Assembly: GCA_028554645.1 (NCBI GenBank) | Contig: JAQOOI010000019.1 | Coordinates: 1,178,001 to 1,242,000 of the forward strand | Length of the DNA: 64,000 nt | Source: Omphalotus guepiniiformis | Lineage: Eukaryota > Basidiomycota > Agaricomycetes > Agaricales > Omphalotaceae | Direction of reading: 5' to 3' | Shown: piece by piece, positions 1 to 64,000 of the stretch | How positions within the stretch are numbered: the stretch's first letter is position 1 | How the letters are laid out: the number at the start of each line of letters is the position of its first letter | The notes under the pieces: generated by a model | What the model saw: only the letters and a program-made list of their open reading frames with translations | Databases searched by the model: none | Told to the model about the DNA's origin: nothing | Translations under genes and position numbers: made by a program

Positions 1-1783
1 AAAGATTGGTACTGAATTAGTCCAACCCATAGGCAGTTTACTAGTCTATGTGGTCCAAATGGTGTTTGGAAGGTGGTTAAGTCTCTAGAATCATCATCTA
101 TCAACCTTTCATCATATCCAACAAAGATATCCAGTGTTCCTAGACATGCTCTTCCTGCAAAGTTTCTAGCAACATCTGCAGTAGCTGGTGGAATTCCTGA
201 ATGTTGTATAGTAACTTTATTCAATGGTTCCAGACTATGCACCAATCTCAAACTTTTTCCATCTTTCTTCAAAACACAAAACCATTTTGATCTATAAGAA
301 GAACTTGAAGGTTCATAAACTCCAGAATCAATTTTTGCCTTTATAACTTTACACACATCATCAAATATACCAGGTGGTATTGGAATGTTCCTTTCAACCC
401 AAGGTACATGTGGTAAGACTGGAAATTTTACAGGTGGAAAGAAATCTGTGCTAAAGTTTCCTCCTTCTGCTGGATCCCAAGCAAAAGCTTTTTCCTGTTG
501 TTTCATCAAATGATGTACTAACTTCATTTCTTCTGGCCACAAAAAGCCTTCATCATGAATTTTGTCTATGATCATGATATTCTTTCTTTCTTCATTATAT
601 CTTTCACCTGATGTAAACTCAGGTGAATTTGGAGATAATTCTGGCATTTCTGCTAATGGATCACCAAAAATATTCCTTTCTACACAAAACTCAGCCAGTA
701 AAGTAGCTTTAACCAGTCTAACTTTATCCTTTACAGATTTGGACTTTCCATACGCATCTACAAACTCTTTATCGTTTTTCTCTTTTCCTATATCACAAGA
801 ATTTGCCTCTTGAAACATAGTATCCTTCTTTTCTTTCAACTCTTCTCTCCAACTACAGAACACTTGCTTGTCTTTTGGGAATACCACTCTAAGTCCTTCT
901 TCTGATTCTCTAGCCACCAGTATAACTTTATCTTTCTTGTTAGGACCCAGATCCCTTAGGAATTGCTCAACTACATCTTGATGAACAATAGTACCAGCTT
1001 TCAATTCACCAGTATCTTTTGTCAATGTAATAAAAGTCTCCTTTAAAGAAATATCTTCAACATTTACTTTCTTTATTGGTTCCACCTTAGAATTTATTTG
1101 AATAGGATGTAAATCATTCTGATTAGGTTCTATCTGCGAGAAGGCCTTTTCTGCTCTCTCAACAACCCTTCTATTTCTAGCTTTTCTCAAGATAGCAGCT
1201 CTTATGCCTGGAGATACAGCCATAAGGTCTCCAACTGGAACAGTAATATCCATATTGAAAATCTTTTCTGCCATTTCCTCTTCTAACCCTGGTTTAGATA
1301 AAGTAGAAGCATGTCTAAAATCTCCAATCTTTCTAGCTGTTTCTTTATAAACTATAGCATTCTCTTTATTACTTTCTTTCTGAACATTTCTAGCTTTTTC
1401 CACCACTTCATTTCTAACTTTGTTCAAAGCTTGGTTACTAGGAATAGGATCTCTTTGTAATGGCTCCACTCTATCAAATGGCCTTTCTTTAGCAGGTTCA
1501 ACATTAATCTCTTTTTGGCCTGGCTGAATAACCATATCCTTTATAGAAGGATCCATTATATCCTCTTGATCTCTTAGTAAAGCCTCTTCATTATCCTTTG
1601 TTTCTTTTTCTAACTCCTCCATTCTCAAGGGTGGAGGTACATACAACCTTTCATCAAATCCTTTTGGCCTTATAATTTCTACTTCCATTCTCTTTTTAAT
1701 ACCAACTCTTTGTTTATTCTCAGGGACCTTCTTTGCGGTACTGTATACATTTCTAGTACTAGATCCCATCATTGGAACACTTA
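1..1783 (-). pseudogene. Gy5 pol fragment with internal protease deletion
   Basis: From high to low coordinates this encodes the N-terminal pol linker, which follows gag in the -1 frame. It then jumps across a deletion near 872 straight into the region before RT and the first part of RT. The equivalent region of copy b holds the protease DSG motif, which is lost here. The deletion join falls in a TTTT shared by both ends, which suggests microhomology repair. RT sequence continues out of the window at base 1. Lysine- and glutamate-rich linker segments flank the missing protease. It cannot make a working polyprotein. Confidence 0.85.
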
Positions 1784-3255
1784 GTTTCCCGACTGGTTCA
1801 AGTAAGAAGCCTGACCATTTGAAGTCTGGCCTTTATCCTGATTTTCAATTCTGTCCAATCTTTCTGAAATCTTCAACAGGGTGTTGGTAAAGACTGACAT
1901 ATCAAAACTATTATGTTGAGATTCAGAAGGTCCACTAGGCATATTATATCCCATATCACTTTCTTCTGCAAAGATGAAGGCATTTTTGCCAACTTCCTTA
2001 TCCCAACCTTTTTGTTTAGCAATTGCTTCAATTTTGTCCTTTCTAGAAGAATTCATATCACCAGATGGAACAACTTGTCCATCTTTCATGACTATCATTC
2101 CTCTTGCATTCCTAACTAAATATCCTTTCTCAAACTGTGCTTTCTGATGAGGACAATTGATAGCAATATACCCTTTCTCACCACAGGAATAACAAGAATA
2201 CTCTGTAGGTCCTTGTGGGTTTGCATACCTATTACCACGGTTCTGACCCATAGTAATAGATTGCATGTGTGGTATATTTATACCATTGTTACCACCTAAC
2301 GTCTCTGCAAGAACTTTTTGAACTTGAGAGATCAAGGTAGCTTGATTCTCTTCAAATCTAGATTGCACCTGTTTCAAAGCAACTTCATGCCTATCCATTG
2401 TATCAGCAATCTTTCATTCAAATTCATTCTTCTCAACATTTTCCCTTTTTATATTAAAAGGTGTGTAACTTCTTTCTCTTTCTGTTTCAGAAGCTAAAGA
2501 CATTCCAACTATTGCAAAACCATCATCCATGTTATTCTCACAGATGTGGGCAGCAGCCACTATCACATCCTCAATAGGATACTTGTCTTCTCTTCTCCTA
2601 GGACTATCTGGATTAGCTATATAAGTCTTTTCCAGTCTATCCTTTACTTTATCCCAGAAAGCAGGTCTCAAAGATCTGCCAAACAGAGTTACTGCCTCTA
2701 AATTAGAGATAGTTTTGCAGCCTTTTAAACTTAAAGAACTTATCAAAGTTCTTCAATGGAATATATGCATACTCTGAATTTAACTTTCTCAACTTAGTCA
2801 GAGAACCTCCTTCTTCTAAAGAAGACTCTGGAAAGTTTTGTTTCAAAGCATCTTTGAATGTTCCCCACTTTCTACTTTTTTTTTCAGGGTAAGCTTCAAC
2901 CCTTTTCTTTGTATCATGGGTCATCCAGTCTGTAGCTAAGTAAATCTTTGCTGCATCATCTTTAATTCCCATTTCAGGAATATTTCTTCCACTTGTTCCA
3001 ACCAGCTTATCAAGCTGCCAGGATCTACATGGTCAAAGATAGGTGCCAGTTTTGATTTCCTAGGAAGCTTATATCATTCTGGATTTCCTTCAATGCTTCT
3101 GGGGAAAGTTCATGAACTCCCACAAAAGTTGTCCTTGTATTATCATTGTTTCTAGGTATTTCATCCTCTACCTTGTCCACTTGGACCAGCACCAGCAGTA
3201 CTAGTAGTAGGCATAGTAGTAATTTCTATGAAACTCTTTTTAGATTTTTGTGTTG
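1781..3255 (-). pseudogene. Gy5 gag, broken, with zinc knuckle
   Basis: This is the gag (capsid/nucleocapsid) region of Gy5 copy a. The C-terminal open part (1781-2398) has a zinc knuckle, C-x2-C-x4-[H position]-x4-C, starting CYSCGEKG. The knuckle histidine of copy b (GHIA) is tyrosine here (GYIA), so zinc binding is probably lost. Upstream pieces at 2414-2746 and 2703-2972 match copy b but lie in shifted frames with stops. An A-rich insertion near 2878-2887 is one clear frame break. Gag would package RNA in cytoplasmic particles. This copy is dead, but its end preserves a perfect -1 frameshift heptamer. Confidence 0.85.
1784..1790 (-). promoter_or_regulatory. -1 ribosomal frameshift heptamer GGGAAAC at the gag end
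   Basis: On the minus strand, gag ends TCG GGA AAC TAA. The in-phase heptamer G_GGA_AAC is a canonical X_XXY_YYZ slippery site, used by several retroviruses. It lies directly before the gag stop. The pol frame is -1 and open through this point, as expected for Gag-Pol made by frameshifting. The other copy has A_GGA_AAC here. No downstream pseudoknot was evaluated. Confidence 0.65.
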
Positions 3256-3500
3256 AAGCAGGTGGTGGCTCAGAACAGTTTAGCTGAAAAGCACTAGACA
3301 CAGATGCTTGCCCTGAAACCGCACCCACACGGTAGCTCACTTGTGGTAACCATGAGCACTGGGTGCGCTGTGTCAGAGATGTACCGGCTGATCATATGCA
3401 TGATAAAAGCAGTATGCAAGGTGTGCCCAGGACATGCTTGCCATCCTCCCTGTCTTGCACCTTTCATCTGCCTCACTTTCTCACTTGCCCAGAATTTACA

Positions 3501-5098
3501 ATGGCCTCTCAACTTGACTGCGCAGCGCTTCTGACAGAGCAAAAGGCTCTCACTCAAAGCCTGACTAAAAATACGAAGCAGAAAAAAGTTGCCAGAAAGA
3601 GGACCCATGGTGATAACCCAGGTGAGGGGCCTCTGCCAGCTGCAGACTGCTCAATGGCTGCTGGCAGCAGGAAAGGAACTGTATGCAGAACAATCTGTCT
3701 CTCAACTCCTTCATCTCAGGCTCAGAATGTCTATATTCTTCTTGATTTTTGGGCACTTTAATGGTTTTGTGGAAAGTGTCAATTTTTGACAGTATCTCTT
3801 TGAGTGTGCTTTCTGGACACTTTTGAGATATGTGTTGTTTTCTCACACTTTCCATTTATGTGTGCTTTCTGGGCACTTCTGGTGCCTGTGTTGATTTTTG
3901 ACATTTCCTGTTTATGTGTGCATTCTATACACTTTGGATATATATGTTGATTTTTGACACTTTCTATTCATGTGTGTTGTTCAGACACTTCTGATTTATG
4001 TGCTAATTGTTCACACTTCCTGGTTATATGTGTTTTCTGAACACTTTCAATCCATGCATACTTCTTCAGTTTCCATCTTCTACTATTATTCAGCCTCTTT
4101 ACTATTTCTGATTGCTTTTTCAGGGTCTGAAAAAGAGAAGATTCCAGGTAAGTTTCTGCTCTTTCTATTACTCTGCAGCCTCATGTTCAGAACTCATCAC
4201 ATTCCTGCCTTCTGGTCTTATTAGAAAATTCATTGAGGCCATGGAGGAAGAAAAACAGGCAGTGATGGCAAGAGGGTCTGAAGCTTCTGTGGAGGCTTCC
4301 TCTCCTAGGCTGCAAGAACTGAAAGCACTAGCTGTACAGATTATTACACTGGGAAAGATAGGTTGCCAGATGTTAGATGTTGAGCCCTCCAAAGTCTTCT
4401 TGCCTAGCATAGAGAATAATGGTACCCATATTGGCCAATTACACAAATGGCTTACTGATCACTTGGAGGTGAGTATTTTTGACTCTCTGATACCTACTTG
4501 ACATGTGATATCTTTTGCTCTATTGCTCTAGACACATGATGAAGATAAGAAGAATGAGTTGGATCTATCCACAAGCAGACCAGATAATTTATTTTCTAGT
4601 CAATATACCCAGTATTTATTTGAACTTTTGAAAGTCCTCATCTTTAATGAGGCTGAGGGCAAGCATGTCCAGTTTTCCCCAAAGCTCAGGCACAAAGCAA
4701 GAGAACATCTGGACTCACTGCCTAATAAATAGCTTGGAGCAGGGACCAGAGGTGGCTTCCTCAAGGTAAGTGTTCTTATGAATGACATAGAAGTTACCTT
4801 ATAGTAACTGGTTTAACAGGGTGAAAGAAAGAGATATCTGTCTCATGAAGAAACTAGAGGAAAGAAGATCAACTCTTACAGAGGACATCTAGACTATGGT
4901 TGTCTTTCTCTCACTGCCTTTACTGAGTTCTTTGTAAAGGAGATTGCAGCTCAAGACCAGAACTTTGAGCAAGCCAAGGCAAGGATGTCTGCCTCTATTG
5001 CTAATTTGGATTCAGGATATCCAGATAGAGTGTCACCAATCAACAACACCATAGCTTGCAAGTCATCCAGATCATCAGATCACCAGATAGTCATATAG
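3501..5098 (+). pseudogene. Decayed spliced gene of unknown function
   Basis: I do not recognise this protein. The likely exon chain is 3501-3621, 4124-4147, 4225-4468, 4532-4765 and 4820-5098, with GT-AG introns. Exons 3 to 5 join in phase. The join into exon 3 does not keep phase as I drew it, so exon 2 is uncertain. The N-terminus (MASQLDCAALLTEQKALTQS) is hydrophilic and lysine-rich; later exons are predicted helical and charged. An in-frame TAG lies at 4730-4732, probably a former CAG. The large first intron (3622-4123) holds a degenerate 56-bp tandem array. An LF-like LTR scrap starts a few bases after the stop. It could be a host gene or an element-borne gene. Confidence 0.55.
3770..4055 (+). 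repeat. Degenerate tandem repeat, about 56-bp unit
   Basis: About five imperfect copies of a roughly 56-bp unit follow each other. Each has a TATGTGTG-like start, a pyrimidine core resembling CTGGACACTT, then TGTTGATTTTTGACACTT-like text. The array lies in the large first intron of the gene at 3501-5098. Copies differ by substitutions and small indels, so it is old. Confidence 0.7.
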
Positions 5099-5114
5099 AT
5101 TGTCACTCATAATT

Positions 5115-5425
5115 CCTTCACAATCCCCTGGATTACAATCAGGCACCCTGGGAGTATCTGAACCTATTAAGGTGGGTCTGACCAACTCAACCATATAGAT
5201 GGTGAGAGGCAAGTCCAGTATCTCACCAGATGGACCCATTGATCACAGCAGCTAAGCACCATATCATGTACTATAAACATACACTATTCTCAGGCCATTG
5301 GTACAGTGTGCCCTCATGTGTTGACTAGCAGCTGGGGCTCACTCTAGTCCTCAATTTCCAGGTTACACATCTCCAATCTGATAATATTGAGTGTTTTTAT
5401 ACAATCTGAAGCTTGGACCACTCTC
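5115..5425 (+). mobile_element. Diverged LF-like LTR fragment (3' part)
   Basis: The stretch aligns by eye with the 3' part of the LF LTRs (for example 13565-13865 and 18320-18625). Shared blocks include GGTGGGTCTGACCAACTCAA, the CCCATTGGTCACAG-like block and GACTCTAGTCCT. It is much more diverged than the three full LF copies, so it is an older insertion or a sister family. Neither LTR terminus is recognisable. Confidence 0.7.
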
Positions 5426-5479
5426 AAGCTCAACATCATCAATGAGATACCCTGGGATTCTGATCAACTTCACAAACAA

Positions 5480-6800
5480 TCAGAACCTGGTGAGTTGAAG
5501 TTCTGGGGGCAGACCACTCAAACGTGAGCTGAAGTGCATGTTGGAAACAAAGATGAAACTCACCCAAAAAGGTAGCTCGAAGGTGGTAAATTTCGAGGCC
5601 TGATTTGTCCAGGTCCTCGGGGTGCAATGCAGCAAGGGAGTCGGGATGATGCCAGTATTTGAGAAAGGCATCAGATTTCCATCTACTCAATACCTTGACA
5701 ACTGATTAACTCCTTGCAGTAAGTAGTATGTTGTACCCCTGATGCGAAATGAGTGGCCTGTGAGCTGAGGAAGGTCTATTTGCTCCCATATGCCATTGCA
5801 TCTTTGCAAAAAAGAACTCGAGGTAAGAACTTGGAAGTGTTTGCTGTCAGGATTAAAATAAGTGAACAAGGGAGAACCCTCAGCCAAATGATTGATCTGA
5901 ATGTGTTCTACTGCCCAGAAATAGAAAGGATATTTATTTGTTACAACAATGAGAGGCTTTCTTATCATAAATAGATTTGCTTTCTCTTGCTAGAATTATT
6001 AATTTTTGTGATGAAGAAAAGTATTCTATCTCATCTAGTATTGATTTAATTTTTTGTCCAGGAAACAAAATGGGTAATAAGTGCCCACTAGGTGCCCACT
6101 AGGTGTGGGCATTTTGTTTCCTGGACAAGAAAGTGGAAACATGGTTTTGTTTTCTTTCACAAGAAAGTAGTTCTTTGTTAAATGACAAAGATCTCATTTT
6201 GGATATAAGAAAGAATGATGTTTACATTTACTTTCTCACACAATATTCTTTTGCAATATTTATTAAATAAAATTAATTTATGTTTTTTGCACAGGAAAGA
6301 AAGAGTCTGAGGCAGATATAGACAGGAATCTGTCAGTGAATGGAAAACTTGCAAGAAGATGAAGGATAGAAAACACCTCTCAAAGTAATCCTTGAAGGCT
6401 GATCTGATGCCCTCTGCAGTGGAGAACCCCCTGCCTTGATGATCACATTTGAATGCTGTGAGAAGGTGGAGTGCCAGAGGTGTCTGCTCTGTGATACTGT
6501 CAAAGGCAGATGAAAGGGCAGATGCTTCAGGAGGTGAGCCAGCAGAACTTTGGCTCTCTTCAGCTTCAGCCTCTCCAAGCTTTGCATCAGCTGCCCAGTC
6601 TGAAACCCACTTCTTTCCACTATTCACATATCCTGCATATCCTTCTTTGGCCCTTACTGACTTGTACCACTCTTCTGTGGTCTGCACTGTGTGGTTAAGA
6701 AGGTCAGACACTGAAGGTTGGATCTGTGGGCCTTGCTCCTCATGGTTTCCCATGCCTTCTCTATCTTCCAAGCCAAGTTGACTTTTGCACCTTCTTTCTC
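5480..6800 (-). pseudogene. Crypton-like tyrosine recombinase relic
   Basis: Two blocks remain. The upstream block (about 6800-6360) ends with STAEGIRSAFKDYFER, which I associate with the N-terminal region of basidiomycete DNA breaking-rejoining enzymes. The downstream block (about 5968-5480) has the recombinase C-terminal signature GHSFRIRGTTYYLLQG, then RWKSDAFLKYW. This supplies the H-x-x-R arginine and a tyrosine candidate of the catalytic set. The region between, which should hold the first catalytic arginine, is mostly missing and contains a 75-bp palindromic insertion (6054-6128). An intron-like donor follows DYFER. Such enzymes cut and rejoin DNA through a phosphotyrosine bond. This copy is not functional. 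The family call rests on motif memory. Confidence 0.65.
6054..6128. mobile_element. 75-bp palindromic mini-element
   Basis: Arms of about 21 bp, starting TTGTCCAGGAAACAAAATG and ending in its reverse complement, flank a short spacer with a doubled GTGCCCACTAG. The arm core CCAGGAAACAAAATG recurs at the inner arms of the MITE at 18907-19440, so the two belong to one terminal-repeat family. No target duplication is clear. It lies inside the recombinase relic. Confidence 0.65.
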
Positions 6801-7135
6801 CTTGCTGAAGATCTTGTAGTGTGTGCTAGCATGAAGGCAGAGACAGTGCAGTGAAATATACAGACTGAGAGTGTGTAGAAAGAAAGAGCCTTATCATTTG
6901 AATGTCAACTAAACTGTCTACTTGTGTGTGTGTAAGAATCAGACATTGCACTGGAGGGTGCAGCAAGAAGTTGGCTGAGCCAATGTGTACAAACGGCGCA
7001 CTCGCAGCCAGCACATTGAAAAAGTGCAAGTGTGGTTTCTTAGCGGTTCACTTAAGGGAGCCGGCAAGCATGCATTTAAGACTAGGCGCAAAGTGTACCT
7101 AGCACACGGTTGTTGTGGAAATGATTAAATCACGC
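6801..7135. other. No gene seen
   Basis: This is the sequence between the upstream end of the recombinase relic and the start of the old Gy5 LTR. I see no convincing open frame or known repeat. It may include former promoter or 5' exon sequence of the relic. Confidence 0.5.
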
Positions 7136-8789
7136 TGATGCACCAATTCTTGGCACCTGCAATAAAGGCCTGGTGATTAATCATTTTAGGCATTTGCAGT
7201 GAGGGATATAGAGGGTTGAAAGGTGCCTGCCTTGTCAATCAAAATGTGTTGTGATTTGAGTAACAAAGCATGTTCTATTACCTATGGTACAGAATGTGTA
7301 TCAAGGTTCTAGGCTAGTCAGTCTAGTTGTGATGTAGAGAATTGTTCAATGGCCATCCACTGTTGAATCAGACTTACACAATCTTGTAACAAGAACTCTG
7401 ACATCATAACTGTTGAATGAAGTGCTAGAACACTTGTAGATACTATACAAATACTGTACATATCATTAGAAAGTCCTTCAAGTACATATAATACTATACT
7501 AATGACTTTAATACCTATTGTAGATAGATATACCATGTATGTAGGGTCATTCTGGAGTGTTTAGAGCGCGCGCGAAAATGTGGACACTCATTTTCACGCC
7601 TCATGCATGGCCTGACACAACAGGACCAAACAATATGTAAATCCTTACATGTCTGGAGAAATCTAAGACACTTGGAAAGCAATTCTTGTGCATTAAGCTA
7701 CTATTACAACGCTTTAGTGATCTCAGTGAACTGTAATTGAACTCTATTCATTGTGTCTGATCAGTGTATCACTGGTAGTGCATTGTCTTAGATTCTAACA
7801 ATAACATCAATTGCATCATTATAATTATTAGGAGAACATTTTCCTCCGGTCAATAAAGATTAAAAACCCGGCGGAAACTAAAATAGATGGAACACAAAAT
7901 AGAGTTGAAATAATGGATCTAGAATAGTTCTGGGGTATTTACTCCTTAATTAATCGCCAGGAACGGAAGTTGATCAAGGAAATTTGCTTTGATTAATTGT
8001 CTGGTGTAAAATGCTTGCCAAGAAACTGGTTAGGAGGTGTAAAAACTCAATCAGTAAAATTTCTCGGAATACTACTGAATTGAAGGAGTTCCTTTGACGA
8101 AACAATGTGATACTTTGAGGGTTATAATTTCTATCAGGTGATTAATCATATGGAGCCTGGATGCCTGGGAAATATCAAGGGAATCCGTAAAAATGAAATA
8201 AAGGGGCTGAATATTGCTCACAATAAAAATAATGGAATAAAAACACACTTTTGAGGTTTGCCTCATAAAATAGATCTATAACAAGTAATAATGGACATAC
8301 TTGACACAGATACTTACAACCTACATACACGGATATAGGTATATATATAAAACAGGAAAGTTTAGCTATAATTTCCGTTTTTATTTATTTTGGACTGGCA
8401 GTATGTATAAAAGGGCAGTAACTTGGAGAGAGAAAATCTAGGAGACCATGGAGTCACAGGGTCACTGGGGATCATCTTTATAATGTGAATTGTGCCTGTG
8501 AAGGGAAAACCTATCAAAAACATAAAGTTGCCCTGGTCTGTTTAAAGTCTGGTGTTTATTGCAATATTGTATAAAGATCATTGTTGGTTGAATTGAACTG
8601 GTTGTGTTATTGGAATTGGTTGTTTGATCTTGTGGTCAATTGATTGTGATTGTGCAGTGAACACCTGTCTTGTTCAAAACCCTCTTGTGCTACTTTTGCC
8701 TTAGTGCATCTTAAAAAGCTCAACTATAAAGTTCTTGTGATAAAGATATAAAGTTCTAATAAAGAAGCCATAAGTTTGGTCATGTGGAA
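7136..8789 (+). mobile_element. Old Gy5 LTR, split by LY and truncated at 3' end
   Basis: It starts TGATGCACCAATT, matching the TGATGCGCCGATT start of the intact Gy5 LTRs. It then follows them to GTTTGGTCATGTGGAA, where the last 190 bp or so are missing and the Gy1 LTR begins. Divergence is higher than in the other copies. Solo LTR LY is inserted at 7411. The TATA-like ATGTATAAAAGGG motif at about 8402 is kept. Confidence 0.85.
7411..7800 (+). mobile_element. Solo LTR LY, 390 bp
   Basis: The insert begins TGTT and ends AACA and is flanked by the perfect 5-bp target duplication ATAAC (7406-7410 and 7801-7805). Removing it restores the Gy5 LTR text CATAACATCAATTGCATC. No internal retrotransposon sequence remains. 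The parent family is not otherwise present in the window. Confidence 0.85.
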
Positions 8790-8793
8790 TATG

Positions 8794-9149
8794 TGATGGC
8801 AGGCTTATTACTAAGTGCAACATCGTTATACATGGATAGAGAGAGAGAATGAGAAAAATGTTTTGAGTCGACCAAGATGACCTGTGTAAAGACAGATAAA
8901 TTCTAGTAGACTAAGGATACATGCGAGCTATGAGTATACTTTTATACCTAAGTAAATAGAAGGTAGATAAAGATTATTGGGGTGTTTAGGGACTGAAAAT
9001 GAATGGATAAAATTTATGTATTGAGTCAATTGAATGAAAAGCTTCGAGAGAATTCGGGATGAGGAAGAGGATGGTGTACGGAGCCTAATAGGGCAGTTGG
9101 CGGTGAGGAAAAGATGTGTGTCGGCTGAAGAGTTCAGCCGAGCGCTACA
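8794..9149 (-). mobile_element. Gy1 3' LTR
   Basis: On the minus strand this runs from TGTAGCGCTCGG to CCTGCCATCA, about 356 bp with TG...CA ends. A purine tract lies directly upstream, and the element's C-terminal coding region lies upstream of that. Near its start is the perfect hairpin CGGCTGAA-GAG-TTCAGCCG. The partner 5' LTR is not in the window. Confidence 0.7.
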
Positions 9150-9162
9150 TCCGCCCCCCAGT
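9150..9162 (-). promoter_or_regulatory. Gy1 polypurine tract
   Basis: On the minus strand the sequence ACTGGGGGGCGGA abuts the TGTAGCGC start of the LTR. Position and composition fit the plus-strand DNA primer of an LTR retrotransposon. Confidence 0.65.
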
Positions 9163-9182
9163 ACCTGGTGTAAGCAAGGTAC

Positions 9183-10077
9183 TTACAAGGTGGAGTCATC
9201 TTTAAACAGACCATCGTCGTTGAGAATGATGTCCTTGGTATCTCCAGTGGACGAAGTTGAACTAGTGACAGCAGAGGAGGAGGAGAAGCCAGGAGTAGAT
9301 GAGGGCACAGAACTGTTAATGGAGGTGGATGCAGAGCCCGTAAAAAGCTTTCGTTTTTTGAATGAAGGAGTAGTGGTGAACAATGTGGAAACCGGTAGCT
9401 CACCAGCCCTGTGCCGCGCAGCCATAGTCTTATTCTTTTCTCGTCTGTTCTCTTCTCGCTCCTTCTGATCCAATAAATCCTTGATGATAATCTGGGCCCG
9501 TTGTTGATCATTAACGAGTCCAAGAGTGTCCCTCTGAGCTATATATTTGCAAACCTGAGCATCAGGCTCCCAAGGTCTGTAGATGTCATTGGTAGAAGGG
9601 GCAGACTCCGGAATAACATGTTTTTAAGGACAGAATCGTAAAATGGAATAGACGTGATATGGGTAGTAGCGGCAAGAGCAGTGGCTACAGTCCTGTAGCC
9701 AGTGAGCGTGATAGGTCTTTTGCCGGTGTGGTTACAAAGGTTGTGACAGCCTTCTCGTACTCTAGCTGCGTAAATTAAGATTCTGTTGAATTGGGAACAA
9801 TGGATGATGGTAGAGTCATTGGTAACAGGGTTGCGAAACTGAGCAAGGTGAGCATTAATGTGCTCAATGGTGACAACCTGAGAAGAGTCGGCAGGAGAGT
9901 GGACATGATGAATGACTGGCCAGGAAATGAAAAATCCAAGAACTTGTCGAAATCTTGCCAATCCTTCCTACTTCTTATACCCTCCAAACATCCTAAACCC
10001 AAAGATCCACACTCCAATGAATACAGTTCCCCTAAGTACACCTGAGGTACCTGCACCCTCCCATAGCTCTGAGACAT
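9183..10077 (-). pseudogene. Gy1 C-terminal coding region downstream of chromodomain-like part
   Basis: Two overlapping frames (9539-9961 and 9183-9473 with upstream extension) join through a frameshift near 9620. They give about 260 residues, including the block VVTIEHINAHLAQFRNP and a Ser/Thr-rich tail. The region follows the integrase and chromodomain-like part and precedes the polypurine tract, so it belongs to Gy1. I cannot assign a biochemical role. A stop lies between it and the upstream pol tail near 9955. The copy is decayed. Confidence 0.55.
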
Positions 10078-10600
10078 TACTGACTCCTAGAGCCTTGAAG
10101 CATTCAGATAAGGGGTCAAGACTAGCTAGATTGTGATAGCTAAGCCAAGTCTTATCCCCTGTGGACCATTCGACCTCGAAGATAGCATTTTGCTTGTACC
10201 TTTATGATTTAATATCTTGTTGATAGCCCATTCCCCGCTTTTGTCATCAAAATCGACAATTTGATTTTTGAGTCAACCGGGGAACAGCTGATCATCATTA
10301 GGTACATGTGCTCAGATCAGAGAAACATGGAAAACATCATGAATGCCATGTTGTTTTAATCTAGCCAGCAGTTCAATGTGATAAGACTCATTTTTGAAGT
10401 CCTTTAGTATCTTATAGGGACCAATGTACTTGGGTCAGAATTTCCAAACCAGGTTTCTTTCAAATCTAATATTTTTTGTAGAGATATACATTAGATCACC
10501 TTCATCAAAGTGTACTTCTCAACATTGACAATTAGCATCTCTCGTTTGTTTCACTTGGGCTGCAATAATACTATCATGTGCTTCTAGTATGGCTTGACGT
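10078..10600 (-). pseudogene. Gy1 integrase C-terminal and chromodomain-like region
   Basis: Minus-strand translation gives the integrase C-terminal fold (GDLMYISTKNIRFERNLVW, then YIGPYKILKDF), the HDVFHVSL block ending NDDQLFPG, and then a chromodomain-like segment ending EVEWSTGDKTWLSYHNL. Several stops (TGA, TAA) interrupt it. It continues the integrase core at 11056-11780; the two are separated by the solo Gy4 LTR with duplicated target GACGT. In the family this part binds DNA or chromatin during integration. It is dead here. Confidence 0.8.
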
Positions 10601-11050
10601 TGTCAGCGACTCGAGTTATCAAACTCAAATAACCAAACACAAAGATCTTAGTTTCACACAAATAAGAGCAAAGCAGAGAGTAGAATTGAGAAAAAAACGA
10701 TACAAGGAATATGCTAAGTACAAGTCTAAACTCGAGGAGTTATTGACAAGATCGAAGCTAAAGAAAGATCTACCTAAGCGGACTTGTTATATACATAAAT
10801 AAAAACCTAAACCCTGGGCTATAACCCTTGACTAATCCACTGTGTGTCTACCATGAGTTTGATTGCCTCAAGGGTTTCATTAATGATCGTGATTGCCTTG
10901 AGGTCTACATGCTTGATCTCGATCATCATGCTACCTACGTGTGTATTTAATATAACCCTAGATCTATAATTTAAGATGCTATCTACTGATAATAAAAGTG
11001 TCTATATGTACAAACAATGAGATAAGATGAAAAAGAAAGTGTTCGTACCA
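10601..11050 (+). mobile_element. Solo Gy4 LTR, 450 bp
   Basis: It matches the two LTRs of the full Gy4 element with scattered differences, from TGTCAGCGACTCG to GTTCGTACCA on the plus strand. The perfect target duplication GACGT (10596-10600 and 11051-11055) flanks it. It interrupts the Gy1 integrase. Because it has diverged from the young Gy4 LTRs, it records an earlier Gy4 insertion reduced by LTR-LTR recombination. Confidence 0.92.
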
Positions 11051-11055
11051 GACGT

Positions 11056-11780
11056 AGCTTCTGATCAAATACCCGCACGCCCGGATATTCTGAGTCTGAC
11101 AGAGAGTTCCAGATAAAAGATCGAGGCACACAACCTGAATTCAAGAAAAATGGAGAGAAACCTGTGGTTTCTGATTGTGCAAGGTTGATAGCAAATTCAA
11201 TTCCTGGTAACTTGGATACCCAATCCCTTTGTGTAGAGCCTATATATTGTTGTATCATCTGAACGATGGTTCTATTTGCTCTTTTGGTTGATCTGTCACT
11301 TTCAGGATGATAAGCACTAGACATATTCAATTTTACTCCTATTAGTAAGTTCAAATGTTTCCAGAAAGTGCTTGTGAATAAGACATCTTGGTTGGAAATT
11401 ATATTCTTCAGTAGACTGTGTAGCTTATAGACTTCAGTAAACACTAGTTCAGCTACTTGTCGTGCCTTATAGTTCGTTCTACTGGGCACTAGATGTACCA
11501 TTGATGTGAAAAGATCAATTACAACAGTAATAGAATCATAAGCACTATCTAAATCCTTGGATTCTGGCAACGGTCTGACGAAATCAATCCTAATGGCTTC
11601 CCATGGGTAACTAGGTGTTTTCAGTGAATGTAATAATCCACCTGGTTTCTGATTAGAACTTTTGCCACATTGAAATGTTATAGAGCTCTCGCAGAACAAC
11701 TTGACATTTACAGCCAGACCGTTCCACCATACATGGTCTCTAAGATAAGTCGTTGTTTTAGTAGGGCCTAAGTGAGCTAA
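11056..11780 (-). pseudogene. Gy1 integrase core
   Basis: The translation starts LAHLGPTKTTTYLRDHVWW (zinc-binding region). It continues through the Cys pair region and the core: D in IDFVRPLPES, D in ISNQDVLF, and the third acidic site in the block YHPESDRSTKRANR. That block is normally DGxTERxNR, so the catalytic glutamate region is degraded. The reading frame is long (10983-11699) but the catalytic motif is damaged. Upstream it joins LLA in the fragment at 23306-23748; Gy2 inserted between them with target GCTAA. Confidence 0.88.
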
Positions 11781-12013
11781 TATAAGCCCGCCGCTGCCTT
11801 ACCACTGACATCATAGTTTTATCACGAGCCATTTACCATATACTCACCAGGTAGATACACCTATAAACACAAACACGTATATATAGGCTCTCACATCCCT
11901 CATAGATTCAATATCTTTTTCTCTTCCTCTCTCTCTCTCTCTCTCTTTTTTCAATGGATTCAGAATCGATAGACTTTCAGCCAGTTTTCTCAGACCGAGT
12001 TCGCAGGTTTCCA
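11781..12013 (+). mobile_element. Gy2 5' LTR
   Basis: It matches the 3' LTR at 23046-23300 over most of its length but starts TATAAGCCC (TG changed to TA). It appears to lack about 27 bp near its 3' end before GCAGGTTTCCA. It contains a TATATATAGG promoter-like motif near 11879 and a CT microsatellite at 11926-11948. Confidence 0.8.
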
Positions 12014-12051
12014 CTTTTTTTAAAACTGTTGCTGACTATTATACATCTCGC

Positions 12052-13892
12052 TGTAGTGACTATGAAATGAACGAGAGAGAAACTCAAATGAGCACAATCC
12101 AACTCAAATCAAAAATGATGTAGGGTGAGGTGTGACTGGTGTTGTCAGAGATTCCGCACTGTTAAACGCAACAATTGAACTCGAATCTGCAGGGTTACAG
12201 ATGTCTTTATCTCAATCTGGGTGAAAAATGGCAGAGAATATCTCAAAACACAAGATTCAGACAGAAGGTAAGGGTGGTTTTCAGGGTTCAGGAGGGATTC
12301 AGGACAATCAATCTCGATGTTAAACTCGATCCAATGGTTAGACAATGCAGGGAACAGTTTCAGATGCAGCACAGACAGTTTCAGCAGGCAGATTCAGCAC
12401 AGACAGAACAGCAGTTTCAGCAAAGATTTAGTGTCTCTTTCAATGTATCTGCCACAAGGGACTTTACAGAAGTTTTCACAACTGGATATTTCTCAAACTG
12501 AACTCTAAAGAGCCAGGCTATATTTTGTCTAAGAAGGGTTTCCTGCTTTGGCTTGTAGCTTTGGGCAGTACTTGCTTAAGAAAATCTAAATAGATACTCT
12601 GTGAGCTACATATGCTAAATCATAAAATCAAACATATATCTCGAAATTAAAAGAGTAATCTGAACAGTAAATGGGTCAAAAGTAAGTAAGTATCAATTGA
12701 GCAGAGATTGGATTCTTTTTAGGTAGTTTTCTAGGTAATTTTCCAGTTAGATAGTCAAAATATAACTTTGGGTATAGATTGGTATAAAAACAGAAATATA
12801 TCGCTTTGTCCGTGTTCTAGGTGTGTTAGGGTGTACCCTGGGTATCTAAATAAAGGTCCAGATGTAAATATCAACCAGTATCATGATAGTTGACATTCTC
12901 CTCAGTGCATTGCAAACCTGGTCCCCTATAAGTTTCTCCAAAATTGGCACATTCTCCTCTACTAGGGCAGCATTAGGAGTTGTGTAGAAGCTTTAGAGCT
13001 TATCTAGACCATGCTTCATCGTTTGTATCAGCCACTTTAAGGTACAGTAGCTGTTGATTTCAAGTCTTACCTCTGTACATCTCTTTTTGGTCAGATTTGT
13101 ACTCAGGTTATATTTCTTGTTTAGGATAGCTCTCAGCTTCTCCTAGGACAGCATTCTATCCCACAGTTCCGTCTAAGACCTCCAATTAGAGTGCTTTTAT
13201 CTTTCATCAAGTTCAGAGAGTTACTGAATTTCAGAGAGATACTCAGATCCAGAGAGATACTCATTTTCAGTATCTAACTCCTTCCATCATGAGTATTGAG
13301 TATCTAACTCACTTGTGCAGATGTAACTTTGAATCTACTTCCATTATTACACAGATTGGCATTTCATCTTAGTGACATCATGTTCACATAGTACTCAATG
13401 TACAATATGTCTCTGGTAAAACAATCTTCAAGATTTGCCCATATTCTCAGCATTCAATCTTATAGTGCCAACTTAGTTAGCAAGACCAGCTGGAACATTT
13501 AGTCAGTCCAAAGGACTTAGATAGTTGTTCAATTGAAGTGAAAATCCATCAACTCCAAGCTTGGGTTACAGTCAACAACACTTGGTAGAGTCTCTAGTTA
13601 TTAGAGGGTGGGTCTGACCAACTCAATCTGGTATGGAACATTGGGATTCCAACACATCTGGGGAGGCATAACTAGTATCTCCTTGTATAACCCATTGGTC
13701 ACAGTTGCTTAGCACCAGATTCAGTACTGTAGCAATCACTACACTTAGGCATTGTGAGTACAAGTATGTTTCATGTCTTAACTAGCAGTCTGGGGTGACT
13801 CTAGTCCTTTATGTTCAGTTTCCAATGCTTGAACATTCCATATTTACTTCAATCTGATAGATTTCAGCACTGAAAGTCTTTTTGACGCAACA
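12052..13892 (+). mobile_element. Solo LTR LF1, 1.84 kb
   Basis: It runs from TGTAGTGACTATG to GACGCAACA and is colinear with LF2 (16837-18658) and the split LF3. The 4-bp flanks are TCGC and TCAC, a target duplication with one CpG-to-CpA change. No internal coding sequence remains. A 110-codon open stretch at 12175-12501 is shared with the other LF copies, but I regard it as chance LTR sequence. Confidence 0.85.
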
Positions 13893-13942
13893 TCACTCAG
13901 AAGATAAAAACCCTGATAAACTGCTGAAAACAAACAAAAGTC

Positions 13943-14268
13943 ATGAACAGAAATCTCGTACCAGGCAAAGGGAAACATAACCTGCTGAACATCATAAACA
14001 GAAGAGTCACCCGTTCATCAGCATTACCGGAAACAAGACCACCTGTTAACCCCATAGACCTGACTCCCATTAACACGAATCCACAAATCGAGGATACAGA
14101 ATGTCACAGATTATCTCGACAATTTCATAGATGTACACAGAACAGTTCACTCGAAGAACCCAAATCCCGATCTTAGTGGTAAATCTGTTTCCGTTTCCTT
14201 CAATCATATCAGAAGAATTGCTAACGGAGATACAGATTCCGATCCTCACTTTAGTGATCCGAACACGG
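13943..14268 (+). pseudogene. Gy2 gag N-terminal fragment
   Basis: A short open stretch starts MNRNLVPGKGKHNLLNIINR and continues in another frame (NPDLSGKSVSVSFNHIRR) up to the solo Gy5 LTR at 14269. After that LTR the text resumes at 15632 in the same frame. Removing the LTR and one ACGG copy restores a continuous sequence through DPNTDPNFSSKS. It is a low-complexity, Arg/Ser/Pro-rich gag leader, now broken. Confidence 0.55.
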
Positions 14269-15631
14269 TGATGCGCCGATTTTCGGCACCTGCATTAAAA
14301 GCCAGGTGATTAATCATTTTAGGCATTTGCAGTGAGGGATATAGAGGGTTGAAAGGTGCCTGCCTTGTCAATCAAAATGTGTTGTGATTTGAGTAATAAA
14401 GCATGTTCTATTACCTACGGTACAACATGTGTATCAAGGTTCTAGGCTAGTCAGTACAGTTGTGATGTAGAGAATTGTTCAATAGCCATCCACTGTTGAA
14501 TCAGACTCACCCAATCTCGTAACGGGAACTCTGACATCACAACGTCAATTGCATCATATAATTATTAGGGGAACATCTTCCTCCGGTCAATAAAGATTAA
14601 AAACCCGGCGGAAACTAAAAAATGGATGGAACGCGAAATAGAGTCGAAATAATGGATCTAGAATAGTTTTGGGATATTTACTCCTTAATTAATTGCCAGG
14701 CACAAAAGTTGAACGAGGAAATTTGCTTCGATTAATTGTCTGGTGAAAATTGCTTGACAAGAAACCGGTTAGGAGGTGTAAAAACTCAATCAGTGAGTTT
14801 CTCGGAATACTACTGAATTGAAGGAGTTCCTTTGACGAAACAATGTGATATTTTGAGGGGTATAATTTCTATCAGGTGATTAAACCTATGGGATACGGAT
14901 GCCCTAGAAATGTCAAGGAAATCTGTAAAAATGAAATAAAGGGCTGAATATTGCCCACAATAAAAATAATGGAATTAAAACACATTTTTGAGGTTTGCCT
15001 CATAAAATAGATCTATAACAAGTAATAATGGACATACTTGACACAGATACTTACAACCTACATACACGGATATAGGTATATATATTTAGCTATAATTTCC
15101 GTTTTTATTAATTTTGGACTGGCAGTATGTATAAAAGGGCAGTAACCTGGAGAGAGAAATCCAGGAGAGTACCATAGAGTCACAGGGTCACTGGGGATCG
15201 TCTTTATAACATGAATTGTGCCTGTGAAGGGAAATCCTACCAAAAACATAAAGTTGCCCTAGTCTGTTTATAGTCCAGTGTTTATTGTGATATTGTATAA
15301 AGATCATTGTTGGTTGAATTGAACTGGTTGTGTTATTGGAATTGGTTGTTTGATCTTGTGGTCAATTGGTTGTGATTGTGCAGTGAACACCTGTCTTGTT
15401 CAAAACCGTCTTGTGCTACTTTTTGCCTTAGTGCATTTTAAAAGCTCAACTATAAAGTTTTTGTGATAAAGATATAAAGTTCTAATAAAGAAGCCATAAG
15501 TTTGGTCGTGCGGAACCTTCAACAACACCCCCTCAGACTCGCACCTTTCGAGTGACTTGGTTGTTTTGGTTGTTTTTGGGTTTTTGTTCATTAGCCCTTT
15601 AGCAGATCATTTCCCTGTTTCATTCTCATCA
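14269..15631 (+). mobile_element. Solo Gy5 LTR, 1363 bp
   Basis: It runs from TGATGCGCCGATTTTCGG to TTTCATTCTCATCA, with inverted ends TGATG/CATCA. The 4-bp target duplication ACGG (14265-14268 and 15632-15635) is perfect. A TATAAAAG box at 15130-15137 lies about 495 bp before the end, giving a long R-U5. The same sequence flanks a primer-binding site and Gy5 gag at 32710-33911, which is how I assign it to Gy5. Confidence 0.92.
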
Positions 15632-15803
15632 ACGGATCCAAATTTTTCGAGCAAATCACTTCTGCATTTTGAGCTGAACCGTTCTACCGGGTCAATTCCC
15701 GGGTCTTATCAATATTTCAAGGTCCTCTGGTTCTAGTCCCGACTCTGATTCTGAAATCTCACCCAATTATTTATACTTCCTGTCTCATCCCCTCCTTGCA
15801 TAA

Positions 15804-16836
15804 AATGTCCGAATACGCTACTTGCAAAGCTCCAGAAAGCATGAGCCTACCTCCTCGCATTACAGATGGTATCCTGCTCCCTGATATCCTGAAAGATTGG
15901 TCTGATTGTTGCCAGGACTATTTTTCCTTCAAAGGAATTGAACCCAAGAAACAGGTTCAAAAGGTTCTTGGTGGCTTCGATAATCTTTCCATCTGAGAGC
16001 ACATTAATGCCGACCGAGACTGCATCACCAAACTGACGTTCAAGGCATTCATACTCAAACTCAAATCGAACTTCTTGCAAGAAGACTGGGAGCGTTCAAC
16101 TCGCCACAAGATGCGTGGGATGCACATGTCACCAAATGGCTCCATCACTGTTACCGCGTATATTACGTCTGTTTGCTGCTATAATTCACTTCTTCTTGGC
16201 ACTGATTCTCACCTCACCGACGCATCACTTATTGAACAAATTGAGGTTGGATTTGACGAGATCTTGGAGAAGAAGGTTGCAAAGAAGAGAAAGGAGGACC
16301 CCAAGTCCGACTTGAACTCGACCAACCTTCCCATGTATACTGCGGCAGTCCAAATAATTGACAACAACCGTCGTGACACGTTGAACCTTGCTAAATGTCT
16401 CATGGAGGAAACTTTTGCTCTCAATCACGCTCCGGTCGCTCTACCCCACTCTCCTCTTCTCGTAATGCAAACATCTCACAGAGCTCTACCCCTTCCTCTT
16501 CCTCTTCAAAGATGATAAGATTGCCACCCTTGACCGACAACGAACATGCCCTGTTGGCGGCAAATTCTGGTTGCTTCAAGTGTCACAAACCGTTCGTAGA
16601 CCACCAGTCCCGAAACTGTCTGGACACTTCTCCCCACTGCTGTTGGTTACAAACCTTTGACCCAAGGAATCATTGACGAACTTTGTAAGAAAGGTAAACC
16701 TGTGGCAATGATCCTTGACAATGGTTATAGTGATGATGACTCTGTCGACAATGATATCGTTGCTGCTCTGCATAGCGGAACTGACTCAGAGGAAGATCAT
16801 TCTGTGAGTAATTTGCCTGGTCTACCCCCTTTACGC
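15804..16836 (+). pseudogene. Gy2 gag, broken
   Basis: The gag body starts at MSEYATCKAPES and continues through KDWSDCCQDYFSFKGIEP and LTFKAFILKLKSNFLQEDW, a capsid-like helical region. A zinc knuckle follows, C-x2-C-x6-H-x4-C (CFKCHKPFVDHQSRNC), then an acidic linker. A TGA near 15994-15996 and frame changes near 16180 and 16440 break it. LF2 separates the linker from the protease that resumes at 18659. The family role is to form the particle shell and bind element RNA. Confidence 0.8.
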
Positions 16837-18658
16837 TGTAGTGACTATGGAATGAACGAGAGAGATACTCAAATTGAGCACAAACTAACTCAAATTAAAA
16901 ATGATGGGGTGAGGTGTGACTGGCGTTGTCAGAGATTCCGCACAGTTAGACGCAACAATTGAACTCAAATCTGCAGGGTTACAGATGTCTTTCTCTGAAT
17001 CTGGATGAAGAATGGTAGAGGGTTTCTCAAAACACAAAATTCAGACAGAAGGCAATGGTGGTTTTCAGGGTTCAGGAGGGTTTCAGGACAATCAATCTCA
17101 AAGTTAAACTCAATCCAATGGTCAGACAAATGGGAACAGTTTCAGATGCAGCACAGACAGTTTCAGCAGGCAGATTCAGCATAGACAGAACAGCAGTTTC
17201 AGCAAAGATTCAGTATCTCTTTCAATTTATCTGCCACAAGGGACTTTACAGAAGTTTTCACAACTGGATATTTCTCAAACTGAACTCTAAAGAGCCAGGC
17301 TATATTTTGTCTAAGAAGGGTTTCCTGCTTTGGCTTGTAGCTTTGGGTAGTACTAGCTTAGGAAAATCTAAATAGATACTCTGTGAGCTATATATACTAA
17401 ATCATAAAATCAAACATATATCTCGAAATTAAAAGAGTAATCTGAACAATAAATGAGTCAAAAGTAAGTAAGTATCAATTAAGCAGAGATTGGATTCTTT
17501 TTAGGTAGCTTTCTAGGTAAATTTCCAGTTAGATAGTCAAAATGTAGGAACTTTGGGTATAGATTGGTATAAAATCAGAAATATATTGCTTTGTCTGTGT
17601 TCTAGGTGTGTTAGGGCGTACCCAGGATATCTAAATAAAGGTAAAGAACCTGTAAATAGCAACCACTATCATGACAGTTGACATTCTCCTCAGTGCATTG
17701 CAAACCTGGTCCCCTATAAGTTTCTCCAAAATTGGTATATTCTCCTCTACTAGGGCAGCATTAGGAGTTGTGTAGAAGCTCTAGAGCTTATCTAGACCAT
17801 GCTTCATCGTTTCTATCAGCCACAGTAAGGTACAGTAACTGTTTATTTCAAGTGTTACCTCTATACATCTCTTTTTGGTCAGATTTGTACTTAGGTTATA
17901 TTTCTTGTTTAGGATAGCTCTCAACTTCTTCTAGGACAGTATTCTATCCCATAGTCCCGTCTAAGACCTCCAACTAGAGTGCCTTTGTCCTTCATCAAGT
18001 TCAGAGGATTACTCAATTTCAGAGAGATACTCATTTTCAGTATCTAACTCCTCTTATCATGAGTATTGAGTATCTAACTCACTTGTGCAGATGTAACTTT
18101 GAATCTACTTCTATTATTACACAGATTGGCATTTCATCTTAGTGACATTATGTTCACATAGTACTCAATGTACAATATTTCTCTGGTAATACAATCTTCA
18201 AGATTTGCCCATATTCTCAGCATTCAATCTTATAGTGCCAACTTAGTTAGCAAGACCAGCTGGAACTTAAAGTCAGTTCAAAGGACTTAGATAGTTGTTC
18301 AATTGAAGTGAAAATCCATCAACCCCTTGAATTACAGTCAACAACACTTGGTAGAGTCTCTAGTTATTAGAGGGTGGGTCTGACCAACTCAATCTGGTAT
18401 GGAACATTGGAATTCCAACATATCTGGAGGGGCATAACTAGTATCTCTTTGTATAACCCATTGGTCACAGTTGCTTAGCACCAAATTCAGTACTGTAGCA
18501 ATCACTACACTTAGGCATTGTGAATACAAGTATGTTTCATGTCTTAACTAGCAGTCTGGGTTGACTCTAGTCCTTTATGTTCAGTTTCCAATGCTTGAAC
18601 ATTCCATATTTACTTCAATCTGATAGATTTTAGTACTGAAAGGCTTTTTGATGCAACA
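16837..18658 (+). mobile_element. Solo LTR LF2, 1.82 kb
   Basis: It runs from TGTAGTGACTATGG to GATGCAACA. Flanks ACGC (16833-16836) and ACAC (18659-18662) fit a 4-bp target duplication with one CpG-to-CpA change, as at LF1. It interrupts Gy2 between gag linker and protease. Confidence 0.85.
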
Positions 18659-18906
18659 ACACTGTCCACATTTCTGTTGGTATTGTCATATTTCGGGTCC
18701 TAAATGCCCTTTCCCTATCCGTGTTTGTTCATTTCTTGACAACGGCACTCATGTACCCCTTATACACCCAGATCTAGTCCAATGTCTCAGTCTCCGTCGA
18801 ATCCTTCTTCCCAAACCAGAATTGGTCAGTGTCACAATCAACTTCACCAATTCAGTCTCTGTAGCTCTACTAGATTATGTGTCTGTAACTGTATCCTCCT
18901 TATATA
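18659..18906 (+). pseudogene. Gy2 protease, N-terminal part
   Basis: The translation includes HCPHFCWYCHISGPKC, a Cys/His-rich segment, then CSFLDNGTHVPLIHPDLV. The latter matches the aspartic protease active site, but DNG stands in place of the usual D-S/T-G. The frame is cut at SSLY by the MITE at 18907-19440. Beyond it the protease resumes with LLGLPWLTHNKLVIDH, the typical second motif of gypsy proteases. Confidence 0.75.
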
Positions 18907-19440
18907 CACTACACCTGGGCCAATCTTTCCAGCCTGAGAAAGTGCTTGAGAAAGAGTTAAAAAAAGAAAATGTTTTTGGTGTGGGAAAGTATAAGTATTT
19001 CCCAGAAAATTTTAAAAAATTTTAATTTTGAATTTAAGAAAAATCTCAGCCAGGAAACAAAATGCCCGACTTATCCCGACTTATCCTGATTTTTTTGCCT
19101 TGAGTGGCACATGTTCCAAAGCTCTTCAAATGACATTTGAAGCATTTTTAGAATGTACCACTCAAGGTCAAAAAACCGGGAGAAGTCAGGAGAAGTCAGG
19201 CATTTTATTTCCCAAGTGAAATTTTTTGTAAAATTCAAAATAAAAAATTATTTATTTTTTTTTGAAAATCTTTTAAAATTTTCTGGGAAATACTTATACT
19301 TTCCCACACCAAAAACACTTGAACACAAATACTATGAATTTTCCCATCTAGATATCAGTTTTTTTAAATAAAATTCTTTTTCCATTTTTACTCTTTCTCA
19401 AGCACTTTATCAGGCTGGAAAGATTGGCCCAGGTGTAGTG
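18907..19440. mobile_element. 534-bp MITE with nested inverted repeats
   Basis: The terminal inverted repeat begins CACTACACCTGGGCCAATCT and continues for about 50 bp with one or two mismatches. Further inside, a second pair of arms carries TATAAGTATTTCCCAGAAAA. At the centre a third pair starts CCAGGAAACAAAATGCC and runs through a gene-free hairpin. No matching target duplication is visible (TATATA on the left, AATTAG on the right). Excising the whole element restores the Gy2 protease frame. The innermost arms match the palindrome at 6054-6128. Confidence 0.8.
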
Positions 19441-22400
19441 AATTAGACAGACTCTTCACTTTGCATTTCATTGGCTTTCTTGTAGCCCTGAATCTTTGTA
19501 CTCAGCTTTTACTTGGCCTGCCATGGCTAACACATAATAAACTTGTCATTGACCATGAACTGCATACTTGTGTACATAAACCTTCTGGATATGATCTACT
19601 AAACTCAGTTATGGTTGAAAAAGAGCCGCTATACAGGTCCAAAACTCTTGAAAGCAAGAAATCGCAATTGCGTAAAATTGAAGGACGTACCCAGCCACTT
19701 TGTAAAGTTTTACTACAAGAACTACAGGTGGTATGCACCTTGTGACACCCGTTGTTTCTGCCAGTACCGACAAGATTCGATTTCATTGCCTTGCTGACTA
19801 AGCAGATCGAAAACTTGGGAACACTCGACAAGTTGAAAGAGCAGGAAAGGGTTCTCAAGGATAAGTACCACCAAATTTTCAAGCCCATCCCTCACACAAA
19901 GGAACTGCCCGATGATGTATTGGCTTCTATCTGTCTGCAGGATACGCATAAAAACATCACTGCACGATTGTATCAGTGCCCTAAGAAATTTCGTGCTGCC
20001 TGGCACTCTCTTATTGAGAAACATTTAAAATCTGGAAAGATACAACCATCCAACTCACCTTTCGTGTTGCCATCCTTCGTCATTCCTAAAGCTGATCCAA
20101 CAGCACTACCTCGATGGGTAAATGACTTTTGCCGACTCAACAATATTACTGTGACAGATAAATTCCCATTACCACAGATCAACGACATCTTATCTGACTA
20201 TGCTAAAGGTCGCATATGAGGCAAGATTGACACAACAGACAGCTTCTTCCAGACACACCTTGATCCCAAATCAGTCCCACTGACTGTGGTGACAACACCG
20301 TTTGGCCTTTACGAGTGGTTGGTTATGCCACAGGGTCTGAAGAACGCCCTCTCTATACACCAGTGTCATGTTACTGCTGTGCTGTACCCGTTAATTGGTT
20401 GTATCTGCCATGTCTATGTCGACAATGTCATCATTTGGTCTAACTCTATTGAAGAACATGTCAAAAATGTTGAAACAGTACTACAGGCGTTGGTCAACGC
20501 ATGTCTATATTGCAATCCAAAAAAGACAGTGCTATTCTGTTTCAAGGTTGACTTCCTTGGTCACCATATCTCGACATGAGGCATAGACACTGACTCTAAA
20601 AAGATGGACAAAATCCTTAACTGGCCTGTACCCAAGTCAGCGAAAGACGTGTGTGCGTTTCTTGGTCTTGTATGCTATATCTCTGTCTTCCTCCCTAATT
20701 TGGCAAAATTCATGGATGTGTTAATGCCTTTGACTACAAAAGCAGCAGAGAAGGATTTCCCTGTTTGGACTGACCAACATGGATTTGTGTTTGTCAAGAT
20801 AAAGGGCATTGTAACTAGCAGGGAATGTTTGACTGTTATTGACCAGGATTTGCTGGACACTCACAAAATTTTTGTGACAATGGATGCCAGTGATTGTTGC
20901 TCAGGTGCAGTGCTCTTGTTTGGCGAAACTTGGGAAACAGCTCGGCCCGTCGCATTTGACTCCATGACGTTCAAGGGAGCTGAATTAAATTATCCTGTGC
21001 ATGAAAAAGAAATGCTAGCTATTATTTGCGCCTTACGCAGGTGGCGTGTCGACTTACTGGGCGTCCCTTTCACAGTTTTCACAGATCACCGCACACTGGA
21101 AAATTTCCATACACAGCGGGACCTTTCTCAACAACAGGCACGTTGGATGGAGTTTTTGTTGCAATTTGAGTGCTCTATTGTGTATCTGAGGGATGAAGAT
21201 AACACGGTAGCAGACACCCTGTCGCGGTTGCCAACAGACTCTGCGGACGTAATTGACAATGCTTGGCACCTGTACACTTTCTATGAGGATGAAGGCAATG
21301 ATTCTGTGGGACCAGTTATGTTGTTGAAAAGTGTGTGTATGCCACGAGGTATCGCGGAAGCTTTTAGTCACGGACCAGATATCTCTGCCATCCACCCGGT
21401 CTTGGCAACCACGTGTTTGGACATTTCCTTGGACGATTCCATTCTCACACAAATTGTTAACGGATACGAAAGTGACCCATGGTGTAGTTCCTTATGCTCA
21501 ACACCTCCATCAATACCTGGCTTACATTTTGATCAGACATCAGGTCTATGGTATGTAGGAAATCAGTTAATAATTCCTCGTGTAGGTACACTACACGGAA
21601 CCCTGTTCCACCTGGCTCACGACAGTCTGGGGCATTTCAGATTCGACAATGCAATGTTATGCATGGACTACTACTGGCCTCATATGCAGCGGGACCTGGA
21701 GAAAGCTTACATCCCTGCGTGTCGAGACTGTCAGTGAAATAAGTCATCAATCACAAAGCGCTCGGCCCCACTGCACCCTTTACCTGTACCACACAAACGG
21801 TTCACCTCAGTTGCCCTCGATTTTGTCAGTCTCCTACCGAAGGATGAAGGATTTGATTGCATTCTGACCATTACAGACTGTATGGGAGCTGATGTGCGAT
21901 TCATCCCATGTCTCATGACAACAACAGCAGAACAGGTGGCTGCTCTGTTCTTTGAGTTCTGGTTCTGTGAAAACGGTTTACCTGCTGATCTTGTGTCAGA
22001 CTGTGACACACTCTGTCTGCTTTCTGGAAGGCATTACATAAACTCACAGGCATCAAGCTCAAGATGTCCACATTGTACCATCCGCAAACTGATGAGAGTA
22101 GTGAACATTCCAACAAAACGATGGTCCAGATGTTACAATACCACATTGCTAGAAATCAAAAGGGTTGGAAACGGGCCCTTCCACGTATTCAGTTCGAATT
22201 CATGAACACAGTCAATTCCTCCACTGGCTTTTCAGGATTTCAACTTCGTTCCAGATTCTCACCCTGTCTAATACCACCGTTACCACTGGATTGTCTGGAC
22301 TCTTCTGATTCCTCGATGTCAGTTGCTGAAAACTTCATTCGACAGCTCCAACTAGACCTATTGGAAGCACAAGACAACCTGTTGTTGGCAAAGATCAATC

Positions 22401-22880
22401 AGGCCTATTTGTATAACAAGACACATGGTCCAGAGCGCACCTTTGAAGTTGGTGATAAGGTGCTGCTGTCTATGTTGAATAGAAAGAATGAGTTCAAATG
22501 AAAGGGCGAGAAGTGTGCCGCTAAGTTTTTCTCCCGTTTTGATGGTCCTTACACAATAACTGTTGCTCACCCGGAGTTCTCAGCTTACATGCTTGATTTG
22601 CCAACACACCTCAACATTTTTTCGATGTTTCATGTTTCAGAGCTGATCCTGTTTACTGAAAATGATGACAACCTGTTCCCTTCGCGAGCTATACACTCTC
22701 CCGGGCCGGTACTTACACTGGATGGTATGGAGGAGTGGTTCATTGAGCATTATTGACAAATGAGTACGTGGTCATGGGAAGCAGTACCTGGTACATTGGC
22801 AGGGTGAAGGCCCAGAGGCCGATGAATGGCAGCTGGCTCGAGAACTCTCCGACTGTGAAGCCTTGGATGTTTGAGAGGCA
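19441..22880 (+). pseudogene. Gy2 pol: protease end, RT, RNase H, integrase
   Basis: Order: protease end (LLGLPWLTHNKL), RT (FCRLNNITVTDKFPLPQIND ... HVYVDNVIIWSNS), RNase H (VTMDASDCCSGAVL, AELNYPVHEKEMLAI, FTDHRTLENF), integrase zinc-binding region (HDSLGHFRFDNAM ... CRDCQ), the core with VALDFVSLLPKD and VSDCDTL, a degraded third motif (PQTDESSEHSNKT), then a C-terminal tail with FHVSELILF. The RT catalytic box reads YVDN, not YxDD. In-frame TGA codons occur at about 20217, 20577, 21735 and 22499, with frameshifts in the integrase. The longest intact piece is 20604-21737. It is inactive. Confidence 0.9.
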
Positions 22881-23032
22881 TCAAAGGCATTGAAGGATGG
22901 TCCTGGTTAGGTCATCCCCTTTCAATTTCTTTCTGTTTATCACTTGGTTCCAAGGGAACCAGGCAAGGTTTTACTTATTACAATACCCTTTTTTCCGTTG
23001 TATTTGTTGCTGAAGATGTATGAAATTTTTTT

Positions 23033-23045
23033 GGGTGGGAGAGGG
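23033..23045 (+). promoter_or_regulatory. Gy2 polypurine tract
   Basis: GGGTGGGAGAGGG immediately precedes the TGTAAGCCC start of the 3' LTR, the expected position and composition for second-strand priming. Confidence 0.75.
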
Positions 23046-23300
23046 TGTAAGCCCGCCACTGCCATACCACTGACATCATAGTTTTATCACGAGCCATTTA
23101 CCATATACCCGCCAGGTAGATACACCTATAAACACAAATGCGTATATATAGGCTCTCACATTTCTCGTAGATTCAATATCTTTTTCTCTTCCTCTCTCTC
23201 TCTCTCTCTTTTCACTGGATTCAGAATTGATAGACTTTCAGCCAAATTTCTCAGACTGAGTTCATCTCGTTAGTGTTTCCCGCCATCCCGCGGGTTCCCA
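23046..23300 (+). mobile_element. Gy2 3' LTR, 255 bp
   Basis: It runs from TGTAAGCCCGCC to GGGTTCCCA and is followed by the target duplication GCTAA. It contains TATATATAGG near 23144 and a CT run at 23193-23210. It differs from the 5' LTR at many positions, so the insertion is old. Confidence 0.82.
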
Positions 23301-23305
23301 GCTAA

Positions 23306-23748
23306 TAAGGAATCTTCAGATATTATAAATTCTTGTAGACTTCATTCATGCATTAAAACATTAGGTATACAGAGCAATTTTCGTCCATTATTATTCATGT
23401 ATAGTAGAGGTGGAGTCTTCCTTATTATAATAGAAATTTCTATACTCTTTGGGTTTTTCAATAATGATTTTGAAAAAAGGATCTGTTTTGTATCCTGACA
23501 AGATTGCATTTTCTATATTGATGTTTGGTATCTTTTCTTTTACAATATCAAATAAGGAACCAGATTCGGTTGTGAACTCTTCAGTAGCTGAATAGGCGTT
23601 AATCGAAGGCAATACCTCTATAGTGACCAAATCAGGTTGTGGCTGTGATGTTGTAGGTCTTAGTGTTGTGTCAAGTTTAGGTTCATTGTTTTGATGGTAC
23701 CATCTTTTTGTGTGTTGTTCTCACTACTCTTGCTACTCTCGCCCCCCA
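23306..23748 (-). pseudogene. Gy1 linker between RNase H and integrase
   Basis: The minus-strand frame gives ENAILSGYKTDPFFKIIIEK and further on LLCIPNVLMHE, a stop, SLQEFIISEDSLLA. These are the usual residues between RNase H and the integrase zinc-binding region in this gypsy lineage. The next residues, LAHLG, lie at 11780 on the far side of Gy2. Upstream it continues at 32236 on the far side of Gy3, whose target CCCCA marks the cut. Stops near 23740 show decay. Confidence 0.8.
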
Positions 23749-24288
23749 TGTTACGGCTATGCGCCGGAACTCCGGGTCAGACCTCCGGTTTCTAGAACTT
23801 CTTTGATTTCTTCTTCCTGACATCTATTCAATCTTTCCATATGGTTCACTTTACAAATTCACGCTTTCCTATTCGCTTTTATTATTCTTTTCTACTCCGG
23901 ACATCCGAACGTCGCCAACGTTCCATGTTCTTATTGTTCTTTAGTTTCATTCTTCTCACACTATTGTTTTATTACTCCAAGTATCTCCAGTAGAATACTC
24001 ATATAAATACTTCACGCTTATACTGTATATACTTTAGTTTTAAATCAATTTAGTCTCCGGACTACTATCTTGAATTTCTCGTCTGAACTCTCATCTCTCC
24101 TCGGACTTCCAATCCGGGTGCAGCACGGGGGGCAGTATCGAAATAATACTGCCTACCGGGTGAAGTCTTGTTGCCGGAGCAATTCGGAGCTCCTGGTTTA
24201 TCTTGTCTTGTTCCTTTCGAACTCCTTCTCTCGGACCTCCTCGGAGGTCCTTGCTCTCTTACCGTCTCTAGTCCGCACGGACTTAACA
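23749..24288 (+). mobile_element. Gy3 5' LTR
   Basis: 540 bp, TG...CA. A TATAAATA box at 24002-24009 should start transcription about 250 bp before the LTR end. Short hairpins are present, for example GGCAGTAT/ATACTGCC around 24131-24153 and AGTCCG/CGGACT near 24270. Confidence 0.93.
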
Positions 24289-24577
24289 GTATTTAAAACT
24301 CCTCTCTGTGCTGCTATTGATCATGTCACAACATCCTACAAACCCCTTACTTGAGACTTCACAGTCTCACGCACCATTTTACCAAGGTCGCGATCCCAAT
24401 GCTCTTCGTGAGCGGCGGAGATCCGGTCTTTACTCAGTTCGCGCAAGCGAATTCGTCTCACCAAGCTGAGGCTCACGCCTTTCTCAACAACCTCCGGTTC
24501 TATCAACATTATTTTCACCAGGTCATTTGCCTGGTTTTCGAAATCCTCCGGTAACTCCGACTCGTCGAACTTCCACA

Positions 24578-25945
24578 ATGCCGGGAGTTTTACCGATACA
24601 TGAAGACATGTCCGACACTGCTCCTGAAGAGCAGAATGACGAAGACGATGACATTATCGCAGCGGCGACGGAAGGAGAGGCTGGTGATCAGCCAGAAGGA
24701 ATAGGAGGTAATGGTGGGGATCCTGGAGAAGGCGATGAAGGTAATGGTGGTGGTGGACCAGGCCATGGAGGTCCGGGTGGACCTGGCGGGCCTGGAGGAC
24801 CAGGTGGAAATGGTGGCGGTGGACCAGGTGGACCTGGGGGTCCTGGAGGACCTTCCGGGGGTACCGGTGGCACCGGTGATGAAGATTTTAGGCGGATGAT
24901 GCAGGAGTTTCTTACCACTAGCATGGCTGGTTTTACTAACATGGCTAGGGCTTTTAACACTCAGGCATCCGCGGCTCCGGAGAGCAAATCACGCTTGAAG
25001 GAGCCGGACGTTTTCGATGGATCAGATCCGCGGAAGCTCCGAAATTTCATCATTTCTCTGGCCCTTCACCACTCCAATCGGCCTCAATATTTTTCCTCCG
25101 ACGATCGAAAGATCACATTTGCGCTCTCCTATTTGTCTGGATCGGCTCTGGAATATTTCCAGCCAGAGCTTCTGAACCCGGATCCGGACGATCCTCCGGC
25201 ATGGATGGTCAATTATCAGGCCTTCATGCAGGAGCTGATGGAAAATTTCGGAGAGTACGATATGGAAGCGGAGGCTGAGCAACGCCTCAGTGGGCTCAAA
25301 ATGAGGGATACGGATCGAATCCGTAATTACAATGTAAAGTTCGGAGCCTACGCAGCGATGGTTCTTTGGGATCAAGCTGCTTTACGTTGGGCCTATTATC
25401 AAGGTTTGCCATCTCGTATTAAGGACGAACTAATGCGGATCGAGTATCCGAAAACCTATCAGGGGACCCGGAAAGAGGCCACCAAGATCGATGCTCGTTA
25501 CTGGGCTCGCTCTGCTGAAAAGCAGCGAGAACAACGGACGTCTGGTGGAGGCTCCGGGAACTCCGGAAGTGGCTCCTCCACTTCACAATCTGGCTCGCAG
25601 AAGAAGAAGAGTGGCAATCCCAACAAGCCCTCCTCTTCCTCTAACAACCGCTCGTACTCCGGAAACTCCGGATCTGGTTCTGGTTCTGGCTCCGGTTCTA
25701 ACTCCGGCAAGACAAATTCCTCTTCGACCACGCCAAAACCATACACGGATAGGCTAGGGAAGGATGCAAAGTTGACGCAGGCGGAGAAGGACAGGCGCCG
25801 GAAGTTGAAGTTATGTTTCTTTTGTGGAGGTAATCATACTATGGATAATTGTGATAAGCGGAAGAAGTTGAACGAGGCTCGTGGACGAGCTTCGGAGGTA
25901 ACTTCGGAGGACCCCAAACTGACTCCAAAGGAGTCGGAAAAATAG
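24578..25945 (+). CDS. Gy3 gag
   Basis: Gag assembles the particle and binds element RNA. From ATG 24578 (MPGVLPIHEDMSD) the order is an acidic leader, a Gly/Pro-rich stretch (residues about 45-105), a capsid-like helical region (RKLRNFIISLALHHSNRPQY ... MEAEAEQRLSGLKMRDTDRI), a Ser/Gly/Asn-rich linker and one zinc knuckle, C-x2-C-x4-H-x4-C (CFFCGGNHTMDNC). The frame is also open upstream in phase from ATG 24323, except for TGA at 24467-24469. This is a likely CGA-to-TGA nonsense change, so the true N-terminus may be 24323 and this copy may make only the shorter form. It ends GAA AAA TAG, where pol continues in the -1 frame. Confidence 0.88.
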   Translation: MPGVLPIHEDMSDTAPEEQNDEDDDIIAAATEGEAGDQPEGIGGNGGDPGEGDEGNGGGGPGHGGPGGPGGPGGPGGNGGGGPGGPGGPGGPSGGTGGTGDEDFRRMMQEFLTTSMAGFTNMARAFNTQASAAPESKSRLKEPDVFDGSDPRKLRNFIISLALHHSNRPQYFSSDDRKITFALSYLSGSALEYFQPELLNPDPDDPPAWMVNYQAFMQELMENFGEYDMEAEAEQRLSGLKMRDTDRIRNYNVKFGAYAAMVLWDQAALRWAYYQGLPSRIKDELMRIEYPKTYQGTRKEATKIDARYWARSAEKQREQRTSGGGSGNSGSGSSTSQSGSQKKKSGNPNKPSSSSNNRSYSGNSGSGSGSGSGSNSGKTNSSSTTPKPYTDRLGKDAKLTQAEKDRRRKLKLCFFCGGNHTMDNCDKRKKLNEARGRASEVTSEDPKLTPKESEK

Positions 25946-28900
25946 TCCGCAGCCCAGATGCCTCGACACGAAATTTGGGTTGCGTTGGCCACGATCGTGT
26001 CATCTCCGAGGTTACTCTCAACGCGTCCGCTCTTTTACACCACTCTGATTCACTTGTATTACCACTTTGTATCGATCGGAGCTCCTCGGGCCTCAAGGGC
26101 CTTGTTAGGGAGCCCGAAAATCAGTCTACTTCATTTTTGAAATTTTCTACGTTACTTGATTCTGGTTCTTCTCATAGTTTCCTCGATTCAAAATTTGTTC
26201 ATGATTATTTTCTTCCGGTAACTCCAGTTCCTCCGGTTCGACTACGCCTTCTTGATGGTTCAACCGCTTCTTCATTAATTGAAGAGCTTGTTACTTTACC
26301 TGTTCAATTTCCTTCCGGGGAGACCTTGTCTCTTGACTTTTTTGTCACTTCTTTGAATTCGTCTTGTAAAGCTGTTTTAGGATACAACTTTCTCACCCGC
26401 TACAACCCGTTGGTTGACTGGGTCACAGGAGTTATTTCATTCCGAAACACTGATCAAACAGTTCCATCTCCCATTCCGCAGGCTGCATCTTCAACTCCGG
26501 TTGAGGTCGCGTCCATCGACGCATCTCCGACACCTACCTCTCGTCCTCGGAAGGCGAACTTTCCCTTTGAACCCATCTACTCATATCCAACCGTCACGCA
26601 AATGGGAGCAAGAATTTCGGACCCGTCGGATCCGGATATTGCTTTTATTGGTGCTGCAGCATTCATACGGGCTTGCAAGGAAGCTGGACAAGATCCCATT
26701 GTGATCTACGGACGTCCGGTTGCCTCCGTTACTGGTAACGCAGCATCTATCCATTCACCTGTTGATCTCTCCGGAATACCGGAAGAGTATCACGATTTTG
26801 CTGACGTTTTTGATGAAGGTCTTTCAGAAGTCTTACCACCGTACCGCCCTTACGACCTTAAAATCGACTTAGAGGACGGTGCTGAACCTCCTCTCGGACG
26901 TGTTTACCCACTGTCCGCGAAGGAACTAGAGGCCCTTAGGACTTTCTTGGACAAGCATCTCGCCAACGGTTTCATTACGACCTCTTCATCTAAACACGGA
27001 GCTCCGGTATTGTTTGTTCCTAAAAAGAATGGCTCACTCCGTCTCTGTGTAGATTTTCGTGGCTTGAACAAGATTACCCGCAAGGACCGGTATCCTTTAC
27101 CATTAATTTCCGACCTCCTCGACGCTCCTAAAAAGGCGAAAATCTATACCAAGCTTGATCTTCGACATGCTTACCACTTGGTCTGGATCGCCGAGGGAGA
27201 CGAATGGAAAACTGCTTTCCGCACCAGATACGGCTCTTACGAATGGAAGGTCATTCCCGAGGGACTAACCAATGCTCCGGCGGCTTTTCAACGGTTTGTA
27301 AATGAAATATTTGCCGACTTACTAGATGTCTATGTTATTGTCTACCTGGACGATGTTCTAATCTATTCGGACAACCGAGCAGACCATCGAAAACATGTCC
27401 GCGAAGTTCTCCGACGCCTCCGGAAGCACGGCTTATTCTGCAATCCCAACAAATGTGTCTTCGACTCCGAAACTGTTGAATACCTCGGTTACATTCTGTC
27501 ACCGGACGGTCTTCGGATGTCCGAGGAGAAGGTTAAGGCCATCGTCGATTGGCCCCTTCCTCGACCGGGATGCATCAAAGACATTCAGTCCTTCCTTGGT
27601 TTCTGCAATTTCTACCGCCGTTTCATTTTCAATTATTCTGGTATCGTGGTTCCACTAACTCGTCTTACTCGTAAAGGTATTCCTTGGAAATGGTCCGAGG
27701 AGTGTCAACATTCTTTTGATTCACTTAAATCTGCTTTTCTTTCCGCTCCTGTTTTAACTCACTGGGAACCTGACCGACAGATAGTCCTGGAAACGGACGC
27801 CTCGGACTACGCTATAGCGGCAATTCTTTCACTTCGTATGGACGATGGAGAAATCCATCCAGTCGCATTCCTGTCTCGGACCCTTCATGCCGCCGAGCTC
27901 AACTACGACACACACGACAAGGAGCTCCTCGCCATCTTTGAATCTTTCCAACACTGGCGGCATTACTTGGAGGGCTCCGCAACGCCGGTCGACGTGGTCA
28001 CAGATCATAAGAACTTGGAGTACTTCAGTACTACCAAGGTCTTGACGCGCCGACAGGTTAGATGGAGTGAATACTTGTCCCACTTTAATATGGTAATCCG
28101 GTTCCGACCGGGGCGCCTCGGAGCAAAACCTGACGCTCTGACTCGACGTTGGGACGTCTACCCAAAAGAGGGAGATAGTACTTACGCTACGGTCAATCCA
28201 CAGAATCTGAAACCAATTTTCACCCAAGAACAACTATCGACTTCACTTCGAGCAACTTTCCTAGAAGGTCCGGTCCTTCGCGCTAGTATCATAATGGATC
28301 TCGACAAACTACACCAGTCGATCCGGGAATCTTTAGCTTCGGACTCGGAGTCCAAGGCAGGTATGTCACTTGCCAATGATGATGCTAACAAACGTTGGAC
28401 TTTAGACAACTCCGGACAACTCCGGCTCGACGGTCGCATCTATGTTCCAGACTCGGGTGACCTGCGGCTTCAGGTACTTCGATATTTCCATGACCACCCA
28501 CTTTCAGGACACTTTGGGCAGAACCGGACACTCGAGGTCATCCGAAGACAGTATACCTGGCCTCAGATCCGAGAGTTCGTCCGGTCCTACGTGCAATCCT
28601 GCACTGTTTGCGGTCGCAACAAGAGCCGTAGACACCGTCCTTATGGTCTTCTGCAACCTCTCCCAGTTCCGGAACGTCCTTGGGATTCCATATCCATGGA
28701 CTTCATTGAACAACTTCCGAACTCTCATGGCTTTACAGCCATTCTAGTCGTGGTAGACAGGGCATCTAAGCAAGCCATTTTTATTCCTACTTTTGACACC
28801 ATAATCTCTGAACAGCTAGCTCAACTTTTCGTCCTTCATGTATTCTCCAAACACGGTGTTCCTCGGCATGTCACCTCCGACCGGGGCTCCGAGTTTGTCT

Positions 28901-29781
28901 CGCAGTTTTTTAGGGCTTTAGGTAAAGCGTTGCAGATGGAGCTTCATTACACCTCCGGTTATCATCCGGAGGCTGATGGACAAACTGAACGAGCTAACCA
29001 AACTCTGGAACAGTACATCCGAATTTATTGCTCTTACCAACAGGATGACTGGGATCAACTCTTGGCCATTGCAGAGTTTGCCTACAATAACGCTCCGAAC
29101 AGCTCCACTGGCATTTCACCCTTCTTTGCCAACAAAGGTTATCACCCAAACCTTTCAATACATCCGGAATACGACCTCGCATCCGACCGGGCTCGACAGT
29201 TTGTGGTCAACCTTGACGAGCTCCACACTTTTCTACGCAATGAGATTACTCTTGCTCAGACTCGTTACAAGGAACAAGCTGACCGGCGGAGGTCCTCGGC
29301 TCCGGAATTTCCCATTGGCTCAGAAGTATATCTTAACGCTAAGCACATTCGTTCTACCCGTCCTACAGCTAAATTTTCCGAGAAATATCTAGGACCATTT
29401 AAAATTCTAGCTCGACCTAGTAACCTTGCCTATACACTACAGCTTCCGGACTACCTCCGGTCCGTACATCCAGTATTCCATGTCTCTCAACTCGAACCAG
29501 CACCTCCCAACACCATTCCTAACCGCACTCAACCTCCGCCTCCGCCGGTTGAGGTCAACGGTGAAGTTGAATACGAGATTGCTCAGATACTGGATTCCAA
29601 GCTGGACCGGAGACGCCGAAAGTGTCCGCTATTGTACTATGTGCAATGGCTTGGTTATGAAGGGACGGATGAAGAATTTTCATGGGTCTTAGCTGATGAA
29701 CTCACAGCTGAAGACTACATCCAGGAGTTCCATGTCCGATATCCGGACAAACCTGGACCTCTGTCGAAGTTGACAATCTGA
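25858..29781 (+). CDS. Gy3 pol: protease, RT, RNase H, integrase, chromodomain
   Basis: The -1 frame is open from 25858, overlapping the end of gag, to TGA 29781. It probably has no start of its own and is made by frameshifting, for instance at the A-run GGAAAAATAG. Counting from 25975: protease LLDSGSS (about residue 62), RT with KLDLRHAY and YLDD (about 457), RNase H ETDASDY (about 604) and DKELLAI, integrase zinc-binding H-H-C-C ending CTVCGRNK (about 875), catalytic D in MDFIE (about 907), D in SDRGS (about 968), E in GQTERANQ (about 1003), then a chromodomain (about 1198-1262: YEIAQILDSK ... YVQWLGY ... FSWVLADEL). All catalytic residues are present. It reverse-transcribes and integrates the element, with the chromodomain targeting chromatin. 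Confidence 0.95.
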   Translation, partial: AEEVERGSWTSFGGNFGGPQTDSKGVGKIVRSPDASTRNLGCVGHDRVISEVTLNASALLHHSDSLVLPLCIDRSSSGLKGLVREPENQSTSFLKFSTLLDSGSSHSFLDSKFVHDYFLPVTPVPPVRLRLLDGSTASSLIEELVTLPVQFPSGETLSLDFFVTSLNSSCKAVLGYNFLTRYNPLVDWVTGVISFRNTDQTVPSPIPQAASSTPVEVASIDASPTPTSRPRKANFPFEPIYSYPTVTQMGARISDPSDPDIAFIGAAAFIRACKEAGQDPIVIYGRPVASVTGNAASIHSPVDLSGIPEEYHDFADVFDEGLSEVLPPYRPYDLKIDLEDGAEPPLGRVYPLSAKELEALRTFLDKHLANGFITTSSSKHGAPVLFVPKKNGSLRLCVDFRGLNKITRKDRYPLPLISDLLDAPKKAKIYTKLDLRHAYHLVWIAEGDEWKTAFRTRYGSYEWKVIPEGLTNAPAAFQRFVNEIFADLLDVYVIVYLDDVLIYSDNRADHRKHVREVLRRLRKHGLFCNPNKCVFDSETVEYLGYILSPDGLRMSEEKVKAIVDWPLPRPGCIKDIQSFLGFCNFYRRFIFNYSGIVVPLTRLTRKGIPWKWSEECQHSFDSLKSAFLSAPVLTHWEPDRQIVLETDASDYAIAAILSLRMDDGEIHPVAFLSRTLHAAELNYDTHDKELLAIFESFQHWRHYLEGSATPVDVVTDHKNLEYFSTTKVLTRRQVRWSEYLSHFNMVIRFRPGRLGAKPDALTRRWDVYPKEGDSTYATVNPQNLKPIFTQEQLSTSLRATFLEGPVLRASIIMDLDKLHQSIRESLASDSESKAGMSLANDDANKRWTLDNSGQLRLDGRIYVPDSGDLRLQVLRYFHDHPLSGHFGQNRTLEVIRRQYTWPQIREFVRSYVQSCTVCGRNKSRRHRPYGLLQPLPVPERPWDSISMDFIEQLPNSHGFTAILVVVDRASKQAIFIPTFDTIISEQLAQLFVLHVFSKHGVPRHVTSDRGSEFVSQFFRALGKALQMELHYTSGYHPEADGQTERANQTLEQYIRIYCSYQQDDWDQLLAIAEFAYNNAPNSSTGISPFFANKGYHPNLSIHPEYDLASDRARQFVVNLDELHTFLRNEITLAQTRYKEQADRRRSSAPEFPIGSEVYLNAKHIRSTRPTAKFSEKYLGPFKILARPSNLAYTLQLPDYLRSVHPVFHVSQLEPAPPNTIPNRTQPPPPPVEVNGEVEYEIAQILDSKLDRRRRKCPLLYYVQWLGYEGTDEEFSWVLADELTAEDYIQEFHVRYPDKPGPLSKLTI

Positions 29782-29986
29782 TCGGACGTCCTCGGACGTT
29801 GACGGTCTTGGTGTTTCTTTCTTTCTCTCTATCCCTTTTGCTCTCTCTCTTACTATCACGCTTATCTCGTTATAAAAAACAGACATTTATTTATACAAAA
29901 CAAAACAAAAGCTATCAAGAAAAACAAAACAAAAGACATATTATATACAAGTTCTTTTTCTTTTCTATCTACAACTCATTCTCTAT

Positions 29987-31473
29987 TCATGTCCTACTCG
30001 GACCTCCTCGCTCTTCCCGTCGTCTTTCAATTTCTTTTCGCCTCTCTGCGAACATTTCTCTCTCCTCCGCGGTATAGCGAGGATTCGTTTCCTCTTCTGT
30101 TCTGATTCTTTCTGCCGGGACTTCTCGGAGGCCCGTACAGATCTCGTCCACCTGCTCAAAAAACTCAGTCAACTGAGCGGCCTCTCCGCCCAGTACTCCT
30201 TGCACCATCCTACTGTTCATGACACTAGGCAACGTCGGCTCTCGCACCTCCGGACGGGCATCCGAACGCTCTGCCTGGTCGCGCTCCCAAGCGAAGTGTA
30301 GTTCTCGGCCCATTTCGGCGAGCCGGATCGAGGCATTGATTATGGCCTGGTTCATAATGTACGACCCCTGGATAGGAGTCGCGGCACCCATTGCCATTCC
30401 CAAGGCAAGGGCCCAGTCGCGGGTCCGCTCCGCCAAGAACACACCCCAACTAGAGACTTCCTCTCTAGTTGAGTACACTGCGGCATCCACATCATCGATC
30501 CGCCGGTTCACCAAGTCCAAGTCCGAGAGTTCCACGGAGTCCCGAGGCTCTCCGGCTCGTCCCTCCACTTTCTTCTCTAACCTAGCTAACCTGGACAGTA
30601 TTTCTTGATTTTGCTGCATGAGCAGCTCGAGGGAAGCCGAAGGAAAGGTAGTGGTGGTGGTGCTCGGAGCACCGACTCGCTCCGAAAATGAGCATCTTGA
30701 TTTTTGTTTCCTGCATTCGTCGCAGGAAGTGGATTTGGTGTTCCGTGGGCGGCCGGAACATCGGTATCGTCTGGCCTGGCACTGCAGGCAGGCGAGTCGG
30801 GAGCGAGGAGCTCCGTTTTCTTCTTCTTCTTCTTCTTCTTCATCTGAAATCACAATAGACTAAAATTTTGTTATAAATCAACTCCAATACTGATGATTGA
30901 TCACGTACCGCTGAAACCACGTTTTTTCTCTTTCTCTTAGGAGACCCACCGGCCTCCGGTTCCTCTTGTGCCTTCCTCTTCCCTTCTCTCTTCTCCTTCC
31001 TCCTCCTTGCTTCCTCAGCCTTCTCGATCGCCCTCCTGGCCTTCTTTTCCTCCTCCGCCTCACTCTCCTCCTCGGCCCTCCGGTTCTCCTCATCCAATAT
31101 CCTCTGCGCCTCCTCAATCTCTCTCCTCCTCCGCTCTCGCTCCTCCGCCCTCCACTTCTCTTGCGCCTCCTGACGCCACTCCTGCACCCTCCGGACTTCC
31201 TCTGTCCACTCATTCTTCGCCTTGTCATAGGCAGCCCACTCGCTATCCTCTTCCTGTTCAACTGAAAGGACATGAATATCGGACATCCGCGGACAGAAAA
31301 GACTCACCAATAGCAATCGCCAATGTTATCCTATCATATTCTTCCGCATTCTCTGGTGTCTTTCTGCGAGGCAGCGCTGGTTTGACACGAGGTTCGGGCT
31401 CCGGACGTCCGAAGGGCGCCGGTAAGGGGTACTCCTCCTCAAAGCTGGGGGTGGTGGCGCGGTTTGATGACAT
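29987..31473 (-). CDS. Gy3 antisense gene: Zn2Cys6-like coiled-coil protein
   Basis: Three exons on the strand opposite pol: 31308-31473, 30909-31261 and 29987-30859. The introns are 46 nt (GTGAGT...TTTCAG) and 49 nt (GTACGT...TTTTAG), and phases agree throughout, giving about 463 residues without a stop. Residues 1-60 are Pro/Glu-rich; about 60-170 are a highly charged Glu/Arg coiled coil; an acidic run follows. A six-cysteine cluster, C-x2-C-x6-C-x11-C-x2-C-x6-C (CLQCQARRYRC ... CDECRKQKSRC), lies at about 197-232. It matches the spacing and basic character of Zn2Cys6 fungal DNA-binding domains. A leucine-rich helix (LELLMQQNQEILSRLARLEK) and a helical C-terminus follow. Its 3' end is 205 bp from the pol stop, tail to tail. 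A regulator or nucleic-acid-binding accessory is plausible; the function is inferred. Confidence 0.8.
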
Positions 31474-31538
31474 CGTTGTGTTGGGCCTACGGGGTGGATT
31501 TGCGCGGGGTTGGGGAACTTAGAGGTTTGCAGGCTAGG

Positions 31539-31546
31539 CTTTTATA
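31539..31546 (-). promoter_or_regulatory. TATAAAAG box upstream of the Gy3 antisense gene
   Basis: The minus strand reads TATAAAAG 66-73 nt upstream of ATG 31473, within the short region between the antisense gene and the 3' LTR. This suggests the gene has its own core promoter rather than relying on LTR readthrough. Confidence 0.6.
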
Positions 31547-31617
31547 TCTATCCAGTGTTTGGCAGGATTTGGTCGATGTTGAAAATTCGGACACATCTCA
31601 CTCCGAGGGGCAGGGTC

Positions 31618-31662
31618 GGACTTGGGACTTGGGACTTGGGACTTGGGACTTGGGACTTAGGG
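31618..31662 (+). repeat. 9-bp tandem repeat GGACTTGGG
   Basis: About five head-to-tail copies of GGACTTGGG lie between the antisense gene start and the 3' LTR. The run is next to the purine tract AAGAGGGAGA before the LTR. Confidence 0.8.
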
Positions 31663-31695
31663 TTCTTGAGGGCAAGAACCCTAAGAGGGAGATAC

Positions 31696-32235
31696 TGTTA
31701 CGGCTATGCGCCGGAACTCCGGGTCAGACCTCCGGTTTCTAGAACTTCTTTGATTTCTTCTTCCTGACATCTATTCAATCTTTCCATATGGTTCACTTTA
31801 CAAATTCACGCTTTCCTATTCGCTTTTATTATTCTTTTCTACTCCGGACATCCGAACGTCGCCAACGTTCCATGTTCTTATTGTTCTTTAGTTTCATTCT
31901 TCTCACACTATTGTTTTATTACTCCGAGTATCTCCGGTAGAATACTCATATAAATACTTCACGCTTATACTGTATATACTTTAGTTTTAAATCAATTTAG
32001 TCTCCGGACTACTATCTTGAATTTCTCGTCTGAACTCTCATCTCTCCTCGGACTTCCAATCCGGGTGCAGCACGGGGGGCAGTATCGAAATAATACTGCC
32101 TACCGGGTGAAGTCTTGTTGCCGGAGCAATTCGGAGCTCCTGGTTTATCTTGTCTTGTTCCTTTCGAACTCCTTCTCTCGGACCTCCTCGGAGGTCCTTG
32201 CTCTCTTACCGTCTCTAGTCCGCACGGACTTAACA
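31696..32235 (+). mobile_element. Gy3 3' LTR
   Basis: 540 bp, nearly identical to the 5' LTR. The purine-rich AAGAGGGAGATAC just upstream fits a polypurine tract. Confidence 0.93.
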
Positions 32236-32709
32236 CCCCAGATGCGTACCAAGTGGAAGTGATAAAGGAGACAAGGCACGTGAGCTCTCATTAGGACCGG
32301 GAAGATGAACATTAGTACCCGTAGGAGGTTTCGGACCAATTATACAAAATTTGGGCGTCATACATCGAGCAAATTCCCGACTGGTTTCTACATGTGGAGA
32401 ACGAATGCGCAAGGAAGTGCGCGGAATGGCATTAGCCTCAAGACCAATATAAACAGGCATTGAAACAAGGTCAGCGGGTTTAGACATTGGAGGTATAGAG
32501 TCATTGAATTCAGTGTATTCCGAAGGATGGCGGAGAGTGCCAGGTGAGTCGTTAGCATAAATTCTGGATAACGTGTCACTCAATACATTTTCAACTCCCG
32601 GAACGTAGATTACTTCAAAATCAAATTCAGAAATGGCAGTGAGCCAGCGGGCTTGGCGCCCACTCAGCAATTTCTGCTCGAGTAAGTGCAAGAGAGGCTT
32701 GTGATCAGT
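32236..32709 (-). pseudogene. Gy1 RNase H fragment
   Basis: Minus-strand translation begins VTDHKPLLHLLEQK, then LSGRQARWLTAISEFDF, VIYVPGVENVLSDTLSRIYA and a downstream linker. These are the C-terminal RNase H motifs of the same lineage as the RT at 49765-50570. The upstream end is cut at 32707-32713 by a join to a truncated Gy5 LTR, sharing GTGACAC-like microhomology. The downstream end is cut by Gy3. About 150 residues that should lie between RT and this block are missing. Confidence 0.85.
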
Positions 32710-33305
32710 GACACAGATACTTACAACCTACATACACGGATATAGGTATATATATTTAGCTATAATTTCCGTTTTTATTAATTTTGGACTGGCAGTATGT
32801 ATAAAAGGGCAGTAACTTGGAGAGAGAAAATCCAGGAGAGTACCATAGAGTCACAGGGTCACTGGGGACCGTCTTTATAACATGAATCGTGCCTGTGAAG
32901 GGAAATCCTACCAAAAACATAAAGTTGCCCTAGTCTGTTTATAGTCCAGTGTTTATTGTGATATTGTATAAAGATCATTGTTGGTTGAATTGAACTGGTT
33001 GTGTTATTGGAATTGGTTGTTTGATCTTGTGGTCAATTGGTTGTGATTGTGCAGTGAACACCTGTCTTGTTCAAAACCGTCTCGTGCTACTTTTTGCCTT
33101 AGTGCATTTTAAAAAGCTCAACTATAAAGTTCTTGTGATAAAGATATAAAGTTCTAATAAAGAAGCCATAAGTTTGGTCATGTGGAACCTTCAACAACAC
33201 CCCCTCAGACTCGCACCTTTCAAGTGACTTGGTTGTTTTGGTTGTTTTTGGGTTTTTGTTCATTAGCCCTTTAGCAGTTCATTTCCCCGTTTCATTCTCA
33301 TCATC

Positions 33306-33323
33306 TGGAGCCCACCGCGAGGG
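33306..33323 (+). promoter_or_regulatory. Gy5 primer-binding site
   Basis: TGGAGCCCACCGCGAGGG starts two bases after the LTR end. TGG plus a GC-rich stretch is what a tRNA 3' end (CCA) would pair with. I have not identified the tRNA. This site ties the 1.36-kb LTR family to the Gy5 coding region. Confidence 0.6.
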
Positions 33324-33479
33324 TCAAAAGTACAAATTGACTTCGTGAGGGACGAATTCGTGGCTTTCTAACGGAATTTTACCATTTGAATTACAAGGAA
33401 ATTTGTGTTGTGCAATAAAGTACTGTTTTGTTCTATACAGTGCTACATAGAGCTTTTGCTTTATTTTTGGATTGTGAAG

Positions 33480-33911
33480 TTCACTTGTCAAAATTAGTGG
33501 ACCTAGCAAACCTAAACCAAAACGTCAGACAAAGAATTCCCAAAGAGCTGGTGAAGAAGTTTTAAACTTTCAATCCAGATCTTCTACAAGAGAAAGAAGT
33601 GTTACTAGTTCCACATCCAAGGGCAAAGGGAAATCAGTACCAGAGCCTGAAAGTGTTGATCCAGTATTACCTGGTTCTTTTGTTCTGTCATCTGACAATA
33701 ATTGAGAGTTTATACCCGGTGAATTTGATCGTTTATGTCCGCCTAAATCTACTGTTGAATTTGGAAAGTCTTATCGACTACCTGCTTCAGTATAAAAATC
33801 TAAAAAGAGTTTCAGAGAAGTTACTACTATGTCTGCTACTAGTACTACTGGTGCTGGTCCAAGTGGACAAAGTAGAGGAGATGATGATATACCCAGAAAC
33901 AATGATAATAC
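33480..33911 (+). pseudogene. Gy5 gag N-terminus, interrupted by LX
   Basis: One frame reads SGPSKPKPKRQTKNSQRAGE, a Ser/Thr-rich segment, then STVEFGKSYRLPAS, a stop, KSKKSFREV and GAGPSGQSRGDDDIPRNND, up to LX at 33912. Two in-frame stops (TGA near 33703 and TAA near 33794) both fit C-to-T changes; copy a has CAA at the second. The next codons of gag, NTRTTFVGVHELFPEAL, are found at 62576 downward on the minus strand. No clear ATG is visible. Confidence 0.75.
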
Positions 33912-34078
33912 TGTAACAGACTGACCCCATAGCCATGTTAACCGTTGTGCCAAAAGGCCGGCAATGCTAGATTCATTCTAGCATTGTGGGATCTACTATA
34001 TAAGCAGTATTTGGACCTTGCTCACATTGCTGTGAGTTGGGCACATGCCATTTTATGACATGTCACTTTTTTGTGACA
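33912..34078 (+). mobile_element. LX, 167-bp solo LTR (left copy)
   Basis: It runs from TGTAACAGACTGACC to TTTTTTGTGACA. It contains a TATATAAG box and a 10-bp-stem hairpin (CAATGCTAGA/TCTAGCATTG). The left flank is AATAC (Gy5 gag) and the right flank is GACAG (LF3), so its two sides come from different target sites. The partner copy at 62577 has the complementary flanks. Confidence 0.85.
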
Positions 34079-34156
34079 GACAGTATTCTATCCCATAGTT
34101 TCGTCTAAGACCTCCAATTAGAGTGCCTTTGTCTTTCATCAAGTTCAGAGGGTTAC

Positions 34157-34608
34157 TGTCAGCGACTCGAGTTATCAAACTCAAATAACCAAACACAAGG
34201 ATCTTAGTTTCACACGAGTAAGAGAAAAACAGAAAGTGGAATTGAGAAAAGAGACGATACAAGGAAGTATGCTAAGTACAAGTCTAAACTCGAGGAGTTA
34301 TTGACAAGATCGAAGCTAAAGAAATATCTACCTAAGCGGACTTGTTATATACGTAAATAAAACCCTAAACCCTGGGCTATAACCCTTGACTAATCCACTG
34401 TGTGTCTACCATGAGTTCGATCGCCTCAAGTGTTTCATTAATGATCGTGATCGCCTTGAGGTCTACATGCTTGATCTCGATCATCATGCTACCTACGTGT
34501 GTATTTAATATAACCCTAGATCTATAACTTAAGATGCTATCTACTGATAATAAAAGTGTCTATATGTACAAACAATGAGATAAGATGAAAAAGAAAACGT
34601 TCGTATCA
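34157..34608 (-). mobile_element. Gy4 3' LTR
   Basis: On the element's strand it begins TGATACGAACG and ends GAGTCGCTGACA. The preceding purine tract AGGAGGGGGTCA (34609-34620) ends at the pol stop. The LTR holds a telomere-like AAACCCTAAACCC stretch (about 34364-34376, plus strand). Confidence 0.93.
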
Positions 34609-34619
34609 TGACCCCCTCC

Positions 34620-37600
34620 TTAGGGACGATGTCCCCATCGTCCTAACTTCACTGCTAATGCTTCTGTCGGCATCTTCTTCATTTCTACTACTTCCGTATA
34701 TGCTTCAGGGATAGGTCGTAACAATGATGTCGGGAATAAGGAAATTGGAACCTCAATCTTTCTTAACTGAGGTGGTCGTGGTTTAGTGGGAAATTTTTTA
34801 TGGAACTCTTCGATTGCTTCTTTTGCGTTTGCAAGGTTTGCTAATGGTTCCCATGTTTGTTCGTGCCGCGAGTATCCCTTCCATTGGACTTTGTATCCGA
34901 ATCTCCCTCCCCTATATTTCCCTGAATCTACTATCTCTTCCACCTCGAACTCCGGTTCTTCTCCTTCTATCACTGGTGGCGGATTATCATTCTTAGGCTG
35001 TTCGGGGAATTCAGGCAGATGATAGGGTGACAGTAAAACTTCGTTAAAGACTGGATGTATCCTCTTCCAAGTCTTCGGTATCTTTAGTTGATACGACGTT
35101 GCTCCAACTTTCTTTACAACTTCAAAAGGACCAAATCGTTTATCATCCAACTTCTTCATTGGTCGATCAGAAGTCAGGTTTGTCGCTTCAAGCCATACTT
35201 TGTCATTAGGCTTATATTCGACTGATGGTTTCCTCTTCTTGTCGTAATACCGAGTCATGTCTTCCTTTGCCTTCTTAAGCGCCGCCCCTACTTCGTCCCT
35301 GATCTTGATCATCTTATCGGCAAATTCCTGTGCTGTGGGATTTGCCGACGGAGTTCTTGGAGCTGTTCCCTTATACGGATGTCGTCCCATATCCGCATAG
35401 AACGGAGTAACACCCGTGGCTGAGTGTATCCTATCATTCAACACGAATTCTGCTGTTGGTAACCATTCATGCCAGTCGTTCTGATGTTGATTGATGAATA
35501 ACCGGAGATAATGTTCAATCTCTTGGTTCATCCGTTCCGTCTGTCCATTCGTCTGTGGGTGATATGCCGTTGTGAAGCTTCCTTGAATGCCTAATAACCG
35601 GTATAGTTCCTTCATGAATCGGGAATGATATTGGGGTCCCCGATCATGAATAATCTTTCTCGGTAATCCGTGTATAGGAAAGATTTTGTCCCTATAGATT
35701 CTGGCCATTCCTTCAGACGTTAACGACATGTGTGTGGGTACCAGACGTGTTCGTTTCGTGAAATGATCCACAGTCACACTTATGGCATTAAAACCTCCAG
35801 CTTCCGGTAGTTCTCCGATCAGATCCGTTCCTATGACTTCCCAGGGACCTTGTGGAACATTGTTTGTGACTAGTGTTCCCGTTGGTTTGGTTCGATGAAT
35901 CTTAGTGGCCTGACACTTTTCACACCCTTTAACGTATTTCCGTACATCCTGAGTGATTCCCGGCCACCAATAGTTTCTCGTCACCAATTCCATGGTTTTG
36001 AACTGCCCTGGATGTCCCGTCAGAACGGTATCATGATGTAGTCCGATGATCTTTCCCCGTAACCTATTATCAATAGGCACGTAAATCCTATCCTGCCATG
36101 TCACAATTCCTTCCTCTGACTCAACCCAATCCTTCTCTTTTCCTTCTAAAGCCTTATTCACTAGATTATCCCGCACTTTTGACTTTTTCTTGATAAGATC
36201 TAAGATCTCGTCCTCGGGCATCTCTAGTCTGTTGATCGAAAAAAGTTCCGGCTTTAAAAGTACCACATCCTCATTGTCTTTCTCCCCCGTCTCATGATTG
36301 GCCATCCTGGACAATGCATCTGGCTTTCCCATCGACTTTCCAGGTTTATGAATCAATGTAAAGTCGTATTCAGATAATTCAGTGATCCATCGGGCTTGTC
36401 GACGATTCAATTTCTGAGGTTTTTTGAAATACTGAAGATTTTGATGATCTGTGTAGATCTCAAATGACTCTTCCGCACCCATCAGATACTGTCTCCAATC
36501 TGCTAAGGAATCCATAATGGCCATCATTTCCTTATCATAGATCTCATAATTACGTTCCGTTTCATTTAGAGATCTAGATCTGAATGCAATAGGCCACCAT
36601 TTTCCATCTATCTTTTGCGATAAGACAGCTCCGTTTGCATAATCTGAGGAATCTGCCTCGACTCTGAATTGCCCATGATCACGGGGTATGGTTAGAACAA
36701 CTTCTTCAGCAATTCTACTTTTGAGTTCTTCGAATGCCTGCTGTTGCTGCTCTGTCCATTCCCACTTTGAATTCCCAGTCAGTGATGACAATGGTTTCGC
36801 CACTTGACTGAATCCTCGGATAAATCGTCGGTAGAAGTTGCAGAAACCCAAGAAGGACTGTACTTCCTTCTTGTTTCCTGGTATTTTCCATTCTTTTACC
36901 GCTTTGACTTTCTTTGGATCCATCCGCACTTGTCCATTTCCTACAAACACTCCAAGGTACTTGACATTACTGGTCTCGAATTCGCACTTTTCAGGTCTAA
37001 GATACAACTTGTGTTGTCGTAATATATCTAACACCTGTTTTACAATTGACTCGTGTTCTTCGATTGTATTTGTGAAAACCAAAATGTCGTCTAAGTACAC
37101 CATGACATGACCTTCATTGATCAAATCCCTTAAGATATGATTCATGAACGCTTGGAAGGTCGCCGGAGAATTTGTAAGACCAAAGAACATAACCGTTGGT
37201 TCAAAGAGCCCCTGATTAGTCCTAAATGCCGCCTTCCACTCATCACCTTCTTTGATCCGGATATTATTGTATCCCCATCGAACATCCATTTTCGAAAATA
37301 CTTTCGAATCCTTCAGTTTATCAATGAGTTCTTGAATGAGTGGCAACGGGTATTTGTTCTTTATCGTTGCTTCATTCAACTTCCGATAATCCTGAACAGG
37401 TCGAAGTTTCCCATCTTTCTTTGCCACAAAGAAGAATAGTGAGGCCATCGGTGACTTTGATGGTCTAATTCGTCCAGATTTCAGATTTTCCTTAATGAAC
37501 TCATCTAAAACTTTCTGTTCCGAAGGATTTAATGAATAGACCTTGCAATCTACTGGCGTAAAGTCTGGCTTCAGTTCAATTGCATGGTCCCAGGGTCTTC

Positions 37601-38714
37601 GTTCGGGTAAATTTTGGAAATCGGCTTCATCAAAAACATCCTTGTACTCATTGACGTATTTGTCTGCTTTCGACTCAGTCTTTTTGCCCTTTCCAAAGTT
37701 CATACTCCGAAGATATCCATCCCAATTCAGGTAAAACAAGCGATCCCCTTCTTCCAGTTCCCGGACTTCAGCGTCGGATTCAGGTTTTAGGTAATACGGT
37801 ATATAACCACACTTCTTAGGACATCGATCAAACTTTAAGGTTGAGTCATTCCAATCTATATTGGGGTTATGACGTCTTAACCAATCGAGTCCCAGAAATA
37901 TGTCCGTTTTGCCTAAATTTGTAACAGCAAGTTCAATGCGTTCCGCATGATCTCCCATTACCAATCTGACTTCTATGAATCCTTCAATTGAACCGTCCTC
38001 GTTTAAGGTACCATCAGCATTGTATACCGGCATCTTTACTGGTAATTTCTTAACAGTTAAGCCATGTCGCTCTACAAATTCTTTATTGACGCAAGAACCC
38101 GTTGCTCCACTGTCAAGTAATGCCGATGTCTCTATCTGCTTGCCACTCTCGATGTCTTCGATTGTAACAGACAGCTTGAGATCTCTTCCTTTAGTACCTT
38201 TTACGAACCGCAAGTTTTTCTTAAGCGACTTTACGGCTGTGATGGCTTCGCTGATGTCCAATGACCGGATCTGGGCAACCGTTTCTTCTGATGCTTCCCT
38301 GGCCCGACAGGTTGGCATCCATGCTCTCAGAATTCCCACCGCTCGTTCTGACTCATCCTCCCTTACTCTCTGCGCTATCCATTCTGGTGAATTCGGCGGA
38401 TAACGTTCTCTCACAGGCTTTGAATCGGACTTTGTAGATACTGACGCAAATTTATTCTCAGGATGATTAAATACAAAGTGAAAATTGCTGTCCTTGTGAT
38501 CTACACTAGACTGTTCCGATTCTAACTCAGAAGGACCTGTATTCACTTCTGAGCTCTGACAAAACCCGTATCCGATTTCAACCAGTTCAAGAACCAGCTC
38601 GGTGGCTGTTCTTCTTTCTTCTCCTCTTCCTGCACATTCATCTGCCTCACTCTCTGACCCCGCTTCGCTGGACAATCCCGCGAGATATGCCCCCTCTGTC
38701 CGCAATTGAAACAC
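34620..38714 (-). CDS. Gy4 pol: protease, RT, RNase H, integrase, chromodomain
   Basis: The open frame of 1364 codons overlaps gag by 172 nt in the -1 frame; translation should enter at the slippery site 38561-38567. Approximate residues: protease LLDSGATGSC (200), RT with KMDVRWGY and MVYLDDILVF (539), RNase H VEADSSDY (688) and YDKEMMAI, integrase zinc-binding region ending CEKCQATK (931), catalytic D in GTDLIGE (963), D in HDRGPQ (1023), E in GQTERMNQ (1058), chromodomain (1255-1305: VEEIVDSGKYRG ... YKVQWKGYSRHEQTWEP). Nothing is missing. It copies the RNA into DNA and inserts it. Unlike Gy3 and Gy5, there is no space for an antisense gene: the pol stop adjoins the purine tract. Confidence 0.96.
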   Translation of the reverse strand: MFQLRTEGAYLAGLSSEAGSESEADECAGRGEERRTATELVLELVEIGYGFCQSSEVNTGPSELESEQSSVDHKDSNFHFVFNHPENKFASVSTKSDSKPVRERYPPNSPEWIAQRVREDESERAVGILRAWMPTCRAREASEETVAQIRSLDISEAITAVKSLKKNLRFVKGTKGRDLKLSVTIEDIESGKQIETSALLDSGATGSCVNKEFVERHGLTVKKLPVKMPVYNADGTLNEDGSIEGFIEVRLVMGDHAERIELAVTNLGKTDIFLGLDWLRRHNPNIDWNDSTLKFDRCPKKCGYIPYYLKPESDAEVRELEEGDRLFYLNWDGYLRSMNFGKGKKTESKADKYVNEYKDVFDEADFQNLPERRPWDHAIELKPDFTPVDCKVYSLNPSEQKVLDEFIKENLKSGRIRPSKSPMASLFFFVAKKDGKLRPVQDYRKLNEATIKNKYPLPLIQELIDKLKDSKVFSKMDVRWGYNNIRIKEGDEWKAAFRTNQGLFEPTVMFFGLTNSPATFQAFMNHILRDLINEGHVMVYLDDILVFTNTIEEHESIVKQVLDILRQHKLYLRPEKCEFETSNVKYLGVFVGNGQVRMDPKKVKAVKEWKIPGNKKEVQSFLGFCNFYRRFIRGFSQVAKPLSSLTGNSKWEWTEQQQQAFEELKSRIAEEVVLTIPRDHGQFRVEADSSDYANGAVLSQKIDGKWWPIAFRSRSLNETERNYEIYDKEMMAIMDSLADWRQYLMGAEESFEIYTDHQNLQYFKKPQKLNRRQARWITELSEYDFTLIHKPGKSMGKPDALSRMANHETGEKDNEDVVLLKPELFSINRLEMPEDEILDLIKKKSKVRDNLVNKALEGKEKDWVESEEGIVTWQDRIYVPIDNRLRGKIIGLHHDTVLTGHPGQFKTMELVTRNYWWPGITQDVRKYVKGCEKCQATKIHRTKPTGTLVTNNVPQGPWEVIGTDLIGELPEAGGFNAISVTVDHFTKRTRLVPTHMSLTSEGMARIYRDKIFPIHGLPRKIIHDRGPQYHSRFMKELYRLLGIQGSFTTAYHPQTNGQTERMNQEIEHYLRLFINQHQNDWHEWLPTAEFVLNDRIHSATGVTPFYADMGRHPYKGTAPRTPSANPTAQEFADKMIKIRDEVGAALKKAKEDMTRYYDKKRKPSVEYKPNDKVWLEATNLTSDRPMKKLDDKRFGPFEVVKKVGATSYQLKIPKTWKRIHPVFNEVLLSPYHLPEFPEQPKNDNPPPVIEGEEPEFEVEEIVDSGKYRGGRFGYKVQWKGYSRHEQTWEPLANLANAKEAIEEFHKKFPTKPRPPQLRKIEVPISLFPTSLLRPIPEAYTEVVEMKKMPTEALAVKLGRWGHRP

Positions 38715-39433
38715 TGCCCATTCCTTCGAGCCGCGTCAATGTCCATGGGTTTACCTGTACCCCCAAAGGTTGTTCCTGTGGCATCTCTCCGATCACCACT
38801 TCCTGCCGCCTGTTGCGGACTTTGTTCCCTTCTTGGCGTAAACACCGGTCTGTTCTGATTCTTGCGCCATTCCTGACGCCTTCTCCATAGTTGATCAATC
38901 TTGATCACTATGTCTTTCCATTCATCGTACACTTTGGGTAACTCATCCCTCGTGTAAATGGCATCAATAGTCTTCTCATTAATGCCCTTCTCAATGAGCC
39001 GCACCACATACGGGTCATCCTTCTTGTAATCCGCCTCCGTCAACAGTATCTCCAACTCCTGGAAATACTCCTCCGCCGTCCCCGCTCCTTGCTTCAACAA
39101 CTCCACCTTCTCCTGCGCTGTCCTCTGCAGACCGGAATCTAGGAACGCTTTGTTCAAGGCTTGCTTGAATTGCGCCCAGTCCTTCTGCCACTTCTCGTTG
39201 TCTTGGTCGAAATGGGTGTTGTAGTAGTTATTCACCCATCCGTCGACAAGCTTTCCGTTCATGAAAGAGATCGCAACGTCGATCCTCTCATCATCTGTTG
39301 TGATACCATTCTTCTTATCACGGATATAGGTGAACAATCTTCGTCGCCAATTCTTAAATTCAGATTTGACGCCGGTGAAGTTGTCGGGTTTGTTGAGGAG
39401 TGATTTTCCTCGCGAGGTGTCGATTTCAGACAT
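38543..39433 (-). CDS. Gy4 gag
   Basis: 296 residues from MSEIDTSRGKSLLNKPDNFT. The capsid-like region includes KNWRRRLFTYIRDKKNG, DGWVNNYYNTHFDQ and AEEYFQELEILLTEADY. A basic linker precedes one zinc knuckle, C-x2-C-x4-H-x4-C (CFNCGQRGHISRDC). It ends with LKSDTGFVRAQK and TGA. The last codons contain the GGGTTTT frameshift site. It forms the particle and packages Gy4 RNA in the cytoplasm. Confidence 0.95.
   Translation of the reverse strand: MSEIDTSRGKSLLNKPDNFTGVKSEFKNWRRRLFTYIRDKKNGITTDDERIDVAISFMNGKLVDGWVNNYYNTHFDQDNEKWQKDWAQFKQALNKAFLDSGLQRTAQEKVELLKQGAGTAEEYFQELEILLTEADYKKDDPYVVRLIEKGINEKTIDAIYTRDELPKVYDEWKDIVIKIDQLWRRRQEWRKNQNRPVFTPRREQSPQQAAGSGDRRDATGTTFGGTGKPMDIDAARRNGQCFNCGQRGHISRDCPAKRGQRVRQMNVQEEEKKEEQPPSWFLNWLKSDTGFVRAQK
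38561..38567 (-). promoter_or_regulatory. -1 frameshift heptamer GGGTTTT in the gag-pol overlap
   Basis: In the gag frame the minus strand reads ACG GGT TTT GTC, so G_GGT_TTT is an in-phase X_XXY_YYZ slippery site, six codons before the gag stop. The -1 frame continues GFCQSSEVN into pol. Downstream structure was not tested. Confidence 0.7.
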
Positions 39434-39967
39434 TCTGATAGGAGTAGAAGGTTGGGTAGAATAGGGAGATGATGCAAGAGATTTGTAGGAAGATGTGATA
39501 GGTGATGGGATGGTGGTTTCTTCGAAGAGACTGCTAAAGTTCCCCCAAGATTCCGTAATGGTAAAGTTTACTTCGGTCTGTCAGTAACCTCACGAAGAGA
39601 TTTCGGGACCTTTTCTGCCTCTAATAAACGAGTTCCTAATCCGTGCTCTCTTGCTGAGTAAACCTGGGCGTGCCTTTCTAGGAGTGCACCTCGTTCCCCA
39701 AGCGCAAAGTCCCCTCCCCGAAGGTTGGTTATCAGACGATGCTTTCTGCTGCCAGTACCGAGTCGGACTCAACGTTACTCGTTTGTACTATAGGCGCAAT
39801 TACTCTAATGGAGCACAGATTCCTAATTCGGACGGAAACCCGAATATCAAAGGGAGAAAACGAAGTAAGCGTGTGAAGGTGAAGAGAAACTTACTTGCTA
39901 CTGAAATAGCAACAAGAAGGCAAACTTGAATTGTGTTGGTCGGGTGAGTTGTGTAGCTTCGATCTTA

Positions 39968-40419
39968 TGTCAGCGACTCGAGTTATCAAACTCAAATAAC
40001 CAAACACAAGGATCTTAGTTTCACACGAGTAAGAGAAAAACAGAAAGTGGAATTGAGAAAAGAGACGATACAAGGAAGTATGCTAAGTACAAGTCTAAAC
40101 TCGAGGAGTTATTGACAAGATCGAAGCTAAAGAAATATCTACCTAAGCGGACTTGTTATATACGTAAATAAAACCCTAAACCCTGGGCTATAACCCTTGA
40201 CTAATCCACTGTGTGTCTACCATGAGTTCGATCGCCTCAAGTGTTTCATTAATGATCGTGATCGCCTTGAGGTCTACATGCTTGATCTCGATCATCATGC
40301 TACCTACGTGTGTATTTAATATAACCCTAGATCTATAACTTAAGATGCTATCTACTGATAATAAAAGTGTCTATATGTACAAACAATGAGATAAGATGAA
40401 AAAGAAAACGTTCGTAACA
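39968..40419 (-). mobile_element. Gy4 5' LTR
   Basis: 452 bp, essentially identical to the other LTR. Between it and the gag ATG lies about 530 bp of leader without a recognised TGG-type primer site: the leader begins TAAGATCGAAGCTACAC on the element's strand. Confidence 0.93.
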
Positions 40420-41106
40420 GTTACTGAATTTCAGAGAGATACTCAGATCCAGAGAGATACTCATTTTCAGTATCTAACTCCTTCCATCATTAGTATTGAG
40501 TATCTAACTCATTTGTGCAGATGTAACTTTGAATCTCCTTCCATTATTACACAGATTGGCATTTCATCTTAGTGACATTATGTTCACATAGTACTCAATG
40601 TACAAATATTTCTCTGGTAATACAATCTTCAAGATTGCCCATACTCTCAGCATTCAATCTTATAGTGCCAACTTAGTTAGCAAGACCAGCTGGAACTTTT
40701 GATCAGTCCAAAGGACTTAGATAGTTGTTCAATTGAAGTGAAAATCCATCAACCCCTTGGATTACAGTCAACAACACTTGGTAGAGTCTCTAGTTATTAG
40801 AGGGTGGGTCTGACCAACTCAATCTGGTATGGAACATTGGGATTCCAACACATCTGGAGAGGCATAACTAGTATCTCTTTGTATAACCCATTGGTCACAG
40901 TTGCTTAGCACCAGATTTAGTACTGTAGCAATCACTACACTTAGGCATTGTGAGTACAAGTATGTTTCATGTCTTAACTAGCAGTCTGGGGTGACTCTAG
41001 TCCTTTATGTTCAGTTTCCAATGCTTGAACATTCCATATTTACTTCAATCTGATAGATTTCAGTACTGAAAGGGAAAGGGTTTTTGACGCAACACCGTAG
41101 CTCAGA

Positions 41107-41290
41107 GTTGCCAAGGGAAGATTACACGCGGCTTAAAAACTTCATGCTCCTTTTATACTGTTTTCGGCATCTCAAATACCCATTAAAGAAACATCTCAGA
41201 TATGGAGGCCAAAAACATGAGGTATTTGATGAACCAAAAATGATACAAAAATTTCTTATTTCTCTAAGCTTTCTGTAGACAAAGAAACTT
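41107..41290 (+). repeat. Foldback arm 1
   Basis: The stretch with TTAAAAACTTCATGCTCC, CTGTTTTCGG and AAAAATGATACAAAAATTTC closely matches 63858-64000. Both lie next to the outer ends of LF3. If the 34079-62576 segment is turned over, the two arms face each other, so LF3 was inserted into a hairpin-type repeat. Confidence 0.7.
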
Positions 41291-41789
41291 GATACAAACA
41301 GAAAATATATTGACATCAAAATTTGCACAGAAAGAATAAGTCCCTTTAAACAAACATATTTAGTCGGCCTGATAAAAACTTAGTCAGCTCCCTAAATCCA
41401 TTGGGGCTGGATCTCCGTTGCCTAACCCGCGTAACACGCTTCACTCGCTACCACTCGCGCTGAGCATGGCTCTTGCTCAGGCAGCTGTTCTCTTTCAGTA
41501 GTCTTTATTCACAACAGCCTGCTGTCAGACATAGCCCAGAGAGGAGCTGGAAATGAGGTAAATTATCTGACTTACAGACATATTTATGTATGTAGACATG
41601 TGTAATGGTACAGGTAGTATAAATGGTAATATACATGCATTTCTATGAATTGAACAAATGGTGTGAGCAACCACAGTTATTTCCTGCCGCATCCGGCACT
41701 CACAATCAAAATATGCTGGCCCGATGAGGTATTTCACATCAATTACCTACGGGTACCCATGATTTCTGGGCTCTCGCTGAGTGTGCCGT
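41291..41789. other. No gene seen
   Basis: Mixed sequence between the foldback arm and the solo Gy5 LTR, with a GC-richer patch near 41400-41480. I see no convincing coding frame. The last four bases, CCGT, are the target duplication of the LTR. Confidence 0.5.
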
Positions 41790-43165
41790 TGATGAGAATG
41801 AAACAGGGCAATGAACTGCTAAAGGGCTAATGAACAAAAACCCAAAAACAACCAAAACAACCAAGTCACTCGAAAGGTGCGAGTCTGAGGGGGCGTTGTC
41901 GAAGGTTCCGCACGACCAAACTTATGGCTTCTTTATTAGAACTTTATATCTTTATCACAAGGACTTTATAGTTGAGCTTTTTTTTTTAAAAATGCACTAA
42001 GGCAAAAAGTAGCACGAGACGGTTTTGAACAAGACAGGTGTTCACTGCACAATCACAACCAATTGACCACAAGATCAAACAACCAATTCCAATAACACAA
42101 CCAGTTCAATTCAACCAATAATGATCTTTATACAATATTGCAAAAAACACCGGACTATAAACAGACCAGGGCAACTTTATGTTTTTGGTAGGATTTCCCT
42201 TCACAGGCACGATTCACGTTATAAAGACAATCCCCAGTGACCCTGTGACTCTATGGTACTCTCCTTGATTTTCTCTCTCCAGGTTACTGCCCTTTTATAT
42301 ATACTGCCAGTCCAAAATTAATAAAAATGGAAATTATAGCTAAACTGTCCTGTTTTATATATATACCTATATTCATGTATGTAGGTTGTAAGTATCTGTG
42401 TCAAGTATGTCCATTATTACTTGTTATAGATCTATTTTATGAGGCAAACCTCAAAAAATGTGTTTTAATTCCATTATTTTTATTGTAGGCAATATTTAGC
42501 CCCTTTATTTCATTTTTATGGATTTCCTTGACATTTCTCGGGCATCCGGGTTCCATAGGATTAATCACCTGATAGAAATTATACCCCTCAAAGTATCACA
42601 TTGTTTCGTCAAAGGAATTCAGTAGTATTCCGAGAAATTTTACTGATCGAGTTTTTACACCTCCTAACCGGTTTCTTGTCAAGCAATTTTCACCAGACAA
42701 TTAATCGAAGCAAATTTCCTCGTTCAACTTTTGTTCCTGGCGATTAATTAAGGAGTAAATACCCCAAAACTATTCTAGATCCATTATTTCGACTCTATTT
42801 CGCGTTCCATCCATTTTTAGTTTCCGCCGGGTTTTTAATCTTTATTGACCGGAGGAAGATGTTCCCCTAATAATTATATGATGCAATTGACGTTGTGATG
42901 TCAGAGTTCTCGTTACGAGATTGGGTGAGTCTGATTCAACAGTGGATGGCTATTGAACAATTCTCTACATCACAACTGTACTGACTAGCCTAGAACCTTG
43001 ATACACATGTTGTACCATAGGTAATAGAACATGCTTTATTACTCAAATCACAACACATTTTGATTGACAAGGCGGGCACCTTTCAACCCTCTAATACCTC
43101 ACTGCAAATGCCTAAAATGATTAATCACCTGGCTTTTAATGCAGGTGCCGAAAATCGGCGCATCA
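41790..43165 (-). mobile_element. Solo Gy5 LTR, 1376 bp
   Basis: A reverse-oriented full LTR from TGATGAGAATGAAAC to GGCGCATCA on the plus strand, with perfect target duplication CCGT (41786-41789 and 43166-43169). It is full length and little diverged from the other copies. Confidence 0.92.
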
Positions 43166-43169
43166 CCGT

Positions 43170-43999
43170 CTTAAAAAGTGATCAAAACACGCGTGTTGTA
43201 AGTCGGCTATCTTAAAACACAACTTATCGAGCACTTATTTCACTTATCTCACCCAACTTAGCACTTATTTACATCTTTTGTTACAAGAAGCCATGGGAGA
43301 GTGTAGATGACATTTAGAATGATAAATAGTGTATATACTCTGGTCTGTATGCAGCTTTCAGACCAACAGATGTAAGAGGAATACTATCTAAGTACTACTC
43401 CAGGCTCGAGGATCTTGTCTGCCTGCACAAAAAGTTGCAGGGGCTCGGGACGACAGAGTTGCAGTGAGCATGTGACCGTGCAACTCTGCGGACCCAAGGA
43501 CCAGTTTGATGGTTTCAGACGGGCTCGTCCGCGGACAAGCCTGTGAAAAGCTGGAAGGGGCAAGGGCTTGTCTGGACTGCTGAGGTCAGCAGACCACCCC
43601 TCGCAGCACTCGCTGGAAGTGGAGGCCTCTCATCAGCTAGCTCACGTTATTGGGATCAAACTTTAATTAGGCATCGGCTAACGTCAGCAAGCGCTACGTG
43701 TGTGGAGCGTGGGAGGAAACCCTTAAAAACTGCAGGATAAGTTTTAGCTACATTTTTGGTGACTGAAAAACTTAATAATTTTCAATACCCAAAAATGCTT
43801 TTCGAGAATGAGTACTTTTTTATTTACATTTCTTTTCTCCTGAAACTCATGGGCTGCAGCTGTGAGTAGGGGTAGGCAGTTCACAAATGGTCATGGAAGA
43901 AGGAAGGCCAGGAGAACGAGGATTCACTGTCTGAGGCTGTCGACCTGGAGTTGAAGGAGGAGTGAACACCGGAGAACGAGTTGTTGCAGTCTGAGGCTA
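43170..43999. other. No gene seen; short hairpin
   Basis: About 830 bp without a supported gene. A perfect 10-bp stem CAGAGTTGCA/TGCAACTCTG lies near 43455-43490, followed by GTCCGCGGAC. A short direct duplication near 43935-44030 (CTGAGGCTRTC...TGGAGTTGAAG) touches the 3' end of the next gene. Confidence 0.5.
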
Positions 44000-44770
44000 T
44001 CAATGTGGAGTTGAAGGGGGAGTAAACAAAAGAGCTGGTGAGTGCAAGAGAGGAGATGAAAGTGTGGTTGAATAGTCTGAAGTAGCTGTGCCCATGGGAG
44101 GTGGTGTTGATGATCTTGGGTCAAAAGCACTGTTAATGCTGGCTGGGAAGAAAACAAGTCAGTATCATTTGATAATAGAGAACATAGAGACTTACCGACT
44201 GTGACTGAGAGTGCGTTGAACCTTGACATTAGTACTTGCACCTCTTGGTCCACTCTATCCTGCAGATCCTGATGATCCGCTCGAGCTCGTGCAAGTAGAA
44301 CTTCCACCTCCTGAACCTGTTCTTCTGCTTGCTGATGATGACCTTCTGTGGACAAGAGTTCTTTAATCATCAATGTCAGTGTACGGTAGGTGTTCTATAA
44401 TATATCAACTTACCTTGTTGACTCTGACAAAGCTGTTCCTGTTCATCTATGGCTCGTTGAACTGTTACCAGCCTCTTCTTCTTGCTGGGTGATTGTGGGG
44501 TTGAATAAGGAGGATCGGAACCTTCATGTACGTTAGAACCTTCATAGAAAAGCTTTGCAAAAACTTACCTGACATAGTACTTGAGATACAAGGTTGACAT
44601 TGAAGGACAAAGATGGGAACATGAGATAATGAGAGATTCAACAAACCAAAGCGCGACTCACGTGCATGCGGCTTGCATTGCACGTGAGCTTTCAATGTGT
44701 CGTTGAGTCTTGTTGGTGTCCTGAAAACTTGGTTGATTAAGGCATTCACTTCAGCCTCAATATTCAATAT
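44000..44770 (-). CDS. Spliced gene of unknown function, coiled coil
   Basis: I do not recognise the family. Clear exons on the minus strand encode SDPPYSTPQSPSKKKRLVTV then QRAIDEQEQLCQSQQ, then a helical EGHHQQAEEQVQEVEVLLAR continuing to DQEVQVLMSRFNAL, then a Ser/Pro/Thr-rich tail ending LLFTPPSTPH and TGA at 44000-44002. Introns have GTAAGT donors and CACAG or CCCAG acceptors. The 5' exons near 44650-44767 (NALINQVFRTPTRLNDTLKA) are less certain and I found no firm start codon. A basic KKKR patch may be a nuclear signal. It is divergent from the gene starting at 44863, so the two may share a promoter region of about 100 bp. Confidence 0.5.
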
Positions 44771-47370
44771 TCAATGTTAAGATGGACTGGTATCAGCAAT
44801 GAAAAGAACCCCTAGGCTCATCCTACAGCGCTAATCAAGGTCAGTGTCTGTCAATACCTAATATGTCAACTCAATTGAGTACATCAACACTACTGCCGCC
44901 AACTTCTACGACTTCTGCCCCTTTTCATTTTGGCATTCAACCTAGGCCTCAACCTCAACAACCTCCATGCCATGGTATGTTCTCTCATAAACATTAACAG
45001 TGGATCTGACTTTCTTATAATACCTTTCTAGACTATCATTTTCAAGCACCACGGCCAATTTATCCTGGAGTGCAAACTGTTACAGAACGACTATCAGAGG
45101 CAAGATCAGGACATCACACGCCTTATTCAAGCGGCTCACCATATCAACCAGCCTCAGTACATCAGTCAGTCACTATATGGTATTGCTCTAGTTAATAGCT
45201 TTCTAGGTGTCAGCCATTCGTCCTCATGCCTTCAGCTCACATCCCAGGTCTCACAATTACACCCCTTCACCTCTCAGTCTTCAGGAAATCAGGTCTCCAT
45301 CCGGGTTGAGCCACTTCCTATATTCCAACAACTCGACTTCTCCTCTCAATGTCACCTGATCTATCCATCTCCAACAAGCTCAAAGCCATGTACATCCTTA
45401 TCATTCCTCACCTCCCTCTCCTTTCCCTTCCAACAATAGTCGTTTCCAACCCATAAATCCAGTTCAAACCCCAGTGTTTACCCCAGCACCCACCGACTCC
45501 TCATCTCTTCCTTTGCAGCCCTCTAGTGCTGTGAATGTTCCTCCCTGCCCTACACAGCCAAAGGCCTCCACTAGACCCCATCTCAGCTGGCAAGAAGTTG
45601 TGGTCCACAAGACTGTGGACGCATCTACCATTCCAGAATGTCCTACACCCACTGCTAGCCCAAACTTGCGGTCTCAGAACCCTGCCACACCTAGAACTAG
45701 AGAGTCCATTCTCCCTGCCACCCCTCATCTTACCAACACCAACCAGGCTCTGCAAAACCCAGAGCCTCCTTTCTCTGCCCCCTCCACTCACATTCCTCTC
45801 ACCACATCGTCTTCATCTAATACTCTCCACCTTGCCACAAGACCAAACTCCAATATCGAGTCAGTCGAGGGACCTTCTCCCCTTTCTCTCCCACAACTCG
45901 GTCTCGAGAACTGGGCTATACTTGGCTCTAATCCTTCCATCACTCACAGTGCACATCTAGGTGGGGCTGAGAAGGCATTGAAAGCGAAGACCTCCAACAC
46001 ACGTTTGGCGGAAATGGCTTCCAGAATTTGCGAAAAGCCAGCAAGGAGCACAACATACCACTAGCTCGCATTTGAAAGCTGGTGGGATTACACCACTCAT
46101 TTAGAAGTAGGAAGGAGCCAAGTGCCTACAATGCTGGGTTCTTTATAAAGGCACAGGAACTGAATGAAGGTGTGTACTCAGCGTAATCTTAATAACATGC
46201 ACTAATATTTTTTCTGTTTTAGGACGGTTCAAGGGAAATAGGGCCAAGATGCAAGAGATTCACGCGAGTCTCCAAGCGGGCGAGGAAATGATGAGAGAAG
46301 TCAACAATCCAAAGTTGCAGAAGGTTGTAAAGTGGAAGCAGGCCCTTAAGGATGCTTGAGAGGACAAGTTTATGGGTACCCCAGACTCAGGGAAGGTGAT
46401 GAGACGACAGGGGACAGCAGTCATGTACCGCGCTAAGCAAGAGGTAAGACCATACATTTGCTTTGTGTAAAAGGCTTGTACTAAGAGTGTTATCTCAGTG
46501 TGAAAATCTCTTGAGACATACCGGAGCCTTCACATTTGGCATGATGTGCCAGTCCGGCTTCAGTACTAGTATCACCCCTGCCTTCTGGGGTCTCGGATCC
46601 ATGGAAGACTTCCTAATGGACACATTCAAGATTTCTTGCTTTGACTTTGTCAAAGCAGCACAAAGCTACGCCTGCCTGTCTCACATGTGGGGTGATGGAT
46701 TGTCAAACAATAGGATGAAGGTGGCCATTGCTGGAATGATCTCCCGGGGACTATGTGAGTGATATATAATTATTCTAAGAGATATACTAATCTTTGCTAT
46801 CTGGTAGATGAGATTACTGGCAAGAAGAACACAAATATGGAATACAAGCACTATTGTATCAAGATCGTCAAAAAACATCATGTCCACCTCACTCCCTGGC
46901 CCCAGCACCTCCCCTTTGATAATGCGCACAATCTAAAGGCTGACCAGGTGAAGGAGCTATATGATCTACTCAGAAGTGGTGCCCTTAGATGTATGGTAAT
47001 GAGCGCATCTGAATATAGGCAGGAGATGGTGAAGTTGGAGGTGGATATCAAGGATGGGAAGGTTACAGAGCCGTTGCGCGCTCAACGTTCCGACATCGAA
47101 AGTACCCACACTAGGAGCAAGAAATGTTCTCGAACTGGCGGTGACAGTCCACAGTCCACCAAGAGGGCAAAGGCTATCCAGAGCAGGAAGAGAGGTGCTC
47201 TCAAAAGCCAGGAGTTCATTGTGTCAGACAATGAAGAAGGGCAGGAGGAGGGGGAAGACCACCAGGAGGAGGAGGAGGAAGAAGAAGACCACCAGGAGGA
47301 AGAGGAGGAAGAAGAAGACCACCAGGAGGAGGAGGACAACGAGGAGGATGAGCTCATTCACAAGGACGAG

Positions 47371-47510
<140 letters not shown>

Positions 47511-47581
47511 CAATGCCTTTGGTGATGAGGGGGGCTTAGATGATGGAGCAATGAAGGAGATTCTGGATGATCCTGAGGCGG

Positions 47582-49317
47582 TGATGCGCCGATTTTCGGC
47601 ACCTGCATTAAAAGCCAGGTGATTAATCACTTTAGGCATTTGCAGTGAGGGATATAGAGGGTTGAAAGGTGCCCGCCTTGTCAATCAAAATGTGTTGTGA
47701 CTTGAGTAATAAAGCATGTTCTATTACCTACAGTACAACATGTGTATTAAGGTTCTAGGCTAGTCAGTATAGTTGTGATGTAGAGAATTGTTCAATGGTC
47801 ATCCACTGTTGAATCAGACTCACCCAAACTTGTAACGAGAACTCTGACATCACAACGTCAATTGCATCATATAATTATTAGGGGAACATCTTCCTCCGGT
47901 CAATAAAGATTAAAAACCCGGCGGAAACTAAAAATGAATGGAACACGAAATAGAGTCAAAATAATGGTTCTAGAATAGTTCTGGGGTATTTACTCCTTAA
48001 TTAATTGCCAGGAACAAAAGTTGATGGGGGCGCAGTAGTGTAGGGGTCCTACTGCACACCTATTGCATATTGCTTATGTAATATGTAATAGGTAGAGCCG
48101 CAGTTCGAAACAAGCCCCCCAACCCCTGTCATTACAGGGTACCCCAGCAGGAGTTTTAGTGGGTAGTCCGGATACATCTGGTAGTCCCACACTACCTGTC
48201 ACGAGACAGGTGTGCGTAAATGCATTTCTCCCAGGATAACTGAAGGTACAATATCCCTTCGCCTCTTTAGGTTAGAGGTTCTCTAAGGGCCAGCTCTATG
48301 CGGTTGCTTAGTTAATCCACTCGTAAGAGTAACCTACATCCAAAAAAAAAAGAAAAAAAAAAAAAAACAAAAGTTAATCGAGGAAATTTGCTTCGATTAA
48401 TTGCCTGGTGAAAATTGCTTGACAAGAAACCAGTTAGGAGGTGTAAAAACTCGATCAGTAAAATTTCTCAAAATACTACTGAATTGAAGGAGCTCCTTGG
48501 ACAAAACAATGTGATACTTTGAGGGGTATAATTTCTATCAGGTGATTAATCCTATGGAACCCGGATGCCCAAGAAATGTCAAGGAAATCCGTAAAAATGA
48601 AATAAAGGGGCTGAATATTGCTCACAATAAAAATAATGGAATTAAAACACATTTTTGAGGTTTGCCTCATAAAATAGATCTATAACAAGTAATAATGGAC
48701 ATACTTGACACAGATACTTACAACCTACATACACAAATATAGGTATATATATAAAACAGGACAGTTTAGCTATAATTTCTGTTTTTATTATTTTTTGGTC
48801 TGGCAGTATGTATAAAAGGGCAGTAACTTGGAGAGAGAAAAGCCAGGAGAGTACCATAGAGTCACAGGGTCACTAGGGACTGTCTTTACAACGTGAATCA
48901 TGCCTGTGAAGGGAAATCCTACCAAAAACATAAAGTTGCCCTAGTCTGTTTATAGTCCAGTGTTTATTGCGATATTGTATAAAGATCATTGTTGGTTGAA
49001 TTGAACTGGTTGTGTTACTGGAATTGGTTGTTTGATCTTGTGGTCAATTGGTTGTGATTGTGCAGTGAACACCTGTCTTGTTCAAAACCGTCTTGTGCTG
49101 CTTTTTGCCTTAGTGCATTTTTAAAAAAAGCTCAACTATAAAGTTCTTGTGATAAAGGTATAAAGTTCTAATAAAGATGCCATAAGTTTGGTTGTGCGGA
49201 ACCTTTGACAACACCCCCTCAGACTCGCACCTTTCGAGTGACTTGGTTGTTTTAGTTGTTTTTGGGTTTCTGTTCATTAGCCCTTTAGCAGTTCATTTCT
49301 CCGTTTCATTCTCATCA
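47582..49317 (+). mobile_element. Solo Gy5 LTR carrying a SINE
   Basis: A full-length LTR from TGATGCGCCGATTTTC to TTCATTCTCATCA, with perfect target duplication GCGG (47578-47581 and 49318-49321). Without the SINE and its duplicated target it is about 1.38 kb. It separates the last seven codons of the gene at 44863 from the rest. Confidence 0.92.
48026..48365 (+). mobile_element. tRNA-like SINE with A-rich tail, about 340 bp
   Basis: The head has a perfect Pol III A box TAGTGTAGGGG (48036-48046; consensus TRGYNNANNNG). A near-consensus B box AGTTCGAAACA (48102-48112) follows about 55 nt later. The body ends in an A-rich tail (A10 G A15). The imperfect 13-bp target duplication AACAAAAGTT[G/A]AT flanks it (48013-48025 and 48366-48378), and the host LTR text is continuous when it is removed. 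SINEs are moved by LINE machinery, which is not in this window. Confidence 0.88.
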
Positions 49318-49344
49318 GCGGACATAGACAAGGATGAGAACTAA

Positions 49345-49764
49345 GTCATCATCATTTATTTTACTTTATTCCAATAATCTATGTTCATTACAATTGAATT
49401 TCCCTCTCAATATAACCCTATTATATTATACATGAATGATGGCTACAGAAATATGTACAGACAACTAAAAGCAAGAATTAGTAAGCTATATGTAGGTCCA
49501 GGACCCTGCCCCAACGCCTCCCGAGACTTCCCCAGTACCTACCAGTACTCCGGCATGCTGTAAGTCCTACAAGTTTCTCCAACTTTAATGAACTAGCAGG
49601 AGGGGAGCTATAACTGGCTGTACGCATTCTCATCAATGATATATCACACTATTTTGATGTTTAGCTTATTTGGTAATATTAGGTGACATAAGGTACTTAT
49701 TGGACTCAATGACTCACGAGTGATGATTGGATCCAACATTTCTGTACCTATGGATGGTGATTAA
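49345..49764. other. No firm gene; short frames only
   Basis: Sequence between the interrupted gene and the Gy1 RT. A 44-codon frame (MNDGYRNMYRQLKARISKLY) starts near 49432. The right part near 49700-49760 may be decayed Gy1 protease-RT linker. I cannot support a feature. Confidence 0.45.
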
Positions 49765-50570
49765 GTGAAATTTTTATCATCCCGAGCATTGGATCTATAC
49801 AACAACAAATTAGAACGTGTTTGTGTGGATATTCTGGCATATGCTGAGCCTTTGTCCGTCTCAGCAGCAGACACACCTCTACTGCCATTGCGGGATATTA
49901 ATCACAAAATTCCGCTGATCAATGAATCTGCTGTTATTCCATGGCGACCTGCCAGATGCCCTGAACCGTTACAGGAGCAATGGAATATTAAACGTAACGT
50001 GTACCTTCATACCGGTTGGTGGAAGATATTCACGTACCGCAACACTGTTCCCCTATTGTGTATACTGAAATCTAACCAACCCAAGGATTGGCCCGGATTA
50101 TGCACTGTGATGGATCTTCGATTAAGGAATAAGAACACAAAAAAGTTGTCAGCTCCTTTGCCTGTAATCGAGAGTGTGTTACGTCGAGTTGCGAGTAAGC
50201 CATGGCATACAATAATTGATAGTCAGGATGCCTACAAACAAATACACATAATACCCGAGCACGTTGAACGTAGTAGTTTCACCACACCTGATGGTAACAT
50301 GGTCAGTTTGGTGCTACAACAGGGGGATTGCAATGCACCGGCTACATATCAAGCTTTAATGGATCATATTTTTCTGGGCTATATTGGTGTGTTTCTCGAT
50401 TTTTAACTTGACGACATTATCATCTATTCTGACACTTTGGGAGACCATGTAAAACACTGTAAGATTGTTATTGATATCCTACAACGCGAATCGCTTTACA
50501 TTAGTAAGAAGAAAATGCAAATATTACAACCTAAATTAAAAATCCTAGGCCGTATTGTCGACGATCACAG
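49765..50570 (+). pseudogene. Gy1 reverse transcriptase fragment (inverted)
   Basis: The translation has the N-terminal RT lead-in PLLPLRDINHKIPLINE, the block ending RRVASKPWHTIIDSQDAYKQ, TTPDGNMVSLVLQQGDCNAP, then GVFLDF, a TAA (50404-50406), LDDIIIYSDTLGDHV and LKILGRIVDD. It ends at the Gy5 LTR at 50571. The stop falls in the YLDD tyrosine codon. Its RNase H partner is at 32236-32709 on the other strand. The two are on one strand if 34079-62576 is turned over. In life it would have copied element RNA; it is dead. Confidence 0.88.
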
Positions 50571-51551
50571 TGATGTGAATGAAACGGAGAAATGAACTGC
50601 TAAAGGGCTAATGAACAAAAATCCAAAAACAACCAAAACAACCAAGTCACTCGAAAGGTGCAAGTCTGAGGGGGTGTTGTCAAAGGTTCCGCACAACCAA
50701 ACTTATGGCATCTTTATTAGAACTTTATACCTTTATCACAAGAACTTTATAGTTGAGCTTTTTTTAAAAATGCACTAAGGCAAAAAGCAGCACAAGACGG
50801 TTTTGAACAAGACAGGTGTTCACTGCACAATCACAACCAATTGACCACAAGATCAAATAATAACACAACCAGTTCAATTCAACCAACAATGATCTTTATA
50901 CAATATCACAATAAACACTGGACTATAAACAGACTAGGGCAACTTTATGTTTTTGGTAGGATTTCCCTTCACAGGCATGATTCACGTTGTAAAGACAGTC
51001 CCTAGTGACCCTGTGACTCTATGGTACTCTCCTGGATTTTCTCTCTCCAAGTTACTGCCCTTTTATACATACTGCCAGTCCAAAATTAATCGAAGCAAAT
51101 TTCCTCGATCAACTTTTGTTCCTGGCGATTAATTAAGGAGTAAGTACCCCAAAACTATTCTAGATCCATTATTTCGACTCTATTTCGTGTTCCATCCATT
51201 TTTAGTTTCCGCCGGGTTTTTAATCTTTATTGACTAGAGGAAGATGTTCCCCTAATAATTATATGGTGCAATTGACACTGTGATGTCAGAGTTCCCGTTA
51301 CGAGATTGGGTGAGTCTGATTCAACAGTGGATGACTATTGAACAATTCTCTACATCACAACTGTACTGACTAGCCTAGAACCTTGATACACATGTTGTAC
51401 CGTAGGTAATAGAACATGCTTTATTACTCAAATCACAACACATTTTGATTGACAAGGCGGACACCTTTCAACCCTCTATATCCCTCACTGCAAATGCCTA
51501 AAGTGATTAATCACCTGGCTTTTAATGCAGGTGCCGAAAATCGGCGGATCA
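50571..51551 (-). mobile_element. Gy5 copy b 3' LTR, internally deleted, 981 bp
   Basis: On the minus strand it starts TGATCCGCCGATTTTC and ends TTCACATCA. Compared with other copies about 380 bp are missing near 51095. The 5' LTR of this element lacks its own first 770 bp or so, so a deletion in one LTR cannot be compared directly with the other. Confidence 0.88.
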
Positions 51552-51562
51552 TCTCCCCCAAG
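51552..51562 (-). promoter_or_regulatory. Gy5 polypurine tract
   Basis: The minus strand reads TTGGGGGAGA directly before the LTR start TGATCC. This shows the 51.6-56.2 kb region is internal to the element rather than flanking DNA. Confidence 0.7.
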
Positions 51563-52116
51563 CTAAAATCTTGACCGTCCCCAGTCAATTCTTCAGCCAA
51601 TCTACTGACTTTATTTTATAGTACAGCAGTTGTTAAGAGTTCAATAAAATTTTCCTTCAACATTATTCACCCGGCCAATATTCCATTATTCAAACACCGG
51701 ATTGAAAGCCGCTATGGCACAATCACGTGACTTTTTGCCGAACTGCTGGAACTGAATACAAACAGCTTTGGCCTCACAGACTCAGAAGTGTGTTTTCCTA
51801 ACTTGTTCATTTTAAAGTTTTTCTGGAATATCAGCCCTCAACACAAGCTATTTCCCATCATAGGTGAGTCATTATTACCTTATACGTTGTCATGTCTTTT
51901 ATTCACATCTTTTTGCTTTTCACGCTCGTCACTTCATTATATATGGGTTCAACTTCGCTTTTTCTTTCTTTGTATGATTCCTATCCCTCTGACTCTCAGA
52001 ATTTACAGAACGAGCAGGAACTTGGTTCTCTCCCTTCTGACCTTCATTCTACTGCTTTCAATCGTTCTATCCTTCTTCTTTGTTGGTTGTATTCTCTCCC
52101 TACTTTGTTTGCTCCA
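51563..52116 (+). other. Upstream region of antisense gene 1
   Basis: About 550 bp between the 3' LTR and the first ATG of the antisense gene. A TATATATG motif at 51938-51945 could be its core promoter. An open frame runs from 51892 into the gene, so an earlier start is possible. Confidence 0.45.
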
Positions 52117-54219
52117 ATGGCTCCCAAGAAAGACGGCTCAGGTAACAAGAAGAAACACGACTCTGGGCGAACGACTTCCACAGGGACGTCCACTATAGCT
52201 CCTCGTAAGAAAGCTCCCCCTGTCTTTTCACCGGTTTCTCTTCCTCGTGTGCAGCACATCGCGCTCCAAGAGGCTATGGTTGCAATCCAGCGCCATGTCT
52301 CAGAGGTTTATATTCGCCTCTTCGAAAAAGACAATGATCCTAGCTTCTGAGTTGCTCATCTAATCACGCCCTTGGATAACACTTATACCACCTGGGTAAG
52401 ATTCATTATGTTTTTATTCATTATTCCCTTACTAAAGTCCTTATTACTTTCTAGCACACATTCTATGAAGACTGGACTTCTGACAATGATTTTCCTTACT
52501 ACGCAAGATGTTTTTGGTGGTCTATCTCTCGTCTAGCTTGGCATCTACAAGATACCGGCCTTTCTGACTTCGAAACTCTTGAACCAATGGTAATCCCCAA
52601 AGCAATGCTCCGTGAGCTAAAAACACTCAAGTTCAAGGTTCGTTTTTCTTATATCCTTCTTTTTGTATCACTACTTACGACTCTTTTTCAGCTATTTCCT
52701 TTATCTTGTCAACTTCCTCCCATCGAATCTTATCGCTTTCAAAATGAGAACTCCTTTGACTTCTCCCTTCCGGAATTTGATGTCTCGGCGCTTTCTGAGC
52801 TTCTGTCCAAAGCTTCTCCGAAGAAACTCAAGGAGTCGCCTCCCGTTGAAGAATCTTCTGACGACGACGACTTTGATGACAAAGAAGAAGAAAAGGATGA
52901 GCTGGAGTCTCCGCCAAAGAAAAAGGTGAAGCGTGTTCCTTCCCCGGCACTTCGATCGCAGATTCAAACTCGGTCAACGACTTCGATTCCTACATATACC
53001 CGTTCCGGTGTTTCACGCAGTCGAGATCATCCCAAAAAGATCAAACCCAAGGTAGGTATCTTTATTCAATCATTTTATTAACATTATTTTGACTAACTAA
53101 TCCCATTTCTAGGAAACGGTTGAGGTTAGCGCTGGCAAAGACGACGAAGTAGTCGAAACCGTTACTGTCAACCCCTACGGAATTACATACGCTACCAATG
53201 CAGTAAGTTCCCCTTTATATCTTTAATCTTGTTTCTTAACTGCTCTCGTTAGCCAACTGGCAGCAAGAAATCCTTTATCAGAGATTCACGCCTTGCCACC
53301 TCCGCAGCTATGATTCCCTTCAATTTCGTTGATCCTACTGGCTTACGACACAAGTTCAAGGACCTCGTCACCGTCAATCGGTCTCTCCAGGGTTACAGCT
53401 TGAATCCCATCTGCGCTGGATGCCTAGCCGGCAATCTCAGTCAGCTGTGTGTATGGCGCGGAGAGGACAACAAATGTAGCATCTGCGAGAAATGGAAACG
53501 ACCTTGTTCTTTTCAATATTTGCTTGACGGTATCACAAAGGTGCGTGACCTTGCTTTCCAGGAAGGACGTTAACACCCCGCTGGTACGTAGTCCCGTTTT
53601 TAATCTTTTTCTTTCATTCTAATTTCAGTTGTATTAGCAATCAACACACACATTTCGAATTTACTACAACTTCACGCTGAGTTCGACAACCTCATTCGAC
53701 AATCGAATCAAACTCGCGAGTCCACCAAACGTTTGAGTTCATTGATCCAAACAGAACAACAGCATCTTCGTGAATTGTGTGTAGATGCTCGCAGCGTTCT
53801 TTGTTCTCTCAAGCCGGATGTGGAATTCTTAGCGAATAAAGGCCAGATGGAATTGCTAGCCGCGGCTCTCGGGTGGCAAGTCGACGACTTTCGGCTTCAT
53901 AGCGCAATCAGCACCAACAACCAAGGCAAACCGATAGCCGTAGATCCCGTGTTTTTAGACAAGGCTAGAGAAACTGCAAATCAAAGTGCAGGAGTTGGGG
54001 AATCACAGGAGGTAAGTCCAGAAGCTTAGGCACTGGACTTACACTTTCTATTCATTCTATTCACCCCAGCTCCTTCTTTTGAACGTGTTTATCTCTGCCT
54101 TTCTTGACGGTCTTATTTCGTTGTAGGTCACCACTCGTCGAAACGAACACTTTATACGAACATTATCTTTACCATACCGTTGTTTGTACCTAAATTTAAG
54201 TTCTACCACTTGCTTGTAG
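52117..54219 (+). pseudogene. Gy5 antisense gene 1: Zn2Cys6-like protein
   Basis: Seven exons opposite to pol: 52117-52395, 52455-52637, 52692-53051, 53113-53202, 53253-53583, 53629-54011, 54127-54219. All joins keep phase and give about 570 codons. Two in-frame stops, TGA 52348-52350 and TAA 53571-53573, both fit C-to-T changes, so this copy is probably a recent pseudogene. The N-terminus is Lys/Ser-rich (MAPKKDGSGNKKKHDSG); an acidic stretch with a KKKVKR basic patch lies in exon 3. Exon 5 holds six cysteines, C-x2-C-x8-C-x8-C-x2-C-x6-C (53412-53507; CAGC ... CSICEKWKRPC), similar in layout to the Gy3 antisense protein; both end C-x2-C-x6-C-S-F. A long helix follows. DNA binding or gene regulation is an inference. 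Confidence 0.75.
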
Positions 54220-54722
54220 ACACTTAGTGTACTGACATATCATTCTTCATTGTGCTTTCTTTTATTGATTATGAGTAAATTTAAACCTTAAGATTCTAAG
54301 AAATCGAAGTCGCAGCTGACTTTCTGAAGTCCGGCTGAAATTCAAAATCAAAGATTGACGCTCAGCGCTTAAATTCCATATTAAGAAATGACCACAACAT
54401 TCAATATTACATTCTTTTTACTTCATTTTTCCTTCTATTCTTTATGTTTCTTTTAATTTGAGGGACAATTATACACCGGATAATAAATATATTCATAAAT
54501 TTTCCATAACTTGTCACCCTCTCCCCCAAACTAAAAATTTCAGCGCCCCCGCTAAACATTATACCCCTAAGATAATTTGAAGACAATTTTTCGACCTCAA
54601 AAATTTTCAGCCAGGTACAATACATTTTTCAGCTATAAAAGAACAAATGTATGGATCATAAATTGCATCGAACCATCATTCATCTGTTCTATAACTCGTT
54701 ATCACAAGCTCTTACTTTCTCA
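54220..54722 (+). other. Spacer between the two antisense genes
   Basis: About 500 bp, AT-rich, with no supported gene. It contains the TATAAAAG box of antisense gene 2 and probably the 3' end of gene 1. Confidence 0.5.
54634..54641 (+). promoter_or_regulatory. TATAAAAG box of Gy5 antisense gene 2
   Basis: A TATAAAAG lies 82 nt upstream of ATG 54723, a spacing similar to that in the Gy3 antisense gene. It implies a private promoter inside the element. Confidence 0.55.
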
Positions 54723-56020
54723 ATGGCCCCTACTCCCACTTTCATCAAAGAAGACTGGCTTGCTTTGCTGGAACTTCGTCGCGGCACCTTTGACCGTGCT
54801 CGTGCTTGTAACGTTCCCGATGGAGAGATGTTCCAATTTGCTAAGACACTTTGTGACTTCTTGGTATGTTATTTCATTTTTAATAATCGTCTGGTGTTTA
54901 ATAATAAATCGAGTTTAAGGTTAAACCCCTTGATATGGCTACTACGGCTGCCGACGACAAACTCTTCAAGAAGTTTGAAGACAACATCACTGCCCTTCAG
55001 GCGGTTATGGCGGCTCAACCTCAAATGTCACCTCTTCGTTCTGTAGCCGGACTTCAGAAACACCTTGACCGTATGGTTCAAGAACGTCTCAAGAATGCCG
55101 CTGCTGCTGCTGAAGCAGTTGCTAAGGCTAAGGGAGAAGGTAACAATCGTAAATGCAAGGTACAAATATCTACCGGACTCATATTCTTTATCTAACTTTA
55201 TTCCAGGGCAAGGAAACTCCCAAGTCTAAGGCTGTTTGTGACGACGACAACAACATTGAAGTCATTATTACCCCTTCTCTCGACAAAACTGTCGGTGAAG
55301 CACTTGTAAGTAATTTCCACCCCGTAATTAATAACTTTGTACTAATATTTTGTACACATTGTTCTTACAGATGACTGACGGTACTAAGGGCTCCAGCAGT
55401 GCTAAAAAAGCTGTAAGTCACTCATTATTTTCAACCGGGCATATATTAATTTGTTACTAGTTCCGTAAGGCAGAACTTATTGCGAACCAACACACTGTTG
55501 TAAGCATGCCATACTCAGCAGTTCCTGGATTGGATCAATCCTCTGGTGCATACAGGAAGGCTAACCACTACATTTCGAAGGATTTTGCGACATCCAGCCA
55601 AAAACGACTCAAGCTGGAAACAGCTGTTTCCAAACTTAGTGAAGAAACTGACTGTAAGTACACACTTAATAGTATTCATTATACATTCTGACATTATTCG
55701 TTATAGTTGAGAAGGCCCTACGTGATATGGCTCATACCAGTGTTCTTAAGACACTTGTGTTCGTTCCATACTACGATTACAACCAACTCACGCTCAAATC
55801 TCTTAAGGCTATTCACAATTGCCTTCGTACCGAGTGTTCCACTCTCGCACACATTGTTCAAACCAACGGTGCTCGCTATCGTGACATGCAGAAGCTAGCA
55901 GACAATCTTTCCTTAGTTATTAAGAGGAAGTCCATTAAAGGTAGTTCCGATGTTGATGGAGATGACTCCATGGACTCTGTAGATTCTACCTCTACCACTG
56001 ACATGACTACTGACGAGTAG
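54723..56020 (+). CDS. Gy5 antisense gene 2, unknown function
   Basis: Six exons (54723-54863, 54920-55159, 55207-55305, 55371-55412, 55461-55653, 55707-56020) join in phase into an intact 342-residue protein, with 47-65-nt GT-AG introns. I do not recognise the family. It starts MAPTPTFIKEDWLALLELRR and has an alanine-rich helix (RLKNAAAAAEAVAKAKGEG). A middle part follows with YSAVPGLDQSSGAYRKANHY, then LKTLVFVPYYDYNQLTLKSL and an acidic Ser/Asp tail (DDSMDSVDSTSTTDMTTDE). There are no cysteine clusters, signal peptide or membrane segments. It ends 155 bp from the pol end, convergent. Its intact frame, while gag, pol and gene 1 around it are damaged, is notable. It may act with gene 1. Confidence 0.75.
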
Positions 56021-56175
56021 TTCCCTTGGTACCCCTTATTTACAACGTTCTTTTAAATGTCCGGCATATAATATATATACCTAAACACTGTCTTTACTAT
56101 ACATTATGTTCATACTCAGAGTCGTGCAGTGACTAGATAACTTTGTAATGAAGGATACTAGTTGCAACTTCAAGT

Positions 56176-57640
56176 TCAAGTCTGTCTTTTTGACCTGGTT
56201 TTGACTCCTTCGTCCCAATCTGGTTCTTCATTGTCTTCTAAGCCGTCTCCAAGATCTGAATCACTGTCTTCTTCATCAGAATCGTTCCCTTCAAGCCTCA
56301 GATTGGGTATGGCATCAAAGATATAATCTGTATTTTTGACCAAGTCTTTATCTTCATCCTCAATCATAGCTTCCAACTGCTTACTATCCAAGTCTATTAG
56401 TTCATGAATATTGTCTGGCAATTGTATAGGTTCGTATCTGGCTGCATGTGGTAGGACTCTAAATGCTGCAACTTTTTCTTTGAGCACTGATCCATCCATT
56501 TCTGCAATAACATATGATCCACCTTTTGTCCTTCTTATTACAATCATGGGACCCTTATATCTTGGATACATCTTTCTGTCTAAGCTCTTTTCAATCTGAG
56601 TATACCTGACTTGAACCAGAGTTCCTGGTTTAAAGTCATAATCCTTTATAGTATTTCCATATTCTTGTTCAAACTTTATCAATGCTTTCCTCTTGTTTTC
56701 ATCTACTCTTTTCCTCATTTCATTCACATGAGTTCTATGCTTAGCTAGAGCTTGTGCTCTGAACCCAAGTAATTCTTCATGAGTCAGAACTCTGTGTGGA
56801 GGTTTAACCAACCAAGTTGATTCCACAATATCCAAAGGTAGTATTGGCTCTGCCCCAGTAACTATGAAGTATGGAGAACATCCAAGACTTCTTCTAACAG
56901 TCACTCTATCTGCCCAAAAGACATGTTTCAGAAACCAGTACCATCTCTTCAAATCTCCACCAGTTGCTTTTGCCAAAGCAGTTCTGATATCAAAATGAGC
57001 TCTTTCTATCTTCCCATTTGCTTGAGAATTGTATGGAGATATAGTAATACCTTTTATACTATACTTCTCTTCCAACCATCTCAACATTGCTCTCATAGCT
57101 GGGGCATTATCAGTGATAACCTCATCAGGGCAACCCCATCTACAGATAATGTCTTCAAAGAACCATTCACCCATTAACCTGGCTGATTCTGATTTCAATG
57201 CTCTACCTTCTGACCAAGAAGACAATGCACATCTACCATGAACAACATTTGAACAGCCATTACTAGGTGGTGACACTTTAAACACATCTATATGAACCTT
57301 TTGAAACAAAGAAGGTGTATAAGTCAGAGTGGGTGGTATTTTCAGAAGTTCCAACTTTCTATTTTGACAAGCCTGACATGATTGGACAAACCAATTAATA
57401 TCTTTCTCCATATCTGGCCACCAAAATCTTTTGTCTATGACAGCTTTAGTTGCAAACATCCCTTTATGACCCAAATTGTCATGTGCAGCATGCATCATGT
57501 ACATTCTCTTTGCTTTAGATACAACCAACTTGTGTTGACCATCTAGTTCTTCATTCCTTCTATACATTTTACCATCTTTATCAACAAAGAACTTAACAGC
57601 TTGTCTTAGAAAAGATTTCTTTTCAGTTTTATTCAAACTT
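56176..57640 (-). pseudogene. Gy5 integrase
   Basis: 486 open codons. The zinc-binding region has HAAHDNLGHKG ... CQACQNRK. The core shows D in HIDVFKV, D in ITDNAPAM and E in NGKIERAHFD, so the catalytic triad is present. A DNA-binding C-terminal part follows (GTLVQVRYTQIEKSLDRKMY, YKGPMIVIRRTKGGSYVI), then an acidic tail. It lacks a start of its own and its upstream link to RNase H is out of frame (near 57635-57660), so the polyprotein is broken there. There is no chromodomain, unlike Gy3 and Gy4. Confidence 0.88.
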
Positions 57641-58425
57641 TCTTTTAATAACAGCTGAGTTCTTGTCTTGATGCCAATCCTTTATTAAAGGTAGAAGATC
57701 ATCCATCTTCTTTCCTTCATCCCTTCTATGTACTTCACTATAAGGATGAGAATTACTCCACTCTGGATCTCCTGGTGGAATTACTAAAGTTTGAGCAAAA
57801 GCACTCTTCACCATTCCATGAGCTTCTAAAACTCTAATCCTATAACATTCTGCAATTCTTTCTTCTTCTATGCATTCTTGCAAATCATCTTCAAAATCAT
57901 TTTCAGAGTTTGCCATTTCAAAAAGATTACCACCTCTATTGTCTATTTTATCTCTGAAAGATTCAAAGTCTAGTGGTATATCATCTTCTTCATTTTGCAT
58001 TCTAAACTGTAATGGTTCCCCATTGTCTTCATCTACATAGTCTTCATCAATCAAAGGTGGTCTTTCAGTTGTTATACCTCCAGGACCCCTTCTAGATAGA
58101 CCATCTGGTCCATGTAAAGTTCCTTTAACATGTACCAATGTAAACTGATATTCCCTTATATCTTCTATCCACCTGTTTATAGTTGCATTAGGACCTGAAC
58201 TGGGATGATCCAACATGCCCTTTATATAACTAGCATCTGTTTCCACAGTCAAATTCCTACACCCATAAATCAAGTAATAAGAAGCTTCTAAAGCTAATTT
58301 CAGACCATACAGCTCTCTTTTTGGTTGAGAAAACCTTGCTTCCCTTTCATTCAATGTAATTGAACCAAAGTAGTTAAAGTACTTCTTCTTAGGGTCTTCT
58401 GGGTCAGTCTGATATATTTCTCATA
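57629..58425 (-). pseudogene. Gy5 RNase H
   Basis: The frame reads YFNYFGSITLNEREARFSQP, then KRELYGLKLALEASYYLIYG, VETDASYIKGMLDHPSSGPN, NRWIEDIREYQFTLVHVKG and DGLSRR. These are RNase H-like motifs in the order seen in gypsy elements. An acidic linker to the integrase follows. It is separated from RT by a frameshift near 58420 (RT ends in a short out-of-frame tail, CLYEKYIRLTQ) and from integrase by another near 57640. It would remove RNA from the hybrid during copying. Confidence 0.8.
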
Positions 58426-59550
58426 TAAACAACGGTGACCAACAACCATGCCTTCTTTTACACAAATGAATGCCTTTGTACCAGAAAATGTACCACCAAC
58501 ATATTTCATTCTTTGTATCACTCTATTCATATTCTGCATATGTTCCCATACTAATCTCCTTATATCATTGTTTTGAGGAATAGTTTCATATCTGCCATCT
58601 GGTAACTCATATTTTGTTGCTGGACCCCTTACAGGTACATCATCAACATAAGGTATAGTCACATGTGGAATTTCATCTCTTAGAATAAAAGTGACATCAT
58701 CATGAACGATAGGTACTGAGTTAGTCCAACCCATAGGCAGTTTTACTAGTCTATGTGGCCCAAATGGTGTTTGGAAGGTGGTTAAGTCTCTAGAATCATC
58801 ATCTATCAACCTTTCATCATATCCAACAAAGATGTCCAGTGTTCCTAGACATGCTCTTCCTGCAAAGTTTCTAGCAACATCTGCAGTAGCTGGTGGAATT
58901 CCTGAATGTTGTATAGTAACTTTATTCAATGGTTCCAGACTATGCACCAATCTCAAACTTTTTCCATCTTTCTTTAAAACACAAAACCATTTTGATCTAT
59001 AAGAAGAACTTGAAGGTTCATAAACTCCAGAATCAATTTTTGCCTTTATAACTTTACACACATCATCAAATATACCAGGTGGTATTGGAATGTTCCTTTC
59101 AACCCAAGGTACATGTGGTAAGACTGGAAATTTCACAGGTGGGAAGAAATCTGTTCTAAAGTTTCCTCCTTCTGCAGGTTCCCAAGCAAAAGCTTTTTCC
59201 TGTTGTTTCATCAAATGATGAACCAACTTCATTTCTTCTGGCCATAAAAAGCCTTCATCATGATTTTTGTCTATGATATTCTTTCTTTCTTCATTGTATC
59301 TTTCACCTGGTGTAAACTTAGGTGGATTTGGAGATAATTCCGGCATTTCTGCTAACGGATCACCAAAAATATTCCTTTCTACATGGAACTCAGCCAGTAA
59401 AGTAGCTTTAACTGGTCTAACTTTATCCTTTACAGATTTGTACTTTCCATACACATCTACAAACTCTTTATTATTTTTCTCTTTTCTATGGTTCAAGAAC
59501 TTTCCTCTTGAAACATAGTATCCTTCTTTTCTTTCAACTCTTCTCTCCAA
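58351..59550 (-). pseudogene. Gy5 reverse transcriptase
   Basis: This includes the lead-in with PHVPWVERNIPIPPGIFDD, then KWFCVLKKDGKSLRLVHSLE, FVGYDERLID, LTTFQTPFGPHRLVKLPMGW and the catalytic box IPYVDDVPVRGPATKYELPD. The YVDD aspartates are intact. The lineage is distinct from Gy1-Gy4, with an extended loop after YVDD. The open frame ends in a frameshifted tail; the upstream link to protease is broken near 59550 and 59750. Part of the same gene in copy a occupies bases 1-800. Confidence 0.85.
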
Positions 59551-61204
59551 CTACAGAACACTTGCTTGTCTTTTCCTTTACTCTTTATAGTAGTAGAGCT
59601 TATATAAGCATCTAGCACTTCTGCAGCTTCTTTATCTTTTTCCACATACTCTTCAGCAGCAAATACAAAAGTTTCTGCCAATTCTTCTTTCTTAAAAGTT
59701 CCATCTTCATCAGGTAGTTTATACCCATCCACAAACAATTCACCATTTTCTTTCAGGCCAACTCTTAGAGCTACCTCTCCCTGAGGGCCAATCAGATCAT
59801 AGAGGTCTGAAAATTTACAACCCCTTCTTGTACATCTTTAGGTACCACAGGTGGAGGTCTACAAATCTCTTTAAGAGTAGATCCTTCTTTCTTCTGTTCA
59901 ATTCTAACACCTCTTCCTCTCAGATAGGTTCCAATAGTACACTTGTAGCCAGAATTTAGATCAGTTATGGTTATCTCTTGACCTCCATCCTCAAAGTTCT
60001 TTATTATACTTTGGATGTTTACATCAAAAGGTCTTCCAAGTAAAACTTGATATGGAGCTTCTTCCACAATATGAACTTGCAAGTAGACTGTTAAGTCCCC
60101 AAATACAAAAGGTACATTTCTAGTCATATCCTTAGTAGGCTTTAAACTCCCATTTGCACTTTGCATGTGAATCACTACATTCGGATCCCATGACATTCCA
60201 AGTCCCATTGCTACCATTTGATCCATTGATATGATCTGAGAACCACTATCTAGAACAGCTTCCACAGTTTCATCAGAGTTATTGATTTTTGGGAATACCA
60301 CTCTAAGTCCTTCTGATTCTCTAGCCACCAGTATAACTTTCTCTTTCTTGTTAGGACCTAGATCTCTAAGGAATTGCTCAACTACATCTTGGTGAACAAT
60401 AGTACCAGCTTTCAATTCACCAGTATCTTTTGTCAATGTAATGAAAGTCTCTTTTAAAGACCAAATATCCTCAACATTTACTTTCTTTATTGGTTCCACC
60501 TCAGAGTCTATTTGAATAGGGCTCAAATCATTCTGATTAGGTTCTATCTGCAAGAAAGCCTTTTCTGCTCTCTCCACAACCCTTCTATTTCTAGCTTTTC
60601 TCAAGATAACAGCTCTAATGCCTGGAGATACAGCCATAAGGTCTCCAACTGGAACAGTAATATCTATATTGAAAATCTTTTCTGCCATTTCCTCTTCTAA
60701 ACCTGGTTTAGATAAAGTAGAAGCATGTCTAAAATCTCCAATCTTTCTAGCTGTTTCTTTATAAACTATAGCATTCTCTTCATTACTTTCTTTCTGAACA
60801 TTTCTAACTTTTTCAACCACTTCATTTACAACTTTGTTCAAAGCTTGGTTACTAGGAATAGGATCTCTTTGTAATGGTTCCACTCTATCAAATGGCCTTT
60901 CTTTAGCAGGTTCAACATTAATTTCTTTTTGACCTGGTTGAATAACCATATCCTTTATAGAAGGATCCATTATATCCTCTTGATCTCTTAGCAAAGCCTC
61001 TTCATTATCCTTTGTTTCTTTCTCTAACTCCTCCATTCTCAATGATGGAGGTACATACAACCTTTTATCAAATCCTTTAGGCCCTATAATTTCTACTTCC
61101 ATTCTCCTTTTAATACCAACTCTTTGTTTATCCTCAGGGACCTTCTTTGCGGTACTGTACACATTTCTAGTACTAGATCCCATCATTGGAACACTTAGTT
61201 TCCT
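59493..61204 (-). pseudogene. Gy5 protease and pol N-terminal linker
   Basis: The frame 61186-59792 starts at SVPMMGSSTRNVYSTAKKVP, a long Lys/Glu-rich linker (IKRRMEVEIIGPKGFDKRLY). It reaches the protease motif VEAVLDSGSQIISMDQMVAM (DSG active site) and YQVLLGRPFDVNIQS, the second protease motif. A short frame (59493-59738) continues toward RT. The break near 59790 may be a stop or shift. The gag-to-pol entry would be at AGGAAAC (61198-61204), changed from GGGAAAC in copy a. Confidence 0.8.
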
Positions 61205-62576
61205 GACTGGTTCAAGTAAGAAGCCTGACCATTTGAAGTCTGGCTTTTATCCTGATTTTCAATTCTGTCCAATCTTTCTGAAATCTTCAACAAGGTGTTG
61301 GTAAAGACTGACATATCAAAACTATTATGTTGAGATTCAGAAGGTCCACTAGGCATATTATATCCCATGTCACTTTCTTCTGCAAAGATGAAGGCATTTT
61401 TGCCAACTTCCTTATTCCAACCCTTTTGTTTAGCAATAGCTTCAATTTTGTCCTTTCTAGAAGAATGCATATCACCTGATGGAGCCACTTGTCCATCTTT
61501 CATGACTATCATTCCTCTTGCATTCCTAACTAAATATCCCTTCTCAAACTGTGATTTCTGGTGAGGACAATTTGTAGCAATATGCCCTTTCTCACCACAG
61601 AAATAACAAGAATATTCTGTAGGTCCTTGTGGGTTTGCATATCTATTACCACGGTTCTGACCCATAGCAATAGATTGCAGGTGTGGTATATTCATACCAT
61701 TGTTACCACCTAATGTTTCTGCAAGAACTTTTTGAACTTGAGAGATCAAGGTAGCTTGATTCTCTTCAAATCTAGATTGCACCTGTTTCAAGGCAACTTC
61801 ATGCCTATCCATTGTATCAGCAATCTTTCTTTCAAATTCATTTTTCTCAACATTCTCCCTTTTAATATGAAAAGGTGTGTAACTTCTTTCTCTTTCTGTT
61901 TCAGAAGCTAGAGACATGCCAACTATTGCAAAACCATCATCCATGTTATTCTCACAGATGTGGGCAGCAGCAGCTATCACATCCTCAATAGGATACTTGT
62001 CTTCCCTTCTTCTAGGATTATCTGGATTAGCTATATAAGTCTTTTCCAGTCTATCCTTTACTTTATCCCAGAAAGCAGGTTCTAAGAATCTGCAAACAGA
62101 GTTACTGCCTCTAAATTAGAGATAACAGCAGGTGGCTTTGCAGCTTTCTTATACTCATATTCAAACAGCCTTCTAAACTTAAAGAACTTATCAAAGTTCT
62201 TCAATGAAATATACACATACTCTGAATTTAACTTTCTTAACTTAGTCAGAGAACCTCCTTCTTCTAGAGAAGACTCTGGAAAGTTTTGCTTCAAAGCATC
62301 TTTGAATGTTCCCCACTTTCTAGGGTAAGCTTCAACCCTTTTCTTTGTATCATGAGTCATCCAGTCTATAGCTAAGTAAATCTTTGCTGCATCATCTTTA
62401 ATTCCCATTTTCAGGAATATTTCTTCCACTTGTTCCAACCAGCTTATCAAACTGCCAGGATCTACATGGTCAAAGATAGGTGCCATTTTTAATTTCTTAG
62501 GAAGCTTATCATTCTGGATTTTCTTCAATGCTTCTGGGAAAAGTTCATGAACTCCCACAAAAGTTGTCCTTGTATT
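61195..62576 (-). pseudogene. Gy5 gag, main part
   Basis: From 62576 downward: NTRTTFVGVHELFPEAL, APIFDHVDPGSLISWLEQVE, a capsid-like helical region (DWMTHDTKKRVEAYPRKWGT), a shift near 62090, then FERKIADTMDRHEVALKQVQ, a zinc knuckle, C-x2-C-x4-H-x4-C (CYFCGEKGHIATNC), and LDRIENQDKSQTSNGQASYL to the TAA. Only one frameshift breaks the chain. Its N-terminal 140 codons lie at 33480-33911 beyond LX. Confidence 0.85.
61198..61204 (-). promoter_or_regulatory. Degraded frameshift site AGGAAAC
   Basis: In copy b the gag end reads TCA GGA AAC TAA. Compared with G_GGA_AAC in copy a, the first base of the heptamer is A, which should weaken slippage. Confidence 0.55.
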
Positions 62577-62743
62577 TGTAACAGACTGATCCCATAGCCA
62601 TGTTAACCGTTGTGCCAAAAGGCCGGCAATGCTAGATTCATTCTAGCATTGTGGGATCTACTATATAAGCAGTATTTGGACCTTGCTCACATTGCTGCGA
62701 GTTGGGCACATGCCATTTTATGACATGTCACTTTTTTGTGACA
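62577..62743 (+). mobile_element. LX, 167-bp solo LTR (right copy)
   Basis: It is nearly identical to the copy at 33912-34078 and in the same plus orientation. The left flank is GTATT (complement of AATAC, Gy5 gag) and the right flank CTGTC (complement of GACAG, LF3). The flanks therefore complete the two target duplications left unpaired at the other copy. Confidence 0.85.
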
Positions 62744-63835
62744 CTGTCCCAGGAGAAGCTGAGAGCTATTCTAAACAAGAAATATAACCTGAGTACAAAT
62801 CTGACCAAAAAGAGATGTATAGGGGTAAAACTTGAAATAAACAGCTACTGTACCTTACTGTGGATGATAGAAATGATGAAGCATGGTCTAGATAAGCTCT
62901 AGAGCTTCTACACAACTCCTAATGCTGCCCTAGTAGAGGAGAATGTGCCAATTTTGGAGAAACTTATAGGGGACCAGATTTGCAATGCACTGAGGAGAAT
63001 GTCAACTGTCATGATACTGGTTGCTATTTACATGTTCTGGACCTTTATTTAGACTAACACACCTAGAACGCGGACAAAGCGATATATTTCTGTTTTTATA
63101 CCAACCTATACCCAAAGTTCCTACTTTTTGACTATCTAACTGGAAAATTACCTAGAAAACTACCTAAAAAGAATCCAATCTCTGCTCAATTGATACTTAC
63201 TTACTTTTGACTCATTTACTGTTCAGATTACTCTTTTAATTTCAAGATATATGTTTGATTTTATGATTTAGTATATATAGCTTACAGAGTATCTATTTAG
63301 ATTTTCTTAAGCAAGTACTGCCCAAAGCTACAAGCCAAAGCAGGAAACCCTTCTTAGACAAAATATAGCCTGGCTCTTTAGAGTTCAGTTTGAGAAATAT
63401 CCAGTTGTGAAAACTTCTGTAAAGTCCCTTGTGGCAGATAAATTGAAAGAGATACTGAATCTTTGCTGAAACTGCTATTCTGTCTGTGCTGAAACTGCCT
63501 GCTGAAACTGTCTGTGCTGTATCTGAAACTGTTCCCTGCATTGTCTGACCATTGGATCGAGTTTAACTTTGAGATTGATTGTCCTGAATCCCTCCTGAAC
63601 CCTGAAAACCACCCTTACCTTCTGTCTGAATCTTGTGTTTTGAGATACCTTCTGCCATTTTTCGCCCAGATTGAGATAAAGACATCTGTAACTCTGCAGA
63701 ATCGAAGTTCAATTGTTGCGTCTAACTGTGCGGAATCTCTGACAACGCCAGTCACACCTCACCCTACATCATTTTTGATTTGAGTTGGATTGTGCTCATT
63801 TGAGTATCTCTCTCGTTCATTTCATAGTCACAACA
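62744..63835 (-). mobile_element. LF3 LTR, 5' half
   Basis: On the minus strand it runs from TGTTGTGACTATGAAATG to GGGACAG and matches the first 1.09 kb of LF1 and LF2. The outer flank is ACGG (63836-63839), complement of the CCGT at 41095-41098. The remainder of this LTR is at 34079-41094. Confidence 0.88.
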
Positions 63836-64000
63836 ACGGTACCCTCCGCTTATCAGACATGTGGTTTAAAAACTTCATGCTCCTTTGTACTGTTTCCGAC
63901 AGGCCAAAAGCGCATCACAAAGACAATATAGTTTCATGGGTCAAAAACATAAAGTCATTGAATGAACTAAAAATGATACAAAAATTTCTTATTTCTCTGA
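63836..64000 (+). repeat. Foldback arm 2
   Basis: It shares TTTAAAAACTTCATGCTCC, a CTGTTTC-G block and AAAAATGATACAAAAATTTC with arm 1 (41107-41290). It begins right after the LF3 target duplication and runs out of the window. Confidence 0.7.

Follow-up and report, generated by a model that had tools for sequence, protein, structure and literature searches.

A stretch of 64,000 nucleotides from Omphalotus guepiniiformis (contig JAQOOI010000019.1; hereafter the window) contains two gypsy-type elements, Gy3 and Gy5, in which spliced genes run opposite to pol in the space before the 3' LTR. The locus raises the question of whether these are real genes of the elements, whether their products are Zn2Cys6-like proteins representing one shared accessory regulator, as the initial annotation proposed, and what such proteins might do for a retrotransposon.

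Antisense genes of Gy3 and Gy5

The features of Gy3 are the following.

23749..32235, plus strand: Gy3, a complete LTR retrotransposon of the chromodomain (chromovirus) type, recognised by its LTRs, target duplication and Pfam domains
23749-24288 and 31696-32235: the Gy3 LTRs, 540 nt each, from repeat matches
24590..29781, plus strand: Gy3 gag and pol, with Pfam domains Retrotrans_gag, DUF4939, RVT_1, RT_RNaseH, Integrase_H2C2, rve and Chromo
31473-31308, 31261-30909 and 30859-29987, minus strand: the Gy3 antisense gene, three exons, 463 aa, with frame and both introns kept across copies
30690..30790, minus strand: six-cysteine region of the Gy3 protein, C-x2-C-x6-C-x11-C-x2-C-x6-C, from a pattern scan and Pfam Zn_clus

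The two LTRs differ at 2 of 540 sites (99.6% alike), and the 5-bp target duplication CCCCA flanks the element on both sides. The closest named relative of its pol in the protein database is from Lentinula edodes (77%). The gene model confirms the three-exon minus-strand gene described earlier at 29987-31473, convergent with pol and lying between pol and the 3' LTR; its span begins 205 nt past the pol stop and stops 223 nt short of the 3' LTR, and its introns of 46 and 49 nt are bounded by GT..AG.

A search of the whole genome (42.5 Mb) with the Gy3 gene gave 32 match rows, and 20 places, the window copy included, were compared at the nucleotide level. Fifteen of these 20 copies retain an intact ATG and stop, an intact frame and both GT..AG introns, and exon 3 is free of stops in 23 of the 26 near-full-length rows of the protein-level search. 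Between the window and eight diverged copies dN is 0.031–0.045, dS 0.357–0.410 and dN/dS 0.09–0.12; a ninth copy is almost identical to the window and hence uninformative. Nonsynonymous changes are far too few in the comparison with copy L028 (p = 6e-32), and copy L027 differs from the window by 20.5 synonymous and 19.5 nonsynonymous changes (p = 2e-4); the dN/dS of 0.91 against L026, a recent copy, comes from 4 changes and is uninformative. The remaining five frames give dN/dS of 0.20–4.9 as against 0.09–0.10 for the gene's own frame, the value of 0.20 belonging to the mirror frame, whose third positions fall on those of the gene. The antisense frame predicted from the window is conserved in the family, and the Gy3 antisense gene is a real accessory gene with conserved splice sites under purifying selection.

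Because dN/dS is about 0.1 and the introns are conserved, selection on the Gy3 gene acts on the protein. It is very improbable, given this, that the antisense RNA does the work through double-stranded RNA and silencing while the protein is incidental, although the convergent arrangement with pol would suit such a role and roles of antisense RNA are discussed for plants in PMC7264820.

Gy5 is arranged as follows.

about 50571..51551, minus strand, as is the element: Gy5 3' LTR with a purine tract beside it, from repeat matches and the junction sequence
52117-52395, 52455-52637, 52692-53051, 53113-53202, 53253-53583, 53638-54011 and 54127-54219, plus strand: antisense gene A, seven exons in phase
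53415..53516, plus strand: six-cysteine region of protein A, C-x2-C-x8-C-x8-C-x2-C-x6-C, from a pattern scan
54723..56020, plus strand: antisense gene B, six exons, 342 aa, following gene A, with open frames in copies
56176..62642, minus strand: Gy5 gag-pol region with interrupted frames, of a distant Ty3/gypsy lineage (Integrase_H2C2, 1e-17)

The pol pieces of Gy3 and Gy5 are only 22–26% identical, in agreement with the earlier view that two distinct Ty3/gypsy lineages carry antisense genes. The purine tract reported beside the Gy5 LTR is present: TTGGGGGAGA directly adjoins the LTR start TGATCC. Compared with another copy, this 3' LTR lacks about 385 nt of its interior; the 5' LTR of Gy5 was not located. 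Gene A occupies the same span, 52117-54219 and opposite to pol, that had been described, with its exons in phase. The window copy is broken by two internal in-frame stops, and A is fully open in three of the eight copies of the window's subfamily (one of the eight, L016, lacks the 3' end; the count, made by projection onto the window exons, excludes the three more diverged copies L045-L047). The survey of copies gives dN/dS of 0.18–0.31 between the window and five of them; between two diverged groups the ratio over exons 4–7 is 0.05–0.07 at saturated dS (1.9–2.8), and in exons 4–6 of the diverged copies nonsynonymous changes are far too few (p = 2e-40). Copies L010 and L012 are recent, and their dN/dS of 0.81 (p = 0.44) is uninformative.

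Gene B is a second antisense gene of Gy5 and is absent from the initial annotation. It is open in the window and in six of nine distinct copies altogether, with dN/dS of 0.15–0.40 where the integrase end of the same pairs gives 0.12–0.38; a Pfam search of its protein returned nothing over the cut-off. Gy5 carries true accessory genes antisense between pol and the 3' LTR. Chance open frames were considered as the cause of the antisense genes and rejected, given the deficit of nonsynonymous changes and, for the Gy3 gene, the lowest dN/dS in its own frame.

Zinc-cluster reading and source of the Gy3 gene

The consensus of the Zn2Cys6 family (PF00172) is C-x2-C-x6-C-x5-12-C-x2-C-x6-8-C. Both antisense proteins have the six cysteines first noted in them and both end in C-x2-C-x6-C-S-F, but the spacing is 2-6-11-2-6 in Gy3 and 2-8-8-2-6 in Gy5. 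The Gy3 spacing falls within the consensus and recurs at all 28 Gy3 loci scanned (window copy and duplicates included), one of which has an internal stop. Gy5 A departs from the consensus in its first half, with x8 and not x6; its pattern is seen at 10 of 14 loci scanned, and several of the other four hold part of the gene only. A predicted coiled-coil helix comes after the Gy3 cysteine region, and an acidic stretch adjoins the cysteines.

Pfam Zn_clus matches Gy3 exon 3 at 21.3 bits, a narrow pass of the cut-off of 21, and this match covers only positions 1–15 of the 39 in the profile, on the second cysteine triad. A 105-aa piece of the protein reaches 24.9 bits, and six of six copies give a match with E no higher than 1; taken in full, the 463-aa protein falls short of the cut-off of 21 with 18.9 bits, and none of the 34 matches of a genome-wide Zn_clus scan is a Gy3 copy. 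Matches to LEU3 were not significant (E 0.34 and 0.059). Structure models are poor (pLDDT 47 and 65) and a search with them found no PDB fold; in the Gy3 model with pLDDT 65 the helices are in place, without a PDB match. For Gy5 A, Zn_clus finds no match in the window copy or the spliced protein, and matches one of six members at E 2.9.

Relatives of the Gy3 gene elsewhere in the genome bear on this directly. There are 19 such rows, 30–51% identical and none with stops, on seven contigs (C1, C4, C5, C13, C15, C41 and C78). At four places the relatives match Zn_clus over positions 2–35 or 2–36 of 39 with 28.2–30.1 bits, and the match begins within a few residues of the site of the first Gy3 cysteine. 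Because the relatives match nearly the full profile at the same place, the Gy3 cysteines are best read as a diverged Zn2Cys6 cluster, and the identification of the Gy3 product as a diverged Zn2Cys6 protein is supported. Like regulators of the Gal4/Leu3 type (PF00172), it has the characteristic spacing, a helix behind the cysteines and homologous relatives over the Pfam cut-off; unlike them, its gene sits in a retrotransposon and its own score is borderline. The Zn2Cys6-like nature claimed for both proteins is thus retained for Gy3 and not for Gy5, where neither the spacing nor a Zn_clus match of weight fits.

A single ancestral regulator shared by the two elements is rejected. Compared by BLASTP, the zinc regions align over 25 residues at E 0.012, and profile-profile comparison of the proteins gives a probability of 16.5%; with Zn_clus in one of six Gy5 members at E 2.9, homology is not demonstrable. 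The Gy5 cysteine protein would instead have been acquired independently, and the second Gy5 protein would be of another, unrecognised type.

Exon 2 and exon 3 relatives occur together at six places with 79 nt between them, which fits an intron at the same position. No integrase was found within 10 kb of the relatives, among 150 of 352 candidates scored, and none of 18 pol relatives of Gy3 (44–53% identity; 49 of 674 candidates scored) has a relative of the gene within 10 kb. The lack of a detected integrase together with the same exon 2/exon 3 layout suggests capture of a host gene. Capture by the Gy3 line is the simplest reading, and the Gy3 protein most likely came from a family elsewhere in this genome; transfer in the reverse direction, from Gy3 to the other places, is conceivable. 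Protein searches with residues 185–460 of the Gy3 protein and 300–571 of Gy5 A gave no homologue at E 0.001 (2730 and 2747 candidates) in a database that contains fungal pol relatives of Gy3 and perhaps covers spliced fungal proteins poorly. The telomere repeat TTAGGG, four times in succession, was not found in the assembly.

The existence of relatives outside Gy3 would also suit a captured host gene carried as a passenger without use to the element. This is largely refuted by selection over many element generations (dS up to 0.41) and by the preservation of frame and introns in 15 of 20 copies.

Block exchange and CGG sites in Gy3

In the same eight Gy3 pairs whose antisense genes differ by a dS of 0.36–0.41, pol has a dS of 0.035–0.077, so that silent divergence of the gene is about 5–12 times that of pol. 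Compared per 250 nt, the window and L028 differ by 0–6% in the backbone and about 5–14% in the antisense gene, and the divergence island has sharp edges at about 31500 and 30040. Five gene types can be distinguished among sixteen aligned copies, and inside a type the gene is near-uniform and gag is not; L034 and L036, for example, have a gene dS of 0.009 and a gag dS of 0.219. As silent divergence of the gene exceeds that of pol in the same pairs, the Gy3 gene is swapped block-wise among element lineages. Gy5 has the same pattern, in that certain copies are 72–74% alike for gene A and 92% for gene B. A plain cause would be recombination between elements, for example by template switching during reverse transcription.

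Such an island, the sharpest in Gy3 and exchanged between backbones, recalls the immunity regions of lambdoid phages, and the protein might repress its own element type while a lineage could escape by exchanging the gene block. The Gy3 LTRs do not track gene types (between/within ratio 1.1–2.0), however, and the proteins differ little from type to type (dN 0.02–0.045), so that no type-specific operator is visible; a superinfection-type module is accordingly a doubtful explanation, to which we give little weight. LTR operators specific to a type were considered in their own right and none was seen.

The CGG triplet is the classical half-site of Zn2Cys6 proteins. The two Gy3 LTRs contain 26 and 29 CGG or CCG triplets where 13.1 and 14.5 are expected, counts reached in 0 of 300 shuffles each; the LTRs of Gy4 and Gy5 show no comparable excess (1 and 12, with 4.4 and 8.3 expected), nor do the 222 nt upstream of the Gy3 antisense ATG. 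The most enriched 6-mer of Gy3 is CTCCGG, with 31 occurrences in 7,947 nt where 3.9 are expected. Its orientation is strongly biased, 36 to 5 with the 3' LTR included, and 6 to 0 within the antisense gene, in the sense of the element. Against a null that preserves protein, codon usage and next base, the counts are 8 in gag (2.4 expected; 1/400), 11 in pol (6.4; 9/400) and 6 in the antisense gene (2.7; 6/400), with no excess in the opposite orientation. The CTCCGG excess spans the entire element without singling out the LTR and is partly explained by codon usage in pol. Ten aligned copies have 33–38 sites each, and their conservation does not clearly exceed that of control 6-mers.

The excess of CGG sites is compatible with action of the protein on the element's own LTR. 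The strand bias of CTCCGG may point to an RNA signal: it follows the sense strand of the element even inside the antisense gene, and the odds fall only a little short of even that the array has nothing to do with the zinc protein and is either a signal of the genomic RNA (packaging or export) or a sequence bias peculiar to Gy3. Against this stands the enrichment of CGG triplets in the LTRs, this triplet being the half-site that a Zn2Cys6 protein would be expected to read. A fuller scheme, in which Gy3 captured a host Zn2Cys6 regulator with its introns, which the antisense placement preserves, and then accumulated over its body and LTRs an oriented CTCCGG array that the protein reads for self-recognition, the reader gene being swapped as a cassette between lineages, seems unlikely to us.

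Possible roles and known systems

We favour, with a probability of roughly 0.45 for the explanation as a whole, the reading that the Gy3 gene is a captured Zn2Cys6 gene serving self-regulation through CGG sites, and that Gy5 has the same kind of role, guessed from the position of its genes. The Gy3 gene would be transcribed from a promoter in or beside the 3' LTR, and only the antisense transcript would have its introns removed; in the sense genomic RNA they stand in reverse orientation and would therefore survive retrotransposition. The protein would then enter the nucleus, bind sites with CGG in its own element, among them those of the LTR, and adjust the element's transcription. The acidic stretch next to the cysteines makes activation a somewhat better guess than repression.

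The antisense proteins might instead be nuclear accessory factors of transposition, concerned with import, chromatin tethering or target choice, and not transcriptional regulators. Such tasks could make equal use of a DNA-binding domain and basic stretches, selection acts within the element, and a nuclear role has been proposed for plant antisense proteins (PMC7264820). Gy3 already has a chromodomain for tethering, however, and the CGG excess is located inside the element itself; we regard such a role as improbable though worth keeping in mind.

The initial annotation knew of no description in fungi. This does not hold for the general kind: brtn of Boty in Botrytis cinerea is an antisense gene in a fungal Ty3/gypsy element (Zhao et al. 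2011, as cited in PMC7264820, PMC8365987, PMC4227169 and PMC5987419), and antisense genes at this position are known in plants (PMC7264820, PMC11963269). Like Gy3, Boty is a chromodomain element of a fungus whose antisense gene lies between pol and the 3' LTR; the descriptions in the citing papers, on which this comparison is based, differ in making no mention of block exchange, a Zn2Cys6 domain or outside relatives. The literature searched, which covered few subscription papers and not Zhao et al. 2011, contained no account of a fungal LTR element with a Zn2Cys6 gene in antisense.

The plant aORF-3R genes (Grande gene23, RIRE2, Retand ORF (TRP28) and PvRetro13) are alike in position, orientation, presence in most copies and a suggested nuclear or DNA-binding role, but have other domains (TRP28, SMC) and belong to other element lineages (PMC7264820, PMC11963269). 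The Gy3 and Gy5 genes share the defining position, antisense between pol and the 3' LTR, and as to conservation among copies the counts are 15 of 20 for Gy3, 3 of 8 for Gy5 A and 6 of 9 for Gy5 B. HBZ (APH) of HTLV is likewise an antisense 3'-end gene with a transcription-factor domain, expressed from an antisense transcript of the 3' LTR and repressing viral transcription (PMC3185765). It differs in having a bZIP and no zinc cluster; for Gy3 a transcript and an effect of this kind are predictions.

The general kind, an antisense gene before the 3' LTR, is already known in plants and in Boty of Botrytis, and Gy3 and Gy5 add a variant. The tendency of such genes to be antisense has a reason in that only antisense introns can survive passage through genomic RNA. 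Antisense genes of LTR elements have so far been without an established function. The Gy3 gene offers a recognisable DNA-binding domain, a likely host source, selection, block exchange and a candidate target motif inside the element, and so turns an old question about these genes into a direct binding experiment.

Second antisense gene of Gy5

The distant Ty3/gypsy element Gy5, on the minus strand, carries a second antisense gene besides gene A (52117-54219, plus strand):

54723-56020, plus strand: gene B, six exons

No known domain was found in gene B, which is under purifying selection; its conservation reaches 92% even between copies whose likeness in gene A is only 73%. The stretch 56176-59550 places Gy5 in a divergent reverse transcriptase lineage, matching RVT_1 only at E 0.12.

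Other features of the window

A further young element (34157-40419), with 452-nt LTRs that are 99.8% alike, has no antisense gene. A tandem repeat of a 12-nt unit (47327-47542) codes for a long acidic EGEG run.

Gy3 and relatives of its antisense gene

CTCCGG is over-represented in one orientation along all of the chromodomain element Gy3 (23749-32235; 36 versus 5), an excess also kept in further Gy3 copies. Relatives of the Gy3 antisense gene form a family with open frames on genome contigs C1, C4, C5, C13, C15, C41 and C78; they include an array at 178-194 kb of C15, whose member order is found again on C1, C4 and C13.
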